From Streptomyces xanthophaeus (GTDB lineage Bacteria; Actinomycetota; Actinomycetes; Streptomycetales; Streptomycetaceae): 64,000 bases of DNA. The translations under genes were made by a program, and so were the position numbers. Below the pieces are notes generated by a model that did not search any database, was not told the origin of the DNA, and saw only the letters and a program-made list of their open reading frames with translations. Positions 1 to 64,000 of the stretch are shown piece after piece (positions within the stretch are counted from its first letter, which is position 1; the number at the start of each line of letters is the position of its first letter). The stretch is from assembly GCF_000725805.1 (NCBI RefSeq), contig NZ_JOFT01000031.1:22645-86644 (forward strand). Reading direction: 5' to 3'.

Positions 1-468
1 GTGCCGTTCGGCTACTACAAGGCGAAGCTGGCGGTGGAGCAGATGCTGGAGGCGTCGGGGCTGGGTGTGACCATCCTGCGCGCGACGCAGTTCCACGACC
101 TGGTGGCCCACGTGACGGACGCGGCCGCGAAGCTGCCGGTGGTCGTCCTGCCCGCCGGGGTACGGGTGCAGCCGGTGGCGGTCGAAGACGTGGCGGACCG
201 GCTGGCGGAGCTGGCCGTCCCCACACCGTCGGGCCGGGTCACCGACATGGGCGGCCCGGAGATCCGCAGCCTGCCCGACCTGGCCCGCGCCCGCCTTGCG
301 GCGACGGGCCGCCGGCGCCGGGTCGTCCAGCTGCCCCTCGCGGGGAAGGCCTACGCGGCGTTCCGCCGGGGCCGGCACCTGACGCCCTCGCACGCGGTCG
401 GCCGGGAGACCTTCGCGCAGTACCTGCAGGAGCACGGCGGATCCGGCCGGCACCACGACGTGGCCTAG
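1..468 (+). CDS. NmrA-like NAD(P)-binding protein, C-terminal part
   Basis: This is the 3' part of a gene cut by the left window edge; 155 residues are visible. A Y-x-x-x-K pattern (Y5 to K9) followed by a V-E-Q helix and a T-I-L-R-A-T-Q-F strand matches the middle of atypical short-chain dehydrogenase/NmrA-like reductases. The missing N-terminus would hold the Rossmann glycine motif. Family membership is inferred from this region, and the substrate cannot be told. The gene ends 5 nt before the stop codon of the convergent ROK gene, so the two 3' ends abut. The true start lies outside the window. Confidence 0.7.
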   Translation: MPFGYYKAKLAVEQMLEASGLGVTILRATQFHDLVAHVTDAAAKLPVVVLPAGVRVQPVAVEDVADRLAELAVPTPSGRVTDMGGPEIRSLPDLARARLAATGRRRRVVQLPLAGKAYAAFRRGRHLTPSHAVGRETFAQYLQEHGGSGRHHDVA

Positions 469-473
469 AGGGC

Positions 474-1640
474 CTAGCCGCCGAACAGTGCGTCCTGGGC
501 GGCCTCCCGGGCCGCCAGGCGGGCTCCCGTCAGGACCGCCGGGCCGCCGAGGGCGGTGGCGCGGACCTCGGTCGGGACGGGGGTCAGGGTGGTCAGGCGG
601 CGGGCGACCCGGGCGGCGAGGCCGGGGCCGCCGGCGAGGCCGAGTTCGCCGCCCAGCACCACGCAGCCCGGGTCCAGGACCGCCGCGACGGCCGCGGCGC
701 CCAGGGCGAGGCGTTCGGCCAGGGCGTCGAGGAAGGCCTCGCCCGCGGCTCCGGCGACGGCTTCCTCCGCCGGTCCGTGGAAGCCGTGCTGCCCGGCCAG
801 CGCGGTCACGGCGTCCCGGCCCGCCAGGGCGTGGAACCCGCCCCCGCAGTCGGTGGCGGAGGGCAGCCCGCCGGTGCCGGGTACGGGGAGGAAGCCGATC
901 TCGCCCGCCCCGCCGGAGGCGCCCCGGCGCAGTCGCCCGTCCAGGACCACGGCGGCGCCCACCCCGGCGCCGAGCCACAGCAGCACGAAGGAGTCGAGGT
1001 CGCGGGCGATGCCCGCGCGCTGCTCGGCGAGGGCCGCGAGGTTGGTCTCGTTCTCGACGACGACCACGGCGGGCAGGCTCCGCTGGAGCGCGGTGACCAG
1101 GTCCCGGTGCCAGGCGGGCAGGCCCGTGGTGTCGCGCAGTTCGCCGGTGGCCGGTGCGACGAGGCCGGGGGCGCCGACGACCACGGTGTGCAGGGCGGTC
1201 GCGCCGGCCTCGCGGGCGGTGCGCAGGAGGGCCTCGACGGCGTCCGCGGGGGCGCCGACGGGCAGGGCGGCCTCGGCCAGGGGATGGCCGAGCAGGTCGG
1301 TGACCACGGCGGTGACGCTGTCCGTGCGCACGTCCAGGGCGGCCAGGTGGGCCCGGCGGGCGACGATCCCGTAGAGGCGGGCGTTGGGGCCGCGGCGCTG
1401 CTCGCCGGATTCTCCGACGACCTCGATCAGTCCGGCTCCGGCCAGCCGCTCGACGAGGTCGGCGACCGAGGGGCGGGAAAGGCCGGTCATCGTCTTGAGC
1501 TGGGTGGCCGTCAGGGGACCCGATTCCTGCAGGAGTCGCAGGGCGAGGCGGTCGTTGATGGCCCGGGCCGTGCTCGGTGAGGCGGGGGTCGGAGCGACGG
1601 TGGTGGCGGTGAGGGCCTTGGCTGGAGTCACGCCGCCCAT
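474..1640 (-). CDS. ROK family transcriptional regulator
   Basis: A 388-residue protein with an N-terminal winged helix-turn-helix (about residues 43-75, with the stretch LSRPSVADLVERL) and a ROK sugar-kinase-like domain after it. ROK repressors usually sense sugars or sugar phosphates. The usual ROK zinc-binding cysteine cluster is reduced to a single D-C-G-G-G segment, so ligand sensing may be degenerate. An upstream in-frame extension to 1913 is rejected because it runs into the divergent MFS gene; the ATG at 1640 was chosen. It is divergent from the MFS transporter with only 49 nt between starts, so it very likely controls that transporter and itself through the inverted repeat there. Confidence 0.85.
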   Translation of the reverse strand: MGGVTPAKALTATTVAPTPASPSTARAINDRLALRLLQESGPLTATQLKTMTGLSRPSVADLVERLAGAGLIEVVGESGEQRRGPNARLYGIVARRAHLAALDVRTDSVTAVVTDLLGHPLAEAALPVGAPADAVEALLRTAREAGATALHTVVVGAPGLVAPATGELRDTTGLPAWHRDLVTALQRSLPAVVVVENETNLAALAEQRAGIARDLDSFVLLWLGAGVGAAVVLDGRLRRGASGGAGEIGFLPVPGTGGLPSATDCGGGFHALAGRDAVTALAGQHGFHGPAEEAVAGAAGEAFLDALAERLALGAAAVAAVLDPGCVVLGGELGLAGGPGLAARVARRLTTLTPVPTEVRATALGGPAVLTGARLAAREAAQDALFGG

Positions 1641-1661
1641 CTTAGGGAGAGCCGCCCCACT

Positions 1662-1688
1662 AAACATCAGGCAGGGTTCCTGATAATT
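1662..1688. promoter_or_regulatory. Inverted repeat, candidate ROK operator
   Basis: ATCAGG (1666-1671) and CCTGAT (1679-1684) form a perfect 6-bp inverted repeat around a 7-nt centre, with flanking TAAA (1661-1664) and TTTA (1687-1690) extending the symmetry. It sits between the divergent ROK and MFS starts. Position and symmetry suggest the ROK protein binds here; this is inference. Confidence 0.5.
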
Positions 1689-1689
1689 T

Positions 1690-2922
1690 ATGTCCATGAC
1701 CGGGGAAACCGACCTCAGCCCGGCGCGACTGCGCCATGCCCGCTTCGCGATCGCCGCCGTGTTCTGCACCCACGGCGCGGTCACCGGCTCCTTCGCCACC
1801 CGGATCCCCTGGATCCAGGAGCACGCCCAGCTCAGCGCGGGCACGCTGGGGCTCGCCCTCGCCTTCCCCGCGCTCGGCGCGGCGCTCGCGATGCCGCTGG
1901 CCGGGCGGATCAACCACCGCTTCGGCGCCCGCAGCGCCCTGCGGGCACTGCTGGTGATGTGGACCCTGTCCCTGGTCCTGCCGAGCCTCTCCCCGAGCCT
2001 TCCCGTCCTGTGCGGCGCGCTGTTCGTCTACGGGGCCACCTCCGGCATGTCGGACGTGGCGATGAACGCGCTCGGGGTGGAGACCGAGAACCGGCTCGGC
2101 CGCTCGGTCATGTCCTCGCTGCACGGCATGTGGAGCGTGGGCGCGCTGCTCGGCTCGGCCGCCGGTACGGTCGCCGCGCACGCCGGGGCGGACGCGCGGC
2201 TGCACCATCTGGTGGCCGCGCTCTTCCTGACCGTGGCCGGACTGGTCGCCGTACAGGGGGTGCTGGACCTCAGGAGCGCCGCGGACGCGCAGGCTCCGCC
2301 GCATTTCGCGCTGCCTCCGAAGTCGGCGCTGCTGATCGGCGCCATAGGCTTCGCGGCGGTCTTCGCGGAGGGGGCGAGCCTGGACTGGTCGGCGGTGTAC
2401 CTCAGGGACGTCCTGCACACCGATGCGGGCCTGGCGGCCGCGTCCACCACCGCGTTCGCGCTCACGATGGCCGCAGCGCGACTGGCCGGGGACCGGGTGG
2501 TGGACCGGTTCGGTGCGGTGCGCACGGTCCGGGTGGGCGGCGTCCTGGCCACCGGGGGCGGGCTGCTCGTGGTCACCGCCCGGGAGCCGGTCGCGGCCCT
2601 CGCGGGGTTCGCGCTGATCGGGCTGGGGATCGCGGTGGTGGTCCCGCTGGCCTTCGCGGCGGCGGGACGCAGCGGTCCGGCCCCGGCCCAGGCCATCGCC
2701 GGTGTCGCGACGATCACCTACACCTCGGGGCTGATCGCCCCGTCGGCGATCGGTGCGGTGGCGGACGCGACCTCGCTGGTGGTGTCCTTCGGCCTGGTCA
2801 CCCTGCTGGCCTTCGCGCTGGTCGTCGGCGCCGCGGTGCTGCGGCCGAAGCCCGCGGTGAGGCAGGCTTCGGGGGAGGCCGGTCCGGCCAATCGGGACGA
2901 ACCTGCCGGAATCCAGCCGTAA
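1690..2922 (+). CDS. MFS transporter
   Basis: A 410-residue, strongly hydrophobic protein with about 12 predicted membrane segments and the loop pattern of major facilitator superfamily carriers (an R-I-N-H-R-F-G-A-R segment after TM2 and R-V-V-D-R-F-G-A-V at the matching place in the second half). It acts in the cytoplasmic membrane; sugar or drug efflux are the likeliest roles given the adjacent ROK regulator, but the substrate is not readable. The start is the ATG at 1690, directly after the inverted repeat, so repressor binding would sit over the promoter or ribosome site. A hairpin follows the gene. Confidence 0.8.
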   Translation: MSMTGETDLSPARLRHARFAIAAVFCTHGAVTGSFATRIPWIQEHAQLSAGTLGLALAFPALGAALAMPLAGRINHRFGARSALRALLVMWTLSLVLPSLSPSLPVLCGALFVYGATSGMSDVAMNALGVETENRLGRSVMSSLHGMWSVGALLGSAAGTVAAHAGADARLHHLVAALFLTVAGLVAVQGVLDLRSAADAQAPPHFALPPKSALLIGAIGFAAVFAEGASLDWSAVYLRDVLHTDAGLAAASTTAFALTMAAARLAGDRVVDRFGAVRTVRVGGVLATGGGLLVVTAREPVAALAGFALIGLGIAVVVPLAFAAAGRSGPAPAQAIAGVATITYTSGLIAPSAIGAVADATSLVVSFGLVTLLAFALVVGAAVLRPKPAVRQASGEAGPANRDEPAGIQP

Positions 2923-2931
2923 TATATCGCT

Positions 2932-2961
2932 GGCCGCGGCGGCATCCCCTGCGCCGCGGCC
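2932..2961 (+). terminator. Hairpin after MFS gene
   Basis: A perfect 10-bp stem, GGCCGCGGCG (2932-2941) with CGCCGCGGCC (2952-2961), and a 10-nt loop lie 9 nt after the MFS stop. There is no U-tract, as is usual for Streptomyces terminators. It precedes the permease gene and could also partly attenuate it. Confidence 0.5.
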
Positions 2962-2994
2962 TCGATGCGACCGGCCGGAGAAGCGGAGTGGAAC

Positions 2995-4389
2995 ATGGGC
3001 CTCGGCGTGGGCTGGACCCTGCACGGAGACGGGCGGACGCCCGCCCCCGGCGCGGTGGTCCGGCCGGAGGAGCGGCTCTCGTGGCCGCGGACCGCGGGGC
3101 TGGGCGCCCAGCACGTGGTGGCCATGTTCGGCGCGAGTTTCGTCGCCCCGGTCCTGATGGGCCTGGACCCGAACCTGGCGATCATGATGTCGGGCGTCGC
3201 GACGGTGATCTTCCTCCTCGCCACGCGCGGCCGGATCCCCTCGTACCTGGGCTGCTCGCTGTCCTTCGTGGGCGTGGCGGCCGCGATCCGGGCCTCGGGC
3301 GGCGACAGCGCCGTGGTGACCGGCTCCGTCTTCGTGGTCGGCGCGGCCCTGTTCCTGTCCGGCCTCGCCGTCCAGCGCTTCGGTGCCCGGATCATCCACG
3401 CGGCGATGCCTCCGGTGGTGACGGGCGCGGTGGTCATGCTGATCGGCTTCAACCTCGCGCCGGTGACCGCGTCCACGTACTGGCCGCAGGACCAGTGGAC
3501 GGCGCTGCTGACGATGCTCTTCACCGGGTTCGCCGTGGTCTGCCTGCGCGGGTTCTGGTCCCGCATCGCGATCTTCCTGGGCCTGCTCTTCGGGTACGGG
3601 ATCTCCTGGATCTTCGACCTGGTCTTCGGCATGATCCACTCCCCCGCGGGCGGACCCGAGGCCGTGGACCACTGGCGGCTGGACCTGTCGGGGGTGGGCA
3701 AGGCCGAGTGGATCGGCCTGCCCTCCTTCCACGCCCCGGCCTTCGAGTGGTCGGCGATCCTGATCGCGCTGCCGGTCGTGATCGCGCTCATCGCCGAGAA
3801 CGCCGGGCACATCAAGGCCGTCGGCGAGATGACCGGGGGCTCCCTCGACGACAAGCTCGGCACCGCGATCGCGGCCGACGGCGCCGCGTCGATGCTCTCC
3901 ACCGCGGTCGGCGGCCCGCCCAACACCACGTACTCCGAGAACATCGGCGTCATGGCCGCCACCCGCGTCTACTCCACCGCGGCCTACTGGGCGGCGGCCG
4001 GGTTCGCGCTGCTCTTCGGCCTGTGCCCCAAGTTCGGCGCGGTGGTCGCCGCCATCCCGGGCGGGGTACTCGGCGGCATCACGGTGATCCTCTACGGCAT
4101 GATCGGCCTGCTCGGCGCCCAGATCTGGATCAACGGCGGGGTGGACCTGCGCAATCCGCTGAACCTGGTGCCGGCCGCGGCGGGCATCATCATCGGCGTC
4201 GGCGGGGTCAAGCTCCAGATCACCGACAGCTTCGAGCTCGGGGGCATCGCCCTGGGCACGATCGTGGTGATCACGGGCTACCACGCGCTGCGCTTCCTCG
4301 CCCCCGCGCACCTGAAGGCGGAGCCGCTGCTCGACGAGGGCACCTCCTCCTACGACGACGGCCAGGACCCCGAGGACAAGCAGCGTTGA
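2995..4389 (+). CDS. Uracil/xanthine permease (NCS2 family)
   Basis: A 464-residue membrane protein of the nucleobase:cation symporter-2 family. An early Q-H-V-V-A-M-F-G-A segment and the P-P-N-T-T-Y-S-E-N-I-G-V signature near residue 310 are family hallmarks; about 12-14 hydrophobic segments are visible. It should import uracil or a related nucleobase. The ATG at 2995 was chosen over the upstream in-frame codon at 2965 because GGAG lies at a suitable distance before it. The acidic C-terminal tail (DDGQDPED) is cytoplasmic. Confidence 0.88.
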   Translation: MGLGVGWTLHGDGRTPAPGAVVRPEERLSWPRTAGLGAQHVVAMFGASFVAPVLMGLDPNLAIMMSGVATVIFLLATRGRIPSYLGCSLSFVGVAAAIRASGGDSAVVTGSVFVVGAALFLSGLAVQRFGARIIHAAMPPVVTGAVVMLIGFNLAPVTASTYWPQDQWTALLTMLFTGFAVVCLRGFWSRIAIFLGLLFGYGISWIFDLVFGMIHSPAGGPEAVDHWRLDLSGVGKAEWIGLPSFHAPAFEWSAILIALPVVIALIAENAGHIKAVGEMTGGSLDDKLGTAIAADGAASMLSTAVGGPPNTTYSENIGVMAATRVYSTAAYWAAAGFALLFGLCPKFGAVVAAIPGGVLGGITVILYGMIGLLGAQIWINGGVDLRNPLNLVPAAAGIIIGVGGVKLQITDSFELGGIALGTIVVITGYHALRFLAPAHLKAEPLLDEGTSSYDDGQDPEDKQR

Positions 4390-4465
4390 CGGGGTTTCGC
4401 CCGAACCGGCGAAGCGTACGGCCAAGTTCCCCGGATCCCCGCCGCGGCCTGCGACCCTGCCTCCC

Positions 4466-5155
4466 ATGGAAGCGGTGCTGGCGCGGATGCGCGCCCTGGA
4501 CGAGCGGCTGCCGCCGCAGGACGGCGTCGCCGTCTTCAACCGGGTGTACCTGACGGTGACCCGGACCCTGCACCGCCGGATCGAGCGCGGGGACTTCCCG
4601 GCGCCACGGGCGGCGCAGACGCTCAGCGTGCGGTTCGCGGAGCGGTACCTGACGGCGGTCGAGGCCGACCGGGCCCCGGCCTGCTGGCGCCCCCTGCTCC
4701 AGTACCGGCGCCACCCGGGCGTCCGTCCCCTCCAGCACGCCCTGGCCGGGATCAACGCGCACATCGGCCACGACCTGGCGCTGGCGGTGGTGTCGACCTG
4801 CCGCGCCCTGGACTGCGAACCGCGCGCCCTGGAAGCGGACTTCGACCGGGTCGGCGACACCCTGGTGGCCCTGGAGGAGCACATCCGCGAGGACCTGATG
4901 CCCGGGCCGGACCTCCTGGAGATCGCCGACCCGCTGACCCACCTGCTCGGCTCGTGGAGCCTGGACCGGGCCCGCTCGGGCGCCTGGGCCGCCGCCCGGC
5001 TGCTGTGGACGCTGCGCCGCTCCCCCGAACTGGCCGACGAGTTCCGCGAGTCCCTGGACGCGGGCGTGGGCCTGGTCGGCCGCTGCCTGCTGACCCCGGT
5101 CCCGGTGGCGGGCTCCTGCCGGACGGGGCCGGGCCGGGCCGCCGTCCGGGCATGA
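4466..5155 (+). CDS. DUF5995 family protein
   Basis: A 229-residue soluble protein with no signal peptide. The segment with H-A-L-A-G-I-N-A-H-I-G-H-D-L (about residues 91-104) and the N-terminal V-F-N-R-V-Y pattern resemble DUF5995 proteins of actinobacteria. Function is unknown in this family. It starts 76 nt after the permease stop and ends at a shared terminator with the convergent amine oxidase gene. The family call is from memory of the motif. Confidence 0.65.
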   Translation: MEAVLARMRALDERLPPQDGVAVFNRVYLTVTRTLHRRIERGDFPAPRAAQTLSVRFAERYLTAVEADRAPACWRPLLQYRRHPGVRPLQHALAGINAHIGHDLALAVVSTCRALDCEPRALEADFDRVGDTLVALEEHIREDLMPGPDLLEIADPLTHLLGSWSLDRARSGAWAAARLLWTLRRSPELADEFRESLDAGVGLVGRCLLTPVPVAGSCRTGPGRAAVRA

Positions 5156-5179
5156 GCCGGGCCTGAGCCGGGCATGAGA

Positions 5180-5218
5180 ACGGGCCGCCGCCGCGCTGTT
5201 CGCGCGGGGACGGCCCGT
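5180..5218. terminator. Bidirectional hairpin terminator
   Basis: ACGGGCCG (5180-5187) pairs with CGGCCCGT (5211-5218), and CGCG segments inside extend the stem. It lies between the convergent DUF5995 and amine oxidase genes and can serve both. Confidence 0.65.
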
Positions 5219-5237
5219 GGTCAGGGGGGTGCGGAAC

Positions 5238-6935
5238 TCAGTCCTCCGGGAGCTCCACCGGGGCGATGTCGTCGTAGAGGTCGCCCGGGCCCGGGTTGCC
5301 GGCGTCCGTGGAGCCGCCGAGGTGGTGCATGACGCCCCACACCGCGTTCAGGGCGGTCTGCACGGCGCCCTCGGCCCAGCCGGCCGTCCAGGAGATGTCG
5401 TCGCCCGCGAGGAAGATGCCGCGCTTGTCCTCGGGCAGGCGGTCCTGCATGAAGTGCGTGAACAGGCGGCGCTGGTAGCGGTAGTGACCCGGCAGGTTGG
5501 CCTTGAACGCGCCCATGAAGTAGGGCTCGTTCTCCCAGGAGACGGTGACCGGGTTGCCGATGACGTGGCGGCGGATGTCGACCTTGGGGTAGATCTCGCC
5601 GAGGGACTTCAGCATGACCTCCATCCGCTCGTTCGCGGACAGCGGCAGCCACTTCAGGCTGTCGTCGCACCAGGTGTACGAGAGGCAGATGACGGCGGGC
5701 TTGTCCGGGCCGTTGTCCAGCAGGTAGGTGCCGCGGGTCATCCGGTCGGTCAGCGTCATCGACATGACGTCGCGGCCGGTCTCTTCGTCCTTGTCCAGCC
5801 AGAACGGCCGGTCCACGGGGACGAAGAGCTTCGACGACTCCATGTAGTGGGTGCGCTCGATCGCCGTCCAGTGGTCGATCGGGAAGAGCGTGTCGTCGCA
5901 TTCGATCTTCGACAGCAGCATCCAGGACTGGGCGGTGAAGATCGCGGCCCGGTAGGTGCGGATGTCGCCGGAGGCGTCGGTGACCGTGATCCGGTTGCCC
6001 GCCGTACGGTGCAGGCGGGTGACCGCCGGGCGCGGGGTGCCGTCGTGCAGGGTGGACAGCGAGGTGCCCTGCGCCCAGTGCAGGATCTTCTCGGGCTCGC
6101 GCTCCCACAGGCGCAGCGGGAGCTGCTGCGAGCCGCCCACGATGCCGCGGTGGTGGTCGTCGGCCTCGGTGTAGACGACGCGCAGGATCTCCAGGATGGA
6201 GTTCGGGAAGTCGGTGTCCCAGCCGCCGGTGCCGAAGCCGACCTGGCCGAAGATCTCGCGCTTGCGGAAGGACTGGAAGGCCTCGGACTTGCAGAGGAAC
6301 CCGTAGAAGGTCTCGTCGTCGAGCTTCTCGACGAGCTTCGCCCATATCTCGCGGATGCGCGGGACGTCCCGCTCGCGCATCGCGGTGTTCATGTCGGAGA
6401 AGTCGGCGCCCTCGTCCAGGCAGGCGTTCCACGCGGCGGCGACGTCGCGGTAGACCTGCGGGAGGTCGGCGATCGTCTCGGCGTAGTGGGTCTCGCCCTT
6501 GAGGTCCACGACCGTCGAGGGGGTGGCCTCGGCGAGCGGGTTCGGGAAGGGCTCGGTGACCAGGCCGACGAGGTCGATGTAGTGCTGGAGGGCCGTGGAG
6601 GAGGGCGGGAAGCGCATGGCGCCCATCTCCGCGGTCAGCTCCTCGGTACCGGCGCCCTCGAAGCCGACGGTGCGCAGCCGGCCGCCGATCTGGTCGGCCT
6701 CGTAGACGACGGGCTTCAGGCCCATCTTCATCAGCTCGTAGGCCGAGATGATGCCGGACAGACCGCCGCCGATGACGGCGACCTCGGTGCCGTGCTCGGT
6801 CGCGGGGATCTGCCCCAGGCCCGCCGGGTGGGCGAGGAAGTCGTCGTACGCGTACGGGAAGTCCGGGCCGAACATGGTGATCGGCGGCTGTCCGTCGCTG
6901 TGCGGGACGGCGGTGGTGGGCACCGTGGACGTCAT
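5238..6935 (-). CDS. Flavin monoamine oxidase, IaaM-like
   Basis: A 565-residue FAD-dependent amine oxidase. The dinucleotide-binding motif V-I-G-G-G-L-S-G is at residues 54-61, with the ribose-binding E79 and the G-G-R-L-R-T arginine motif after it; the C-terminal flavin motif is seen in the G-D-D-I-S-W-T-A-G-W-A-E-G-A segment. Its length is close to tryptophan 2-monooxygenases (about 560) and longer than typical bacterial amine oxidases (about 450). It lies 50 nt downstream of an amidase gene on the same strand. I infer oxidative decarboxylation of an amino acid to an amide that the amidase then hydrolyses. A plain L-amino-acid or polyamine oxidase is the alternative. AAGGAG precedes the ATG. 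Confidence 0.8.
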   Translation of the reverse strand: MTSTVPTTAVPHSDGQPPITMFGPDFPYAYDDFLAHPAGLGQIPATEHGTEVAVIGGGLSGIISAYELMKMGLKPVVYEADQIGGRLRTVGFEGAGTEELTAEMGAMRFPPSSTALQHYIDLVGLVTEPFPNPLAEATPSTVVDLKGETHYAETIADLPQVYRDVAAAWNACLDEGADFSDMNTAMRERDVPRIREIWAKLVEKLDDETFYGFLCKSEAFQSFRKREIFGQVGFGTGGWDTDFPNSILEILRVVYTEADDHHRGIVGGSQQLPLRLWEREPEKILHWAQGTSLSTLHDGTPRPAVTRLHRTAGNRITVTDASGDIRTYRAAIFTAQSWMLLSKIECDDTLFPIDHWTAIERTHYMESSKLFVPVDRPFWLDKDEETGRDVMSMTLTDRMTRGTYLLDNGPDKPAVICLSYTWCDDSLKWLPLSANERMEVMLKSLGEIYPKVDIRRHVIGNPVTVSWENEPYFMGAFKANLPGHYRYQRRLFTHFMQDRLPEDKRGIFLAGDDISWTAGWAEGAVQTALNAVWGVMHHLGGSTDAGNPGPGDLYDDIAPVELPED

Positions 6936-6985
6936 GGGGGTACGTCTCCTTGCGGCAGAGCAGGCGGGGCGGGGGAAGAGGGGTC

Positions 6986-7786
6986 TCAGACGAGGGAGGC
7001 GTAGAGCCCGGGGCGGCGGTCGCGCAGGTACGGGTTCGTCTCGCGGGACGCCGCCAGCAGCTCGGGGTCGGCCTCGCCGAACACCAGCTCCTCGCCGCGG
7101 CCGGCCCGGGTCCGGGTGGTCCCGTCGGGGCTCGCCAGGCAGCTGAGTCCGACGAACTCGAACTCGCCTTCCGGGCCGGTGCGGTTGACGTAGGCGATGT
7201 ACATCTGGTTCTCGAAGGCCCGTACGGGAACGAGCTGCTCGGCCACGAACTGGAAGGGGTGCATCTGCGCGGTCGGCACCAGGAGGAGGTCGGTGCCGGC
7301 GAGCGCGTGCGCCCGGACGTTCTCGGGGAACTCCACGTCGTAGCAGATCATGACGCCGACCCTCAGGCCGTTCAGGTCCGCCTGGACGACGGGGGTGTCG
7401 CCGGGGGTGAAGGCCTCCTGCTCGAAGCTGCCGAAGAGGTGGGTCTTGCGGTAGTTCGCGAGCGGGGTCCCGTCCGCGGCGATGAGCTGCGCCGCGTTGA
7501 AGACGTCGGCGCCGGACCGCTCGGGGTAGCCGTACAGGACGGCGACTCCGTGGCGGCGGGCGATCTCGCCGATGGCCCGGGCGGACATGCCGTCGGCCGG
7601 TTCGGCGAGGGCGGCGATGTCCTGGACGTCCAGCGCGTAGCCGGTGAGGAACATCTCCGAGGTCACGAGGAGCCCGGCCCCGCCCTGTGCGGCGCGCGCC
7701 GCGGCCTCGTCGAGCGCCTTCAGGTTGTCGGCGGTGTCGCCGAGCCGTCCGGAACTCTGGAGGAGGGCGGTGCGCAGCGGGGGCAT
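6986..7786 (-). CDS. Carbon-nitrogen hydrolase (nitrilase superfamily amidase)
   Basis: A 266-residue nitrilase-superfamily protein. The catalytic triad is visible: E44 in TSEMFLTGY, K114 in YRKTHLFG, C148 in MICYDVEFPE. The length and these motifs fit small aliphatic or aryl amidases of the R-amidase/omega-amidase type. It is the first gene of a two-gene minus-strand unit with the amine oxidase. Upstream is a region rich in GTTGCG motifs. Cytoplasmic. Confidence 0.85.
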   Translation of the reverse strand: MPPLRTALLQSSGRLGDTADNLKALDEAAARAAQGGAGLLVTSEMFLTGYALDVQDIAALAEPADGMSARAIGEIARRHGVAVLYGYPERSGADVFNAAQLIAADGTPLANYRKTHLFGSFEQEAFTPGDTPVVQADLNGLRVGVMICYDVEFPENVRAHALAGTDLLLVPTAQMHPFQFVAEQLVPVRAFENQMYIAYVNRTGPEGEFEFVGLSCLASPDGTTRTRAGRGEELVFGEADPELLAASRETNPYLRDRRPGLYASLV

Positions 7787-7815
7787 GGGCGTACCTCTGT
7801 GGCAGGAGGGGTGAG

Positions 7816-7853
7816 GGTGTCCTAAAACGGTACGTTCGCGCGTTCGACCCGGA
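7816..7853 (-). promoter_or_regulatory. Candidate promoter of amidase-amine oxidase unit
   Basis: On the minus strand, TTGTCC is followed after 18 nt by TACCGT, roughly the housekeeping sigma spacing, about 40 nt before the amidase ATG. The match to the -35 element is partial, so this is tentative. Confidence 0.3.
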
Positions 7854-7863
7854 CAAGCCGTGA

Positions 7864-7927
7864 GCGTTGCGCTCAGCGCATCGAATCGTTGCGTGTTCCG
7901 CGGCGTGGGCGGCGATTCGTTGCGCGC
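7864..7927. promoter_or_regulatory. GTTGCG repeats, candidate Lrp-type sites
   Basis: GTTGCG occurs three times (in 7864-7872, 7886-7894 and 7917-7927) in the amidase upstream region. Two more copies lie upstream of the APC permease-Lrp operon at 11388-11398 and 11418-11428. Shared spaced motifs at both promoters suggest binding by the Lrp/AsnC protein of this locus; this is inference. Confidence 0.4.
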
Positions 7928-7938
7928 ACGCCGCGGAA
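7896..7938. repeat. Perfect 12-bp inverted repeat
   Basis: TTCCGCGGCGTG (7896-7907) and CACGCCGCGGAA (7927-7938) are perfectly complementary around a 19-nt centre that itself holds a GTTGCG motif. It lies after the transferase-fragment gene and before the amidase promoter, so it may be a terminator for the former or an operator for the latter. Confidence 0.6.
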
Positions 7939-7990
7939 CCCCGTTTCCTGCCGTTCCGGGCGGTCCCGGAAGGGGTCTGTCAGGGGGCCG

Positions 7991-8395
7991 TCAGGAGGTC
8001 TGGGAGGCGATCTGGGCCGCCGCACGGAAGGCCGGGTGCGCGGCGAGGAGCCGCAGGTCCTCGAGTATGTCGGGGGTGTGGTTGGAGACGACGCGGCCGC
8101 TCCAGGTGTCGACCAGGGCGGGCGCGGTCAGTGCGCCGTCGAAGTGGTGCCCGGCGGCCTCGTAGGCCCGGCGCAGTGCGGTGTGCCCGGGTGCGTCGGT
8201 GCCGGGGCCGAGGACCGTGGTGGTGACGGTGCCGCCGAGGCCGAGCAGGGTGCGGGCGGTGAGGGCGCGCAGGGAGCGCGGACAGTCGGCCGCGAGGTAC
8301 AGGTGGTAGCGGTAGGGGACCGGGGAGAAGCCGGTGCCGATGCGGCCGCGCAGGGCGGGGGCCGGACACGTGCGGGGCAGGACGGTCTGGGACAT
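7991..8395 (-). CDS. Stand-alone thioredoxin-fold domain of xi-class glutathione transferase type
   Basis: A 134-residue protein matching only the N-terminal half of glutathionyl-hydroquinone reductases (YqjG/ECM4 type, usually about 320-330 residues). Visible signatures are R-Y-H-L-Y followed by the C-P motif (C38, C-P-R-S in place of the usual C-P-W-A), and the V-S-N-H-T-P-D-I-L segment corresponding to V-S-N-E-S. The C-terminal helical domain is absent; the gene simply ends. Actinobacteria use mycothiol rather than glutathione, so the thiol partner is open. A leader peptide and hairpin lie upstream. ATG with GGAG at good spacing. The family call is mine from motif memory. Confidence 0.55.
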   Translation of the reverse strand: MSQTVLPRTCPAPALRGRIGTGFSPVPYRYHLYLAADCPRSLRALTARTLLGLGGTVTTTVLGPGTDAPGHTALRRAYEAAGHHFDGALTAPALVDTWSGRVVSNHTPDILEDLRLLAAHPAFRAAAQIASQTS

Positions 8396-8444
8396 GACTC
8401 TCCAGGGGCGGGCGCGGTGCGTGACGGGGCGCGGGCAGGTCGCG

Positions 8445-8481
8445 GTGACCGGCGGCGCGGTGGTGCGCCGGTTGCGGTCAC
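8445..8481 (-). promoter_or_regulatory. Hairpin between leader peptide and transferase fragment, possible attenuator
   Basis: GTGACCG (8445-8451) pairs with CGGTCAC (8475-8481), and CGGCGC (8453-8458) with GCGCCG (8465-8470), giving a strong interrupted stem. It lies 58 nt after the leader peptide stop and 49 nt before the transferase-fragment ATG, where a transcription attenuator would be expected. Confidence 0.45.
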
Positions 8482-8539
8482 TCGTCCGTCCGTACGGCGT
8501 GCGTACGGGGAGGCCGGCGTACGAGGATGCGTACGCGGA

Positions 8540-8656
8540 TCAGCCGCGCGGGCCGAATGCGCTGCACACGCGCAGGAGGTCGATGTGCAGGCGCCGGGTC
8601 AGCCACCAGCGGCGCAGGGTCCGTGACCCCGTACCCGCCGTCCAGGCCGTCCGCAC
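8540..8656 (-). CDS. Putative leader peptide
   Basis: A 38-residue open frame starting at GTG (8656) with GGGGGA 6 nt upstream. Its C-terminal half reads LTRRLHIDLLRVCSA, which matches the L-T-x-R-x-H-I-D-L-x-R-V-x-S-A motif I recall from short actinobacterial peptides annotated as putative leader peptides, often upstream of sulfur or thiol genes. It is too short for standard ORF calling. It sits 144 nt upstream of the thiol-transferase fragment, same strand, with a hairpin between, so translation of the peptide (which has one Cys) may control readthrough. The role is inference; the motif is seen. Confidence 0.55.
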   Translation of the reverse strand: MRTAWTAGTGSRTLRRWWLTRRLHIDLLRVCSAFGPRG

Positions 8657-8881
8657 CGGTCGTCCCCCGTCCGTCCGCTGTGGCCCGCTCCGCGGTGGTG
8701 AACCTGCCCGCGGCGGGCGCCGTCGTCGTGTCCGTCCCCCGCAGTCTCGTGGCGCCGCAGGGGGGCGTCAAGAAGGCGGTCGGGACCGGTTCCGGGCGGT
8801 GGCGCGAACCGGGGCGTTTCAAGGGGCGGGTGGCGGTCAGACGCGGGACAGGACAGGGACGACCCACGGGAGGGAACAGTC
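8657..8881. other. Intergenic region before the WhiB gene
   Basis: This 225-nt stretch separates the leader peptide from the WhiB gene, which diverge. GGGAGG just before 8882 is the WhiB ribosome site. No clear promoter hexamers were recognised. A 129-codon minus-strand frame crossing it looks like a GC-rich shadow. Confidence 0.4.
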
Positions 8882-9181
8882 ATGACCGACGTCGCACACC
8901 TGCCCCCCGCCACGCAGGAGGCGTGGGAGTGGCAGTCGCGGGCGGCCTGCCGGGATCTCGGGACGGGGCGGTTCTTCCACCCCGCCGGTGAGCGGGGCGA
9001 GGACCGCGAGGAGCGGGACGCCGCCGCCAAGCGGGTCTGCGCGGGGTGTCCGGTACGGACGGCCTGCCTGCAGCACGCGCTGCGCACCCGCGAGCCCTTC
9101 GGGGTGTGGGGCGGACTGACGGAGGAGGAGCGCCGGGCGCTGACCGGGCCGGCGCGGGCCGCCCTGGCGTCGCGGCGGTGA
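8882..9181 (+). CDS. WhiB family iron-sulfur regulator
   Basis: A 99-residue WhiB-like protein. Four cluster-ligand cysteines are at C23, C53, C56 and C62 (C-x29-C-x2-C-x5-C), followed by the G-V-W-G-G turn (residues 74-78) and a basic tail. Such proteins bind a [4Fe-4S] cluster and usually partner with the sigma-A C-terminal domain to regulate transcription in response to redox or nitric oxide. It is monocistronic, ending at a strong terminator. It does not look like WhiB1/WblE or WhiB2 in its N-terminus; the subclass is left open. Confidence 0.9.
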   Translation: MTDVAHLPPATQEAWEWQSRAACRDLGTGRFFHPAGERGEDREERDAAAKRVCAGCPVRTACLQHALRTREPFGVWGGLTEEERRALTGPARAALASRR

Positions 9182-9227
9182 ACGTCCGGCCGGGGCCGGC
9201 CGGAACCGGGGCGGGGCCCCGTACGGG

Positions 9228-9265
9228 CGCACCCGCCTGACGGCCGGGGCCGTCAGGCGGGTGCG
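9228..9265. terminator. Strong bidirectional terminator
   Basis: A perfect 18-bp inverted repeat (arms 9228-9245 and 9248-9265) with a 2-nt formal loop lies between the convergent WhiB and Lrp genes. Confidence 0.85.
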
Positions 9266-9266
9266 T

Positions 9267-9722
9267 TCACGCCGGTGCGCCGGAGGTGAAGCGGCGCAGC
9301 AGCGGCGAGAGGACCAGCACGGACTTGGTGCGCTCCACGAACGGCTCGCCCGCGATCCGCTCCAGTACGCGCTCGAAGTGGCGCATGTCGGAGGCGAAGA
9401 TCTGGACGAGGGCGTCCGCGTCACCGGTGACGGTCGACGCGGACACCACCTCGGGGTACCGCTCCAGACCTCGCCGGATGTCGTCCGGCGAGGTGTTGTG
9501 GCGGCAGTAGATCTCGATGAAGCCCTCGGTCTCCCAGCCCATCGCGGCGGGGTCCACCCGGACGGTGAAGCCGGTGATGGCGCCTTCCGCCCGGAGCCGG
9601 TCCACGCGGCGCTTGACCGCGGGGGCGGAGAGACCGACCTCGGAGCCGATGTCCGCGTAGGAACGGCGGGCGTCCTCGGCGAGGGCGTGCACGATGCGTT
9701 CGTCGAGATCGTTCAGTCGCAC
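9267..9722 (-). CDS. Lrp/AsnC family transcriptional regulator
   Basis: A 151-residue Lrp/AsnC regulator: N-terminal helix-turn-helix (SYADIGSEVGLSAPAVKRRV) and a C-terminal RAM ligand-binding domain that includes the V-T-G-D-A-D segment. The GTG at 9722 gives the standard N-terminus L-N-D-L-D-E-R-I; a longer frame to 9812 only overlaps the permease gene. It follows the APC permease by 10 nt and is presumably co-transcribed with it. Amino acids are the usual effectors, which fits the neighbouring permease and amino-acid oxidase genes. Confidence 0.9.
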   Translation of the reverse strand: MRLNDLDERIVHALAEDARRSYADIGSEVGLSAPAVKRRVDRLRAEGAITGFTVRVDPAAMGWETEGFIEIYCRHNTSPDDIRRGLERYPEVVSASTVTGDADALVQIFASDMRHFERVLERIAGEPFVERTKSVLVLSPLLRRFTSGAPA

Positions 9723-9732
9723 TGCGGGTGGA

Positions 9733-11187
9733 TCACTTCTCTGCTGTGGCCAGTCGGGAGCGGCGGATGCCGTACTGGAAGTAGACCACGAGGCCGACGA
9801 GCATCCAGCCACCGAAGACCATCCACGTGGCGGCGTCCAGGCTGAACATCATGTAGCCGCAGGCGATCAGGCCGAGGATCGGCGTGACCGGGAAGAGCGC
9901 GACCTTGAAGGTGCGCGGCATGTCCGGGCGGGTCCTGCGCAGGATGACGACGGCGACGTTGACGAGGCCGAAGGCGAAGAGGGTGCCGATGCTGGTGGCG
10001 TCGGCGAGCTTGCCGAGCGGGATGAAGGCCGCGAGCGTCCCGCAGAAGAGGGAGACGATCACCACGTTGGCGCGGGGCGCACCGGTCTTCGCGTCGACCC
10101 GGGCGAAGACCTTGGGGACCAGGCCGTCGCGGGACATCGCGAACAGGATGCGGGTCTGGCCGTAGAGGACGGCGAAGACGACGGAGGCGATGGCGACGAC
10201 GGCGCCGGCGGCGAGGACGACGCCCCAGAAGGTGTGGCCGGAGACGTCGGTCATGATCTGGGCGAGCGCGGCCTCGGTGCCCTCGAAGTCCTGCCAGGGC
10301 ATGGCGCCGACGGCGACGAAGGCGACGAGGACGTAGAGCACGGTGACGATCAGCAGGGAGAGCATGATCGCGCGGGGCAGGTCGCGCTTGGGGTTCTTGG
10401 CCTCTTCACCGGCGGTGGAGGCGGCGTCGAAGCCGATGTAGGAGAAGAACAGCGTGGCGGCGCCGGCACTGATGCCGGTGATGCCGAGGGGGGCGAGCGG
10501 GGCGTAGTTGCCGGCCTTGATGCCCATGAAGCCGATGCCGATGAAGAGCAGCAGGGTGACGATCTTCACGGCGACCATGATCGTGTTGATCCGGGCGCTC
10601 TCCTTGGCGCCGCGCATCAGGAAGACCATGGCGAGCAGGACGACGACCAGCGCCGGCAGGTTGATGAAGCCGTCCTCGCCCAGCGGGGCCGAGACGGCGT
10701 CGGGGATCGTGATCCCTATCGTGCCGTCGAGGAGTTCGTTCAGGTACTCGCCCCAGCCGACGGCGACCGCCGCGACGGACACGCCGTACTCCAGGACCAG
10801 GCACCAGCCGCAGATCCAGGCGACGAACTCACCCATGGTGGCGTAGGAGTACGAGTACGAGGACCCGGAGACGGGGACCGATCCGGCCAGCTCCGCGTAG
10901 GACAGGGCGGAGAAGAGCGCGGTCAGGCCCGCGATGACGAAGGAGATCGTCACGGCGGGGCCGGCCTTGGGGGCGGCCGTGCCGAGGACGACGAAGATGC
11001 CGGTGCCCAGGGTCGCGCCGATGCTGATCATCGTCAGCTGCCACATGGTGAGCGAGCGGCGCAGCGAACCGCCCTCGCCCTGGCCGCCCTCTGCGACCAG
11101 CTGCTCGACCGGCTTGCGGCGGAGCAGCGGGTGGACGGGCCTGCGGGGCTCGGTGGCGACGGGTGGCGCCTGGCCGTGGTCGAGCAC
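9733..11187 (-). CDS. APC family amino acid permease
   Basis: A 484-residue membrane transporter of the amino acid-polyamine-organocation superfamily, cationic amino acid transporter-like. The G-A-T-L-G-T-G-I-F motif in TM1, the Y-A-E-L segment in TM2 and the F-F-S-Y-I-G-F-D segment in the middle are family signatures; about 12-14 hydrophobic segments. The GTG at 11187 has AAGGAG 6 nt upstream. It is the first gene of an operon with the Lrp regulator. It probably supplies the substrate of the oxidase-amidase pair 2.8 kb away, or a related amino acid (inference). Confidence 0.87.
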   Translation of the reverse strand: MLDHGQAPPVATEPRRPVHPLLRRKPVEQLVAEGGQGEGGSLRRSLTMWQLTMISIGATLGTGIFVVLGTAAPKAGPAVTISFVIAGLTALFSALSYAELAGSVPVSGSSYSYSYATMGEFVAWICGWCLVLEYGVSVAAVAVGWGEYLNELLDGTIGITIPDAVSAPLGEDGFINLPALVVVLLAMVFLMRGAKESARINTIMVAVKIVTLLLFIGIGFMGIKAGNYAPLAPLGITGISAGAATLFFSYIGFDAASTAGEEAKNPKRDLPRAIMLSLLIVTVLYVLVAFVAVGAMPWQDFEGTEAALAQIMTDVSGHTFWGVVLAAGAVVAIASVVFAVLYGQTRILFAMSRDGLVPKVFARVDAKTGAPRANVVIVSLFCGTLAAFIPLGKLADATSIGTLFAFGLVNVAVVILRRTRPDMPRTFKVALFPVTPILGLIACGYMMFSLDAATWMVFGGWMLVGLVVYFQYGIRRSRLATAEK

Positions 11188-11564
11188 GAGGGGACTCCTT
11201 CTTCACTGCGGATGGGGACTGTCAGGCGTCGACCGCAGCGGTCCGGAGCAGGAGCAGGCGTGCAGGAGCCTGCCTGGGCATGGGGGACCGCCGAGCAGGC
11301 GATCCGCGCCACTCCACGTACAGCGAGTGAGCCTACGAGCTGAGTGATACCGCCCGTAATGCACCATCCTTGCACATTGCCGCACGATCGTTGCGCGGAT
11401 CTGTCCTGGATGGTCCTTTGTTGCGCGCGGATGATCGATCAGTGCGCGGGCGACTTTCTCGCCGTTTATTGACACCTCGTCAGATCTACCTCAGCGTGCC
11501 GCCCAGGACGTGGAACGGCTCCCCACGGGGTACGGGGGGCGTATGCGACGAGCGGAGGCGAAGA
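11188..11564. promoter_or_regulatory. Divergent intergenic region, permease and hydrolase
   Basis: This 377-nt region separates the divergent permease and SGNH hydrolase genes. It contains GTTGCGCG twice (11390-11397 and 11420-11427), the first inside a GATC-flanked segment (11386-11401), and a GCAGGC/GCCTGC hairpin near the permease start. The motifs repeat those before the amidase gene. No convincing -35/-10 pair was identified. Confidence 0.45.
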
Positions 11565-12578
11565 GTGAGAGAACCCGGCCCTGACGAGCGGTGGCTGGAT
11601 CCCGGGCCGTTCCTGCGCGGGATCGCCTGGCTGGACAAGGGCCGCCCGGTCCGGGCCGACCCGGCGGACACCATGCGGCTGCCCTGGGACACCGGAGAGC
11701 GGGCCACACTGCCCATCGGGGTGCGCCTGGAGTTCACCACCGAATCCGCGCACGCCGTGGAGATCCGCTACCGCGGGACCGTCCCCGGGCCCACCGACTC
11801 CCTGCGCGACCTCGCCCACGGATTCGCCCTGTGGGACCGGCACGGGGTGGTCCGCGAGGTGTTCACCGAGCCCGCCGCCGAGTCCGTGGTGCGGATCGGG
11901 CTGAACGGGGGCCACGGGCCCTTCACCGTCCACCCGCCGGAGACCCAGTCCCCGCTGATCCTGGGCCTGCGCGGGATCGGCGGCCCGGTCACCCCGGCGC
12001 CGGCCGCCCCGCGCTGGGTGGTGCACGGCGATTCCATCACCGAGGGCTGGTGGTCCACCCGCCCCGCGCACGGCTGGCCGGCCGTCACCGGGCGCGCCCT
12101 GGGCTGGGACACAATCAACCTCGGCTACGCGGGGGCGGCGCGCGGTGAACTCGCCACCGCCGAACAGCTCGCGGGCCTGCCCGCCGACGTCCTGACCCTC
12201 GCCTTCGGCACCAACTGCTGGTCCCGGGTGCCGTTTTCGGCGCCCCTGCTGTACGAGACCACGCGCTCCTTCCTCGACCTCGTCCGGCAGGGACACCCCC
12301 GGACCCCGCTGCTGCTGGTCTCCCCCGTCCTGAGGCCCGACGCCGAACGCACCCCGAACCGGCTCGGCGCCACCCTCGGCGCCCTGCGCGACGCCATGGA
12401 ACGCGCCGCCCGCGACCGGATCACCGCCGGGGACGACCGGCTCGCCGTGCTCCCGGGCCGGGACCTGCTCGGCCCCGAGCACCTCGCGGACGGCCTGCAC
12501 CCCAACGACGCCGGACACCAGGTGCTCGGCCTTGCTGTGGCCACGGCCCTGCGGCGCACCGGGTTCGGCACGGGGTGA
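11565..12578 (+). CDS. SGNH/GDSL family hydrolase
   Basis: A 337-residue esterase/lipase-like protein. The nucleophile block G-D-S-I-T-E-G, the F-G-T-N block and the C-terminal D-G-L-H-P catalytic Asp-His pair are all present; an N-terminal beta-rich domain of about 150 residues precedes the hydrolase domain, like carbohydrate esterase family proteins. No signal peptide is seen. The GTG at 11565 was chosen for its GGAGG 6 nt upstream; the frame stays open to 11370 but has no better start. The substrate is unknown, with deacetylation of a sugar possible. Confidence 0.83.
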   Translation: MREPGPDERWLDPGPFLRGIAWLDKGRPVRADPADTMRLPWDTGERATLPIGVRLEFTTESAHAVEIRYRGTVPGPTDSLRDLAHGFALWDRHGVVREVFTEPAAESVVRIGLNGGHGPFTVHPPETQSPLILGLRGIGGPVTPAPAAPRWVVHGDSITEGWWSTRPAHGWPAVTGRALGWDTINLGYAGAARGELATAEQLAGLPADVLTLAFGTNCWSRVPFSAPLLYETTRSFLDLVRQGHPRTPLLLVSPVLRPDAERTPNRLGATLGALRDAMERAARDRITAGDDRLAVLPGRDLLGPEHLADGLHPNDAGHQVLGLAVATALRRTGFGTG

Positions 12579-12695
12579 GTGAAACAGCCCACACCTGGCT
12601 CCTTGAACGGATTCCTCCCACCGGGGCGTGTCCTGAGCACAGTTGCCGCGGCCCGGGCCGCGGCGCGAAGGACACCACACGTGGGAGAGATCAAG

Positions 12696-13643
12696 ATGGG
12701 CATGAAGCGCGGAACCACCCTTGCCGCGGTTGCGATGACGGTGGTCCTGGCGGCGACCGCCTGCGGTCCGTCGCAGGACAAGGCGAGCGACACCGCCCAG
12801 CCGGCCGGGGCCGCCTCCTCCCAGGGCTACGACGCTCCCGCCGCCGATGCCGTGGCGGCCGCGGGGCCGGCCGGACAGCTCGCCGTCTCCGCCGACGACA
12901 AGCTCGGCCCGGTCCTGAACGACAGCGCCGGGCTCACGCTCTACCGCTTCGACAAGGACACCGCCAAGCCCCCGAAGTCCAACTGCGACGGGGACTGCGC
13001 CAAGACCTGGCCGGTGGTCGCCGCGGGCGACGCCACCGCCGCCGCGGGCATGGACCCGGCCCTGCTGGGCGAGGTCGTGCGCAGCGACGGCAGCAAGCAG
13101 CTGACCGTGGCCGGCTGGCCCGCGTACCGCTTCAACAAGGACACCAAGGCGGGCGACGTCAACGGCCAGGGTGTCGGCGGCGTCTGGTTCGCCTTCGCCC
13201 CCGACGGCAAGAAGGCCGCGCCCGCCGCGCCGGCCGCCTCTGCTGCCCCCGACGCCCCGGCGGGCGGCGGTGCGGCGGAGTCGGGCGCGGGGCTGTCCGT
13301 GGCCAAGGACCCCAAGCTGGGCGACCACATCGTCGACGGCAAGGGCATGACCGTCTACCGGTTCAAGCCCGACACCGCCTGGCCGATGGTCTCCAAGTGC
13401 ACGGGCGACTGCCTGGCCAAGTGGCCGGTCGTCCCGCCGGTGGACAAGGCCGATGCGAAGGGCATCACCGAGCGGAACTACCTGGTGCTGGACCGGCCCG
13501 ACGGCAAGAAGCAGCAGACCGTCGACTGCTGGCCCGTCTACACCTTCACGGGCGACAAGAAGCCCGGCGACGTCAACGGCCAGGGCGTCGGCGGCACCTG
13601 GTACGCGGTCGCCCCCGACGGCAAGCTCATCACCGTCCAGTAG
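12696..13643 (+). CDS. Lipoprotein with tandem secreted repeats (SCO0930-like)
   Basis: A 315-residue exported lipoprotein. An N-terminal basic stretch and hydrophobic core end in the lipobox-like L-A-A-T-A-C, so C is lipidated. The mature part has two similar modules (about residues 65-170 and 200-315), each with an L/V-Y-R-F segment, a C-x3-C pair in the G-D-C context and the block GDVNGQGVGG. This is the Yx(FWY)xxD lipoprotein repeat family of unknown function, and the call as SCO0930-like is from memory. The ATG at 12696 has GGAG 8 nt upstream. A terminator follows. Confidence 0.8.
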   Translation: MGMKRGTTLAAVAMTVVLAATACGPSQDKASDTAQPAGAASSQGYDAPAADAVAAAGPAGQLAVSADDKLGPVLNDSAGLTLYRFDKDTAKPPKSNCDGDCAKTWPVVAAGDATAAAGMDPALLGEVVRSDGSKQLTVAGWPAYRFNKDTKAGDVNGQGVGGVWFAFAPDGKKAAPAAPAASAAPDAPAGGGAAESGAGLSVAKDPKLGDHIVDGKGMTVYRFKPDTAWPMVSKCTGDCLAKWPVVPPVDKADAKGITERNYLVLDRPDGKKQQTVDCWPVYTFTGDKKPGDVNGQGVGGTWYAVAPDGKLITVQ

Positions 13644-13678
13644 GCCCTGCCGCCTCCCCTCCCCCCACGCACCGGACC

Positions 13679-13712
13679 GCGCGGCCCCCGACCACCCCCG
13701 CGGGGGCCGCGC
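13679..13712 (+). terminator. Terminator after lipoprotein gene
   Basis: A perfect 12-bp stem, GCGCGGCCCCCG (13679-13690) with CGGGGGCCGCGC (13701-13712), and a 10-nt loop lie 35 nt after the stop. Confidence 0.7.
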
Positions 13713-13749
13713 ACCCGCACCACCACGGCAGCACCACCACGGCACGACC

Positions 13750-13755
13750 TAGACT
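13750..13755 (+). promoter_or_regulatory. TAGACT -10 element, probable leaderless transcript
   Basis: TAGACT fits the Streptomyces -10 consensus and ends 7 nt before the response regulator ATG. No ribosome site precedes that ATG. Together these suggest the mRNA starts at or next to the start codon. No good -35 hexamer was found. Confidence 0.45.
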
Positions 13756-13762
13756 CGACCGC

Positions 13763-14614
13763 ATGCTGCGTGTGCTGGCCGTGGACGACGAGAAGCCGCT
13801 CCTGGAGGAGCTCCTCTACCTGTTGCGCTCCGACCCCTGGGTACACAGCGCCGAAGGCGCCTCGGACGCCACCGGGGCGCTGCGGCGCATCACCCGGGCG
13901 CTGGAGACGGGCCCGGACGGGGCCGACGCCATCGACGTGGTCTTCCTCGACATCCACATGGCCGGGCTGACCGGCCTGGACATCGCGCGGCTGCTCGCCG
14001 GGTTCGCCCGGCCGCCGCTGATCGTGTTCGTCACCGCCCACGAGGGCTTCGCGGTGCAGGCGTTCGACCTCAAGGCCGTGGACTACGTCCTCAAGCCCGT
14101 GCGCCCGGAGCGGCTGGCCGAAGCCGTACGGCGGGCCTGTGCGCAGCTCGACCGCCCCGGGCCGCTGCCGCCCACCACTCCCGTCGCTCCCGCCGCTCCC
14201 CTCGCGGGCGCCGTACCCGCCGCCGCGCCCGTACCCGCGCCGCGCCGTCCGGCTCCCGGGGTGAGCGGCGCCGACCGCACCCCGGACCAGATCGCCGTCG
14301 AACTCGGCGGGGTGACCCGGTTCGTGGCGATCGCCGACATCGCCTACGTCGAGGCCCAGGGGGACTACGCCCGGCTGCACACCGACGAGGGCAGTCACCT
14401 GGTCCGGATCCCGCTGTCCACCCTGGAGGAGCGCTGGGCGGCCCGCGGGTTCGTCCGGATCCACCGCCGCCATCTGGTCGCGCTCGGCCGGATCGACGAA
14501 CTCCGGCTGGACGCGGGCACCACCACCGTCCGGGTCGGGTCCGCGGAGCTCCAGGTGAGCCGCAGGCACGCGCGCGAGCTGCGGGACCTGCTGATGCGCC
14601 AGGCCACCGGCTGA
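13763..14614 (+). CDS. LytR/AlgR family response regulator (LytTR DNA-binding)
   Basis: A 283-residue two-component regulator. The receiver domain (residues 1-125) has the acidic pair D8-D9, phospho-acceptor D63 and the K111-P-V segment; an alanine/proline-rich linker (about 135-175) leads to a LytTR DNA-binding domain with the E-A-Q-G-D-Y-A-R-L-H and R-I-H-R-R-H-L-V segments. The likely partner kinase is encoded 2.4 kb downstream, after a small protein and a symporter. By analogy with LytS/LytTR systems that control carboxylate transporters, it may activate the symporter gene; this is inference. Confidence 0.9.
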   Translation: MLRVLAVDDEKPLLEELLYLLRSDPWVHSAEGASDATGALRRITRALETGPDGADAIDVVFLDIHMAGLTGLDIARLLAGFARPPLIVFVTAHEGFAVQAFDLKAVDYVLKPVRPERLAEAVRRACAQLDRPGPLPPTTPVAPAAPLAGAVPAAAPVPAPRRPAPGVSGADRTPDQIAVELGGVTRFVAIADIAYVEAQGDYARLHTDEGSHLVRIPLSTLEERWAARGFVRIHRRHLVALGRIDELRLDAGTTTVRVGSAELQVSRRHARELRDLLMRQATG

Positions 14615-14772
14615 GCGGGCGTCCGACCGTCCGGCGCGCCCGTCGGCCGTTCGTCGCACCGGGAGGGACGTACGGCGATCCGCCGGGCCCGTCGGACGCA
14701 CGGGCCGCCCGGACGGCCCGGCGCCCCCGGCTCCCGCGCGTATCGTGGATCTTCCGGCGTGGGAGGAGCGCG

Positions 14773-15048
14773 ATGTCCGAGATCGATGCGCTGCTCGACA
14801 CGCTGACCGGACTGCCCCGCACCCGGCCGGCCGGTCCCGCCGAGGCCGAGGTGCTGCTGGCGAGCCTGCGCAGCGCGGCCGCCCGCTGGGCCGACGTCCT
14901 GTACGAGGCGGGCGAGGGGGTCCGGCAGCAGGTGCCGCCCCGCGCGGAGGCGGCGCTGACCCTGGCCTTCCGGCGCGCGGAGGAGTCGTACGTGGAGCTG
15001 GAGATCGCCCTGCGCGACTGCGCGGAGCACCGCGACCCGGCGCTCTGA
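14773..15048 (+). CDS. Small conserved-looking protein, function unknown
   Basis: A 91-residue, acidic, probably all-helical cytoplasmic protein with no recognised domain. GGAGG lies 6 nt before the ATG, and codon use fits neighbouring genes, which supports it as real. It sits between the response regulator and symporter genes, in the same direction, so it may be part of that sensing or transport unit. Confidence 0.6.
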   Translation: MSEIDALLDTLTGLPRTRPAGPAEAEVLLASLRSAAARWADVLYEAGEGVRQQVPPRAEAALTLAFRRAEESYVELEIALRDCAEHRDPAL

Positions 15049-15123
15049 AACCGGCGCCCTGCCCGGAAGTCCGGCCGTGCCGGGGCCCGTTCGCGTCCCG
15101 GCCGGGCCCGAGCCGCCGCCTGG

Positions 15124-15195
15124 TTCCCGCACCGGTCGCGAGCCGTTCCCGCACCGTTCCCGCACCGGTCCCGAGCCGTTCCCGCCCGGTCCCGG
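15124..15195. repeat. Short degenerate direct repeats
   Basis: A 22-nt unit beginning TTCCCGCACCGGTC occurs at 15124-15145 and 15157-15178 with one base changed; a half unit (15146-15156) lies between and a degraded copy follows. It is in the 245-nt gap before the symporter gene. No function is evident. Confidence 0.6.
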
Positions 15196-15227
15196 CAGGA
15201 ACCGGCCGCCCGGCCGGTTCGGGCCTG

Positions 15228-15254
15228 TTGCCGGGTCCGGGGCGTGCATAGACT
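15228..15254 (+). promoter_or_regulatory. Candidate symporter promoter
   Basis: TTGCCG (15228-15233) and TAGACT (15249-15254) lie 39 nt before the symporter GTG. The 15-nt spacing is short for a housekeeping promoter, so this is tentative. Confidence 0.35.
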
Positions 15255-15293
15255 CCGGTCACCCCCGCCCCGCCGCTGCCGAAGGACCGTACG

Positions 15294-17024
15294 GTGAACC
15301 AGACGTACGCGCTGACCGCGGTCACCGTCGTCGTCCTGGTGACGGTGCTCGTCGGCGCGCTCGGGCTCCGGATATCCCGGACCACCTCCGACTTCTACGT
15401 GGCCTCGCGCACCGTCGGGCCCCGGCTCAACGCGGCGGCGATCAGCGGGGAGTACCTCTCGGCCGCCTCCTTCCTCGGCGTCGCCGGGCTGGTCCTGCTC
15501 CAGGGGCCCGAGATGCTCTGGTACCCGGTGGGCTACACCGCGGGCTACCTGGTGCTCCTCGTCCTCGTGGCGGCCCCGCTGCGCCGCTCGGGCGCGTACA
15601 CGCTGCCCGACTTCGCCGAGGGGCGGATGGAGTCGCAGGCCGTGCGCCGGATCGCGGTGCTGTTCGTGGTCGGGGTCGGCTGGCTGTACCTGGTGCCCCA
15701 GCTCCAGGGCGCGGGGCTGACCCTGGAGGTCCTGACGGGCGCCCCGCACTGGGTCGGCGGGGTCGTCGTCGCCTCGGTGGTCAGCGCGGCCGTCGCCGCG
15801 GGCGGGATGCGCAGCATCACCTTCGTGCAGGCCTTCCAGTACTGGCTCAAGCTGGCGGCCCTGCTGGTCCCGGCCTTCTTCCTGGTCGCCGCCTGGGCCG
15901 GGGACGGCGCTCCGCGCGCCACCTTCGACGCCCCCGCCGTCTTCCGCGAGCACACCTCCGTCACGCTCGCCGAGGACGTGCGGCTGACGGTGCAGGCACC
16001 GCTGGCACTGACGGTCACCGGGCAGGTGGACGGGAAGTCCTACCGGGGCGCCCCGCTGACCCTCACCACCGGGCAGCACACCGTGCGGGCCCGCACGCGC
16101 CTGGAGTTCGCCCCGGACACCGCCGTCCCGCAGCCCCTCGGGGAGGCTGGCCCCGGCGTGTCCAGCTGGTCCTCGCCGCTGTCCGGGAACCACCGGGAGC
16201 ACCGGCTGTACGCGACGTACGGGCTGATCGTCGCGACGTTCCTCGGCACCATGGGCCTGCCGCACGTCGCGGTGCGCTTCTACACCAGCCCCAACGGGCG
16301 GGCCGCCCGGCGCACCACACTGGTGGTGCTCGGGCTCGTCGGGGTCTTCTACCTGCTGCCGCCGGTGTACGGGGCGCTGGGCCGGATCTACGCGCCCGAG
16401 CTCGCCCTCACCGGGGACGCGGACGCGGCGGTGCTGGTGCTGCCGGAGCGCATGCTCGGCGGGATGCTCGGGGACCTGCTGGGCGCGCTGCTGGCCGGGG
16501 GCGCCTTCGCGGCGTTCCTGTCGACGGCCTCGGGACTGACCATGGCGGTGGCCGGGGTGCTGCACCAGGACGTGCTGCCGGCCCGCGGGGTGCGCAGCTT
16601 CCGGATCGCGGTCCTGGTGGCGGTCCTCGTCCCGCTCGCCGGCAGCATGGCGGCCCGGGACGTGCCGGTGGCGGACGCGGTCGGCCTGGCCTTCGCCGTG
16701 TCGGCCTCCTCGTTCTGCCCGCTGCTGGTGCTGGGCATCTGGTGGCGCGGGCTGACCCCGCCCGGTGCGGTGGCCGGTCTGGTCACCGGTGGCGGGGCCG
16801 CGCTGAGCGCCGTACTGGCGACCCGGGCCGGCCTGGCCCCCTCGGGCTGGGCGCACACGCTGCTGGCGTGGCCCGCCGCGTGGTCGGTGCCGCTCGGGTT
16901 CCTGACGATGATCCTGGTGTCCCTGGCCACCCGGTCGCGGATACCCGCCGGTACGGCGGCCACGCTGGCGCGGCTGCACCTGCCGGAGGACGTGGCCGTC
17001 GACCGGACGGCGGGTGCCCGGTGA
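15294..17024 (+). CDS. Sodium:solute symporter (SSS family, acetate/monocarboxylate-like)
   Basis: A 576-residue membrane protein of the sodium:solute symporter family. The N-terminal segment with S-D-F-Y-V-A-S-R-T-V-G-P and the following S-G-E-Y-L-S-A-A-S-F-L-G are typical of ActP-like cation/acetate symporters; about 13 membrane segments. A loop of about 100 residues in the middle is long for the family. It starts at GTG with an AAGGA site and overlaps the kinase start by 4 nt (GTGA), so the two are translationally coupled. The likely substrate is a small carboxylate such as acetate, pyruvate or lactate. Confidence 0.85.
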   Translation: MNQTYALTAVTVVVLVTVLVGALGLRISRTTSDFYVASRTVGPRLNAAAISGEYLSAASFLGVAGLVLLQGPEMLWYPVGYTAGYLVLLVLVAAPLRRSGAYTLPDFAEGRMESQAVRRIAVLFVVGVGWLYLVPQLQGAGLTLEVLTGAPHWVGGVVVASVVSAAVAAGGMRSITFVQAFQYWLKLAALLVPAFFLVAAWAGDGAPRATFDAPAVFREHTSVTLAEDVRLTVQAPLALTVTGQVDGKSYRGAPLTLTTGQHTVRARTRLEFAPDTAVPQPLGEAGPGVSSWSSPLSGNHREHRLYATYGLIVATFLGTMGLPHVAVRFYTSPNGRAARRTTLVVLGLVGVFYLLPPVYGALGRIYAPELALTGDADAAVLVLPERMLGGMLGDLLGALLAGGAFAAFLSTASGLTMAVAGVLHQDVLPARGVRSFRIAVLVAVLVPLAGSMAARDVPVADAVGLAFAVSASSFCPLLVLGIWWRGLTPPGAVAGLVTGGGAALSAVLATRAGLAPSGWAHTLLAWPAAWSVPLGFLTMILVSLATRSRIPAGTAATLARLHLPEDVAVDRTAGAR

Positions 17025-18256
17025 GCGCGGCCCTGCTCGCCGTGCTGGCGGTGGCGGTTGCGGCGGTGCTGGCGGGCGGCGGCTGGGCGGCGGGCCACCG
17101 GCACGCCCGGCGCGGCGAACGGGCGGCCGGGCTGGACCTGGGCACCCCGGTGGAGCGGGCCACCTTCCACACCCTGCACACGGCCTCGCTGGCCGCTCCC
17201 CCGCTGCGCGCGGGGCTGACCGAGGACGCCGCCCGCAAGGCGGCGAAGCGGCTGCGGTCGCTGCTGGGCACGGAAGCGCTGTGCCTGACGGACCGGGAGT
17301 CGGTGCTGGCCTGGGACGGCCCGGGCGCCGACCACCACGAGCGGCGGGCGATGGCCCGGGTCAAGGAGCTCCTGGAGTCGGGGCGCAGCCAGAGCGTGCG
17401 CACCGAGTGCCAGCGCCCCGAGTGCCCGCTGAAGTGGGCGGTGGTGGCCCCCCTTACGGGCGAGGACGGGGTGCTGGGGGCGCTGGTGGCCTACGGTTCC
17501 CGGGAGTCGGCCGTGCTGGTGCGGGCGGCGACGGAGGTCGCGCGGTGGGTCTCCGTACAGCTGGAGCTTTCCGAGCTGGACCGGTCGCGGACCCGGCTGA
17601 TGGAGGCGGAGATCAAGGCACTGCGGGCGCAGATATCCCCGCACTTCATCTTCAACTCCCTCGCGGCGATCGCCTCGTTCGTGCGGACCGACCCGGAGCG
17701 GGCGCGGGACCTGCTGCTGGAGTTCGCGGACTTCACCCGGTACTCCTTCCGCCGGCACGGCGACTTCGCCACCCTCGCCGACGAGTTGCGTTCCATCGAG
17801 CAGTACCTGGCGCTGGCCGGGGCCCGGTTCGGGGACCGGCTGAAGGTGACCCTGCAGGTGGCGCCGGAGGTGCTGCCGGTGGCGCTGCCCTTCCTGTGCC
17901 TCCAGCCGCTGGTGGAGAACGCCGTCAAGCACGGGCTGGAGGACTCCACCGAGGTCTGCCGGATCAGTATCTCCGCCCAGGACGCGGGCTCCGAGGCGGT
18001 GATCACCGTGGAGGACAACGGGATCGGGATGGACCCGGCCCTGCTGCGCCGGATCCTGGCCGGGGAGCGCGGCGGGTCCGCCTCCGGGATCGGGCTGCCC
18101 AACGTCGACGAGCGGATCCGGCAGGCGTACGGGGACGACTACGGGCTGGTCATCGAAACGGGGGTCGGAGCCGGGATGAAGATCACGGTACGGATTCCCA
18201 AATTCCGTGCGGGTGTGCACAGTTCGCCTCCGGGACACCCTCTCCCCGGCCCCTGA
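17021..18256 (+). CDS. LytS-type sensor histidine kinase
   Basis: A 411-residue kinase with one N-terminal membrane segment (about residues 3-24), a GAF-like domain with C130 and C135 in E-C-Q-R-P-E-C, and a His_kinase domain with phospho-acceptor H208 in I-S-P-H-F-I-F-N. The ATP-binding part has the N-box L-V-E-N-A-V-K-H-G and D-N-G-I-G-M-D. A frame open far upstream is a shadow of the symporter; the GTG at 17021 overlaps the symporter stop. The receiver partner is the LytTR regulator at the start of this cluster. Confidence 0.9.
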   Translation: MSAALLAVLAVAVAAVLAGGGWAAGHRHARRGERAAGLDLGTPVERATFHTLHTASLAAPPLRAGLTEDAARKAAKRLRSLLGTEALCLTDRESVLAWDGPGADHHERRAMARVKELLESGRSQSVRTECQRPECPLKWAVVAPLTGEDGVLGALVAYGSRESAVLVRAATEVARWVSVQLELSELDRSRTRLMEAEIKALRAQISPHFIFNSLAAIASFVRTDPERARDLLLEFADFTRYSFRRHGDFATLADELRSIEQYLALAGARFGDRLKVTLQVAPEVLPVALPFLCLQPLVENAVKHGLEDSTEVCRISISAQDAGSEAVITVEDNGIGMDPALLRRILAGERGGSASGIGLPNVDERIRQAYGDDYGLVIETGVGAGMKITVRIPKFRAGVHSSPPGHPLPGP

Positions 18257-18306
18257 CCGCGTGTCATGCTTCGAGCGGCGCGATGTGACCGGAGGGACCG
18301 GGCGAC

Positions 18307-21126
18307 GTGTGGGTCGGACGGGAAGGACATCGTGAAGCGGTACGGGAATGGGTGCGCCGGGGCGCGGAGGGCGTCGGGGGCTGCCTGACCGTGGAGGGCG
18401 AGCCCGGCGCGGGCCGGACCTCGCTGCTGCGGGAGGCGTCGGTCCGGGCCGCCGCGGCGGGCTGCCGGGTGCGGTACGCGGCCGCGGACGCCGCCGGAAC
18501 GGGACTGCCGCTGCGCGCCGCACTGGACTGCCTGCACCCCGCGGGCCCCGGCCGGGCGGCGGTGGTCGCCCTGCTGCGGGAGGCCGAGGCGGCGCAGCGG
18601 CCGGGCGGCGCGCTGCTCGCGGCGGCGGACCTGCTGGTGGCCGGGGTCGAGCAGTGGTGCGGGGAGCGGCCGCTGCTGCTGGTGCTGGACGACGCGCAGT
18701 GGGCGGATGCGGCGAGCCTGCTGCTGTGGCGGCGGCTGGCCCGCTCCACCGGGCGGCTGCCCCTGCTCCTGGCGTCGGCCCGGCGGCCGGTGCCGCGGCG
18801 GGCAGGTGCGCTGCCCGGGACGGACCCGGCGGAGGCGGACCCGGCAGGGGCGGGGCCGGGCGTCCTCGCCGTCAGGCTGGAGCCGCTGTCCCCGGCCGAG
18901 ACGGCAGAGGCGCTCCGGGAGGCCCTCGGGGCTCCGCCGGGGCCACGGCTGCGGACGGCCGCGGCGCGGGCGGGCGGCAATCCGCGGCTGCTCGGGGAGC
19001 TCCTGGACCATTGGGCGGGACTGATCCGGCCCGACGGCGGCATGGCCGAACTGACCGTGCCGGAAGCGGAGTTGCCGCCCGCTCCGGCGGGTCCGGCCCG
19101 GCGGCTGGGCTACCTGCGCCGCAGTGCCCGTACGGCCCTGCGGCACGCGGCGCTGCTGGGTCCGTCGTTCACCGCGCGCGAGCTGGCCCTCGTCCGGGGG
19201 CGGCCCGCGCGGGAGCTGATGGCGGTCCTGGAGGAGCCGGTCCTGGCGGGACTGCTGGAGGACACCGGGGACCTGCTGCGCTTTCGCCACCCCGCCCTGC
19301 GCGAGGCCCTGTACGCCGAGACCCCCGGGACCCTGCGGACGGCCCTGCACCAGGACGCCGCCCGGGCCTTCGCCGGGGCCGGGCTGGATCCGGCCCGCAC
19401 CGCCGGGCAGTTGCTGCGCGGCGGCCGCCCGGACGCCTGGGCGGTGCGCTGGCTGGCCGCCTCGGCGGCGGAGCTGGTCGCCGGGGCCCCCGGCGTCGCG
19501 GCCGAGCTCCTGGAGCGCGTCCTGGAGCAGGGCGGCCCACGGGACCCGGCGGTGCTGGAGGAGCTGGAGGAGCAGCTCGCGGACGCCGCGCTGCTGCTGC
19601 GCCGCCCGGAGTCGGTGGACCTCCTCGACCGGCTGCGGGCCCGGACCACGGACCCGGACCGGCGGGCTGCGGTGGACTTCAAACTGGTCTCCGCACTGAT
19701 GATCGAGGGAGACATGGCCCGCTCCCTGGAGGTCACCGAGCGGGCCTTGGCCGAGGAGTTCCCCTCTCCCCGGTGGCGGCTGCGCCTGGAGGCCTGCCGG
19801 GTGCTGGCCCTGGCCGACCTGCACCGGCCCGCCGAGGCGTACGCCCTGGCCGGGCCGCTGGTGGCGCGGGCGCAGCGGCTGGGTGATCCGCTGTGCGGGG
19901 CCGAGGCCCATCACGCCGTCTCCTTCGCCCTGTTCCACCTGAACCGGGGCCGGGAGTCGCTGCACCACACCGCACAGGGGATCGCGCACGCGCGGCGCAG
20001 TCCCACCGCCAACGACATGCGGCTGCTCCTGCTGGCGAACCAGGCGGAGGGCCACCTGCGCTTCGACGAGCCCGAGCAGGTGGCGCGGGCGCTGCGGGAG
20101 GCCCGGGAGCTGGCGGTCGCGACCGGTTCGACGGGCCGGCTGGTGGTGACCGAGGCGCGGCTCGCCGAGTTCCACTACCGGCTCGGCGACTGGGACGCCG
20201 CGCTGGAGGCGGTGGCCCGGGCGGGTGCGCTGCCGGTCTCCGACGGCTGGCTCCCGGTGGTGGTGCGCGGGCTGCGGGCGCTGGTCCTGGGCCACCGCGA
20301 CGAGCGTGAGGCGGCCGGGGCCGAGCTCGCGGCGCTGCCGGACGGCGCCTTCGCCTCTCCGGCGGCCCGCCGGTACGCCTCCCACGTGCTGCTGGCCCGG
20401 GCACTGCTGGCGGAGCGGGACGGCCGCCCGGGCGACGCCCTGGCGGCGCTGGAGCCCGTACTGGCGGACGTCGCCGAGGAGACGGTGACCTACGGGCGCC
20501 CCTGGGTGCTGTCGGAGACCGTCCGGCTCGCGCTGGAGAGCGGGCGCAGCGTCACGGCGCGGGCGGCGGTGGCCGCGTGCGTGCGCACGGCGGCGGCGCT
20601 GCCGGGGTATCCGGAGCCGGAACTGGCGCTGCTGCGCTGCCGGGGCCTGTTCGCGCAGGATCCCGAGCTGCTGGCGCGGGCGGTGCAGCGGGCCGAGCGG
20701 GGCGGGTGGCCGCTGGTGCTGGGCCAGGTCCTGGAGGACCTGGCGGTGGCCCGGGCCTGGCGCGGGGACCTCACCGGCGCGCGCTCGGCGCTGGCCCGGG
20801 CGGTGGCGGCGTACGAGGAACTGGGCGCAGGGTGGGACACGGCACGGGCCGAGGCCCGGCTGCGGAGCCTGGGGGTGCGCCGCGGCAGCCGGGCGGCGCG
20901 CCGCAGGCCGGCCAGCGGCTGGGAGGCGCTGACCCCGGCCGAGCTGAAGGTGGCCCTGCTGGTGGCCGAGGGCCGCTCCAATCCCGAGATCGCCACGGCC
21001 CTGTTCCTCTCGCCCCGGACGGTGCAGACGCACGTGTCGCACATCCTGGCCAAGCTCCAGGTCCGCTCCCGCGCGGCGGTGGCGGCTCAGGCGGCGGCCC
21101 GGTCCCCGCGGGCGCCGGGCCCGTAG
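18307..21126 (+). CDS. LuxR family regulator with AAA ATPase domain (LAL type)
   Basis: A 939-residue LAL-type regulator. N-terminal P-loop G-E-P-G-A-G-R-T (residues 31-38), where the usual lysine is replaced by arginine; Walker B L-L-L-V-L-D-D-A-Q-W about residue 125; long helical TPR-like middle; C-terminal LuxR helix-turn-helix (A-L-T-P-A-E-L-K-V to R-A-A-V-A) at about 872-930. The Walker A substitution may lower ATP hydrolysis. The GTG at 18307 has GGAGGG upstream. The 3' end overlaps that of the convergent ECF sigma gene by 40 nt. Such regulators often control carbon use or secondary metabolism. Confidence 0.9.
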   Translation: MWVGREGHREAVREWVRRGAEGVGGCLTVEGEPGAGRTSLLREASVRAAAAGCRVRYAAADAAGTGLPLRAALDCLHPAGPGRAAVVALLREAEAAQRPGGALLAAADLLVAGVEQWCGERPLLLVLDDAQWADAASLLLWRRLARSTGRLPLLLASARRPVPRRAGALPGTDPAEADPAGAGPGVLAVRLEPLSPAETAEALREALGAPPGPRLRTAAARAGGNPRLLGELLDHWAGLIRPDGGMAELTVPEAELPPAPAGPARRLGYLRRSARTALRHAALLGPSFTARELALVRGRPARELMAVLEEPVLAGLLEDTGDLLRFRHPALREALYAETPGTLRTALHQDAARAFAGAGLDPARTAGQLLRGGRPDAWAVRWLAASAAELVAGAPGVAAELLERVLEQGGPRDPAVLEELEEQLADAALLLRRPESVDLLDRLRARTTDPDRRAAVDFKLVSALMIEGDMARSLEVTERALAEEFPSPRWRLRLEACRVLALADLHRPAEAYALAGPLVARAQRLGDPLCGAEAHHAVSFALFHLNRGRESLHHTAQGIAHARRSPTANDMRLLLLANQAEGHLRFDEPEQVARALREARELAVATGSTGRLVVTEARLAEFHYRLGDWDAALEAVARAGALPVSDGWLPVVVRGLRALVLGHRDEREAAGAELAALPDGAFASPAARRYASHVLLARALLAERDGRPGDALAALEPVLADVAEETVTYGRPWVLSETVRLALESGRSVTARAAVAACVRTAAALPGYPEPELALLRCRGLFAQDPELLARAVQRAERGGWPLVLGQVLEDLAVARAWRGDLTGARSALARAVAAYEELGAGWDTARAEARLRSLGVRRGSRAARRRPASGWEALTPAELKVALLVAEGRSNPEIATALFLSPRTVQTHVSHILAKLQVRSRAAVAAQAAARSPRAPGP

Positions 21127-21635
21127 CCGGGCATGGCGGCGCGCAGGGCCCGCAGCGCGTAGTGGGTGCGGGACTTCACGGTTCCGGCGGGCACCCCGAG
21201 GGCGTCGGCCGCCTCGCAGACGGAGGCGCCCCGGAAGTAGATGTGCACGAGCACGTCGCGGTGCTCGGGGCTGAGGGAACGCAGGGCCGTGCGGACGTCG
21301 AGCGCGGCGACGGCCTGCTCGGTGCGGTCGTCGGCGGCCGGGAAGTGCTGGAGGGCGTCCGGGCCCACCTCTGCGGGCCGTACCAGTCGGGCCCGGCGGG
21401 CGTCGATGGCGAGCCGCCGGGCGACGGTGTACAGCCAGGGCCGCATGGAGGCGTGGCCGCTCTCCAGGGCCTCGGGGTGCTTCCACGCCCGGACGAGGGT
21501 CTCCTGGAGGAGGTCCTCGGCCCGGTGCCGGTCGCCGGAAGTCAGGCCGAGGAGGAAGCCGTAGAGGGCCTTGCCGTGCCGGCTGTGCAGCCGGGCGATG
21601 GCGTGCGCGTCGGTGTGCCGGGTGGGGGTGCTCAC
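21087..21635 (-). CDS. ECF-type RNA polymerase sigma factor
   Basis: A 182-residue sigma factor with region 2 (A-E-D-L-L-Q-E-T-L-V-R-A-W) and region 4 (the helix-turn-helix V-C-E-A-A-D-A-L-G-V-P-A-G-T-V-K-S-R). It resembles SigL/SigK-like ECF factors that work with zinc-finger or membrane anti-sigma factors, but no such gene lies next to it. It starts at GTG with GGAAGGGG upstream. Its last 40 nt are antisense to the LAL regulator gene. Confidence 0.88.
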   Translation of the reverse strand: MSTPTRHTDAHAIARLHSRHGKALYGFLLGLTSGDRHRAEDLLQETLVRAWKHPEALESGHASMRPWLYTVARRLAIDARRARLVRPAEVGPDALQHFPAADDRTEQAVAALDVRTALRSLSPEHRDVLVHIYFRGASVCEAADALGVPAGTVKSRTHYALRALRAAMPGYGPGARGDRAAA

Positions 21636-21845
21636 GGGGTGCCCCTTCCAGGTCGGATGACCTGAGAGTGACGGATCGGTCCCGTCGAGTTATCCGCCGC
21701 TCGGCGTATCCGCGGCGCGCTGCGCCGACCGGTCGGCCGCGGGGGCCGGACGGGCGCGTCGAACGGGCGACCGGACACCCCTGCCGCGCGCGAGCGTTGA
21801 CTACGCTGGCGGCATGCCCTTCTACGCGATGCGGGGAGTGATCTC
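21636..21845. other. Divergent intergenic region
   Basis: This 210-nt region lies between the sigma factor and DUF1992 starts. It should hold both promoters. I saw no clear hexamers or repeats. Confidence 0.3.
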
Positions 21846-22253
21846 GTGACCGAGCGCAAACCTCCGGGAGTGAGCTTCGAGTCCTGGACGGACCGGCAGA
21901 TCCGCGAGGCCGAGGCGCGCGGCGCCTTCGCCGAGCTGCCGGGCTTCGGCAAGCCACTGCCGGATCTGGACCAGCCCTACGACGAGCTGTGGTGGATACG
22001 CAAGAAGATGGCCACCGAGAACATGACCTCGATGCTCCCGCCGGCCCTGGCCCTGCGCAAGGAGGCCGAGGACGCGCTGGCGGCGGCGGCCGGGGCGCCC
22101 TCCGAGCGGGCGGTGCGCGATCTGCTGGAACCCGTCAACGAGAAGATCGCCGCCGCGCTGCGCAGGCCCCCGCCGGGTCCGCCGCTGGGCCGCGGGCTCA
22201 TCGACGTGGACGGGGCCGTACGGGAGTGGCGCGAGGCCCGCGGCACGGCGTGA
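21846..22253 (+). CDS. DUF1992 (DnaJC28-like) domain protein
   Basis: A 135-residue protein with the DUF1992 pattern: I-R-E-A-E-A-R-G-A-F followed by L-P-G-F-G-K-P-L-P and later W-I-R-K-K-M. The family is also found in DnaJ homologue subfamily C28, but its function is not known. The GTG start has GGGGAG upstream. Monocistronic, ending at a strong terminator. Confidence 0.8.
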   Translation: MTERKPPGVSFESWTDRQIREAEARGAFAELPGFGKPLPDLDQPYDELWWIRKKMATENMTSMLPPALALRKEAEDALAAAAGAPSERAVRDLLEPVNEKIAAALRRPPPGPPLGRGLIDVDGAVREWREARGTA

Positions 22254-22263
22254 GCCGGACGCG

Positions 22264-22304
22264 CCCGTGGCCCCGGCCGTCCTGGGGACGGCCGGGGCCA
22301 CGGG
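22264..22304. terminator. Strong bidirectional terminator
   Basis: A perfect 19-bp stem (22264-22282 with 22286-22304) and a 3-nt loop lie between the convergent DUF1992 and guaB1 genes. Confidence 0.88.
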
Positions 22305-22320
22305 GATGCGCAGGGTGTGA

Positions 22321-23766
<1,446 letters not shown>

Positions 23767-23829
23767 CTAGACATCCCAGTCAATCGGAGGTGCCTCGACA
23801 GGGCAGCCGAGGAAACGCACGTACTTCAT
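23767..23829 (-). CDS. Upstream mini-ORF of guaB1
   Basis: A 20-codon frame (ATG at 23829, or GTG at 23820) ends in TAG three nt before the guaB1 GTG. It encodes V-R-F-L-G-C-P-V-E then A-P-P-I-D-W-D-V. The 14-nt segment covering its GTG-CGT-TTC-CTC codons (23810-23823) is repeated at the guaB1 start (23752-23765). AGGA or GGGAG upstream could serve as ribosome site. Close spacing suggests translational coupling or a regulatory leader. Whether it is translated is unknown. Confidence 0.4.
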   Translation of the reverse strand: MKYVRFLGCPVEAPPIDWDV

Positions 23830-23899
23830 TCTCCCACGTCCTGGAGTTCACCAACCCCGGGCTGATCGTCCGAGACGGATGGGGCCGCCTGGTTCTTTC

Positions 23900-25045
23900 C
23901 TACGGGACCTTGGTCCCTGCGGCCCTGCGGTGGATCGGTGTCCGGCCGCCGGTCAGCGGGGTGACCGAGCCGCCGTGGCGGACCGCGGTGAACTCGGCGG
24001 CGATGGCCAGGGCGGTCTCCTCGGGGGTCGCGCCGCCGAGGTCGAGGCCGATGGGCGAGCGCAGCCGGGCCAGCGCGGACGGCGTCACCCCTTCGGCCCG
24101 CAGCCGTCCGGTCCGGTCGGTGTGGGTGCGCCGCGACCCCATGGCTCCCACGTATCCCAGCGGCAGCCGCAGGGCGAGCGCCAGCAGCGGTACGTCGAAC
24201 TTGGCATCGTGGGTGAGCACGCAGACGGCGGTACGGGAGTCCAGCAGGCCGGCCTGCGCCTGCGCGGCCAGGTGGCGGTGCGGCCAGTCCACGACGACCT
24301 CGTCGGCGTCCGGGAAGCGCGCCGGGGTCGCGAAGACGGGGCGGGCGTCGCACACCGTGACCCGGTAGCCGAGGAAGGCCCCGATCCGGGCCAGGGCGGC
24401 GGCAAAGTCGATGGCCCCGTAGACGATCAGCCGGGGCGGGTCGGCCGATGATTCGACGAGCAGCGTCAGCGGCCGTCCGCACAGGCCGCCGGCCGTGCCC
24501 AGTTCCGCGGTGCCGGTGCGGCCGGCCAGCAGCAGGCCGCGGACCTGCCCGGCGGCGGCCCGGTCCAGGGCCTCGCCGCCGTCCAGCCCGCCCTCGTAGG
24601 AGCCGTCGGCGTGCACGGCCAGCGCCCGGCCGAGCTGGCGGGGCGGCCCGGAGACCACCCGGGCCAGCGCGGCCCGGGCCCCGCCCGCGGCGGCGTCGAG
24701 CACCGAGCCGAGGACGGGCCGTACCGGGTCGCCGCCGCGGACCGGGGTGACCAGGACGTCGAGGACTCCCCCGCAGGTCAGACCGACGGCGAAGGCGTCG
24801 TCGTCGCTGTAGCCGAAGCGGTGCAGTCCGCCCTCCCCGGAGGTGAGGGCGTCCAGGCAGAGCTCGTGCACGGCGGATTCCACGCAGCCGCCCGAGACGG
24901 AGCCGAGTGCGGTGCCCCGGTCGTCGACCGCGAGGGAGGCGCCGGGGCCGCGCGGCGCGCTCCCGCTGACCGCCACCACGGTGGCCAGCGCGAATTCCCG
25001 GCGCGCGGCACACCACGCGCGTAGCTCGTCGGCTATGTCGAGCAT
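23900..25045 (-). CDS. XdhC/CoxI family molybdenum hydroxylase maturation protein
   Basis: A 381-residue protein with an N-terminal XdhC/CoxI domain (S-G-S-A-P-R-x-P-G-A, S-V-S-G-G-C-V-E near residues 27-57) and a C-terminal Rossmann-like domain (R-L-I-V-Y-G-A-I-D-F-A; A-M-G-S-R-R-T near 325). XdhC proteins bind molybdenum cofactor, help sulfurate it, and insert it into xanthine dehydrogenase-type enzymes. Its probable client is the three-subunit enzyme encoded at 30.4-34.2 kb. The ATG overlaps the stop of the upstream transposase-like gene (TGATG), so they are co-translated. Confidence 0.83.
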   Translation of the reverse strand: MLDIADELRAWCAARREFALATVVAVSGSAPRGPGASLAVDDRGTALGSVSGGCVESAVHELCLDALTSGEGGLHRFGYSDDDAFAVGLTCGGVLDVLVTPVRGGDPVRPVLGSVLDAAAGGARAALARVVSGPPRQLGRALAVHADGSYEGGLDGGEALDRAAAGQVRGLLLAGRTGTAELGTAGGLCGRPLTLLVESSADPPRLIVYGAIDFAAALARIGAFLGYRVTVCDARPVFATPARFPDADEVVVDWPHRHLAAQAQAGLLDSRTAVCVLTHDAKFDVPLLALALRLPLGYVGAMGSRRTHTDRTGRLRAEGVTPSALARLRSPIGLDLGGATPEETALAIAAEFTAVRHGGSVTPLTGGRTPIHRRAAGTKVP

Positions 25046-26361
25046 CAGCGGATGTACTCGCGGCGCGGGGACTGTCCGGGGATGAGCGGCCGCGGCGGCA
25101 GGACCGCCGGCGCGGGGGGCCGGGCGGTGCCATGGCGGGCCGTGACGGGCGCCGCCCGGACGGCAGCCGGGCGGGGGGTTCCCGCGTAGGCCTCCGGTTC
25201 CCGTCCGCGCGAGCCGAGGAGTTTGGCCGCGTGGGCCACGCTCGCCAGGGTCGCGTGGTGGTGCCAGCCGCGGAAGGAGCGGCCCTCGAAGTCGCGGATG
25301 CCCGCGGGTTCGCAGGTTTCCGCGAAGTCCAGGGAGACCCGGTCGGTGAGCTTGGCCAGCAGGAAGAGCTGGGCGAGCGGCCGGTCCCCTATGTTCGTGA
25401 CCCAGAACTCGGTGGGCAGCAGGGCGGCTTCGGTCCAGGCTCCGACGAGCAGCAGCGGGGTCGGCGTCGTCGGCGCGGGCCGGTCCTCGCTGGGGGTGGC
25501 GAGGATCGAGGCGGAGGTGAGCAGGGTGACCGCTCCTTCTCCGCGGCCGTGCCGGGTCCACTCGACGACGCGGCGCTGGGAGCGCAGGGAGTCGATGAGT
25601 TCCCGGGCGGGTGCGGTGTGCGGCCCGGGTTTGTGGCGTCCCGCGCCGCCGAAGGAGACCGGCAGGGAGCCGTCGACCTTGAAGACGAAGGGGATGTCCT
25701 GGAGGGCGAAGGACTCGATGCTCTGCGGGAGGTCGCTGTTGGCGACCTCCATCACCACGGGCCGGCGCTGGAGTTGCCAGGTCGCGGCCATCCGCTGGAC
25801 GGCGTGCACGGCGTCCTGCGCGGGGGTGAGCGAGCGCGCCGTGTCGGGGATGCCGGCCCGGCGCCTGCGCAGGAGCTCGCTGGTCCAGGGACCGGGGAGG
25901 GTGAGGGTCCACTCGACGGGGAAGCTGGCCTCGCTGGATGCGAGCCAGATCCCGCTGGCCTGCTGACAGTTGGCGGTGCGGCCGAGCTGCGGGACGAACT
26001 GCCGGCCGACGCCTACGGAGCGGTCCCCGGCCTTCTCTATCACCATGGGCTGCAGCACCCAGGCCAGCGGGCGCTGGGCGGTGCGTTCGAGGTGCTGGGC
26101 GAGGGAGCGGCGTACCGGGGTCCAGTCCCAGGGGGACTTGCTGATGAACTGCTGGAGGCTCTGCTCCACGGAACTGGCGCCCGTTCCGGCAATGTTACGG
26201 ATGGTCTTCTTGCCGGTGGTCTGTACGAGGCCGTTCAGATAAACGCGGGCCCAGTTTCGCTGGTCCCGCCGGGGTAAGGACTCGAAGAGCAGAGAGATCA
26301 GTACATCGATCAATTCGGAGATTTCCTTTTCGGATTCCTCCGGCAGGACTACGCGAGCCAT
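25045..26361 (-). CDS. IS701-like transposase homologue, probably inactive or domesticated
   Basis: A 438-residue protein resembling IS701 family DDE transposases: L-N-G-L-V-Q-T-T-G-K-K-T-I-R-N-I-A-G, L-Q-Q-F-I-S-K-S-P-W-D, S-V-G-V-G-R-Q-F, and G-W-H-H-H-A-T-L-A-S-V-A-H-A. The expected catalytic acidic residues look altered: the first Asp region reads V-I-E-K-A-G and the second V-M-E-V-A-N. The C-terminus has an added proline/arginine-rich tail. No terminal inverted repeats or target duplications were noticed. The ATG at 26361 with GGGGGAGG upstream was chosen over 26382. It is coupled to xdhC by a TGATG overlap, unusual for a mobile element. Confidence 0.65.
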   Translation of the reverse strand: MARVVLPEESEKEISELIDVLISLLFESLPRRDQRNWARVYLNGLVQTTGKKTIRNIAGTGASSVEQSLQQFISKSPWDWTPVRRSLAQHLERTAQRPLAWVLQPMVIEKAGDRSVGVGRQFVPQLGRTANCQQASGIWLASSEASFPVEWTLTLPGPWTSELLRRRRAGIPDTARSLTPAQDAVHAVQRMAATWQLQRRPVVMEVANSDLPQSIESFALQDIPFVFKVDGSLPVSFGGAGRHKPGPHTAPARELIDSLRSQRRVVEWTRHGRGEGAVTLLTSASILATPSEDRPAPTTPTPLLLVGAWTEAALLPTEFWVTNIGDRPLAQLFLLAKLTDRVSLDFAETCEPAGIRDFEGRSFRGWHHHATLASVAHAAKLLGSRGREPEAYAGTPRPAAVRAAPVTARHGTARPPAPAVLPPRPLIPGQSPRREYIR

Positions 26362-26391
26362 CTGGGCCTCCCCCGCGACCACTTAGATCCG

Positions 26392-26399
26392 ATACCCTA
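26392..26399 (-). promoter_or_regulatory. Candidate -10 element TAGGGTAT
   Basis: On the minus strand TAGGGTAT lies 30 nt before the transposase-like ATG. TAGGGT fits the housekeeping -10 consensus; GGGTAT also fits the -10 of Streptomyces SigB-type promoters, with a GTTC 14 nt upstream as a poor -35 match. Either reading gives the transposase-xdhC pair its own promoter. Confidence 0.35.
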
Positions 26400-26433
26400 C
26401 TTGACCGCGGAGAACGGCCGTAGGCCCCTGCGA

Positions 26434-27081
26434 CTACTTCCTGAGGTCGCTCGTGGTTTCGAGCTGCTCTTCCTCTACCACGAGCGGGATGGGGATCTGG
26501 TTCGCCGCATAGTAGATCGCGATCAGGAAGTGCGCGATGAGGGTGAGCGGTGCCGAGATGAAGGCGAGCAGCACGGTGAGCGGGTAGGCGATCGCGCCGA
26601 GGCCGAATCGCATCCGGGTGGCACGGGCCCCTTCCTTGTCCACTTCTTCGTGGAAAAGGTGCCCGACCCTGGTGACGTACCACCAGAAGGCCATGAAGGC
26701 GAGGGCGTAGGCCACGGTCACGGCGCTGTAGAGGACGGCTGCCGCGTTCGCGGACCCGCCTTCCTCCCTGAGGTGTTCGGCGAGGACGGTGGTGGTGTAG
26801 GGAATCACCGACACCACCATCAGCACCAGGAGATTCAGGAACAACAGCGGTCGGTCGACCCGCTTGAGGTGACTGAAGATGGTGTGGTGGTTCACCCACA
26901 TGACGCCGATGATGAGGAAACTCACCACATAGGCAGCGTAATGCGGCCACTGTTCCCGGACCCCGTGCCAGAAGTCCGATCCGGTTTCTTCCGGAACCTT
27001 CAATTCCAGAACGAGGATCGTGATGATGATGGCAAATACACCATCACTGAATGCCTCGACCCGCCCGGTTTCGCGTTCCAT
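26434..27081 (-). CDS. TMEM175-type potassium channel family (DUF1211)
   Basis: A 215-residue membrane protein with six hydrophobic segments. The N-terminal R-V-E-A-F-S-D-G-V-F-A-I motif is the R-x-x-x-F-S-D signature of bacterial TMEM175 potassium channels. It should leak potassium across the cell membrane. The ATG at 27081 is preceded by GGGGAGG; a longer frame to 27177 is not supported. It is separated from the upstream NTF2-like gene by a hairpin. Confidence 0.82.
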   Translation of the reverse strand: MERETGRVEAFSDGVFAIIITILVLELKVPEETGSDFWHGVREQWPHYAAYVVSFLIIGVMWVNHHTIFSHLKRVDRPLLFLNLLVLMVVSVIPYTTTVLAEHLREEGGSANAAAVLYSAVTVAYALAFMAFWWYVTRVGHLFHEEVDKEGARATRMRFGLGAIAYPLTVLLAFISAPLTLIAHFLIAIYYAANQIPIPLVVEEEQLETTSDLRK

Positions 27082-27143
27082 GACCTCCCCTTTGCCATTC
27101 AGTGCATAAATGCAACTTGCCCGCCCGCGGTATGCCACACATA

Positions 27144-27174
27144 CGGGGAGGGCGATCTTCTCCCGCCCTCCCCG
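27144..27174 (-). terminator. Terminator ending the long minus-strand gene run
   Basis: A perfect 11-bp stem, CGGGGAGGGCG (27144-27154) with CGCCCTCCCCG (27164-27174), and a 9-nt loop lie 25 nt after the NTF2-like stop codon. It marks the probable end of the transcript coming from the right. Confidence 0.65.
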
Positions 27175-27198
27175 CACACGCTACCCAGATTTCAGAAC

Positions 27199-27540
27199 TT
27201 AGCTGCCGAACCCAGCCGTCTGCCGCCAGATCCGGCCATCGCGGACCACAAGTGTCCCGAACGCGTGCTCCGGTTCGCCGTTCAAACTCATGATCGCCCG
27301 GTAGAAGATGGTGTCCTCTGTCTCGATGTACTCCTGGAGCTCGACCAGCGTGGGCTTGACGGTGAGATAGCCGGTGAACGTCTCGCGAACGGCTTCGATG
27401 CCCACCGAGACCCCCTCGAAGCGCAGCAGTACGGCGTCGTCGGTGTAGTTCTTCATCACCGCCTCAATGTCCAGTGCGGCGAGGGCGTCCATCTGACGGA
27501 CGAACACCGGGTGCAGCTTGGAGATGTCGTACTTGGCCAT
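27199..27540 (-). CDS. NTF2-like (SnoaL-type) small protein
   Basis: A 113-residue protein of the NTF2-like cone fold: an N-terminal helix (F-V-R-Q-M-D-A-L-A-A-L), M-K-N-Y-T-D-D-A-V-L and a beta-rich C-terminus with L-V-V-R-D-G-R-I-W-R. Members are enzymes, binding proteins or accessory subunits, and the role here is unknown. It is the last gene of the run downstream of the histidine kinase (48 nt). Three further NTF2-like genes are at 47.0-48.3 kb. Confidence 0.75.
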   Translation of the reverse strand: MAKYDISKLHPVFVRQMDALAALDIEAVMKNYTDDAVLLRFEGVSVGIEAVRETFTGYLTVKPTLVELQEYIETEDTIFYRAIMSLNGEPEHAFGTLVVRDGRIWRQTAGFGS

Positions 27541-27588
27541 GACGACTCCGTTCTATCAACTGGTGGTGGAACCGGTGGGTGAACTGGC

Positions 27589-29100
27589 TTACTGGTCAGT
27601 TGAGTTGGGGGTGCCGGCTGAAGCGGCAGGGGTGGCGCAGGACTCCGCCGTACCGGCGAAGGGCAGCCTGACGACCATCCGGGTCTCACCCGGACGCGAG
27701 CGGGCCGTGATCGAACCGCGGTGGCGCTGGGTGACGATCCGGTAGCTGAGGTGCAGGCCCAGGCCCGTACCCTTGCCCACGTCCTTGGTGGTGTAGAAGG
27801 GTTCGAAGATCCGCGGCAGGGACTCCTCGGGGATGCCGCGGCCGGTGTCGGCGACCTCCACGACCATGCAGACCCCCTCGGACCGCGCGCGCAGCGTCAG
27901 TACGCCGGCGCCCTCCATGGCCTCGGCCGCGTTGTCGACCAGGTTGGTCCACACCTGGTTCAACTCGCTCGGATAGCCCGTCAGTTCGGGAAGGCCGGGT
28001 TCGTACTCCCGCACGATGCCGATCCCGGCGAGCTTGGCACGCAGGACGACCAGCGTGTTCTCCAGTCCGTCGGTCACCGGGAAGCTCTGTTCGGGGGCCC
28101 GGTCCAGATTGGCGTAATCCCGGGTGGCGGAGACCAGTTGGGAGATACGGGGACCGGCCGCACGGAGCTCCGCGGCGAGCGAGCGGATCTCCAGCAGCGC
28201 CGCCAGGTGGTCGAGCCCGGCGGCGAGGGCTCCTTCGCCGACCTCCTCCAGCCGCTCCAGCAGCCAGGGCAGTTCCACGCCGAGGTCCGAGACCCCCGAG
28301 CCGAGCAGGCCGGGCCGCTCCGCGCCCGCGCCCTCGGCCCAGTCGGCGATCTCCTCCTCGGCGTCGGCCTGCGCCAGCGCGTCGGTGACCTCGGGCGGCG
28401 GCAGCTTGTCCAGCTCCTCGGCCAGCCGGTCCAATACGGTGCGCTCCGCGCCGGTGGCGGACGCTCCCCAGGCCTGGGCGGTGCGGGTGAGCCGCTCCAG
28501 GGCGGGCGCCAGCTCCTGCGCGGCCCGGGCCACGGCGGCAGCCGGGTTGTTCAGCTCGTGGGCCAGACCCGCGGCGAGGGTGCCCAGCGCCTCCACGGTG
28601 GCCCGTTTGCGGGCCTGCACCTCGGAGGACTTGATCCGCCAGGCCAGGACCGGCAGCAGCACGGCGGCCACGCCGTGGCAGCGGGTCAGCATCTCGAAGA
28701 AGACCGGACGGGCGTAGGCGACGACCGTGGTCGACGGTCCGCTCGCGGCCGCGGTGGCCACGTACGAGCCCTCGGTGAGCAGGGGGAGCTCCCCGGTGAA
28801 CCGGTGGGCGGCGGAGGGCTTGCCGTCGTGGTCCTCGGCGGCCGCGCTGTCCTCCTCGGTGGAGTGCCGGGTGAGCACCTCCTCCCGGCCGTCGACGACC
28901 TTGGTGACCACCAGCCCGCCGGAGAGCAGGACGTGGAAGCCGGTGGCCTCCTCGCCGTCGCGGAAGAGCACCTCACCGTCGGCGAGGACCCGCGGCTCGG
29001 AGACCGAGACCAGCCAGTCCAGCTGTTCCTCGGTGATCCCGGCGAATATCTCCAGGCCGCGCAGGGCGAGGCGCAGCCCGGCGGCGTCCGCGGCGGTCAT
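27589..29100 (-). CDS. Sensor histidine kinase with N-terminal cyclic-nucleotide-binding-like domain
   Basis: A 503-residue soluble protein. A Crp-like beta-barrel domain (about 14-150) is followed by a HisKA-like segment with H181 in L-A-H-E-L-N-N-P and a HATPase domain (N-box L-V-D-N-A-A-E-A-M, D-T-G-R-G-I-P, G-T-G-L-G-L-H). The cyclic-nucleotide pocket has F-T-G-E-L-P-L-L, but the arginine expected to bind phosphate is not at its usual place, so the ligand may not be cAMP. No receiver gene is adjacent; the receiver-flavoprotein fusion at 51.4 kb is a plausible partner. Its ATG overlaps the MFS stop (ATGA). Confidence 0.85.
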   Translation of the reverse strand: MTAADAAGLRLALRGLEIFAGITEEQLDWLVSVSEPRVLADGEVLFRDGEEATGFHVLLSGGLVVTKVVDGREEVLTRHSTEEDSAAAEDHDGKPSAAHRFTGELPLLTEGSYVATAAASGPSTTVVAYARPVFFEMLTRCHGVAAVLLPVLAWRIKSSEVQARKRATVEALGTLAAGLAHELNNPAAAVARAAQELAPALERLTRTAQAWGASATGAERTVLDRLAEELDKLPPPEVTDALAQADAEEEIADWAEGAGAERPGLLGSGVSDLGVELPWLLERLEEVGEGALAAGLDHLAALLEIRSLAAELRAAGPRISQLVSATRDYANLDRAPEQSFPVTDGLENTLVVLRAKLAGIGIVREYEPGLPELTGYPSELNQVWTNLVDNAAEAMEGAGVLTLRARSEGVCMVVEVADTGRGIPEESLPRIFEPFYTTKDVGKGTGLGLHLSYRIVTQRHRGSITARSRPGETRMVVRLPFAGTAESCATPAASAGTPNSTDQ

Positions 29101-30353
29101 GCGGCGCTCCCCTCGGCCTTGGTCCGGGCGGCCAGCCGTACGGTGACCAGCAGGGCGACCGCGCACACCGCGGCGACGGCGGTCATGAAGCCGACGGAGG
29201 TGCGGTGCAGCCCGTGGATGTTGGTGAGCATCCCGGCGAGCACCGCCGGGACGCTCATCGCCAGGTAGGCGAAGACGTATACGGCCGCGGTGAGTTCACC
29301 GCGGTGGGCCGGGTCGGCGAGCGTGCTCAGCGCCCGGAAGGAGCCGAGGAACGCCGCCCCCCAGCCGCAGCCGAGCACCGCCGTGGCCACCAGGAACACC
29401 GGGGCCGAGCCGAGGCCCAGCGCCAGCAGGACCAGTCCGAGCCCGGCGATCAGGCCCGTCAGGCCGAGCACGGCGGTGCGCAGGGCCTCGGTACGGCCGA
29501 GCAGCAGCTGGGCCGCGGTGGCGGCGCCCGCGAGCAGGGCCACGGTGGCCCCGCCGACGAGGTAGTTGGTGGACTGCAGGAGCGAGAGCGCCAGGTGCGG
29601 GCCGAGCGAGAGGTAGAAGCCGCCCACCGACCAGACCGCGACGATGGTCAGGATCAGGACGGTGAAGCGGCCGCGGGCCCCCGCCGGTACGTGGATCCGG
29701 TGCGGGACCACCCGGAAGCGGCCCCCGGCCCCGGGAGCGCTCTCGGGCATCCGCCAGACGCCCGCCAGGCCGACGGCGAAGGCCCCGATCAGCAGGACGT
29801 AGCTGAGGACGGTCGGTGCGGGCGCGAACTGCACGAGCAGTCCGGCCCCGATGCCGCCGAGCCCGATGCCCACGGTCGGCCCGGCGCTGTTGACCTGGGC
29901 GCCGAGCGCGGGCCGGGAGACCGGGGCGAGTTCGAGCAGGGCCGCGCCCATCGCCCCGGTGGCCAGGCCCACGGCGAGGCCCTGCACGGCGCGGGCGGCG
30001 AGCAGCAGGCCGAGCCCGTCGGCGGCGGCGAACAGGGCCATGGAGACGATCGCCAGGACCAGCCCGGCGCTCAGGACGGGGCGCCGGCCCAGGGTGTCGG
30101 AGAGCGAGCCGAACAGCAGCAGCCCGGCCAGCACGGTGACCGCGTAGAGGGCGAAGACCACCGTGATGGTTCCGGAGGACAGGCCCCACTGCTGCTGGTA
30201 GAGGACGTAGAGGGCGGAGGGGACGGAGGAGGAGAGCATCAGCAGGACGAGTACCGCGCCCACCACCCAGAAGCCGGAGCCTCTGGGCGGGGCGGCCGCG
30301 TGCGCGGCCCGGTGCCCGGTCGTCCCCGTGGTCGTTCTCGTCGGTTCGGCCAC
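29097..30353 (-). CDS. MFS transporter
   Basis: A 418-residue major facilitator with 12 hydrophobic segments and the loop motif G-S-L-S-D-T-L-G-R-R-P after TM2. This type resembles drug/solute efflux proteins. It overlaps the kinase gene by 4 nt. GTG at 30353 is the probable start, as upstream sequence reads into a hairpin; TTG at 30365 is an alternative. The substrate is unknown, possibly a substrate or product of the surrounding pathway. Confidence 0.78.
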   Translation of the reverse strand: MAEPTRTTTGTTGHRAAHAAAPPRGSGFWVVGAVLVLLMLSSSVPSALYVLYQQQWGLSSGTITVVFALYAVTVLAGLLLFGSLSDTLGRRPVLSAGLVLAIVSMALFAAADGLGLLLAARAVQGLAVGLATGAMGAALLELAPVSRPALGAQVNSAGPTVGIGLGGIGAGLLVQFAPAPTVLSYVLLIGAFAVGLAGVWRMPESAPGAGGRFRVVPHRIHVPAGARGRFTVLILTIVAVWSVGGFYLSLGPHLALSLLQSTNYLVGGATVALLAGAATAAQLLLGRTEALRTAVLGLTGLIAGLGLVLLALGLGSAPVFLVATAVLGCGWGAAFLGSFRALSTLADPAHRGELTAAVYVFAYLAMSVPAVLAGMLTNIHGLHRTSVGFMTAVAAVCAVALLVTVRLAARTKAEGSAA

Positions 30354-30377
30354 TGCGTCACTCAACTCCCCCGTGAT

Positions 30378-30394
30378 GGGCCCGTGCCGGGCCC
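30378..30394 (-). terminator. Hairpin between molybdenum hydroxylase and MFS genes
   Basis: GGGCCCG (30378-30384) and CGGGCCC (30388-30394) form a 7-bp stem with a 3-nt loop in the 56-nt gap. It may partly end transcription after the FAD subunit gene. Confidence 0.4.
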
Positions 30395-30409
30395 CGTGGC
30401 GTGCGGTGG

Positions 30410-31246
30410 TCAGGCGATGGCCCCGGCCTTCGCCAGTGCGCGGGCCGTGAGCACCCCCGCGAGGTGGCCGAGGTACTCGGCCGAGGTGCCGCGCCCGGGG
30501 ACGAACAGCTCCCGGGGTTCGCCGCGGAAGGCGGCGAGCACGGCCTCCGTCGTGTACGGGCCCCCGCGCAGCCGGTCCTCGACCCCGCGCAGGCGCAGGG
30601 CGCGGGGGGTGGCTCCGGTGACGGCGATGCGCGGGCCGTCCGCGGTGATCCGTACGGCGGCGGCGCACACCGGGTAGCGGGTGGCCCGGTCGGCGGTCTT
30701 CTCGAAGGCTCCGGCCCGCCCGGCGTCGGGGACCAGCAGCGCGGTGACGACCGAGCGGGCGGGTGCGCCGCCGGCCGCGAACTCCTCGGCGGAGACGGCC
30801 GAGCGCCCGCCGGGGCCGGCCAGTTCCACGGTGGCGTCCGCGGCGATGGCGGCGACGGGCAGGTCGGTGGCCCGTCCGGGGGCGGCGAGGTTGCCGCCGA
30901 CGGTGCCGAGGTTGCGGACCTGGGGGTCGCCGTTGGCGCGGGCCGCGGCGGCCAGTTCCGGGGCCCCGGCGAGCACCAGCGGGTCCGCGGCGAGTTCGGC
31001 GAGGGTGGTCAGGGAGCCGATCCGCAGGCCCCCGGGGCCGCGGGCGATCCCGCCCAGCTCGTCGAGCCCGCGGATGTCGACGAGCAGCCGGACCCCGTCG
31101 GCGCCGAAGGCGTTCTCGCCGGTGCGCAGCCCGGGCAGCAGGCTCTGTCCGCCTGCCAGGACCCGGGCGCCCCGGGTGCCGGCGAGGAGGGTCAGGGCCT
31201 CGTCGAGGCCGACGGGGCGGACGTAGTCGAACTCGGTGAGGATCAC
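30410..31246 (-). CDS. Molybdenum hydroxylase FAD-binding subunit
   Basis: A 278-residue medium subunit of the xanthine dehydrogenase/CO dehydrogenase flavoprotein type. The A-G-G-Q-S-L-L-P motif (residues about 31-38) and the L-G-T-V-G-G-N-L-A motif bind FAD. It passes electrons from the molybdenum and iron-sulfur subunits. GTG start overlaps the stop of the large subunit gene (GTGA). Confidence 0.88.
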   Translation of the reverse strand: MILTEFDYVRPVGLDEALTLLAGTRGARVLAGGQSLLPGLRTGENAFGADGVRLLVDIRGLDELGGIARGPGGLRIGSLTTLAELAADPLVLAGAPELAAAARANGDPQVRNLGTVGGNLAAPGRATDLPVAAIAADATVELAGPGGRSAVSAEEFAAGGAPARSVVTALLVPDAGRAGAFEKTADRATRYPVCAAAVRITADGPRIAVTGATPRALRLRGVEDRLRGGPYTTEAVLAAFRGEPRELFVPGRGTSAEYLGHLAGVLTARALAKAGAIA

Positions 31247-33669
31247 TGGGCTTCTCCTCGCAGGCGGCGCCAGACCTTCTCGGGGGTGAGCGGCATGTCG
31301 ATGTGCTGGACGCCGAGGTCGGAGAGGGCGTCGACGACCGCGTTGACGACGGCCGCGGCGGGCGGCACGGTGGCGATCTCGCCGGCGCCCTTGGCGCCGA
31401 GCGGGTTGTGCGGGGTGGGCGTGACCGTCTTGTCGAGGGTGAAGAGCGGTACGTCCGCGGCGCGCGGCAGGGCGTAGTGGTCGAGGTCGGCGCTGATCAG
31501 CAGTCCGTTCTCGTCGTACTCGGCGATCTCCATCAGCGCCTGGCCGAGGCCGTGCGCGATGCTTCCCTCGATCTGGCCGAGGACCACCTTGGGGTTGCCG
31601 ATGTGTCCGGCGTCGTCCACGGCCGTGTAGGCGACCACCTCGGTCTCGCCGGTCAGTTCGTCGACCTCGACGACCGCGACGTGCGTACCGAAGGGGTAGT
31701 TGAAGTCCGGCGGGTCGAAGTGGGTGGTCTCGTCGAGGGCCGGTTCGATCTCCGGCGGCAGGCCCCAGCCGTACCACATGGCCATCGCGAGCTCGGCGAA
31801 GGTCTTGGTGTTCTCGGGGTTGCCCTCCTCGAAGATCTTGCCGCCCTCGTAGACGACCTTGTCCTCGGGGACGCCCAGGAAGACGGCTCCGGCCCGGATC
31901 AGCTTGCTCTTGATCTTCCGGGCGGTGAGCGCGACGGCCGGGGCCGCCATGCTGTAGGAGCGGGAGCCGTAGGTGCCCTGACCGTACGGGGCCTTCTGGG
32001 TGTCGCCCTCGTGCACCTGGACGCTGTCCGGGTCGATGCCGAGTTCGTCGGCGGCGACCTGGGCGAAGACGGTGCCGTGGCTCTGGCCGGTGGAGGCGGA
32101 GCCGACGGTGACGGTGACCTCGCCGGTCGGGTGGACCCGGATGTTGGCGCTCTCCCAGGTGCCGCCGAGCATGCCCTCCTGGGACATCCGGGTGGAGGGG
32201 CCGACGCCGCAGATCGCGACGTACGTGGCGAGGCCGACGCCGAGCCGTTTGCCGCGGGCGCGGGCCTCGGCCTTGCGGGCCGGCATGTCGGCGTAGCCGG
32301 ACAGCTCGATCGCCCGGTCGAAGTTCAGCTGGTAGTTCCCGGAGTCGTAGGTCCAGCCCAGACCGTTGTCGTAGGGGAACTTCTCCTTCGGGACCAGGTT
32401 CTTGCGCCGGACGGCCGCCGGGTCCATGCCGATCTCGGCGGCGTAGCGGTCGACGAGGCGCTCCATCAGGAACGCGGCCTCGGCGCGCCCGCTGCCGCGC
32501 TGGGCGCCGAGCGAAACGGTGTTGGTGAAGGCGGCGTAGACCTCGCAGAAGGCCGCGTCGATGTCGTACATCCCGCTGATGGAGCGTCCCATCAGGGCGG
32601 TGGCGACACCGGGGCCGATCGTCGAGGGGTAGGCGCCGAGGTTGGCGTAGCTGGTGCAGCGCACGGCGGTGATGCGGCCGTCGCGGGTGCCTGCGAGGGT
32701 GACGTGCTGGCGGTGGTCGCGGCCCTGGACGGTGGAGCTCATCAGCCCGGTGCGGGTGTCCACCCATTTCACGGGCCGTCCGAGCGCCTTGGACAGGAGC
32801 AGGACCAGCGGCATGTCGGGGTACAGGTACCCCTTGGTGCCGAAGCTGCCGCCGACGGTCGGGGCGATCACCCGGAGCTTGTTGAAGGGGATGCCGAGGA
32901 CCAGCGCGGAGAGCAGGAAGCGGTGGTTGTGCGGCCCCTGGGTGGTGGCGTACAGGGTGTACTCGCCGGTGACGGGGTCGTAGTCGCCCACCGCGCCGCG
33001 CGGTTCGATGGGGCTGTTGATGGTGCGCTGGTTGACGAGGTCGAGTTCCACGGTGACCTCGGCCGAGGCGATGGCCGCGTCGGTGCGGTCCTTGTCGCCG
33101 CAGGTCCAGTACGCGTTCAGGTTGCCGGGGACGGCCTCGTGCAGCTGGGGCGCGCCTTCGGCGAGGGCCTCGTCGGCCCGGGTGACCACGGGCAGGGGCT
33201 CGTACTCGACGGCGATCGCGGCCAGTGCGGCGGCGGCCTGGCGCGGGGTCTCGGCGACGACCACGGCGATGGGGTCGCCCACGTGGCGCACGGCGTCCGC
33301 GGTGAGCACGGGGCGGGCGCCGGGAAGTCCGTAGGGGTGGGGCGGGAAGTGGCTCTCGACCCCGCCGGGTATCCAGATGCAGGGCAGCGGCATCACGTCG
33401 GTGAAGTCGGCGGCGGTGGCCACCTTCAGCACGCCGGGCAGCTGTTCGGCCGCCTTGGTCTCGATGGAGAGGATCCTGGCGTGGGCCACGGTGCTACCCA
33501 GGATCGCCATGTGGGCGGTGCCGGGCAGATCGATGTCCGCCACGTACTTCGCCTCGCCGCGCAGCAGCTGCGGGTCCTCGCGGCTGTCCAGCGGCTGTCC
33601 GAGCAGGCCGTTCCCGATGGATGCGGTCTCCTGCGGCTGAGCCGTCTGCTCCCCCGTCACTGCGGTCAT
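31243..33669 (-). CDS. Molybdenum hydroxylase large subunit
   Basis: An 808-residue molybdopterin cytosine dinucleotide or molybdopterin-binding subunit of the xanthine dehydrogenase superfamily, normal in length. N-terminal aldehyde oxidase a/b hammerhead domain (R-G-E-A-K-Y-V-A-D), then molybdopterin-binding domain with G-G-S-F-G-T-K-G, the G-S-G-R-A-E-A segment and the catalytic glutamate in G-A-K-G-A-G-E-I near the C-terminus. The A-Y-R-C-S-F-R loop of form I CO dehydrogenase is absent, so CO is not the expected substrate; an aldehyde or N-heterocycle is more likely. ATG at 33669, with GGAGG upstream. Confidence 0.88.
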   Translation of the reverse strand: MTAVTGEQTAQPQETASIGNGLLGQPLDSREDPQLLRGEAKYVADIDLPGTAHMAILGSTVAHARILSIETKAAEQLPGVLKVATAADFTDVMPLPCIWIPGGVESHFPPHPYGLPGARPVLTADAVRHVGDPIAVVVAETPRQAAAALAAIAVEYEPLPVVTRADEALAEGAPQLHEAVPGNLNAYWTCGDKDRTDAAIASAEVTVELDLVNQRTINSPIEPRGAVGDYDPVTGEYTLYATTQGPHNHRFLLSALVLGIPFNKLRVIAPTVGGSFGTKGYLYPDMPLVLLLSKALGRPVKWVDTRTGLMSSTVQGRDHRQHVTLAGTRDGRITAVRCTSYANLGAYPSTIGPGVATALMGRSISGMYDIDAAFCEVYAAFTNTVSLGAQRGSGRAEAAFLMERLVDRYAAEIGMDPAAVRRKNLVPKEKFPYDNGLGWTYDSGNYQLNFDRAIELSGYADMPARKAEARARGKRLGVGLATYVAICGVGPSTRMSQEGMLGGTWESANIRVHPTGEVTVTVGSASTGQSHGTVFAQVAADELGIDPDSVQVHEGDTQKAPYGQGTYGSRSYSMAAPAVALTARKIKSKLIRAGAVFLGVPEDKVVYEGGKIFEEGNPENTKTFAELAMAMWYGWGLPPEIEPALDETTHFDPPDFNYPFGTHVAVVEVDELTGETEVVAYTAVDDAGHIGNPKVVLGQIEGSIAHGLGQALMEIAEYDENGLLISADLDHYALPRAADVPLFTLDKTVTPTPHNPLGAKGAGEIATVPPAAAVVNAVVDALSDLGVQHIDMPLTPEKVWRRLRGEAQ

Positions 33670-33674
33670 CTCCC

Positions 33675-34196
33675 TCACACCTCCGTTCCGGCTGCGGTGG
33701 CCGCGGCGGCCGCGGGCACCTCGGCGCGGTCGGCGGCGCAGGCGCGCTGCACTCCGCGGACCACGCTGTGGTAGCCGGTGCAGCGGCACAGGTTGCCGGT
33801 CAGCCATTCGCGGATCTCGGGTTCGGTGGGCGCCTCGCCGTCCGCGGTGGAGTCGACGAGTTCGCCGAGGGACATGACCATGCCCGGGGTGCAGAAGCCG
33901 CACTGGGTGCCGTGTTCCTGGCGCAGTGCCTCCTGGAGGCCGGACAGTTCACCGCCGGGGGTGGTGACCCCTTCGATGGTGGCCACCTCGGAGCCGGCCG
34001 CCGAGGCGGTGAGGACCAGGCAGCTCTTGACGGAGCGGCCGTCGAGCCGGACGACGCAGGTGCCGCACTGGCCGGTGTCGCAGCCGACCTTGGTGCCGGT
34101 CAGGCCGAGGCCGTCGCGCAGCCGTTCCACGAGCAGTTCGTTCGGCTCCGCCGAGAACTGCTCGGGTCTTCCGTTCACCTTCAGTTCGATATCCAT
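33675..34196 (-). CDS. Molybdenum hydroxylase [2Fe-2S] subunit
   Basis: A 173-residue small subunit with two [2Fe-2S] cluster sites: plant-type C-D-T-G-Q-C-G-T-C plus a later C (residues about 39-61), and C-G-F-C with C-R-C-T-G-Y in the helical domain. An alanine-rich C-terminal tail is extra. It lies 5 nt before the large subunit gene, giving the order small-large-medium on the transcript. Its ATG overlaps the end of the upstream F420/NADP-type reductase gene by 16 nt. Confidence 0.9.
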   Translation of the reverse strand: MDIELKVNGRPEQFSAEPNELLVERLRDGLGLTGTKVGCDTGQCGTCVVRLDGRSVKSCLVLTASAAGSEVATIEGVTTPGGELSGLQEALRQEHGTQCGFCTPGMVMSLGELVDSTADGEAPTEPEIREWLTGNLCRCTGYHSVVRGVQRACAADRAEVPAAAAATAAGTEV

Positions 34197-34807
34197 GCCA
34201 GCGCCTGCGCTTCCGTGAGCGGCCGGTTGAAAAGGGGCCCGCCGGGCTGCTGGAGAATTCCTCCGGAGTGCAGCGGGCCGGTGTCGACGGGCGCGAATCC
34301 GAGATCCGTGATGATTCCCGCGACGATTTCCTTCGCTTTTGCGTCGTCGCCCGCCACGAAATGGGCGAGGCGCTCCGACCCTTTGCGTTCCGGCGCGGTG
34401 CCGGCCACGGCGAGGGTCTCGAAATGCATGGTGTTCAGGGATTTGACCAGCCGTGCGCCGGGATACCAGTCGGCGACGAGTTCGCTGGATCCGCGGGTGC
34501 CGAGGTCCCGGGGTGCGCCGGGGCCGCTGAAGGCGTTGGTGGCGTCCACGAGCAGGGTGTCGCGGACGGCCTCCTGCGGCAGGAGGCCGCGGACGCTGTC
34601 GAAGGGCAGCATCAGCACCAGGAGTTCGGCCCGGCCGGCGGCCTCGGCGGGGTGCGCCGCCGAGGCCGCCGGTCCCAGTTCGGCCACGAGCGGGCCGAGG
34701 GTCTGCGGGCCGCGGGCGTTGGCGAGGACGACCTGGTGTCCCGCCGCCACGAGGATGCGGGCGAGGACCGTGCCGATCCGCCCGGTGCCGATGATGCCTG
34801 TCTGCAT
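34181..34807 (-). CDS. NADP-dependent F420-type oxidoreductase
   Basis: A 208-residue Rossmann protein of the F420-dependent NADP oxidoreductase-like family: N-terminal G-I-I-G-T-G-R-I-G, then the N-A-R-G-P-Q-T nucleotide-specificity loop, and the K-S-L-N-T-M-H-F-E segment. Members reduce NADP with F420H2 or act as NADP-dependent reductases. AGGAGAG precedes the ATG. It overlaps the [2Fe-2S] gene, so it is co-translated with the molybdenum hydroxylase subunits and may recycle its electron carrier (inference). Confidence 0.78.
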   Translation of the reverse strand: MQTGIIGTGRIGTVLARILVAAGHQVVLANARGPQTLGPLVAELGPAASAAHPAEAAGRAELLVLMLPFDSVRGLLPQEAVRDTLLVDATNAFSGPGAPRDLGTRGSSELVADWYPGARLVKSLNTMHFETLAVAGTAPERKGSERLAHFVAGDDAKAKEIVAGIITDLGFAPVDTGPLHSGGILQQPGGPLFNRPLTEAQALAWISN

Positions 34808-34861
34808 TGGCTCTCCTGAACGAGTGGTCCGGTGCGGCCGGGGGCGGGGCCCCTGCGGCCG

Positions 34862-36346
34862 TCAGTCCATGCCGATCCAGACCGACTTGGTCTGGGTGTA
34901 GCTCTCCAGGGACTCGGGGCCGCACTCGCGGCCGTAGCCGGAGGCCTTGTAGCCGCCGTAGGGCACGGCCGGGTCGTACTGGTTGTAGCAGTTGACCCAG
35001 ACGGTGCCGGCCTTGATCTGCGAGGCGACCCGGTGGGCCCGCCGCAGGTCCTTGGTGTGGACGCCCGCGGCGAGGCCGTACGCGCTGTCGTTCGCGATGC
35101 GCACGGCGTCCTCCTCGGTGTCGAAGGGGATGATCGACAGGACCGGCCCGAAGATCTCCTCCTGGGCGATCCGCATGCCGTTGTCGACGCCGGTGAAGAC
35201 GGTCGGCAGGAAGTAGAGGCCCTGGCTGGAGGCGCCCTCGGGGGTCCAGCCGGTGCCGCCGGTGCGCAGGGTCGCGCCTTCCTTCTCGCCGACCTCGATG
35301 TAGGAGCTGACCTTGTCGAACTGGCCCTGGTGGGCGAGCGGCCCGAACAGGGTGGCCGGGTCGCGCGGGTCGCCGGGCTTGAGGGCGGCGGCCCGGCGCA
35401 CCAGCCGTTCGACCATCTCGTCGTGGATGGGCCGGTGCAGCAGCAGCCGGGAGCCGGCGGTGCAGATCTCGCCCTTGTTGTAGTAGATGCCGAAGAAGGC
35501 CAGTTCCTCGGCGGCGTCGAGGTCCGCGTCGGCGAAGACGATGTTGGCGGACTTGCCGCCCAGTTCCATCGTCACCTTCTTCAGGGTGCCGGCCGCCTTG
35601 CGGATGATGGACTGGCCGACGGAGGTGGAGCCGGTGAAGGCGATCTTGTCGATGTCCGGGTGGTCGGTGAGGGTCTCCCCCAGTTCCACGCCGGGACCGG
35701 TGATGACGTTCAGCACCCCGTCCGGGATCTCCGCCTCCTGGAAGAGCTCGGCGATCTTCAGGGCGGTGAGCGGGGTCGCCGGGGAGGGCTTGTGGACCAC
35801 CGTGTTCCCCGCCGCCAGTGCCGGTGCGATCTTCGTCATCGACAGCAGCAGCGGGAAGTTGAACGGGGTGATGGCGCAGACCACGCCCAGCGGTTCGCGC
35901 AGGGTGTAGGCCAGCTGTCCGCCGGCCGGGGCCCGCGAGGATCCGTCGACACGGGTCACGGCCCCGGCGTAGTAGTGCATGAGCTGGGCGGCCATGGGCG
36001 CGTCGACCGTGCTGGAGAAGGCGAACGGCTTGCCCATGTCCACGGTCTCCAGCAGGGCGATCTCCTCCAGGTCGCGCTCGATGAGCTCACCGACCCGGTT
36101 CAGCCGCAGCGCGCGTTCCTGGGCGGAGAGTCTGCTCCACGGACCTTCTTCGTACGCCTTGCGTGCGGCGGCGACCGCCGCGTCCGCGTCGGCTGCGGTG
36201 GCCTGGGCCACCGGCACGATCTCCTGGCCGTCCACGGGGCTGATGTCCGGCTCGGTACGGCCGTCCTGGGCCGGGACCCATTTGCCGCCGATGAACAGTT
36301 TTCCGGGGTTGGCCAAGGGCTGGTCGCTGAGCTCGCGCCTGGTCAT
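34862..36346 (-). CDS. Aldehyde dehydrogenase family protein
   Basis: A 494-residue NAD(P)-dependent aldehyde dehydrogenase, normal for the family. Catalytic elements are seen: N in P-F-N-F-P, the M-E-L-G-G-K-S glutamate motif, and the cysteine in G-E-I-C-T-A-G-S-R. The C-terminal Y-T-Q-T-K-S-V-W-I helps the dimer. It resembles betaine- or phenylacetaldehyde-type dehydrogenases. Likely oxidises the aldehyde made by the decarboxylase or GMC enzyme upstream (inference). ATG at 36346 with GGAAGG. Confidence 0.88.
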   Translation of the reverse strand: MTRRELSDQPLANPGKLFIGGKWVPAQDGRTEPDISPVDGQEIVPVAQATAADADAAVAAARKAYEEGPWSRLSAQERALRLNRVGELIERDLEEIALLETVDMGKPFAFSSTVDAPMAAQLMHYYAGAVTRVDGSSRAPAGGQLAYTLREPLGVVCAITPFNFPLLLSMTKIAPALAAGNTVVHKPSPATPLTALKIAELFQEAEIPDGVLNVITGPGVELGETLTDHPDIDKIAFTGSTSVGQSIIRKAAGTLKKVTMELGGKSANIVFADADLDAAEELAFFGIYYNKGEICTAGSRLLLHRPIHDEMVERLVRRAAALKPGDPRDPATLFGPLAHQGQFDKVSSYIEVGEKEGATLRTGGTGWTPEGASSQGLYFLPTVFTGVDNGMRIAQEEIFGPVLSIIPFDTEEDAVRIANDSAYGLAAGVHTKDLRRAHRVASQIKAGTVWVNCYNQYDPAVPYGGYKASGYGRECGPESLESYTQTKSVWIGMD

Positions 36347-36384
36347 GGCTGCTGCCTTCCGGTGTCGAGTGCGGGGCGGAGGAG

Positions 36385-37125
36385 CTAGCCCCTCGCGAGC
36401 TGACGTAAGAACGTCTCGGCGAGGGCCTTGGAGGAGTACGGGTTCTGGCCGGTGGTCAGCCTGCGGTCCACGACCACGTGCGAGTCCCAGATCGCCTCGG
36501 CCTTCTCGTAGCGGGCGCCGAGCCGGGTGAGCTCGACCTCCAGGATCAGCGGGAGGCGGCCGGCCATGTTGGTGACCAGCTCCTCGCTGTGCGAGAAGGC
36601 CGTCATCCGGTAGCCCTCGAACGGCCAGCGGCCTTCGCCGTCGCGCAGGGCGAGCAGCGAGGTGTGGCCGTGGCAGACGGTGGCGAGCGGCTTGTCCTGG
36701 GCGAGGGTCCAGCGCAGGACCTGGGCCAGTTCGTCGGACTTGGGGAGGTCGCCGATGGCGCCGTGGCCGCCGCTGACGTAGACGCCGTCGTAGTCGGCGA
36801 CGTCCTTCTCGGTCAGGGACTCCAGGGCGATCGGGTTCTTCAGCTGGGGCGTCTCCCCGATGACGCGGACGTACTCGGCGGCGTTGGCCGCGTCCTCGTC
36901 CGGCGAGCCCTCGGGGCGGACCCACTGGAGGAACTGCGGGTCGATGCTGGTCTGGTCGACGGTGGGTGCCTGTCCGCCGATCGTCGCCACGTCCACCGTG
37001 TGGCCGGCGGCCTTGAACAGCGTATAGGGCACGACGAATTCCTCGGCCCAGAATCCCGAAGGGTGCTGTTCTCCGTCCAGCAGGTGGAGCGTGGCCTTGG
37101 CCGTCATGACGACGAGAATCTTCAT
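36385..37125 (-). CDS. DJ-1/PfpI family protein (class I glutamine amidotransferase-like), copy 1
   Basis: A 246-residue DJ-1/PfpI superfamily protein with the nucleophile cysteine in T-V-C-H-G-H-T-S and the preceding V-S-G-G-H-G-A-I strand. It resembles Hsp31-like chaperone/glyoxalase III proteins, which handle methylglyoxal or protect proteins. AAGGAGAG gives the ATG at 37125. A hairpin separates it from the MinD-like gene, so a fresh transcript could start here. It shares its family with two other genes of this run but is not a close duplicate. Confidence 0.82.
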   Translation of the reverse strand: MKILVVMTAKATLHLLDGEQHPSGFWAEEFVVPYTLFKAAGHTVDVATIGGQAPTVDQTSIDPQFLQWVRPEGSPDEDAANAAEYVRVIGETPQLKNPIALESLTEKDVADYDGVYVSGGHGAIGDLPKSDELAQVLRWTLAQDKPLATVCHGHTSLLALRDGEGRWPFEGYRMTAFSHSEELVTNMAGRLPLILEVELTRLGARYEKAEAIWDSHVVVDRRLTTGQNPYSSKALAETFLRQLARG

Positions 37126-37162
37126 GATTCTCTCCTTGTTCTGGATTCGCTGCCGATTCAAC

Positions 37163-37182
37163 ACGCCCCTCGCAGGGGGCGT
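37163..37182 (-). terminator. Hairpin after MinD-like gene
   Basis: ACGCCCC (37163-37169) and GGGGCGT (37176-37182) form a 7-bp stem with a 6-nt loop, 12 nt after the MinD-like stop codon. It may divide the long gene run into two transcripts. Confidence 0.45.
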
Positions 37183-37194
37183 AAGGGGACGACG

Positions 37195-37938
37195 TCAGGC
37201 CCGTGATACTTCGTCACGTGCGTCCAACGCCGCGATGATGGTGCGGAATTCACCGACCAGGGGATGGTCGGGATGCGCTTCGGCGAATATCCGTTCTCCG
37301 TAGAGAGCGGCCATTTCCGGCGAGTACGGAAGGATTCCGGCCAGGGGTGCGCCGTACACCTCCTCGGACCGCCGCCGGGCCGCCGCCCGGTCGAGCCCTT
37401 CGGGGGCCATGCTCAGGACCAGGGTCCGCCGGCAGGGCAGGCGCCCGGCCAGGGCGATGGTCTCCTCGACCCCGGACAGGTCGATCCGGTCCGCCCGGGC
37501 CATGATCATCAGTACGTCGGCACTGGCCATGGCCGTCACCGACTCGTTGTTGAGCCCGGCGTGGGTGTCGAGCAGCAGGACGTCGAGCGCGAAGTGCCCG
37601 GCCAGCCGGTCGAAGCCCTCCGGCAGCAGCCCCACGTCGTAGCCGCTCGTCATGATCTCGCGCAGGGCGGCCGTCCCGGTCCGGGCGGGGACCACGTACA
37701 GCCCGGGCGCGCCCGCCTGCTGGGCCGCGGCCTCGATCTCGCAGCGGCCCAGCAGGTAGTCGGCCAGGGAGGGGCCCGGTCCGAGCCGGAACAGCAGGTC
37801 CAGGGTGGGCGACTGGATGTCGGTGTCCACCACGCCCACCCGGCGTCCCCCGGCTGCGATCAGCAGCGCGAGGTTGGCCAGGACCGAGGACTTCCCGGTG
37901 CCACCGCGGTGCGAGTGCACCACGACGGTGCGGGTCAC
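37195..37938 (-). CDS. MinD/ParA-like ATPase
   Basis: A 247-residue deviant Walker A ATPase: R11-G-G-T-G-K16-S replaces the usual K-G-G-x-G-K-S/T, so the signature lysine is arginine. The D-T-D segment (38-40) and L-L-L-D-T-H-A-G follow. No C-terminal membrane helix is seen. It begins with no gap after the phosphatase stop, so it belongs to the partner-switching unit; a spatial or signalling role is inferred. This class of ATPase occurs in other actinobacterial signalling gene sets. Confidence 0.8.
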   Translation of the reverse strand: MTRTVVVHSHRGGTGKSSVLANLALLIAAGGRRVGVVDTDIQSPTLDLLFRLGPGPSLADYLLGRCEIEAAAQQAGAPGLYVVPARTGTAALREIMTSGYDVGLLPEGFDRLAGHFALDVLLLDTHAGLNNESVTAMASADVLMIMARADRIDLSGVEETIALAGRLPCRRTLVLSMAPEGLDRAAARRRSEEVYGAPLAGILPYSPEMAALYGERIFAEAHPDHPLVGEFRTIIAALDARDEVSRA

Positions 37939-39198
37939 CTAGGCCACCACCCTCTGGCCGGCACCGGCCGCGTGCGGCCCCCGCGCCGCGCGTGGCCGGT
38001 GCAGGGCCAGCATGGTGACGTCGTCGTGCTGTTCGGCCGTGCCCGTGTGCTCGCGCACCGCGACGTCCATCCGGTCGACCATCTCCTTGCCGCTCACCAG
38101 GGATGCGGCGAGCAGCTCCAGCATCCGTTCGTCGCCGAAGAAGCTGCCGCTCGGACAGCGGGCCTCGGGCACCCCGTCGGTGAAGACGAAGAGGGTGTCC
38201 CCGGGGTCCAGCTGGGCGTAGCCGAGGGTGTAGACGCAGTCGGGCAGGACACCGACGGCCGGGCCGGTGATGTCCAGCGCCACCGGCGGCCGGCCGTCGC
38301 CGGGCATCAGCAGGGGCGGGTTGTGGCCGCCGTTGATGTAGACCAGGCTGCCGGTCAGGGGGTCCAGCACCCCGAAGAACAGGGTGGCGAAGTACCCCTG
38401 CCGCAGGTGGTTGCGGGTGAGGTAGCCGTTGGTGGCGGTGACCGCGTTGAGCAGCGGGGTCGCTCCGACCACCGGGATGCGGCGGCTGCCGCCGGTGCGT
38501 CCGGCGGCGACCAGGTGCTGGAGGCCGCTGTTCTCCGCGGTGTGGCGGAGCAGGGAGCGGATGAGCGCCATGAACAGGGCGGCGCCGACCCCCTTGTCGC
38601 AGACGTCGGCGACGACGAAGGCGAGCCTCCGGCCGCGGGAGATCTCGAAGACGTCGTAGAAGTCCCCGGCGACCTGCCGGGCGGGCCGGAACCGTACGTC
38701 GATCTCCCAGCCCGCGGGCACCGGCAGCGATTCGGGCAGGAAGCCCGCCTGGATCTCGCGGCCGATCTCCAGTTCCTTCTCGTAGCCCATGAGTTCGGCG
38801 CGGGCGTCGGCCTCGCGCAGGGTGCGGCCGAGTCCGGCGCGCTCCGAGCAGCTGTGCAGCCGGGCCCCGACGAGGGCGGGCAGGAAGGGCGGTACCAGGT
38901 AGTCGTGACCGATCCGGACGTGTTCCTCCAGTGCGGCGAACTCCGTCACGGCCCAGACGACGACGATGGGCGCCCCGGCCCAGCGGCGCAGCCTCCGTAC
39001 GGCCATGCGTACGGACTCCCCGTCGGACTCGGCCGGGACGAGCAGCACGTCCGCGACGGGCAGCAGTTCCAGCGGGCCTTCGCGCAGCTCCGTCAGGCTG
39101 CGGGTGACGAGTTCCGCGTCCATCGTCCGCAGCGCGTGGAGCAGCTCCGGCGGTGGTGGCGGGTACGCGTCGAGGATGATCACGGTCGTGGAGGGCAT
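37939..39198 (-). CDS. SpoIIE/PP2C-type serine phosphatase with degenerate receiver
   Basis: A 419-residue protein. The N-terminus (1-120) looks like a receiver fold without the phospho-acceptor Asp and without the C-terminal Lys (D-Y-L-V-P-P). A coiled linker leads to a PP2C/SpoIIE domain whose metal ligands are intact: D179 and D182 (A-G-D-F-Y-D), D198 and D201 (A-D-V-C-D-K-G), a T-D-G motif and D-D-V-T near the C-terminus. It probably dephosphorylates the STAS proteins encoded upstream, freeing them to bind the RsbW-like kinase. It overlaps the kinase gene by 19 nt. Confidence 0.88.
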   Translation of the reverse strand: MPSTTVIILDAYPPPPPELLHALRTMDAELVTRSLTELREGPLELLPVADVLLVPAESDGESVRMAVRRLRRWAGAPIVVVWAVTEFAALEEHVRIGHDYLVPPFLPALVGARLHSCSERAGLGRTLREADARAELMGYEKELEIGREIQAGFLPESLPVPAGWEIDVRFRPARQVAGDFYDVFEISRGRRLAFVVADVCDKGVGAALFMALIRSLLRHTAENSGLQHLVAAGRTGGSRRIPVVGATPLLNAVTATNGYLTRNHLRQGYFATLFFGVLDPLTGSLVYINGGHNPPLLMPGDGRPPVALDITGPAVGVLPDCVYTLGYAQLDPGDTLFVFTDGVPEARCPSGSFFGDERMLELLAASLVSGKEMVDRMDVAVREHTGTAEQHDDVTMLALHRPRAARGPHAAGAGQRVVA

Positions 39199-39653
39199 GG
39201 GTCCGTCCCCTCAGCCTTCACAGTCAGCGTGCTGATGTTGCTGCCGTCCCTGTGTGCGTAGCTGAACTCGTCCACGCTGGTCAGCGCCAGGTGGATGCCG
39301 AGGCCGCCGATCCGCCGCTCCTCGGGGGGGACCCCGGGAGCGGGGGGCAGGCAGCCTGCGACGGGGTCGAAGGGGGGTGCTGAGTCCTCGATGGCGATCT
39401 GCACCCCGCCGGGGCCGGAGCGGCCGCGGACGGTGATCCGTCCGTCGCCGCCCCGGTACCCGTGCATCACGATGTTCGTGGCGAGTTCGTCCACGGCCAG
39501 CCGGAGCCGGTAGGCGGCGCCCTTGGTCAGGCCCGCCCGTCCGGCCAGCCGCAGGACGAACGAGGCGATGTCGCCCAGTGCCCCGACGGTCGCGGGCACC
39601 TCCAGGACGACGGGCGTCCTCGCCAGTTCCACCATGTCACTCACGGTCTTCAC
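39180..39653 (-). CDS. RsbW-like anti-sigma factor/serine kinase
   Basis: A 157-residue GHKL ATPase: N-box with E and N in V-D-E-L-A-T-N-I-V-M-H-G and the G-box G-G-L-G-I-H. Such kinases phosphorylate STAS antagonists and may bind a sigma factor. No sigma factor gene is within this run; the target is elsewhere or is not a sigma factor. The GTG at 39653 overlaps the upstream STAS stop. Confidence 0.87.
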   Translation of the reverse strand: MKTVSDMVELARTPVVLEVPATVGALGDIASFVLRLAGRAGLTKGAAYRLRLAVDELATNIVMHGYRGGDGRITVRGRSGPGGVQIAIEDSAPPFDPVAGCLPPAPGVPPEERRIGGLGIHLALTSVDEFSYAHRDGSNISTLTVKAEGTDPCPPRP

Positions 39654-39961
39654 TCATCGGAGAGGACGATGCTGCGGTCGAGGCCCGCGGTCCGGATGGT
39701 CCGGGAGACGGGCTCGATCGCACCGACCACCTTGATGGCGACGTCGTTCGCCACCTTCTGCCGGGCGAAGACCAGGGAGCGCAGTCCGGCGCTGGCCATG
39801 TAGCCGACTCCGGCCATCCGGATCTCGACGGTGGTGGTGCCGTGTCCGGCGGCCTTCTCGATGGTCTGGTGGAACTCCGGGGCGGTCTTGGCGTCCAGCT
39901 CGCCCGTCAGTTCGATCACGGTGGTGTCGCCCTCGATGCTCAGGGACACGGAAAGCGGCAT
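39650..39961 (-). CDS. STAS domain anti-sigma factor antagonist, copy 1
   Basis: A 103-residue STAS protein with the phosphorylatable serine at S57 in Y-M-A-S-A-G-L-R. It is translationally coupled to the RsbW-like gene by GTGA. AAGGAG lies 7 nt before its ATG. It should bind the RsbW-like protein when not phosphorylated. Confidence 0.9.
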   Translation of the reverse strand: MPLSVSLSIEGDTTVIELTGELDAKTAPEFHQTIEKAAGHGTTTVEIRMAGVGYMASAGLRSLVFARQKVANDVAIKVVGAIEPVSRTIRTAGLDRSIVLSDE

Positions 39962-39977
39962 GTCAGGTCTCCTTCGG

Positions 39978-42115
<2,138 letters not shown>

Positions 42116-42119
<4 letters not shown>

Positions 42120-42466
42120 CGCGCGGCCTTCGCCCTGGCCTTGGCGGCCGCGGCCGCGGCCTCGCCGGTCTCGAAGAAGTCGAGGAACCCGGTGGCCGAC
42201 ATGACGAACCGGACTTCCTCGCTCACCCCGTAGAGGGTGACGGCGACGCCCTCGTGCTGGGCCTCGCGGTAGACGACGAGCAGGGTCCGCAGTCCCGCGC
42301 TGGAGACGTAGGTGACCGCCGTGAGGTCGATCTTCAGCGGCTTGCCCTCGCGGACCAGCGGCAGGAGTGCCTGGAGCAGTGAGCCGGATGTCTCGCTGTT
42401 GATCTCGCCGGTGGCGACGAGCACGGTGCCCGTCTTGTTCCGGCGTTCCTTGACGTTGAGAGTCAT
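42116..42466 (-). CDS. STAS domain anti-sigma factor antagonist, copy 2
   Basis: A 116-residue STAS protein with S55-S56 in Y-V-S-S-A-G-L-R at the phosphorylation position and an alanine-rich C-terminal tail. It is not a recent duplicate of copy 1. Its stop overlaps the glgX start. A GGGGCGCCCC palindrome lies in the 37-nt gap before its start. Confidence 0.88.
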
Positions 42467-42503
42467 AGCTTTCCCCTCTGGTTGGGGCGCCCCCCGTTGA
42501 GCG

Positions 42504-44324
42504 CTACTTGGCCACTGGACGCAGCCGCACCTTGACCTTGACCCGTCCCTGGACGTCGGGCAGGTGGACGGTGAGCTGGTCCGCGTCGAACTCCTCGTAC
42601 GGCTTCTCGTCGATCTCCACGGATGCGATCTGCACCGAGCCGGCGGGAAGCAGGTCGGGCGAGACGCGCAGGACGCGGTCGGGCAGGTCGGCCGGGTCGG
42701 GCTGGAAGTGGAAGTCCATCTCCCGGCCGTTGATGAGCAGGTTGTTGTAGACGGCGGCCAGGTAGCAGAGCTCCGCCGAGTGGTACATGGACATCGAGTG
42801 GCTGCCCTTGAGCCGCTCGGTGCCGAGCAGGTACGGGGTACCGCTCGCGAGGACGTTGAAGTAGACGGCGCCCTCGTCGTGGTCGAGGAAGAAGGTGTTG
42901 TAGAAGGCTTCCGCCTGCCGGGCCTCGCGCAGGTTCGCGTCGCCGCCGACGGTGCCGTTCAGGATGAGGTAGGCGAGGATCGCCTGCTCCTGCTGCCACC
43001 AGGCCTTGCGGTCGTGCCAGGCGAAACGATACGTCTCCTCGTCGCCGGACTTGATGCGCTCGACGACGTCGTACCAGCCGCCGCGCTGCACGTCGCTGCC
43101 GACCGCGGGCATGATCTCGCCGATCTTCTTGGCGAGCTGCTCGTAGGCGGGCTTGGCCTTCAGCGAGTTCATCCGCATCAGGTTCCAGGCGATCTTCAGG
43201 TTGTGACCGACCACCGCGCGGTTCTGCTGCCAGCTGTGCGCGGTGTCGTGGGACCAGTCGCGGAAGAAGCGCTCCTGGACGAAGGGGCTGTTCTTGTAGT
43301 CCGGGAACTTGTCCGCGATGGTGTCGAAGGTGTACTCGAGGAAGTCGGCGTACTTCTGCTCGCCGGTCGCCAGGTACAGGTTGATCAGGTACGCGGGGGC
43401 GTGGTCGCCGACCGAGTTCCAGTTCTTGCGCTCGGCGTTCTCGCCGAGGGACTCGTGGTCCGCGCTGAAGAGGATCGGGTCGATGTGCGAGTAGTAGCCG
43501 CCCTGCTCCGGGTCGAAGAAGAACTTGTCGAACAGCCGGATGGTGGCGTCCGCGTCGTTCTTGATCCGGACGTCGCCGGTGACCCGGTAGGTCTGGATCG
43601 GACCGGCCAGGGCGTAGATCTGCTCGTACATCGGGATCGCGTCGTAGTCGTCGGAGAACTCCGAGGTGAACAGCTTGCGCTCGGAGTCCCCGTCCACGCT
43701 GATGCCGTGGTACCAGAAGACCACGTCCTCCTCGCTGTCCACCACCCGCATGTGCTTGCGCAGGTACTCGGTGCCGCGCTCGGCGACCTCCAGGTACTCG
43801 TCCTTGCCCGTCAGCAGGTAGGCCGAGGCCATGCCGTAGACCAGGCGGGAGATCGTGTCGGTCTCCTGGACGTGGCTGGCGGTCTTGTCACCGCCGAGCC
43901 GGATCTCGGTGCGGTACTCGGTGAAGTCCACCGGCCCGTCGCCGAACTGGGCCCGCTTGTAGAAGTCGGCCAGCGACTCGATCTGCTTGATCCACCAGCT
44001 CGGCTCCTCGAAGCGGTAGTCCTCGGCGCCGCGGCCCAGGAACACCAGGCGCTTGGCGTCGAAGCCTCCGCCCCGCTCCGGGTAGTGGACGCCGTAGACG
44101 TAGAGGAACCGGCCCGGGGAGAGCATCTCGTCGATGTGCCCGGAGGCGTCGATGTACGGCTCCTCCAGGTTGCGGACGAGCTCCGCGCTCGGGCCGCCGG
44201 CCAGCGAGACCTCGAAGGTCCGGCCGTCGGAGGTCTTCAGCCGCAGCAGGCGGGTCCCGGAGTCGAAGTGGTCGACGTACCCGGCGATCGTGTCGGAGAA
44301 GGAGAAGCTCACGGCGTCCGCCAT
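42504..44324 (-). CDS. AGE-type epimerase-like protein with N-terminal beta domain
   Basis: A 606-residue protein. Residues about 1-110 look like a beta-barrel domain (F-S-F-S-D-T-I-A-G-Y-V then L-K-T-S-D-G-R-T-F-E-V). About 115-530 has the helical repeats of an (alpha/alpha)6 barrel like AGE epimerases (W-Y-H-G-I, F-R-D-W-S-H-D-T-A-H-S-W-Q-Q-N, A-W-W-Q-Q-E-Q-A-I). A C-terminal beta segment follows. Possibly sugar isomerase or glycoside-active, but catalytic residues were not assigned. The ATG at 44324, one nt after the upstream stop, was preferred over GTG at 44333 because AAGGAC is better spaced. Confidence 0.65.
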   Translation of the reverse strand: MADAVSFSFSDTIAGYVDHFDSGTRLLRLKTSDGRTFEVSLAGGPSAELVRNLEEPYIDASGHIDEMLSPGRFLYVYGVHYPERGGGFDAKRLVFLGRGAEDYRFEEPSWWIKQIESLADFYKRAQFGDGPVDFTEYRTEIRLGGDKTASHVQETDTISRLVYGMASAYLLTGKDEYLEVAERGTEYLRKHMRVVDSEEDVVFWYHGISVDGDSERKLFTSEFSDDYDAIPMYEQIYALAGPIQTYRVTGDVRIKNDADATIRLFDKFFFDPEQGGYYSHIDPILFSADHESLGENAERKNWNSVGDHAPAYLINLYLATGEQKYADFLEYTFDTIADKFPDYKNSPFVQERFFRDWSHDTAHSWQQNRAVVGHNLKIAWNLMRMNSLKAKPAYEQLAKKIGEIMPAVGSDVQRGGWYDVVERIKSGDEETYRFAWHDRKAWWQQEQAILAYLILNGTVGGDANLREARQAEAFYNTFFLDHDEGAVYFNVLASGTPYLLGTERLKGSHSMSMYHSAELCYLAAVYNNLLINGREMDFHFQPDPADLPDRVLRVSPDLLPAGSVQIASVEIDEKPYEEFDADQLTVHLPDVQGRVKVKVRLRPVAK

Positions 44325-44325
44325 G

Positions 44326-44772
44326 TCATGCACCGTCCTTGTCGTGAGAGCCCTTGTGAGAGCGGTCGTCCTCGAACCCCTGGCTGACCTCGACGATCAC
44401 CCCGTCGGGATCGCGGACCCACACGGTCCGCCACCCGCAGATGAAGTCGTCGAAGTCCAGCGGACCCAGGGTCACTTCGGCCGCGTCCCCCAGCGTCGCC
44501 AGGAACGCGTCCACGTCGTCGGTCTGGAAGGCCAGGTGGCGCATCCGGCCCGGGGCCTGCGGCCCGTCCTCGTGCGCCTCGCGGGCCGGTTCGGTGTCGG
44601 CCGCGAAGAGCTCCAGGTAGGCGTCCCCCTTGCGCAGGAACACGATCTGCGACTCCCCGAGATCGACCACCCTGGCCCGGGCGAAGCCGAAGTGGCGGGT
44701 GTAGAACTCCTCGGTCGTCTTCTGGTCGGTGCAGTTCAGGCCCACGTGCGACCAGACCATGGAGCCCGGCAT
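44326..44772 (-). CDS. VOC family (glyoxalase/dioxygenase fold) protein
   Basis: A 148-residue vicinal oxygen chelate protein: S-H-V-G-L-N-C start with H in the metal position, F-Y-T-R-H-F-G-F, R-H-L-A-F-Q-T-D-D-V and C-terminal V-R-D-P-D-G-V-I-V-E-V. Metal ligands (H, H, E) appear to be present. Glyoxalase-, dioxygenase- or isomerase-like action on a metabolite of this pathway is possible. It overlaps the upstream DJ-1 stop (TGATG). Confidence 0.83.
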   Translation of the reverse strand: MPGSMVWSHVGLNCTDQKTTEEFYTRHFGFARARVVDLGESQIVFLRKGDAYLELFAADTEPAREAHEDGPQAPGRMRHLAFQTDDVDAFLATLGDAAEVTLGPLDFDDFICGWRTVWVRDPDGVIVEVSQGFEDDRSHKGSHDKDGA

Positions 44773-45410
44773 CAGGGGGCACCTCCCAGCGGTGGCCGGG
44801 GGACGGCCCCCCGGCCCCGTCCGGCGGAGACCAGCTCGATGATCCGGCGGGCGAAGAGGTGGTGGTGGGCGCCGGTGCGGCCGGTGACCAGGTCCCCGTC
44901 GACGACCACGTCCTCGTCCACGTACTGCGCGCCCATGTTCCGCACGTCACCGATGAGGTTGTTGTGGCACACCACCTTGCGGCCCCGGATCTTGTCCGGG
45001 ATGGAGGAGGCCAGCCACATGCCGTGGCAGATGATCCCCTTGAGGACTGATCGCTCCTCGAAGGCCCGGCGCAGCAGCTCCGTCGCCGGGGCCAGCCGGT
45101 CCACGTCCTCGGTGTAGCGCAGCCGGTCGGCCACCATGCCCGAGGGCACGATGATCGCCGCGTACCGGCGCAGGTCCTCGTCGCTCAGCCCCTCCAGGGA
45201 CAGGCTGGCGGTGAAGGGCGCCCGGTACTCGTGGCCGGCGAAGGTGATGGACTCGTTGCCCCACAGCCGGGTCAGGAAGTCGACCTCGGCGCCCTCCTCC
45301 GCGAACCGGTGCTGGTAGTAGAAGACCTCGGGCTCGTAGAAGTCGCTCTCGATCAGGACCGCGATCCGGGTCCCGGACAGCGCGCCCTCGCGCAGGACCG
45401 CATCAGGCAC
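44772..45410 (-). CDS. DJ-1/PfpI family protein, copy 2
   Basis: A 212-residue DJ-1/PfpI protein with nucleophile cysteine in I-I-C-H-G-M-W and an A-I-I-V-P-S-G strand before it. This form is closest to PfpI/YhbO-like protease or deglycase proteins. The GTG at 45410 overlaps the end of the GMC oxidoreductase gene by 8 nt. Confidence 0.8.
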   Translation of the reverse strand: MPDAVLREGALSGTRIAVLIESDFYEPEVFYYQHRFAEEGAEVDFLTRLWGNESITFAGHEYRAPFTASLSLEGLSDEDLRRYAAIIVPSGMVADRLRYTEDVDRLAPATELLRRAFEERSVLKGIICHGMWLASSIPDKIRGRKVVCHNNLIGDVRNMGAQYVDEDVVVDGDLVTGRTGAHHHLFARRIIELVSAGRGRGAVPRPPLGGAP

Positions 45411-47016
45411 GGGACACCCCCTTCAGGAAGTCCGCCGCGCGCTCGGCGATCATCGCGATGGCGGTGTGGCAGTTGCCCGACGGGACGGCGGGCATCACGC
45501 TGGCGTCGACGACGCGCAGGTTCCGTACGCCGTGCACCCGCAGCTCGGGGTCGACGACCGAGAGGTCGTCGATGCCCATGCGGCAGGACCCGGCCTGGTG
45601 GTGGTAGCTCTCGGACTTCTGCTTCACGAAGGTCCGCAGGTCCTCGTCGGAGACGTAACCGGGTCCCGGCTGGAGCTCCTGCTTGTACCAGGGCGAGAAG
45701 GCCGAGGTCGCGAAGATGTCCCGGGCGATCTTCACGCCCTGCACCATCCGCTCCAGGTCCCAGCGGTCGCCCAGGTAGTTCGGGTTGATCAGCGGGTGGG
45801 CCAGCGGGTCGGCGCTCGCCAGCCTGATCCAGCCGCGCGAGACCGGCCGTACGACTCCGGGCAGGATGGACACCGTGTTCGGGTGGTCCTGGCCGACGAT
45901 CACGTCGAAGGGCACGTGGACGAAGGCGATCTGCAGGTCCGGCGCGGGCAGACCGGGCTGCGAGGACAGGAACAGAGCGCTCTCGGACAGGTTCTGCGCC
46001 GGCGGCGGGAGCTCCTGGGTGACCTCGGCCATCAGCCCGGTCAGGACGTGGTTGTGGAAGTTCTCGCCGACGCCGGGCAGGGCGGCGGTGACCGCGATGC
46101 CGTGCTCGCGCAGCTGCTCGGGGTGGCCGATGCCGGAGAGCAGCAGCAGCTTCGGGGACTCGATCGCCCCCGCCGCCACGATCACCTCCCGGCGGGCCCG
46201 TACGGTGTGCTGCCCGGGCGCCGCCGCGCTGCTGTGGCCGTCCCGGACGGTGCGGCCCGGGAAGTCGGCGGGGGGCTGGAGCTGGACGTACTCGACGCCC
46301 GTGCAGGTGTCCCCGTCGAAGAGCAGGCGGCTGCTCTGCGCATTGGTGCGCAGGGTCAGGTTGGGCCGTTCCAGCGCCGGCTCCAGATAGGCGGCGAGAA
46401 CGCCCTGGCGGCGGCCGTCGGCCACGTCGATGTGGTGCCAGCCGGTGCCGAAGAGGCCGCGCCGGGGTCCGTCGGTGTTGAAGTCGGCGATCTCCTGGTG
46501 GCCCAGTTCGACGGAGGCGTCGATGAAGGCGCGGGAGACCGGGTTGGGACCGTGCTGACCGGCGTTGGTGATCCGCTGCGGCCCTCGGGTCCCGGTGGCG
46601 GGTCCGGTGGCGTCCTCCTGGCCCTCCAGCAGGGCGAAGTACGGGAGCACGTCCTCGTGGGCCCAGCCGGCGGCGCCCTGGTAGGCCCAGTTGTCGAAGT
46701 CCGAGGCGTGGCCCCGGATGTGCATCATGATGTAGAGGTTGCTGCTGCCGCCGGGGGCCTTGCCGCGCGGTTCGTAGGTGCGGCGGCCGTCCAGGCCGGG
46801 CTGCGGGACGCTGGTGTAGCCCCAGTCCACGGGCCCGCCGAGCAGCTTGTACCAGGAGGACGGGTCGTCCACCTCGGGCGGGATGCGGGAGCCGCCCGCC
46901 TCCAGGACCAGGACGGAGACGTCCGGGTCCTCGGAGAGGCGTCGGGCCAGGACACTGCCCGCGGTGCCGGATCCCACGACGATGTAGTCGTACTCTTCGG
47001 TTTCTGAGACGCCCAC
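45403..47016 (-). CDS. GMC family oxidoreductase
   Basis: A 537-residue FAD enzyme of the glucose-methanol-choline family. The N-terminal V-G-S-G-T-A-G-S-V-L and L-E-A-G-G motifs bind FAD; G-G-S-S-N-L-Y matches the first GMC signature; the active site H is in H-H-Q-A-G-S-C-R-M-G, with V-P-S-G-N-C-H-T-A at the C-terminus. It oxidises a primary alcohol to aldehyde, like choline dehydrogenase. Start at GTG 47016. Downstream aldehyde dehydrogenase would complete the oxidation to an acid (inference). Confidence 0.88.
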   Translation of the reverse strand: MGVSETEEYDYIVVGSGTAGSVLARRLSEDPDVSVLVLEAGGSRIPPEVDDPSSWYKLLGGPVDWGYTSVPQPGLDGRRTYEPRGKAPGGSSNLYIMMHIRGHASDFDNWAYQGAAGWAHEDVLPYFALLEGQEDATGPATGTRGPQRITNAGQHGPNPVSRAFIDASVELGHQEIADFNTDGPRRGLFGTGWHHIDVADGRRQGVLAAYLEPALERPNLTLRTNAQSSRLLFDGDTCTGVEYVQLQPPADFPGRTVRDGHSSAAAPGQHTVRARREVIVAAGAIESPKLLLLSGIGHPEQLREHGIAVTAALPGVGENFHNHVLTGLMAEVTQELPPPAQNLSESALFLSSQPGLPAPDLQIAFVHVPFDVIVGQDHPNTVSILPGVVRPVSRGWIRLASADPLAHPLINPNYLGDRWDLERMVQGVKIARDIFATSAFSPWYKQELQPGPGYVSDEDLRTFVKQKSESYHHQAGSCRMGIDDLSVVDPELRVHGVRNLRVVDASVMPAVPSGNCHTAIAMIAERAADFLKGVSRA

Positions 47017-47028
47017 GATGCCGCCCCC

Positions 47029-47409
47029 TCAGCCCTGGCTCAGCACCTGGAAGGGGACGGTGTCGTGGTAGTTCGCCATGTAGGCGATCTTTCCGTCCAC
47101 GATCCGGAAGAAGTTCATGACCTCGGCCTCGATGGCCTCGCCGGAGGCGCTCACGGCGCTCAGGTGGGAGACGGCCGCGGCCTTCTCCCCGTCGACGAGG
47201 AAGTGCACGGGCTCGTTCCGGAACACCCGGTACATGGTGCCCATGCCCTTCATCATCGAACGCAGCACCTCCAGGCCCTCGATGTGGCCGGCCAGCTGCT
47301 CGTCCATGACCTGGTCGTCGGCGAACAGGTCGCACCAGCGGTCCCAGTCCCCGGCGTTGGCGTACTCGTAGTACTTCTCAAGGATCTGCTCGGCGTCCAT
47401 CGCGCTCAT
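47029..47409 (-). CDS. NTF2-like protein 1 of 3
   Basis: A 126-residue NTF2/SnoaL-like protein with the pattern Y-A-N-A-G-D-W-D-R-W-C-D-L-F-A-D-D and a beta-rich second half. The first ATG sits directly after GGGGG; the in-frame ATG at 47400 has better spacing and may be the real start. It lies 12 nt before the GMC gene. Function unknown. Confidence 0.75.
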   Translation of the reverse strand: MSAMDAEQILEKYYEYANAGDWDRWCDLFADDQVMDEQLAGHIEGLEVLRSMMKGMGTMYRVFRNEPVHFLVDGEKAAAVSHLSAVSASGEAIEAEVMNFFRIVDGKIAYMANYHDTVPFQVLSQG

Positions 47410-47413
47410 CCCC

Positions 47414-47869
47414 CTATCGGTCCCTGCGGGTTCCGTCGGGCGCGAACGGCGCCCAGAACTGGCTGAAGGCGGAGGCGGTGTCGCCGAAGAGGCCGTCGCG
47501 GCCCTCGACGATCCGGCCGTCCTGCCACCGCATGTAGTGGAAGACCGGGTAGTCCATCCGCTCGTACGGGGACCCGCTCCCCGGCTCCGCGCCGTCCCGC
47601 ACGGCGACGTTGCGGCACACGTCGGCGCTGCAGTCCTCGCCGACGAGGACGGCTTCCAGGTCCATCCGGAAGGTGCCGCCCGTGAGCTTGTGGGTCTGCC
47701 CCATCAGCTCCAGGAAGGCGTCCAGGCTCTCGTACCAGCCGGCGAGCGGGTGGTTGCCGGGCACCAGCCAGCGCAGGTCCTCGGAGTAGTACTCCAGGAT
47801 GCGCGCGCGGTCACCGGAACCGAGGGCGGCGTAGGCCGCCCGGACCCGGTCCGCTGTCACTTCGGTCAT
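47414..47869 (-). CDS. NTF2-like protein 2 of 3
   Basis: A 151-residue NTF2/SnoaL-like protein (R-A-A-Y-A-A-L-G-S-G-D, Y-Y-S-E-D-L-R-W-L-V-P-G-N-H). The start at ATG 47869 has AAGGAG 8 nt upstream; the frame to 48010 overlaps the preceding gene and is not supported. Stops 4 nt before NTF2-like 1. Confidence 0.77.
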   Translation of the reverse strand: MTEVTADRVRAAYAALGSGDRARILEYYSEDLRWLVPGNHPLAGWYESLDAFLELMGQTHKLTGGTFRMDLEAVLVGEDCSADVCRNVAVRDGAEPGSGSPYERMDYPVFHYMRWQDGRIVEGRDGLFGDTASAFSQFWAPFAPDGTRRDR

Positions 47870-47892
47870 CGTCGCTTCTCCTTCGCCGGCGC

Positions 47893-48327
47893 TCAGAGCG
47901 AACCGGAACCGGGCATCGGCGCCAGGTCGTTGACGGTGTACTGCTTGATCAGCGGCCCGTCCGGGCCCGCGACGACGGTCCAGGTCTGGTCGGCGTCGAA
48001 GCCGAGCCACTGACTGCGCGCGCCCGGCGGGTCCCAGATCTTGGCCTGCCAGTTGACGAGGACCCGCACGACCGCGCGGTCGCCCTCGATGACGGGCTCG
48101 ACCTTGGTGACCGTGTGCACCTCGTCGAAGAACCGGTTGGTGACGGCCTCGTACCAGCGGCCGAAGCCCTCGTGTCCGAGGAAGGTGTCCTCGGGGACCT
48201 TGAACTCCAGGTCCTCGGTGATCAGGGCGAGCACCTCGTCCAGCCCCACGTGCCGGTCCAGTGCGACGTACCAGTCCTCGGCGAAACTGCGGATCGCGTC
48301 CTCGGTCAACTGCCGCTCGGCGGGCAT
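47893..48327 (-). CDS. NTF2-like protein 3 of 3
   Basis: A 144-residue NTF2/SnoaL-like protein (W-Y-V-A-L-D-R-H-V-G-L-D-E-V-L-A-L-I, E-F-K-V-P-E). GGAGGAG precedes its ATG. The three tandem genes differ in sequence, so they are not recent duplicates; they may form a hetero-oligomer or act on related molecules. Confidence 0.77.
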   Translation of the reverse strand: MPAERQLTEDAIRSFAEDWYVALDRHVGLDEVLALITEDLEFKVPEDTFLGHEGFGRWYEAVTNRFFDEVHTVTKVEPVIEGDRAVVRVLVNWQAKIWDPPGARSQWLGFDADQTWTVVAGPDGPLIKQYTVNDLAPMPGSGSL

Positions 48328-48376
48328 GCGCTCTCCTCCTGCTTCCGTGTGTTGCGTGCTGCGTGCGTGCTCCGGT

Positions 48377-50020
48377 TCAGATCTGGACGTCGACGAGGAA
48401 CGGCCCGGGGTGCGCCAGCATCCGGCCCACGGCGGCGACCGCCTCGTCCGGCTTCTCCACCCGCATCCCGCCGGCGCCCAGCGAGCGGGCCAGCCCGGCG
48501 AAGTCGATCTCCGGGTGCGAGAGGTCGAAGGAGCCCGGGAAGCCGTGCTCGGGGATGTCCCGCTCCCGCCAGTACTGGGCGATGTTGTCGTCCAGCAGCC
48601 GGTACTTGCGGTTGTTGCAGACCACGAACTTGGCGTCGATGCCGTGCCGGGCAGCGGTCCACAGCGCCTGGTACGTGTACATCGACCCGCCGTCCCCGGC
48701 GAAGCCGACGACCAGCCGGTCCGGCCGGGCGAGCTTCGCCCCGACCGCGCCCGGGAAGCCCACGCCCAGCGAGCCGCCGCGGGTGAGGTGGTAGTCGCCC
48801 GGCCGCTCCGGCGGCAGGTACCTGGTGACCAGCGGGGAGGTGGTCAGCGCCTCGTCGAAGACGATGAGGTCCTTGCCCGTGCGCTCCGCCAGGGTCCGCA
48901 GGAAGACGGCCATCGGCGTGCCGTCGTCCGCGGCCGCCCGTTCCTCGCGGGCCCGCTCCCGGGTCCGTACGTCGAGCCGGGCGGCCGCGGCGGCCCGCTG
49001 CTGCGGGGTGAGCCGCTGCTCCAGTACGCCGGCCAGCGCGCGCAGCGCCTGCCGGGGATCCGCGGCGAGGCCGAGGTCCACGGGGTGGTTCTTGGCGATC
49101 TCGTAGGCGTTGAGGTCGATGTGGACGACCTTCGCGCCCGGCCGGAAGGGGCTCTCCAACTCGGGGAACACCTCCGGGAAGACGTAGGTGCCGACGATCA
49201 GCACCCCGTCGGCCTCCCCGATCAGCTCCTTGCTGTGCGGGCCGAACATGTGGCCGCTCTGGCCGCGCCGCAGCGGGTGCGACGCCGCGATGTTCACCTC
49301 GGAGGAGTCGACCTCGTACACGTCGGCGCCCAGCAGCTCGGCGACGGCGGCGAGTTCGGCCTGTGCCCCGGAGAGCGAGACCCCGTCCCCGATGAGGAGG
49401 ACCGGCTTCCGGGCGGGGGCGAGCAGCTCGGCCGCCCGCCCCACCGAGGCCGGGGAGGGCGCCACGTCCGTGAGCGGCACCGTGGTGGGCAGGACGGGCT
49501 CGGAGTTGAGCTCGTCCAGCACGTCCATCGGAAGCGCCACGAACACCGGTCCGCGGGGCGGGGTGAGCGCGATCTTCACGGCCCGCCGGATGGTGCGCAG
49601 CACCGAGTGCCGGTCGGTGACCCGGGTCGCGTACTTGGTCACCGGCTTGGCCATGGCCACCAGGTCGGACGCCATCTGCGCGTCCATGGCGTCGTAGCGC
49701 ACCCCGGCGTCACCGGCGACCACGACGAGCGGGGTGTGGCCGCGCAGCGACTGGTAGAGCATCCCTATGCCGTTGCCCAGCCCCACCCCGGAGTGCAGTT
49801 GGAGCAGGGCCGCGCCGCCGGTGGCCCGGGCGTAGCCGTCGGCGATGCCGGCGGCCACGGTCTCCTGGAGGGCGAGGACGTACTGGAAGTCCTCCGCCGC
49901 GTCCACGGCGTCGAGGAATCCCTGTTCCACCGTCCCCGGATTTCCGAACATCACATTCAGGCCGTCGGCCTTGAACTGCTCGATCAGCCTTTCCCGTCCG
50001 GGAGTGGCTCCGGTATTCAT
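48377..50020 (-). CDS. Thiamine diphosphate-dependent 2-oxoacid decarboxylase (benzoylformate decarboxylase/ALS-like)
   Basis: A 547-residue ThDP enzyme with the three domains of the decarboxylase/acetolactate synthase family. The cofactor-activating glutamate is E53 in L-A-L-Q-E-T-V-A-A-G; the diphosphate motif G-D-G-G-S-M-Y runs to N-N-R-K-Y. No FAD-binding Arg cluster typical of acetolactate synthase was noted, so a decarboxylase (2-oxo acid to aldehyde) is preferred. The ATG at 50020 has GAGGGGGAG upstream; the frame to 50407 is an artefact overlapping DJ-1 copy 3. Confidence 0.82.
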   Translation of the reverse strand: MNTGATPGRERLIEQFKADGLNVMFGNPGTVEQGFLDAVDAAEDFQYVLALQETVAAGIADGYARATGGAALLQLHSGVGLGNGIGMLYQSLRGHTPLVVVAGDAGVRYDAMDAQMASDLVAMAKPVTKYATRVTDRHSVLRTIRRAVKIALTPPRGPVFVALPMDVLDELNSEPVLPTTVPLTDVAPSPASVGRAAELLAPARKPVLLIGDGVSLSGAQAELAAVAELLGADVYEVDSSEVNIAASHPLRRGQSGHMFGPHSKELIGEADGVLIVGTYVFPEVFPELESPFRPGAKVVHIDLNAYEIAKNHPVDLGLAADPRQALRALAGVLEQRLTPQQRAAAAARLDVRTRERAREERAAADDGTPMAVFLRTLAERTGKDLIVFDEALTTSPLVTRYLPPERPGDYHLTRGGSLGVGFPGAVGAKLARPDRLVVGFAGDGGSMYTYQALWTAARHGIDAKFVVCNNRKYRLLDDNIAQYWRERDIPEHGFPGSFDLSHPEIDFAGLARSLGAGGMRVEKPDEAVAAVGRMLAHPGPFLVDVQI

Positions 50021-50064
50021 CGAACTCCCCCTCAGTCTCTCCGTCGACCCTGCACCCGCCGGAA

Positions 50065-50889
50065 TTACCAGCCGTATCGGGTGAGACCGTCCTCCAGGAC
50101 TTCCACGATCTTCTGCCCCGTGAGATAGGAATCGGGGGTGGAACGTCCGGTGACGAAGGGGAAGTCGACGATGACCGAGACCGGCTTGCCGAAATTCCCG
50201 TGGTACGCGCCGCGCGGGCCCGTGGCATCGCGCAGGATGTATTCCAGCGGGTACGGTGGCGGCCCCATGTTGAAGTCGGTACCGAGGAATCCGGTGCCGT
50301 CCTTGTAGTCGTACTCCTTGCAGTGGCCGGTCACGTGCTTGCCCCAGATGATGCTCTTGCGGTCGCTCCAGTCCCGGGCGAACGCCAGGCAGGCGACCCC
50401 GTAGCACTCCGCGGCGACGACCTTGCCGGCCTTCTCGAAGGCCAGGATCAGGGCGTGCACCCGCTCGTTGTTGGCGAGGTCGGCGATCGGTCCGCTTCCG
50501 CCGACGATCAGGATCGCGTCGTAGCCGTCGATGTCGGCGTCGAGCTTGTCCAGGTCGCGGTGGTACTGCTCCAGTTTGCGGAGGTAGCCCTCGTCGCTCG
50601 TGTACGGGCGCTCGGGCACCCAGGCCTCGATGTCGAGCGGCGAGTCCAGCCGGCTCGACTGCTCGAACTCCCGGCCCAGCCGGGCGTTCTCCTCCGTGGT
50701 GACCGAGCGTCCCAGCGGAGGGTCGATGTAGGTCGCGTCGAGGCTCGGCGGGAGAGCGTGCGCCCGCTTTCCGGTCGGCGTGGCGAATATGACCTCGTAG
50801 CCCCGCTCATCGAACTTGGATACGGGCCCTATCAGTTCTTCGGCCCAGTAACCGTGTTCGGAGACAATGACCAGAATCTTTCTGCTCAC
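50065..50889 (-). CDS. DJ-1/PfpI family protein, copy 3
   Basis: A 274-residue DJ-1/PfpI protein with nucleophile cysteine in A-A-E-C-Y-G-V-A and an I-L-I-V-G-G-S-G strand. It begins K-I-L-V-I-V-S-E-H-G-Y-W-A-E-E, very like copy 1. GTG at 50889 has GGAGG 6 nt upstream. It is the first gene of the long minus-strand run. Confidence 0.8.
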   Translation of the reverse strand: MSRKILVIVSEHGYWAEELIGPVSKFDERGYEVIFATPTGKRAHALPPSLDATYIDPPLGRSVTTEENARLGREFEQSSRLDSPLDIEAWVPERPYTSDEGYLRKLEQYHRDLDKLDADIDGYDAILIVGGSGPIADLANNERVHALILAFEKAGKVVAAECYGVACLAFARDWSDRKSIIWGKHVTGHCKEYDYKDGTGFLGTDFNMGPPPYPLEYILRDATGPRGAYHGNFGKPVSVIVDFPFVTGRSTPDSYLTGQKIVEVLEDGLTRYGW

Positions 50890-50929
50890 GAATTCCTCCA
50901 GGCGCCGCCTGTTGTCGTTGGCGTCCCCC

Positions 50930-50958
50930 ACACTGGCCGTGCCCGGTGCCTGCGTCAA
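50930..50958 (-). promoter_or_regulatory. Candidate promoter of long minus-strand run
   Basis: On the minus strand TTGACG (plus 50953-50958) and CAGTGT (plus 50930-50935) are 17 nt apart, 41 nt before the DJ-1 GTG. The -35 is an exact fit to TTGACN, the -10 partial. Confidence 0.4.
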
Positions 50959-51009
50959 AGCGCCGGTGTGCGACTTGGTGAGGTAGCGGCCAAGGTCATG
51001 GCATCACCT

Positions 51010-51055
51010 CAGGTAGTCGTCCGCGGACGTCATGAAGTAGCCCCAGGACTACCTG
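51010..51055. promoter_or_regulatory. Nested palindromes in divergent promoter region
   Basis: CAGGTAGTC (51010-51018) and GACTACCTG (51047-51055) are a perfect 9-bp inverted repeat with 28 nt between; a perfect 12-bp palindrome CGTCCGCGGACG (51018-51029) abuts the left arm. AGGTAG appears again at 50981-50986. The location between divergent operons suggests a shared operator. Confidence 0.55.
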
Positions 51056-51166
51056 ACTTCGGCCGAATCACTGAACCATTACAGGAGCTCCGACCTATGG
51101 TCTGACGGGTCAGGAATCGCGGGGCGGCAGGCGCAGGGAACGAGCACGAGGAGAGGGACGGGGACG

Positions 51167-51439
51167 ATGACGATGGACCTGTTGTGCACACACATCGATC
51201 AGATACGTCCGGTGAAACCCGGCACCGAGGGCTGTGAGGAGTGCCTGGCCGCCGGGGACGGCTGGGTGCATCTGCGGATGTGCCTCAGCTGCGGGCACGT
51301 CGGCTGCTGCGACTCCTCGAAGAACCGTCACGCCACCCGGCACTACCGCAGCACCGAGCACCCCATCGCGGCCTCCTACGAGCCCGGTGAGGACTGGGCC
51401 TGGTGCTACGCCGACCAGCTGATGCTGGACCCCGCGTGA
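51167..51439 (+). CDS. UBP-type zinc finger protein
   Basis: A 90-residue protein made almost only of a zinc-finger UBP domain (C-T-H, C-E-E-C, C-L-S-C-G-H-V-G-C-C, H-A-T-R-H-Y, H-P-I). In eukaryotes this domain binds the ubiquitin C-terminus; bacteria have no ubiquitin, and such proteins often pair with flavoprotein reductases. Its stop overlaps the next gene (GTGA), so they are co-translated. Confidence 0.88.
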   Translation: MTMDLLCTHIDQIRPVKPGTEGCEECLAAGDGWVHLRMCLSCGHVGCCDSSKNRHATRHYRSTEHPIAASYEPGEDWAWCYADQLMLDPA

Positions 51440-53172
51440 GCGCGCCCGCGGACCGCGCCGCCGCCCCCGCCACCGGCCCCTCGGCCCGGGCCGAGGCCGA
51501 GCGCGCGGAGAACCGCAAGCCCGTGATCCTGGCCGTGGACGACGACCCGCAGGTGCTCCGGGCCGTGCGCCGCGACCTGCGCAGCGCCTACGGCGACCGC
51601 TACCGGGTGCTCGGGGCCTCCTCGGCGGCCGACGCCCTGAAGATCCTGGACTCCCTCGACGAACGCGGCCACGACCCGGCCCTGTTCCTGGTGGACCAGC
51701 GGATGCCGGACGTGACCGGAGTGGAGTTCCTGCTGGAGGCGGTCAGCCGTTTCCCGGACGCCCGCCGCGTACTGCTGACGGCCTACGCGGAGACGGACGC
51801 GGCCATCACCGCGATCAACCGGGTCCGGCTGGACTACTACCTGCTCAAGCCCTGGGACCCGCCGCACGAGCGGCTCTTCCCGGTCCTGGACGACCTGCTG
51901 TCGGACTGGCTGGCCACCTACCGTCCGGCCTACGACGGGATCATCGTCGCCGGCCACCTGGTCTCCCCCGGCACCCACGCCGTCCGGGACTTCTTCACCC
52001 GCAACGGCCAGCCGTTCCGCTTCCTGAACGTGGAGCGGGACCCCGAGGCGCTGACCGTGATCGCCGCCGCCCAGCCGGAGGCGGCGCTCCCCCTGGTCCG
52101 CTTCCCCGACGGGGCGGTCCTCTCCGCCCCGACCGACACCGAGCTCGCCCAGCGCCTCGGCCTGGCCACCACCGCGTCCCGCCCGCACTACGAGTGCGTC
52201 ATCGTCGGCGCGGGCCCGGCGGGCCTGGCGGCCGGGGTGTACGCCGCCTCCGAAGGCCTGTCCACGCTGATGCTGGACTCGCGCGCCCCCGGTGGCCAGG
52301 CCGGCACCTCCAGCCTGATCGAGAACTACCTCGGCTTCCCCTCGGGCCTCTCGGGCGGCGACCTGACCCGCCGGGCCACGATCCAGGCCTCCCGGTTCGG
52401 GGCCGAGATCCTGCATCCGGTGGAGGTGGTCTCGCTGACCCGGGACGACCCGGCGAAGATCCTGACGCTGGCGGACGGTACGGAGATCAGCGCGGAGACG
52501 GTGCTGCTGGCGACCGGGGTCTCGTACAACCGCCTGGACGCCCCCGGCGCCGACCGGTTCGAGGGGGCCGGCCTGTACTACGGCGCCGCGACCACGGAGA
52601 GCTCGGCCTGCATCTCGCAGCACGTGTTCATCGTCGGCGGGGCCAACTCGGCGGGCCAGGCGGCCGTGCACTTCGCCAAGTACGCGGCCCGGGTGACGAT
52701 CCTGGTGCGCGCGCAGTCCCTGGACGCGAGCATGTCCCGCTACCTGATCGACGAGATCGACCGCACCCCGAACATCGAGGTGAAGGTCCGCACCACGGTC
52801 GTCTCCCTGGCCGGTGACGAGCACCTGGAGCGCATCACCCTGCACGACGCGGACACGGGCGAGGACCGGGAGATCGCGGCCCGTTTCATGTTCACCTTCA
52901 TCGGTGCCCGCCCGCACACCGACTGGCTCGCGGGCGTGGTGGAACGCGACGACCACGACTTCGTCCTCACCGGCTCGGACCTGATCGCGAACGGGGGCGA
53001 GCTCCCGGCCGAGTGGAGTCTGGAGCGGGCCCCGTACCCGCTGGAGACGAGCGTCCCCGGCGTGTTCGCGGCGGGCGACGTGCGGGCGCACTCGGTGAAG
53101 CGGGTCGCCTCGGGCGTCGGCGAGGGTGCGATGGCGGTCTCGCTGATCCACCGGTACCGCTCGATGGGCTGA
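51436..53172 (+). CDS. Fused response regulator receiver and thioredoxin reductase-like flavoprotein
   Basis: A 578-residue fusion. The N-terminal receiver (about 28-150) has D35-D36-D37, phospho-acceptor D87 in L-V-D-Q-R-M-P, and a Y-L-L-K-P-W segment. A linker domain leads to a pyridine nucleotide-disulfide-type FAD domain (V-I-V-G-A-G-P-A-G-L-A-A) and NADP motif V-G-G-A-N-S-A-G-Q-A-A. The active-site C-x-x-C of true thioredoxin reductase is missing; only one Cys stands before the NADP motif. So electrons probably go to another acceptor. A histidine kinase must phosphorylate it; the best candidate in the window is the kinase at 27.6-29.1 kb. Confidence 0.9.
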   Translation: MSAPADRAAAPATGPSARAEAERAENRKPVILAVDDDPQVLRAVRRDLRSAYGDRYRVLGASSAADALKILDSLDERGHDPALFLVDQRMPDVTGVEFLLEAVSRFPDARRVLLTAYAETDAAITAINRVRLDYYLLKPWDPPHERLFPVLDDLLSDWLATYRPAYDGIIVAGHLVSPGTHAVRDFFTRNGQPFRFLNVERDPEALTVIAAAQPEAALPLVRFPDGAVLSAPTDTELAQRLGLATTASRPHYECVIVGAGPAGLAAGVYAASEGLSTLMLDSRAPGGQAGTSSLIENYLGFPSGLSGGDLTRRATIQASRFGAEILHPVEVVSLTRDDPAKILTLADGTEISAETVLLATGVSYNRLDAPGADRFEGAGLYYGAATTESSACISQHVFIVGGANSAGQAAVHFAKYAARVTILVRAQSLDASMSRYLIDEIDRTPNIEVKVRTTVVSLAGDEHLERITLHDADTGEDREIAARFMFTFIGARPHTDWLAGVVERDDHDFVLTGSDLIANGGELPAEWSLERAPYPLETSVPGVFAAGDVRAHSVKRVASGVGEGAMAVSLIHRYRSMG

Positions 53173-53231
53173 GAGCGTAACCGGCGCGGCTCCCTTGCGA
53201 TCAAGGCGGCGACGGATGCAACGTTGATTAC

Positions 53232-53741
53232 ATGATTACAGCCGAACAGAGCGAACAACTCCGCGCGTGGTTCGCCGAGCGCCTGCCGGTGGACGTCTAC
53301 GAGTCCCTCGTCTCGGTCACCGCCGACCGCGAGGAGATCACGGTCGTCGGCACCCTCCCGGCGGCCGAGTCGGTCAAGGAGTTCCGCGAACGCACCCGTG
53401 AACAGCGCATCGAGGTGGCCCGCGAGGCCGAGGCGCTCTACCGCCGCAAGGTCGCCTGGGGGGTGCGCTCGGGTGAGGAGACGACGCTCTTCACCCACCT
53501 CGCTGTCCCCGTGATGACCCGGCTGCGCCAGTCCGAGCGCCAGGTGCTCGACACCCTGGTCGCGGGCGGCGTCGCCCGCAGCCGGGCCGACGCCCTGGCC
53601 TGGTGCGTGCGCCTGGTCGGGCGCAACACCGACACCTGGCTGACCGACCTGCGCGACTCCCTGGACAAGGTGCAGCAGGTCCGGGCGCAGGGTCCGGACG
53701 TGTCCGGGGGGACCGACTCCAGGAAGTCAGCGTCCGAATGA
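53232..53741 (+). CDS. Protein of unknown function
   Basis: A 169-residue charged, mainly helical protein without a signal peptide. The C-terminal half with S-E-R-Q-V-L-D-T-L-V-A-G-G-V-A-R-S-R-A-D-A-L could be a ribbon-helix-helix-like fold (weak). No ribosome site precedes the ATG. It is 59 nt after the fusion gene and in the same direction. Confidence 0.6.
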   Translation: MITAEQSEQLRAWFAERLPVDVYESLVSVTADREEITVVGTLPAAESVKEFRERTREQRIEVAREAEALYRRKVAWGVRSGEETTLFTHLAVPVMTRLRQSERQVLDTLVAGGVARSRADALAWCVRLVGRNTDTWLTDLRDSLDKVQQVRAQGPDVSGGTDSRKSASE

Positions 53742-53813
53742 GGAATCCGCCCCACGGCCGCGCATGATCGCGTAAGGCTGGCCGGGACCACCACCCAGGG
53801 AGAGGCACGCACC

Positions 53814-54137
53814 ATGACCACGACCGTCGAATACATCCGCTACCGGATCGCATTGGACGAACAGCCCGCCTTCGAGGACGCGTACATCCGGGCGGCCGAG
53901 GCCCTGGCCGCTTCACCCGAGTGCATCGACTACGAACTGGCCCGCTGCGAGGAGGAGAAGGAGCGCTACATCCTCCGGATCCGCTGGACCTCGGTGGACG
54001 CGCACCTCAACGGATTCCGCAAGGGAGAGCACTTCCCGGCGTTCTTCAGCGCGATCCGCCCGTACGTGACGGCCATCGAGGAGATGCAGCACTACACGGT
54101 GACCGAGGTCGTGGGCACCGGAAAGGCTGCCGGCTGA
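53814..54137 (+). CDS. Antibiotic biosynthesis monooxygenase (Abm) domain protein
   Basis: A 107-residue dimeric alpha/beta barrel protein of the ABM family (Y-I-R-Y-R-I-A, A-A-E-A-L-A-A-S-P-E-C, Y-E-L-A-R-C, F-R-K-G-E-H-F-P-A-F). In this family some members are cofactor-free oxygenases, others heme- or quinone-linked. It stops 2 nt before the hemoglobin gene, which suggests that the two proteins work together in oxygen or NO handling. Confidence 0.82.
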   Translation: MTTTVEYIRYRIALDEQPAFEDAYIRAAEALAASPECIDYELARCEEEKERYILRIRWTSVDAHLNGFRKGEHFPAFFSAIRPYVTAIEEMQHYTVTEVVGTGKAAG

Positions 54138-54139
54138 CG

Positions 54140-54616
54140 ATGAGCACGACACCCACCATCTACGAGTGGATGGGCGGTGAGGAGGCGATGAACCGCCTCA
54201 CCGACGCCTTCTACTCCCACGCCCTCCAGGACGAGGTCCTGGCCCCGGTCTTCGCGGGCATGGACTCCGAGCACCCGCAGCACGTGGCCGTCTGGCTCTC
54301 CGAGGTCTTCGGTGGCCCGTCCGACTACTCCGCCCACCACGGCGGCCACCAGCACATGGCCACCAAGCACCTGGGCCGCGCGATCACCGAGAAGCAGCGC
54401 CGCCGCTGGGTGGACCTGCTCATGGACACGGCCGACGAGGTCGGCCTGCCGTCGGACCCCGAGTTCCGGGGGGTCTTCGCGTACTACATCGAGTGGGGCA
54501 CCCGGATGGCCCTGATCTACTCGGGCCCCAACCCGCCGCCGGTCGACGCGGCCAAGATCCCGGTCTGGTCCTGGGGCCAGACCCCGCCGTGGATCCCGAA
54601 GGACGCCACCGGCTGA
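54140..54616 (+). CDS. Group II truncated hemoglobin
   Basis: A 158-residue group II (O-type) globin. Tyr B10 is probably Y25 (A-F-Y-S-H), proximal His H77 (M-A-T-K-H-L-G-R) and Trp G8 W90 (R-R-R-W-V). It has a longer C-terminus (P-P-W-I-P-K) than typical. Such globins bind O2 tightly and detoxify NO or peroxide. Last gene of the plus-strand unit before a strong terminator. Confidence 0.88.
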   Translation: MSTTPTIYEWMGGEEAMNRLTDAFYSHALQDEVLAPVFAGMDSEHPQHVAVWLSEVFGGPSDYSAHHGGHQHMATKHLGRAITEKQRRRWVDLLMDTADEVGLPSDPEFRGVFAYYIEWGTRMALIYSGPNPPPVDAAKIPVWSWGQTPPWIPKDATG

Positions 54617-54633
54617 CCGGCACCGAGGAGAAC

Positions 54634-54670
54634 CACGGCCCCCCGCGACCACCGGTCGCGGGGGGCCGTG
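54634..54670. terminator. Strong bidirectional terminator
   Basis: A perfect 17-bp stem (54634-54650 with 54654-54670) and a 3-nt loop lie between the convergent hemoglobin and barstar genes. Confidence 0.87.
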
Positions 54671-54674
54671 TCCT

Positions 54675-55100
54675 TCAGTCCCGCCGGCGCCTGACGCGCG
54701 GGGTCCGGGGCGGAGCCGCGGCAGCCGGCCCGGGCTCCGGCCCGGCCACCAGCACCTCCAGCGGCGGCGCGTCCCCGGCCTCCCGCCAGAAGTCCACCGC
54801 CTCCTCCAGGACCTCCCGCAGGTTCTCCCAGTCACCGGGCCGCGCGGCGGCGTACCCACGCCACGAGGTCACGGCGACCAGCCGCCCGTCCGCCTCCGGC
54901 AGCCACGACAGGTCCCGCAGCGCGTCCGCCAGGGCGTCCCAGTTCCCGCCGAACCACTCCGGCAGCCGCAGGGCGTCCGCGCACCGGCGCATCAGCTCCG
55001 CCTTGGTGCGCACCCCGTCCAGGTCCAGCCGTACGGTCGCCCAGCCCGCCTCCTCGGCGGCTGCGAGCGCGGGGGCGAGGGGCTGCGGGTCCAGGGTCAT
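54675..55100 (-). CDS. Barstar family ribonuclease inhibitor
   Basis: A 141-residue protein with a barstar fold: V-R-L-D-L-D-G-V-R-T-K near residue 24, then L-P-E-W-F-G-G-N-W-D-A-L-A-D-A-L-R-D-L-S, typical of the barnase-binding face. The proline/arginine-rich tail is extra. It should neutralise the RNase encoded directly upstream; ATG overlaps the RNase stop codon (ATGA), which keeps the stoichiometry. Confidence 0.87.
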   Translation of the reverse strand: MTLDPQPLAPALAAAEEAGWATVRLDLDGVRTKAELMRRCADALRLPEWFGGNWDALADALRDLSWLPEADGRLVAVTSWRGYAAARPGDWENLREVLEEAVDFWREAGDAPPLEVLVAGPEPGPAAAAPPRTPRVRRRRD

Positions 55101-55573
55101 CGGAGAACCGCCTTGAACGTCTCGTAGTGGTCGTCCGTGTAGAAGAACTCCCCACCCTGACCCGTCACGATCCGCCGGGCCCCGCGGTCCCGCTCCCCCG
55201 GCGTGCGCACCGTGAACTCGTGGTAGTAGCCACGCTTCTGCTTCGGCAGGACCTTCTCGAAGTTCCCGAAGACGGTCCCGTCCTGCCGGTACGGATACGG
55301 GCCGCCCTTGTCGATCAGCGCGATCACGTCCTGGGCCTGCCGGGGCAGCTCCCCCGCCCGTACGGCGGCCATCCCCTTCGCCCACCCGGGCGCGGTCGGC
55401 CCGCCCGTGCCCTCGGGATCAGCGGCGCCCGCACTCGCGGTGAGGCCGGCACTGGCGCTGGCGGCGGGCGCGGGTGTCTTCCCGCCGCAGCCCACCGCAC
55501 CGACCAACGCGGCACAGAGGAACAGGGCCCCCAGCAAACGCAGCAACGATCGGGGCACGTTCCGGAAGATCAT
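55097..55573 (-). CDS. Secreted guanyl-specific ribonuclease lipoprotein (barnase/RNase Sa type)
   Basis: A 158-residue exported protein. Signal sequence with lipobox A-V-G-C (C29), a 35-residue low-complexity linker, then a microbial RNase domain (about 60-158) with catalytic Glu in Y-H-E-F-T-V, Arg in A-R-R-I-V-T-G and His in D-D-H-Y-E-T-F. It would cleave RNA after guanine at the cell surface or outside. The paired barstar protects the cytoplasm before export. Confidence 0.87.
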   Translation of the reverse strand: MIFRNVPRSLLRLLGALFLCAALVGAVGCGGKTPAPAASASAGLTASAGAADPEGTGGPTAPGWAKGMAAVRAGELPRQAQDVIALIDKGGPYPYRQDGTVFGNFEKVLPKQKRGYYHEFTVRTPGERDRGARRIVTGQGGEFFYTDDHYETFKAVLR

Positions 55574-55622
55574 GCACCGATCGTGCCAAATATCCGATTC
55601 GCTCGCGAATCGCCCGGTGGCC

Positions 55623-55844
55623 TCAGAGGGCGGCCATCTTGGTGTAGGGACTCAGGATTCGTTTCTGGACCGACCCGAAGTCGACGAGAACAGCGATCCC
55701 CTCCTCGATTCCGACGACACGGCCGAGACCGTGCTCATCGTGAGTGACCCGGTCGCCGACGCTGAACTGCCGGAGCGGCGGTTCCACGGGGGCCTTGAAC
55801 GGGCTGGACGGCAAATGGCGGCGAGGTACTGCTGACTTTGTCAT
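55623..55844 (-). CDS. Small SH3/Tudor-like protein
   Basis: A 73-residue basic protein whose last 50 residues (F-S-V-G-D-R-V-T-H-D-E-H-G-L-G-R-V-V-G-I) have the small beta-barrel pattern seen at the C-terminus of UvrD/PcrA helicases and in CarD-like proteins. The ATG at 55844 has no ribosome site, and the frame stays open to 56006. Role unknown, possibly nucleic-acid or RNA polymerase binding. Confidence 0.6.
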   Translation of the reverse strand: MTKSAVPRRHLPSSPFKAPVEPPLRQFSVGDRVTHDEHGLGRVVGIEEGIAVLVDFGSVQKRILSPYTKMAAL

Positions 55845-56120
55845 TGGAACCAGTATGCGCCCCACCGGGCGCCGCGCGGTCCGCCGTTCGGATCTCAATT
55901 CCGGCACCATCCGCACTCCGGGCGGCCCGTCCGGCCGCCCGGAGGCCCGATCCGTCCGGTCGGTCCTCGTCAGACCCCATTGGTCCCCGCGGGGACCGCC
56001 GCGCACCGCGCGGGGCCGCCCCCGGGCGCGCGTCAGCCCCCGTGCGGGCGTGTCACCCGTGCCATACCCCGGAGGCCCGCCACGGGCCCGTCCGGGTGAT
56101 TACAGCGGCCCTGAGGGGCC
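55845..56120. other. GC-rich intergenic region
   Basis: This 276-nt stretch lies between the SH3-like gene start and the SorC regulator stop. It holds a perfect 16-bp palindrome GGTCCCCGCGGGGACC (55982-55997) and a weak hairpin at 56107-56122. No gene was recognised. Confidence 0.4.
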
Positions 56121-57152
56121 CTACGCGGCGTCGCTGTCGGGGTCGGCCCGCTCCAGCGCCGGGCGCAGCCCCGGGGCGGACTCGGTCAGCAGGTAATCGG
56201 CCACCGCGGTGTCCGTGACCAGGCTGGTCACCAGGCCCGAGCGGAGCACCGCCCCGATCGCGGAGGCCTTGCGCAGCCCGCCCGCGATCGCCACGACCTC
56301 GGGGATCCGCCGCAGCCGGTCCGCCTCGACGGTGATGCACCGCTCGCCGAGGTCCCGGCCGACCCTGCGCCCCTCGGAGTCGAAGAGGTGCGCGGACATC
56401 TCGGCCGCGACGCCCAGCGAGGCGTAGTGGGCCCGCTCCTCGTCCGTCAGCATGTCGTGCACGGTCGAGATGCCCGGCTCCCACGAGCCGATGGAGACGG
56501 CCGCCACGGTCACCTTGTCGAAGTACTCGAACGCGCGCGCGATCCCGGTCTGGCTCCGCAGCGCGGCCGCGGTCGCCGGATCGGGCAGCAGCATCGGGGC
56601 GTAGATGGGGTGCGCGTCCCCGCCGGAGACCTGCGCGGCCCGCCGTACGGCCTCCACGGATCCGCGCTCGGCGGTGCCCGCGTCGTACACGCCGGTCAGC
56701 TGCACCACGGTGCACGGCGGCAGCCGGTGCAGTGAGGCGGCCATGTGGATGGTCGAACGGCCCCAGGCCAGGCCCAGCACGTCGCCCTCGTTGACCAGCT
56801 CGCCCAGCAGGTCGGCGGCGACCGCCCCGAGGTTCTCCGGGTCGGGAGCGTCCTCGGTGGCGTCGGCCGGCGACTCCACCACGACGGCGTGCCGGAGCCC
56901 GTAGCGGGCCCGCAGCGCGTCCGAGCGCTCCGCGTCCAGCTCGGCGGGCACCCGGATCTCGATCCGTACGAGGTCCCGTTCGAGGGCGGTCTCCAGGACC
57001 CGGGCCACCTTGAAGCGGCTCACGCCGAACTCCTCGGCGATCTGGATCTTGGACTTGCCCTCCAGGTAGAAGCGGCGCGCCATGGCCGCCGCCTGCACCA
57101 GCTCCGCGGGTCCCATCCGCAGGGCTGACCGTCCCGCCGACATTGCAGACAC
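56121..57152 (-). CDS. SorC/DeoR-type sugar-binding transcriptional regulator
   Basis: A 343-residue regulator with an N-terminal helix-turn-helix (K-S-K-I-Q-I-A-E-E-F-G-V-S-R-F-K-V-A-R-V) and a sugar-phosphate-binding domain of the SorC/CggR type (G-L-A-W-G-R-S-T, G-V-Y-D-A-G). GTG at 57152 has AGGAG 6 nt upstream and was chosen over 57173 and 57143. It lies 126 nt downstream of rpe and could regulate pentose phosphate steps. Confidence 0.85.
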   Translation of the reverse strand: MSAMSAGRSALRMGPAELVQAAAMARRFYLEGKSKIQIAEEFGVSRFKVARVLETALERDLVRIEIRVPAELDAERSDALRARYGLRHAVVVESPADATEDAPDPENLGAVAADLLGELVNEGDVLGLAWGRSTIHMAASLHRLPPCTVVQLTGVYDAGTAERGSVEAVRRAAQVSGGDAHPIYAPMLLPDPATAAALRSQTGIARAFEYFDKVTVAAVSIGSWEPGISTVHDMLTDEERAHYASLGVAAEMSAHLFDSEGRRVGRDLGERCITVEADRLRRIPEVVAIAGGLRKASAIGAVLRSGLVTSLVTDTAVADYLLTESAPGLRPALERADPDSDAA

Positions 57153-57278
57153 CGCGTTCTCCTCACTGCTCACACTCTCGTGTTCACACTCTCGACTCGC
57201 TGTTCATCCTGTCAGATACGACGGCAGTTGATCAGCCCGGACAGCTCCCGTTCACCGAGCTGTTCACCAACGCTTGGC

Positions 57279-57965
57279 TCAGTGGTCGCAAGCCCACGGC
57301 GCCACGGCGATCGCCGCGTCCGCCTGCTCACGCAGCGTGCGCACGGCGGCCGCCGGATCGACCGCCCCGTAGACCGCGCTGCCGGCCACGAACACGTCGG
57401 CCCCGGCCTCGGCGCAGCGCTCGATCGTCGAGGCCGAGACCCCGCCGTCGATCTGGAGCCACAGCTCCAGGCCGTGCTTCGAGATCAGCTCACGGGTACG
57501 GCGGATCTTGGGCAGCATGATGTCCAGGAACGGCTGGCCGCCGAAGCCGGGCTCGACCGTCATGATCAGCAGCATGTCGAGCTCGGGGAGGATGTCCTCG
57601 TACGGCTCGATCGGCGTCGCCGGCTTCAGCGCCATGGAGGCGCGCGCCCCCTTGGCCCGGATCTCCCGCGCGAGGCGCACGGGCGCCGCGGCCGCCTCCG
57701 CGTGGAAGGTGACCGAACCCGCACCCGCCTCCACGTACTGCGGGGCCCAGCGGTCCGGGTCCTCGATCATCAGGTGCAGGTCCAGCGGGATGTCCGTGGC
57801 CCGGCTGAGCGACTCCACGACCGGCATTCCGAGGGTCAGGTTGGGGACGAAATGGTTGTCCATCACGTCGACGTGCAGCCAGTCGGCTCCCTCGACGGCC
57901 TTCGCCTCCTCGGCGAGCCGGGCGAAGTCTGCGGACAGGATGCTGGGAAAGATCTGGGCGGCCAT
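57279..57965 (-). CDS. rpe: Ribulose-phosphate 3-epimerase
   Basis: A 228-residue TIM barrel with the family motifs [30 protein letters not shown] and I-D-G-G-V. Metal ligands and the catalytic aspartates are intact. It interconverts ribulose 5-phosphate and xylulose 5-phosphate. ATG at 57965; the longer frame is a shadow of rsmB. Confidence 0.95.
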
Positions 57966-58086
57966 GCCCCAAGCCTGCCATGCCCCCGGCCACTTCCGGC
58001 CACGACCCCGGAACTCGGTGACGGGGGGCGACCACTGGAGCGCTCCCCCGCCCCCGTACGGGGCGCCCGCCCCGCCCGGTCCGCGG

Positions 58087-59556
58087 TTACGCGGTGCGCC
58101 GCAGCAGCGCCAGGTACATCGCGTCCGTCCCGTGCAGGTGCGGCCAGAGCTGCACGTCCGGGCCGTCGCCCAGAGCCGGTACGCCGCCCATGTACGGCCG
58201 GGCGTCGACCAGTTCGGCCGACACCGGGGCGTTCCCGGCGCCGCGGCCCTTGAGGACGTCCTCCACGACCACCCGGGTTTCCGCCAGGTGCGGCGAGCAG
58301 GTCGCGTAGCCCACGACACCGCCCACCCGGACCGCCGCCAGCGCCTGCCGCAGCAGTCCCCGCTGGAGCGGCGCGAAGCCCTCCAGGTCCTCGGGGCGCC
58401 GGCGCCAGCGGGCCTCGGGCCGCCGGCGCAGTGCGCCCAGGCCCGAGCAGGGCACGTCCATCAGGACGCGGTCGAAGGAGCCCGGCAGCCACGGCGGCCT
58501 GGTGCCGTCCGCCGCGATGACCTGGTAGGGCCCGGGGTTGCCCGCCAGCGCGTGCTCCACCAGGCGCGCCCGGTGCGGCTGCTTCTCCGAGGCCAGCAGG
58601 AACGCCCCGCGCTGCGCCGCCAGCGCCGCGAGCAGGGCGGCCTTGCCGCCGGGGCCCGCGCAGCCGTCCAGCCAGCGCTCGTCGCGGCCCTCGACGGGGA
58701 CTGCCGCCAGGGCCATCGCCACCAGCTGGCTGCCCTCGTCCTGGACTCCGGCGCGTCCGTCGCGCACGGCCTCCAGCGCGCCCGGCTCGCCGCCCTCGGA
58801 CATCCGCACGGCGTACGGGGACCAGCGCCCGGGCAGCGCCGAGTCCTCGCCGACGGCCTCCAGCAGCTCCTCGGGCGTGGACCGGCCCGGCCGCGCGACC
58901 AGCGTGACCTCGGGCCGCTCGTTGTCGGCCTCCAGCAGGTCCTCGATCCCGGCCCGGCCGCCGCCCAGCGCGTCCCACAGGGCGCTGACGACCCACCGCG
59001 GGTGGGAGTGGTAGACGGCGAGGTGTTCCTCGGCGTCGTCCTCGTAGGGCGGGGCGACCCGCTCCAGCCAGCCGTCGAGGTCGTGCGCGGCGATCTTGCG
59101 GAGCACGGCGTTCACGAACTTCGCGCGCCCGTCCCCGAGCACCACCCGGGCCAGCTCCACGCTCGCCGAGACGGCCGCGTGGGTGGGGATCCGGGTGCCC
59201 AGCAGCTGGTGCGCGCCGAGCGAGAGCACGTCCAGCACCGGCGGGTCCACCTCGCGCAGCGGCCGGTCGATGCACGCCTTGATCACCGCGTCGTAGGTGC
59301 CCTGGCGGCGCAGCGTCCCGTAGACCAGCTCGGTGGCCAGGGCCGCGTCCCGCGCCTGGAAGCTCTCGTCCTGGCGGGCCTTGCGCAGCAGCGGCGGCAG
59401 GACGAGGTTCGCGTAGGCGTCGCGCTCGTCCACCGCCCGCAGCACCTCGAAGGCCAGCATCCGTACGGGGTCCTTCTGGGGACGGCGGTACGGCTTGGCC
59501 GCCTGCTTGCCGCCCGCGCCTGCGGGACTGCGACGGGGACGGGACTGATCGCTCAC
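58087..59556 (-). CDS. rsmB: 16S rRNA m5C967 methyltransferase-like protein (RsmB/Sun)
   Basis: A 489-residue protein with an N-terminal NusB-like RNA-binding domain (residues about 30-160) and a C-terminal SAM-dependent methyltransferase domain. The SAM motif D-G-C-A-G-P-G-G-K and the catalytic cysteines in M-D-V-P-C-S-G-L-G and Y-A-T-C-S-P-H are present. It starts 75 nt after the fmt stop, so it is probably in the fmt operon. Confidence 0.93.
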
Positions 59557-59631
59557 GTGAAAGGTGCTCCGGGGTTTACGTAACTCTGGTGTGTGACGGG
59601 AAGGACTGCGGGGCCGCCGACGGGGCTGGGA

Positions 59632-60576
59632 TCAGCCTACGTCCGTGCCGCCGAGCCGCTCGCCGGGTGCGATCCGCACCCCGCGCGCCCAGTCGGCGGC
59701 GCGCATCGGCTTCTTGCCCTGGGGCTGGACCCAGAGCAGCTCGACGGCGTGCGAACCGGTGCCGACGTGGACGTTGTTCTTGGCGGGGGCCAGCACGCCG
59801 GGAGCCAGGTCCGTGCGGTCGGGCACCAGGCCGACCGAGATCAGCTTGAGCCGCTCGCCGCGGAAGACGGTCCACGCGCCGGGCGCGGGGGTGCAGCCGC
59901 GGACCACGCGGTCGGCGCGCATCGCCGGGGCGGCCCAGTCGATGCGGGCGTCCTCGACGGTGATCTTGGGGGCCGGGGAGATGCCGTCCACGGGCTGTGC
60001 GACGGCGCGCAGGGTGCCGTCCTCGATGCCGTCCATGGTGGCGGCCAGCAGCCCGGAGCCCGCGAAGGCCAGCCGGGTCAGCAGGTCGCCGCTGGTGTCG
60101 GTGGGCCGGATCGCCTCGGTGAGGATGCCGTAGACCGGGCCGGAGTCCAGGCCTTCCTCGATCTGGAAGGTGGAGGCGCCGGTGAACTCGTCCCCCGCCA
60201 TGATCGAGTGCTGGACGGGCGCCGCCCCGCGCCATGCGGGCAGCAGGGAGAAGTGCAGGTTGACCCATCCGTGCCGGGGGATGTCGAGCGCGCTCTTGGG
60301 GATCAGCGCGCCGTAGGCGACGACCGGGCAGCAGTCCGGGCCGATCTCGCGCAGCCGGGCCTGGAAGTCCGGGTCGCGGGGCCGGACGGGCTTGAGGACC
60401 TCGATCCCCGCCTCCTCGGCCCGCTCGGCGACCGGGCTGGCGACGAGCCTGCGGCCGCGGCCGGCCGGGGCGTCGGGCCGGGTGATGACGGCCGCCACCT
60501 CGTGCCGCCCGGAGGCGATCAGGGCGTCCAGGGCGGGCACGGCGACCTCGGGGGTGCCTGCGAAGACGAGCTTCAC
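59632..60576 (-). CDS. fmt: Methionyl-tRNA formyltransferase
   Basis: A 314-residue enzyme with the formyl-transfer motif [15 protein letters not shown] (Asn, His and, further on, Asp of the active site) and a C-terminal tRNA-binding domain. It formylates initiator Met-tRNA using 10-formyl-tetrahydrofolate. GTG start with AGGTAGGA upstream. Divergent from the helix-turn-helix gene. Confidence 0.96.
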
Positions 60577-60726
60577 TGGGGTCCTACCTCGCTATCTCGG
60601 CTGTCAGCAGCACACCAGTCTATGGGGCCTGGACCCCCGGCACCGCCTGGGTCCGGGGCGCCGCCACCAGGGGGCGTACGCACACACACGCGCCTCTCGC
60701 ATATGCCGACACGCCCCCAGAGCGTG

Positions 60727-60802
60727 ACCTGCCCGCCAGGTGGCGCGTTGGTCAAGAGAGATTGACCAAAACGGGCCGCGTTTGAACGGTGTACGCGGCC
60801 CG
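60727..60802. promoter_or_regulatory. Palindromic operator region between fmt and helix-turn-helix gene
   Basis: TTGGTCAA (60748-60755) and TTGACCAA (60762-60769) are a perfect 8-bp inverted repeat, 6 nt apart; each arm contains a TTGACC -35-like hexamer for one direction. ACCTG/CAGGT (60727-60741) lies to the left. To the right, CGGGCCGCG (60772-60780) and CGCGGCCCG (60794-60802) form a 9-bp hairpin in the 5' region of the plus-strand gene. Confidence 0.6.
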
Positions 60803-60837
60803 CTCCGCCCTTCAGCACCGGTTCGAGAGGCTTCTTC

Positions 60838-61368
60838 ATGGCCGACCACGCCACCCACGACGCCCAAGCCCGGGCCAGCCTGCACCTGCTGGTGCGGGAC
60901 ATCGAGCGGGTCAGGCGGCAGGTGGATGCCCTGCGTACGCTGACCGCCCAGCTCGGCAATGTGTACCGCCCGCGCCGCTCAGGTCCCTCCACGGGCTTCG
61001 TCGTCTACGGGCGGGCGCCCGCGCCCACCGTCCGCCTCGCCCAGGAGCTGCGGGACAGCGTAGAGACGCTGGTCACCGCCGCGGTCGACTTCGACCGTTC
61101 GCTCGGCTTCTCGTGGGACGCGGTCGGCTCGGCGCTCGGCGTCACCAAGCAGGCCGTGCACCGGCGCTACGGTGCCCGGCGGGCGCAGAGCACCGCCGAG
61201 TCCGCCGAGCCCCTGGCCGAGGGCACGACCACCCGGACCCTGGGACCGCTGCCCACGGTCCCGGCGGCCCGCTCGGTGCCGCCGCAGCCGGTGCGCGAGG
61301 AGACCCAGGCCGCGGCGGGCGCCCCCCGCCAGTCCGCCTCGGCCTTCCCCGGCCCCCGCAACGGCTGA
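60838..61368 (+). CDS. Helix-turn-helix protein of unknown function
   Basis: A 176-residue protein with a helix-turn-helix-like segment [20 protein letters not shown] (about residues 93-112) and a long disordered proline-rich tail. It resembles small DNA-binding proteins next to fmt/priA in streptomycetes. It may bind the palindrome in its own upstream region. ATG with GAGAGG upstream. Confidence 0.75.
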
Positions 61369-61529
61369 CGGGTCCACCGCCCCGCCCACCGCCGGGACGC
61401 CGACCCTCGACGGCCGGGCGCCCAGCCCCCGCACCACGGCCCAGCTCCACGGCCCGCACCGCACGCGCGCCCCCGGTAAAACGATCCTCGTGGTCGCCGC
61501 GCCGGGGGCGCCCCGCGTTCCCTGCCCCA

Positions 61530-63632
61530 TCAGCCGATGTCCAGCGGGTCGATCCGGACCCGCACCGCCTCCGCCGCCGGGACGCCCCGTGCCAGACGGG
61601 CCGCCTGCGCCGACTTCAGGGCCGCGGCGAGCGCGGCCCCGCTGCCCGGGGGCACCCGTACCAGCGCACGCTCGCCCGCGGACGCCTCTCCGCGCCGCCC
61701 GGGCAGCGGTACCGGGCCCAGGACCTCGGCGTCCGGCGGGAGTTCGGCGGCGGCCAGGAAGTCCTCCACGGCGGCGGCGCCGCGGCCGATGACGGACGCC
61801 ATCCGGGACACGGGCGGGAACCGCAGTTCGGCCCGTTCCGCCAGCTCGCGCAGTGCGTGGCCGACCGGGTCCCAGCGCACCAGAGCCTGGACGGGCCGCA
61901 GCGTCGGCTCGGCCACGACGACCACCTGGCCCTCGCCCCTGACCAGGCAGGCCGCCGCGATCCAGCGCCGCAGCGCCTCCTCCCCGGCCCGCAGGTCGGG
62001 GAAGCCGAGCATGGCCCAGCCGTCCAGCAGCAGGGCCGCCGCGTATCCGGCGCCCTCGGCCACCGGCTCGGCCCCCGGGGTCGACACGACGAGCGCCGGG
62101 GCGTCGGGCACGCGTTCCAGGACGTGGTCGCGCCCCGAGGTGCGCACCGGCACCGCGGGGAAGGCCCGGCCGAGCTCCTCGGCGGTCCGCCGGGCACCGA
62201 CGACCTGGGCCCGCAGCCTGAACGAGCCGCACTCCTCGCAGTGCCAGGAGGTCTCCTGGAGCCCGCACCACCCACAGTGCAGTTCCCGCTCGTCGGGCGC
62301 TTCCAGCGGTCCGGCGCAGGTCCGGCAGCGCGCCGGGGTCCGGCAGCGCTCGCAGGCCAGCCGGGGCACGTATCCGCGCCGCGGCACCTGGACGAGCACG
62401 GGGCCGGTCTTCAGGCCCTCCCGTACGGTCTCCCACGCCAGGCTCGGCAGCCGGGCCGCACGGGCGGCGCCGTCCCGGGCCAGGAGCTCGTCGCCGACGG
62501 TCCGGATCCGGGGCGCGGTGGCGCGGACCGTCTCGCGGTCGGCGACCAGCGGCCGGGCCCAGCCGGACTCCACGAGCTGGGCGGCCTCCACGGTGCAGCT
62601 GGTGCTGCCGAGCAGGAAGCCGCAGCCTTCGGTGAGCGAGCGCAGCTGGAGCACTTCCCGCACGTGCGGGTGGGGCACGTTGGTGTCGCTGTGGCTGGCG
62701 TCGCCGTCGTCCCAGATCGCCACCAGGCCGAGGTCGTGCACGGGCGCGAACATCGCCGCTCTGGTCCCGATGACGGCGCGTACCGACCCGCGGTGCACCG
62801 AGAGCCACTGGGAGTAGCGCTTCTGGGGGCCGGACTCGGCCGTGAGAAGGGCGTGCAGTCCCTTGCCGACGAGGGCGGTCAGCGCCTCGTCCAGCCGCGC
62901 GGCGGCGCGGCCGTCGGGGAGCACGGCCAGCGCGCCCCGGCCGGAGGCGAGGGTGGCCGCCATGGCCCGGGCGAGCTCCTCGGGCCAGCCCGGTCCGGGC
63001 AGCGCGGTCCACACGGCACGCGGGTTCGCTCCGGAGGCCAGTTCGCGCAGGAAGCCGGGCCCGGCCGGGTAGCGCTCCCAGCCGCCGGGCTCGGGCGCGG
63101 CCGGCGGCGCCAGCGGGTCGGGCGAGGGCCGGCTCTCGGCCTGTCCGTGCCGGGGCGGGATCGCCAGTTGCAGGACGTCGGCCAGGCTTCCGCCGTAGCG
63201 GCGGGCGACGGCCCGGGCGAGCTGCTCGATCCGGGGGCTGAGCACCCGCTCCGGGGACACCACCTGGGCCAGGGCCGCCAGCGGGCCCTCGTAGTCCGTC
63301 TCGGCCACCCGCTCGATGAGGTAGCCGTCGATCAGGCCGCCGCCCTCGCGGCGCCCGTCCCGGACCCGTCCCTCGCCCGCGCCGAAGCGGACCCGGACGC
63401 GGACACCGGGCTGGGCTTCCTCGGAGAGGCTCTCGGGGACGGCGTAGTCCCAGGTCTGGTCGAGGTGCAGGACGCCCTTGTTGACCAGGACCTTGGCGAT
63501 CGGCAGCTCGGCGGCGAGCGCGGCGCCCCGCCAGGTACGCGGCTTCGCCTTGGGTGCCTTGGCCTTCGCCTCGGCGACCATCTCCCGGATCAGCGCGAGC
63601 TGCTCCGGCGGGGACTCGTTCGCGCTGCTCAC
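61530..63632 (-). CDS. priA: PriA-like primosomal protein N', helicase motifs degenerate
   Basis: A 700-residue PriA homologue with N-terminal 3' DNA-binding domain and the zinc-binding region (two C-x-x-C pairs in L-A-C-E-R-C and C-R-T-C, then C-G-W-C and C-E-E-C). The Walker A lysine motif and DExH box are replaced (V-L-P-D-G-R; W-D-D-G-D), as known for actinobacterial PriA, so helicase activity is doubtful. Likely serves primosome assembly at restarted forks. GTG start; lies 121 nt downstream of metK. Confidence 0.9.
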   Translation of the reverse strand: MSSANESPPEQLALIREMVAEAKAKAPKAKPRTWRGAALAAELPIAKVLVNKGVLHLDQTWDYAVPESLSEEAQPGVRVRVRFGAGEGRVRDGRREGGGLIDGYLIERVAETDYEGPLAALAQVVSPERVLSPRIEQLARAVARRYGGSLADVLQLAIPPRHGQAESRPSPDPLAPPAAPEPGGWERYPAGPGFLRELASGANPRAVWTALPGPGWPEELARAMAATLASGRGALAVLPDGRAAARLDEALTALVGKGLHALLTAESGPQKRYSQWLSVHRGSVRAVIGTRAAMFAPVHDLGLVAIWDDGDASHSDTNVPHPHVREVLQLRSLTEGCGFLLGSTSCTVEAAQLVESGWARPLVADRETVRATAPRIRTVGDELLARDGAARAARLPSLAWETVREGLKTGPVLVQVPRRGYVPRLACERCRTPARCRTCAGPLEAPDERELHCGWCGLQETSWHCEECGSFRLRAQVVGARRTAEELGRAFPAVPVRTSGRDHVLERVPDAPALVVSTPGAEPVAEGAGYAAALLLDGWAMLGFPDLRAGEEALRRWIAAACLVRGEGQVVVVAEPTLRPVQALVRWDPVGHALRELAERAELRFPPVSRMASVIGRGAAAVEDFLAAAELPPDAEVLGPVPLPGRRGEASAGERALVRVPPGSGAALAAALKSAQAARLARGVPAAEAVRVRIDPLDIG

Positions 63633-63702
63633 ACCAGCATTCTTACCAAACCCCGCTGACAGCGGGCCCTTCCCCCGTGCCGCGGGGACGGCCCCGGGCG
63701 TG

Positions 63703-63738
63703 CGAACGGCCCCGGACCAGCTGGTCCGGGGCCGTTCG
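63703..63738 (-). terminator. Terminator after metK
   Basis: A perfect 36-bp palindrome (arms 63703-63720 and 63721-63738) lies 15 nt after the metK stop, on the way to priA. It folds into an 18-bp stem with a minimal loop. Confidence 0.85.
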
Positions 63739-63753
63739 GCGAAGCGGTGCTGC

Positions 63754-64000
<247 letters not shown>

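Follow-up and report, generated by a model that had tools for sequence, protein, structure and literature searches.

Why should genes for a glycogen debranching enzyme, an epimerase-like protein and a partner switch stand together in one operon, an association that the parts of PMC8670252 and PMC12329169 consulted do not explain, and what places such a set among oxidative genes in Streptomyces xanthophaeus? Within the 64,000-nt window (the whole stretch of DNA that was analysed), Pfam matches combined with a reading of the open reading frames delineate a minus-strand run of 24 genes from 50889 to 27199. The preliminary description had recognized this single-direction run, counting 23 genes instead of 24, and the tight packing that it reported is borne out by 23 junctions of -19 to +69 nt, seven of them overlapping (start codons were picked by ribosome-binding site and position, and the junction lengths depend on them). 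All the families it named were found by Pfam on the minus strand and in their place, a VOC/glyoxalase-like protein (44326-44772) and an NADP/F420-type oxidoreductase with an F420_oxidored Rossmann domain (34181-34807) being absent from its list. No Rfam RNA at gathering score and no tRNA was found within the window. The run opens with DJ1a (50065-50889; GTG start with a ribosome-binding site), a ThiJ-like member of the DJ-1/PfpI superfamily (PF17124/PF01965), followed by a ThDP-dependent enzyme (48377-50020), three SnoaL/NTF2-like proteins (NTF2a, 47893-48327; NTF2b, 47414-47869; NTF2c, 47029-47409), a choline/alcohol-oxidase-like GMC oxidoreductase (45403-47016), a DJ-1/PfpI protein with the cysteine motif ICHG (DJ1b, 44772-45410) and the VOC protein. 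At its far end lie the DJ-1/PfpI family member DJ1c (36385-37125), an aldehyde dehydrogenase (34862-36346), the NADP/F420-type oxidoreductase, the 2Fe-2S (33675-34178, start approximate), molybdenum-binding (31243-33669) and FAD (30410-31246, start approximate) subunits of a molybdenum hydroxylase, an MFS transporter (29097-30353), a sensor histidine kinase with a cyclic-nucleotide-binding domain (27589-29100) and, last, the SnoaL/NTF2-like NTF2d (27199-27540).

Between these two blocks stand six core genes, encoding an AGE-like sugar isomerase/2-epimerase (42504-44324; PF07221), the anti-anti-sigma type protein STASa (42116-42466), GlgX (39978-42119), STASb (39650-39961), an RsbW-like anti-sigma/serine kinase (39180-39653) and a SpoIIE/PP2C phosphatase (37939-39198), and then a MinD-like ATPase (37195-37938; Walker A, RGGTGKS), which accompanies the cassette in several phyla. 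The STAS genes flank glgX on both sides. Among the best 80 of 558 confirmed matches, 36 of the 40 distant loci with full flanks show AGE-STAS-GlgX-STAS and then RsbW and SpoIIE, this last pair in either arrangement; because loci were chosen by best score, the sample favours complete cassettes. Of these 80, 63 were usable, having full flanks and an AGE identity inside two bands, 23 of them close and 40 distant (AGE identity below 80%; 29 from Actinomycetota). Four phyla (Actinomycetota, Cyanobacteriota, Chloroflexota and Deinococcota) carry the full order and a fifth carries parts; in a Verrucomicrobiota locus, RsbW and SpoIIE lie upstream on the opposite strand, and AGE relatives occur also on plasmids. 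Again among the best 80 of 558, all 7 core genes are matched in 23 of 23 close full-flank loci, MinD is unmatched in 12 of the 40 distant ones, and a DJ-1 match is present in 36 of 40 distant cassette loci. Distance correlations, calculated without a null control, reach 0.80-0.93 within the core, compared with 0.38-0.55 for DJ1a and DJ1b and 0.53-0.62 for GMC against the core. Judged by these comparisons, AGE-STAS-GlgX-STAS-RsbW-SpoIIE(-MinD) is an old cassette, and the oxidative genes are more variable additions.

The cassette is also, on gene content and order, homologous to the icfG operon of Synechocystis. In Synechocystis salina, genes for CMD, DJ-1, AGE, STAS, GlgX, STAS, a 634-aa SpoIIE protein and RsbW stand in a row, matching slr1852-1862 as described for Synechocystis sp. 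PCC 6803 in the part of PMC8670252 consulted; the icfG cluster is described likewise in that of PMC12329169. With the icfG operon (slr1852-slr1862) the S. xanthophaeus run shares DJ-1, AGE-like, STAS, GlgX, STAS, SpoIIE and RsbW genes on one strand, AGE and GlgX of S. salina being 62-63% identical to those of the window, and its own order, AGE-STAS-GlgX-STAS and then RsbW and SpoIIE, is of the icfG type. Unlike icfG, it swaps RsbW and SpoIIE, equips the phosphatase with a degenerate receiver instead of Cache-HAMP, and adds the MinD-like ATPase and 16 further genes, in a host that is not photosynthetic. According to the part of PMC12329169 consulted, Slr1861 is reported as an anti-SigC factor, earlier work cited there describes its kinase action on both STAS proteins, the phosphatase acts on one STAS, a carbon phenotype is reported, and the switch is tied to inorganic-carbon and glucose regulation. 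Among the matches listed from the open PMC literature, no paper on an actinobacterial icfG cassette was found by title.

Could these simply be ordinary Streptomyces partner-switch genes that ended up in an operon for catabolism or stress, without being linked to GlgX or AGE in any particular way? At a threshold of E<=0.001, HATPase_c_2 is matched 79 times in the genome, those in the window included, so recruitment would be easy, and most of the scanned enzymes are members of broad families that stay under equivalog cut-offs. However, in the RsbW tree a branch with an SH-aLRT of 99 separates 50 cassette rows (the window plus 49, from five phyla) from 19 own-genome members, and the cassette order is retained across phyla. 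This was a quick tree, taking 49 of the 70 loci with an RsbW match (most near-identical close relatives were dropped) and 19 of 27 fetched own-genome kinase-family loci; of the rest, 7 could not be matched with the cassette profile at E 10, and in 1 the match was too short. Because the own-genome rows sit on long branches, kinase orthology carries a caveat. With S. salina standing in for PCC 6803, the window's kinase and the Synechocystis cassette kinase come out as orthologues, and local recruitment is not favoured. An unspecific clustering of this kind is very improbable; to judge from tree and gene order, the regulatory genes are more than a generic accessory, and STAS, RsbW and SpoIIE belong with the AGE-like enzyme and GlgX.

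Partner switches of the classical RsbV-RsbW-RsbU/SpoIIE kind operate in the Bacillus sigB system and with the Streptomyces SigB homologues. The run has the same three protein types with the residues that the mechanism needs; unlike the classical systems, it has two STAS proteins, metabolic enzymes between the switch genes and no sigma factor gene among its 24 genes (one with regions 2 and 4 lies outside the unit, at 21087-21635). At what we take to be the relevant motif positions, inspection by eye shows that the phospho-acceptor serines, the kinase N-box and the PP2C aspartates, which bind metal, are retained, as a partner switch requires, and so are the GH13 acids. Both STAS proteins keep a phosphorylatable serine (VSSAG, within YVSSAG, in STASa; MASAG, within YMASAG, in STASb) aligned with what we assume to be the SpoIIAA phosphorylation site. 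The phosphatase N-terminus has a receiver-like fold, not a Cache-HAMP membrane sensor, and its expected acid and lysine are seemingly lost, the motif reading YLVPPF where the acid would presumably stand. Pseudomonas aeruginosa RssB (receiver, coiled coil and PP2C) is the closest solved structure to the phosphatase model, from which the window protein differs by its degenerate receiver motif, at 23% identity. Elsewhere the sensor is GAF in three other cyanobacteria, REC in three Chloroflexota and Cache-HAMP in S. salina, and because it varies across the group, Cache-HAMP is not treated as defining an icfG-type cassette. Sensor swapping as such is not new, since PMC9430166, in the part consulted, cites Zhang and Shi (2004) on lateral recruitment of sensory domains in Streptomyces phosphatases; the same paper uses IcfG as the outgroup for a cyanobacterial phosphatase tree.

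What, then, do the enzymes do? When NCBIfam equivalog cut-offs were applied to 10 window proteins, GlgX alone passed a specific one (TIGR02100, 698.2 versus 640.9), and it keeps the GH13 catalytic acids expected of a glycogen debranching enzyme. The ThDP enzyme scored 310.5 against the cut-off of 493 for benzoylformate decarboxylase, its nearest family, the aldehyde dehydrogenase 543 against 669 for betaine-aldehyde dehydrogenase, and the GMC protein 402 against 732 for choline dehydrogenase. Aerobic CO dehydrogenase was likewise rejected for the molybdenum hydroxylase (TIGR02416, 646.6 versus 991), which carries AQRGSGR in place of CSFR, the motif that we take to mark CO dehydrogenase. The AGE-like protein (606 aa; model pLDDT 84.7) has an invariant His and a WWQQEQ motif and matched no NCBIfam model at 1e-5, and a profile search of PDB sequences for solved relatives that might point to its substrate gave nothing at E 1e-6. 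Its modelled fold, matching 5x32 (target TM 0.84) and also 8h1l and 3wkf, looks like that of D-mannose isomerase and glucose/cellobiose 2-epimerases, the window protein differing from the AGE/cellobiose 2-epimerase/D-mannose isomerase family by extra beta domains at both its N- and C-terminus. It is conceivable that the run serves to break down some compound from outside the cell (an aromatic, methylated or alditol one, say), with uptake by the MFS transporter, oxidation by the GMC enzyme and aldehyde dehydrogenase, the molybdenum hydroxylase, and a decarboxylation like that of benzoylformate decarboxylase, the switch merely tuning expression; all these enzyme types do share one operon. Yet the catabolic block is more variable, the core occurring without it and, in other actinobacteria, with GlgE after it, and no catabolic enzyme joins GlgX above a specific cut-off, so that we regard such a pathway as unlikely. 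In 18 of 80 loci, GlgE homologues are encoded downstream of the cassette and in the same direction, with maltokinase near it in 14, a thioredoxin-reductase-like gene in 9, a CMD gene in 4 and a LarA-like gene in 1, the last two never in window-type loci (all among the best 80 of 558); this neighbourhood of the GlgE alpha-glucan/trehalose loci belongs to other actinobacteria, neither GlgE nor maltokinase being found within the 10 kb flanks of window-type loci.

How stable is the whole unit within the genus? The flanks are as previously described, with guaB1 at 22321-23763, a SorC-type gene at 56121-57173, and rpe, fmt and priA, to which rsmB can be added. All 24 genes keep the same order in 11 of 11 closest-cluster Streptomyces (the survey covered 25 of the 26 further genomes in which AGE was matched, G120 being excluded for its fragmented contigs), so the genes are not scattered among relatives, and the reading of the run as one conserved unit of oxidative enzymes and partner-switching control between guaB1 and rpe holds. 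The unit extends beyond the run as first delimited, into two divergent plus-strand genes (51167-53172) retained with all 24 in 11 of 11 close genomes: a UBP-type zinc-finger protein (51167-51439) and a receiver fused to a thioredoxin-reductase-like flavoenzyme (51403-53172). Measured from first base to first base, 33-34 kb separate guaB1 from SorC in 11 of 12 genomes with the cluster, the exception being the rearranged G012. Where AGE is missing, the distance is 1.3-6.0 kb in 41 of the 42 genomes entered (the other, G046, is split over contigs), in line with the proximity of guaB1 to the rpe region that the preliminary description gave for other streptomycetes; values came from 65 of 199 genomes, G123 and G011 being unscored. 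A DDE-type gene (25045-26382) is retained in 11 of 11 close genomes as well, and a mobile element was considered as the vehicle at this site; the gene was left out of the unit because a relative (69%) sits between guaB1 and SorC in G188, where the 24 genes are unmatched in the 6 kb fetched. Same-genus genomes whose AGE is more distantly related (56-61% identity) number 13; in the 12 covered, neither RsbW nor SpoIIE was matched, several of their contigs ending close by and that of G102 just past GlgX. This suggests that AGE-GlgX can probably work without the partner switch. Zinc-finger protein, sensor kinase and receiver-reductase adjoin one another at 8 of 10 other sites, drawn from the 100 of 199 genomes in which the receiver-reductase was matched, and we read the kinase and the reductase as a split redox pair bracketing the operon.

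Is the run also one transcript? The promoter-like site placed at 50.93-50.96 kb exists as a minus-strand motif, TTGACG (50958-50953), 17 nt and CAGTGT (50935-50930), but it is weak, and a stringent sigma-70 scan lists no promoter from 26.5 to 52 kb; the spaced motif TTGACN-16/18-YAGKGT recurs in 24 of 26 upstream regions of close relatives, the window counted. A divergent plus-strand counterpart, TGAACC-18-TATGGT (51072-51101), was picked by eye from the alignment. Between them, alignment and motif scan reveal near-palindromic 12-bp sites (ACYTCNNGARGT; 50973-51059), starting at 50973, 51006, 51027 and 51048 and thus spaced by 33, 21 and 21 bp, the fourth being degenerate with 3 mismatches, which together appear to form an operator-like array, conserved and in phase with the DNA helix. 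Sites 1 and 2 are present in 25 of 25 anchorable upstream regions, the window counted and the motif derived from the same sequences; a paired-site scan of 55 more distant fetched loci (one mismatch per site, four spacings) gave a single match, in L142 at ~19.6 kb, so the array seems confined to clusters of the window type. Of the terminator proposed at 27.14 kb, a strong hairpin stands (27120-27200, minus strand, directly after the last gene; -41 kcal/mol folded alone), but it has no T run and a terminator scan misses it. Also present, though less stable (-24 and -22 kcal/mol), are the hairpins noted earlier at 30.38 and 37.17 kb. Since they coincide with two of the larger gaps, at 30.4 and 37.2 kb, and the blocks differ in distribution, with the DJ1c/Mo-hydroxylase genes divergent, on the other side, in two Streptosporangium loci (L146, L155), one could imagine separate head-to-tail transcripts, DJ1a-VOC, AGE-MinD and DJ1c-NTF2d, with no functional unity. 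Against this speak the full order in close genomes, junctions that never exceed 69 nt, and DJ-1, ThDP, NTF2, GMC and VOC genes recurring next to the core in some distant loci, and we hold it to be quite improbable. A division into sub-operons is plausible, because the blocks act as separate evolutionary modules.

Taken together, it is probable that the operon has at its centre a carbon switch of the icfG type, a partner switch for alpha-glucan and carbon whose sensors are interchangeable, and that oxidative genes were added to it in this lineage. RsbW would phosphorylate the STAS proteins and, when free, would hold a sigma factor presumably encoded elsewhere; the phosphatase, sensing a signal via its lineage-specific N-terminal domain, would dephosphorylate STAS, which would then capture RsbW and free the sigma factor. 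The switch might in this way match alpha-glucan and sugar use to carbon and redox state, redox state being fed in by the cyclic-nucleotide-domain kinase and the receiver-thioredoxin reductase at the two ends. The DJ-1, ThDP, NTF2, GMC, VOC, aldehyde dehydrogenase and Mo-hydroxylase proteins would most likely serve to oxidise aldehydes and dicarbonyls from sugar breakdown or to render them harmless, and some regulator may act at the phased array. Alternatively, the switch could control metabolism directly: unphosphorylated STAS proteins would dock on GlgX and AGE and control glucan flux at the post-translational level, the phosphorylation of STAS would be set by RsbW and SpoIIE from redox input, and the MinD-like ATPase would position the complex on glucan granules or the membrane; this we consider rather unlikely.

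The icfG operon has so far been studied as a cyanobacterial carbon regulator. The cassette order in four phyla, the plasmid-borne AGE relatives, the GlgE neighbours and the 24-gene oxidative operon argue that the association is not about photosynthesis. The distribution of the cassette points to control of alpha-glucan and carbon state and offers heterotrophic hosts in which this could be tested, the swapped phosphatase sensors providing a natural experiment on the signal read. Should control prove to be direct, the icfG cassette would be a mobile enzyme-control device that goes beyond a sigma-factor switch.

The operon comprises 24 genes, all on the minus strand, running from 50889 to 27199 of the window (G000:C25:22645-86644, from a source genome of 8.62 Mb in 162 contigs) with a largest gap of 69 nt and seven overlaps. 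The preliminary description had gaps under 70 nt and overlaps right but counted 23 genes; every family that it listed was borne out by Pfam, which also identified two proteins that it had not named, one of the VOC family and one an NADP/F420-type oxidoreductase. By Pfam, genes 1-8, on the promoter side, encode DJ-1, ThDP, three NTF2, GMC, DJ-1 and VOC proteins; genes 9-15 encode AGE-like, STAS, GlgX, STAS, RsbW, SpoIIE and MinD-like proteins; and genes 16-24 encode DJ-1, ALDH, oxidoreductase, molybdenum hydroxylase (three subunits), MFS, cNMP-domain kinase and NTF2 proteins. The run is flanked by guaB1 and, at its opposite end, by SorC-rpe-rsmB-fmt-priA. Just past guaB1, outside the unit, lies an ECF-like sigma factor gene with regions 2 and 4 (21087-21635, minus strand).

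A search for the AGE-like protein over 199 same-genus genomes gave a match in 27, namely the own genome and 11 others at 92-96% identity, two at 73-74% and 13 at 56-61%. One strain, Streptomyces sp. ISL-87, carries both a window-type cluster (AGE identity ~93-94%) and the 73-74% type (L132, L147). S. lavendulae and S. virginiae each have a window-type locus as well. When ~18-22 kb per side was fetched, contig permitting, for 25 of the 26 other genomes, the comparison of gene order across Streptomyces proposed at the outset yielded all 24 genes in the same order in 11 of 11 close genomes, together with the divergent genes for a UBP zinc-finger protein (UBPzf) and a receiver-thioredoxin reductase; a DDE-type gene, the TMEM175-type potassium channel gene directly past the operon end (26434-27177, minus strand; 11 of 11 close genomes) and the genes through globin are likewise conserved. 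The distance from guaB1 to SorC, first base to first base and taken for 65 of the 199 genomes, is 33.1-34.0 kb in all cluster genomes but the rearranged G012 (11 of 12), 1.9-7.1 kb in nine genomes with another AGE type and 1.3-6.0 kb in 41 AGE-less genomes with both genes on one contig, where guaB1 and SorC-rpe are near neighbours, as the preliminary description had it. Was the block ever present at such short sites? In G167, whose guaB1 is 97% identical to that of the window and whose guaB1-SorC site is cluster-free, a truncated globin (C-terminal residues 147-220 of 231; L196, 2571-2792) persists between guaB1 and an RNase gene. This remnant suggests, as the simplest reading, that the block was formerly present there and then lost.

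The core extends far beyond the genus. GTDB species genomes were scanned for AGE relatives and the best 80 of 558 confirmed were taken, giving 40 distant loci (AGE identity <80%) with full flanks. Within this best-80 sample, GlgX follows AGE in 39 of the 40, with a STAS gene between them in 38, and the complete AGE-STAS-GlgX-STAS-RsbW/SpoIIE order is found in 36 (hand-sorted as 27 Actinomycetota, six Cyanobacteriota, two Chloroflexota and one Deinococcota), the exceptions being L135, L143, L152 and L161. A shorter verrucomicrobial locus outside the 40 (L158) has AGE-STAS-GlgX-STAS and then a DJ-1 match, with RsbW and SpoIIE upstream on the opposite strand. Variants in Rhizonema (L149) and Nostoc (L161) have GlgX (49%) followed by AGE and STAS and, after these, genes for a receiver-thioredoxin reductase and a kinase; no RsbW/SpoIIE match was found within either fetched stretch. 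AGE relatives also occur in 20 plasmid records, with query coverage of at least 80% in 17. The Synechocystis salina locus runs CMD, DJ-1, AGE, STAS, GlgX, STAS, 634-aa phosphatase, RsbW, and it shares with the window all of these but the first; the two cores, that of the window and that of Synechocystis icfG, are the same. In PCC 6803, one report describes slr1852-1862 as a single operon repressed by salt, with Slr1855 as epimerase, Slr1856 as anti-sigma antagonist, GlgX and IcfG among its members (PMC8670252), and another lists Slr1861, Slr1856, Slr1859, IcfG and an isoamylase as cluster products, Slr1861 being an anti-SigC factor and kinase (PMC12329169).

Is the window's RsbW an orthologue of the cassette proteins or a lookalike from its own genome, where its ATPase family has 79 matches, itself included? 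In a tree of 50 cassette proteins and 19 of these 79 matches, all 50, the window's among them, lie on one side (SH-aLRT 99), a grouping that we treat as strong but not final because many own-genome rows are long branches; the sequence comparison thus argues strongly, though not finally, for a cassette orthologue. Pairwise distances of AGE, both STAS proteins, GlgX, RsbW and SpoIIE correlate with one another at r 0.80-0.93 (here and below loci L103-L165, no null control), whereas GMC reaches 0.53-0.62 against the core and DJ1a and DJ1b, two of the three DJ-1 genes, only 0.38-0.55 (0.87 with each other). ThDP and VOC track the core at 0.81-0.91, and the accessory set is therefore not uniform. 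In the 40 distant loci the commonest companion of the core is DJ1b, matched in 36, though in several cyanobacteria the match is weak (32-37%). MinD is matched in 28, DJ1a in 25, ThDP in 24, VOC in 10 and GMC in nine; the block of the third DJ-1 gene is nearly absent (DJ1c five, ALDH one, MoCo two). The window-type cluster of Sphaerisporangium melleum (L133; AGE identity 87%) groups with window-type streptomycetes, apart from the four other Sphaerisporangium in the tree, which agrees with transfer of the whole unit. In that cluster MinD and DJ1c are separated by a nucleotidyltransferase gene, and the stretch examined gave no match to ALDH.

Among the single core proteins, the AGE model (pLDDT 84.7) matches D-mannose isomerase and glucose/cellobiose 2-epimerases, with extra beta domains, and GlgX scores above its family cut-off. 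The phosphatase model (pLDDT 85.0) best matches P. aeruginosa RssB, that is, receiver, coiled coil and PP2C; its N-terminal receiver is probably a pseudo-receiver, since it reads YLVPPF in place of the expected lysine. Phosphatase sensors are lineage-dependent: Response_reg in three Chloroflexota (one also with GAF), GAF in three cyanobacteria and Cache-HAMP in Synechocystis, with no N-terminal Pfam domain found in the Deinococcota and one Actinoplanes protein. The MinD-like motif is RGGTGKS in most loci with MinD, across Actinomycetota, Cyanobacteriota, Chloroflexota and Deinococcota, and YGGTGKT in two Streptosporangium; the scan gave none in L109, L141 and L160.

Around the operon as a whole lies a putative redox bracket. 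UBPzf, cNMP-domain kinase and receiver-thioredoxin reductase adjoin one another at eight of 10 other fetched sites (L187 had no zinc-finger match and L194 no kinase match), where their adjacency marks a stand-alone cassette; in the window the same trio is split to the operon's two ends (51167-53172, plus strand; 27589-29100, minus strand). Between the divergent promoter-like sequences, at 50973-51059, helically phased 12-bp near-palindromes ACYTCNNGARGT, spaced at 33, 21 and 21 bp, form a putative operator. At two mismatches or fewer, sites 1 and 2 recur in 25 of 25 anchorable regions, the window's among them; site 3 recurs in 24 of these and site 4 in 12 (the window's own has three mismatches). 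With up to one mismatch, six regions hold 15 sites, whereas letter-shuffled sequences average 0.12, and 0.01 paired array matches are expected by chance in the window, statistics that are descriptive because the motif was derived from these closely related sequences. The 26th region, L133, lacks an anchor and has three sites at 21-bp spacing. A further perfect site lies at 26436.

What might such a switch govern? In the best 80 of 558 loci, query locus L113 included, 18 have a GlgE homologue downstream in the same orientation, directly after MinD in most. A weakly GlgC-like nucleotidyltransferase was also found in 18 loci, a maltokinase gene in 14 and a gene resembling thioredoxin reductase in nine. 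These genes connect the core with alpha-glucan/trehalose metabolism and, less strongly, with thiol redox. That the core is an icfG-type cassette has good support; what we say of its sigma target, of the substrate of AGE and of the function of the oxidative block is inference. On our best reading, the operon would be a carbon/redox partner switch acting on an unlinked sigma factor, through which glucan and aldehyde metabolism would be controlled.
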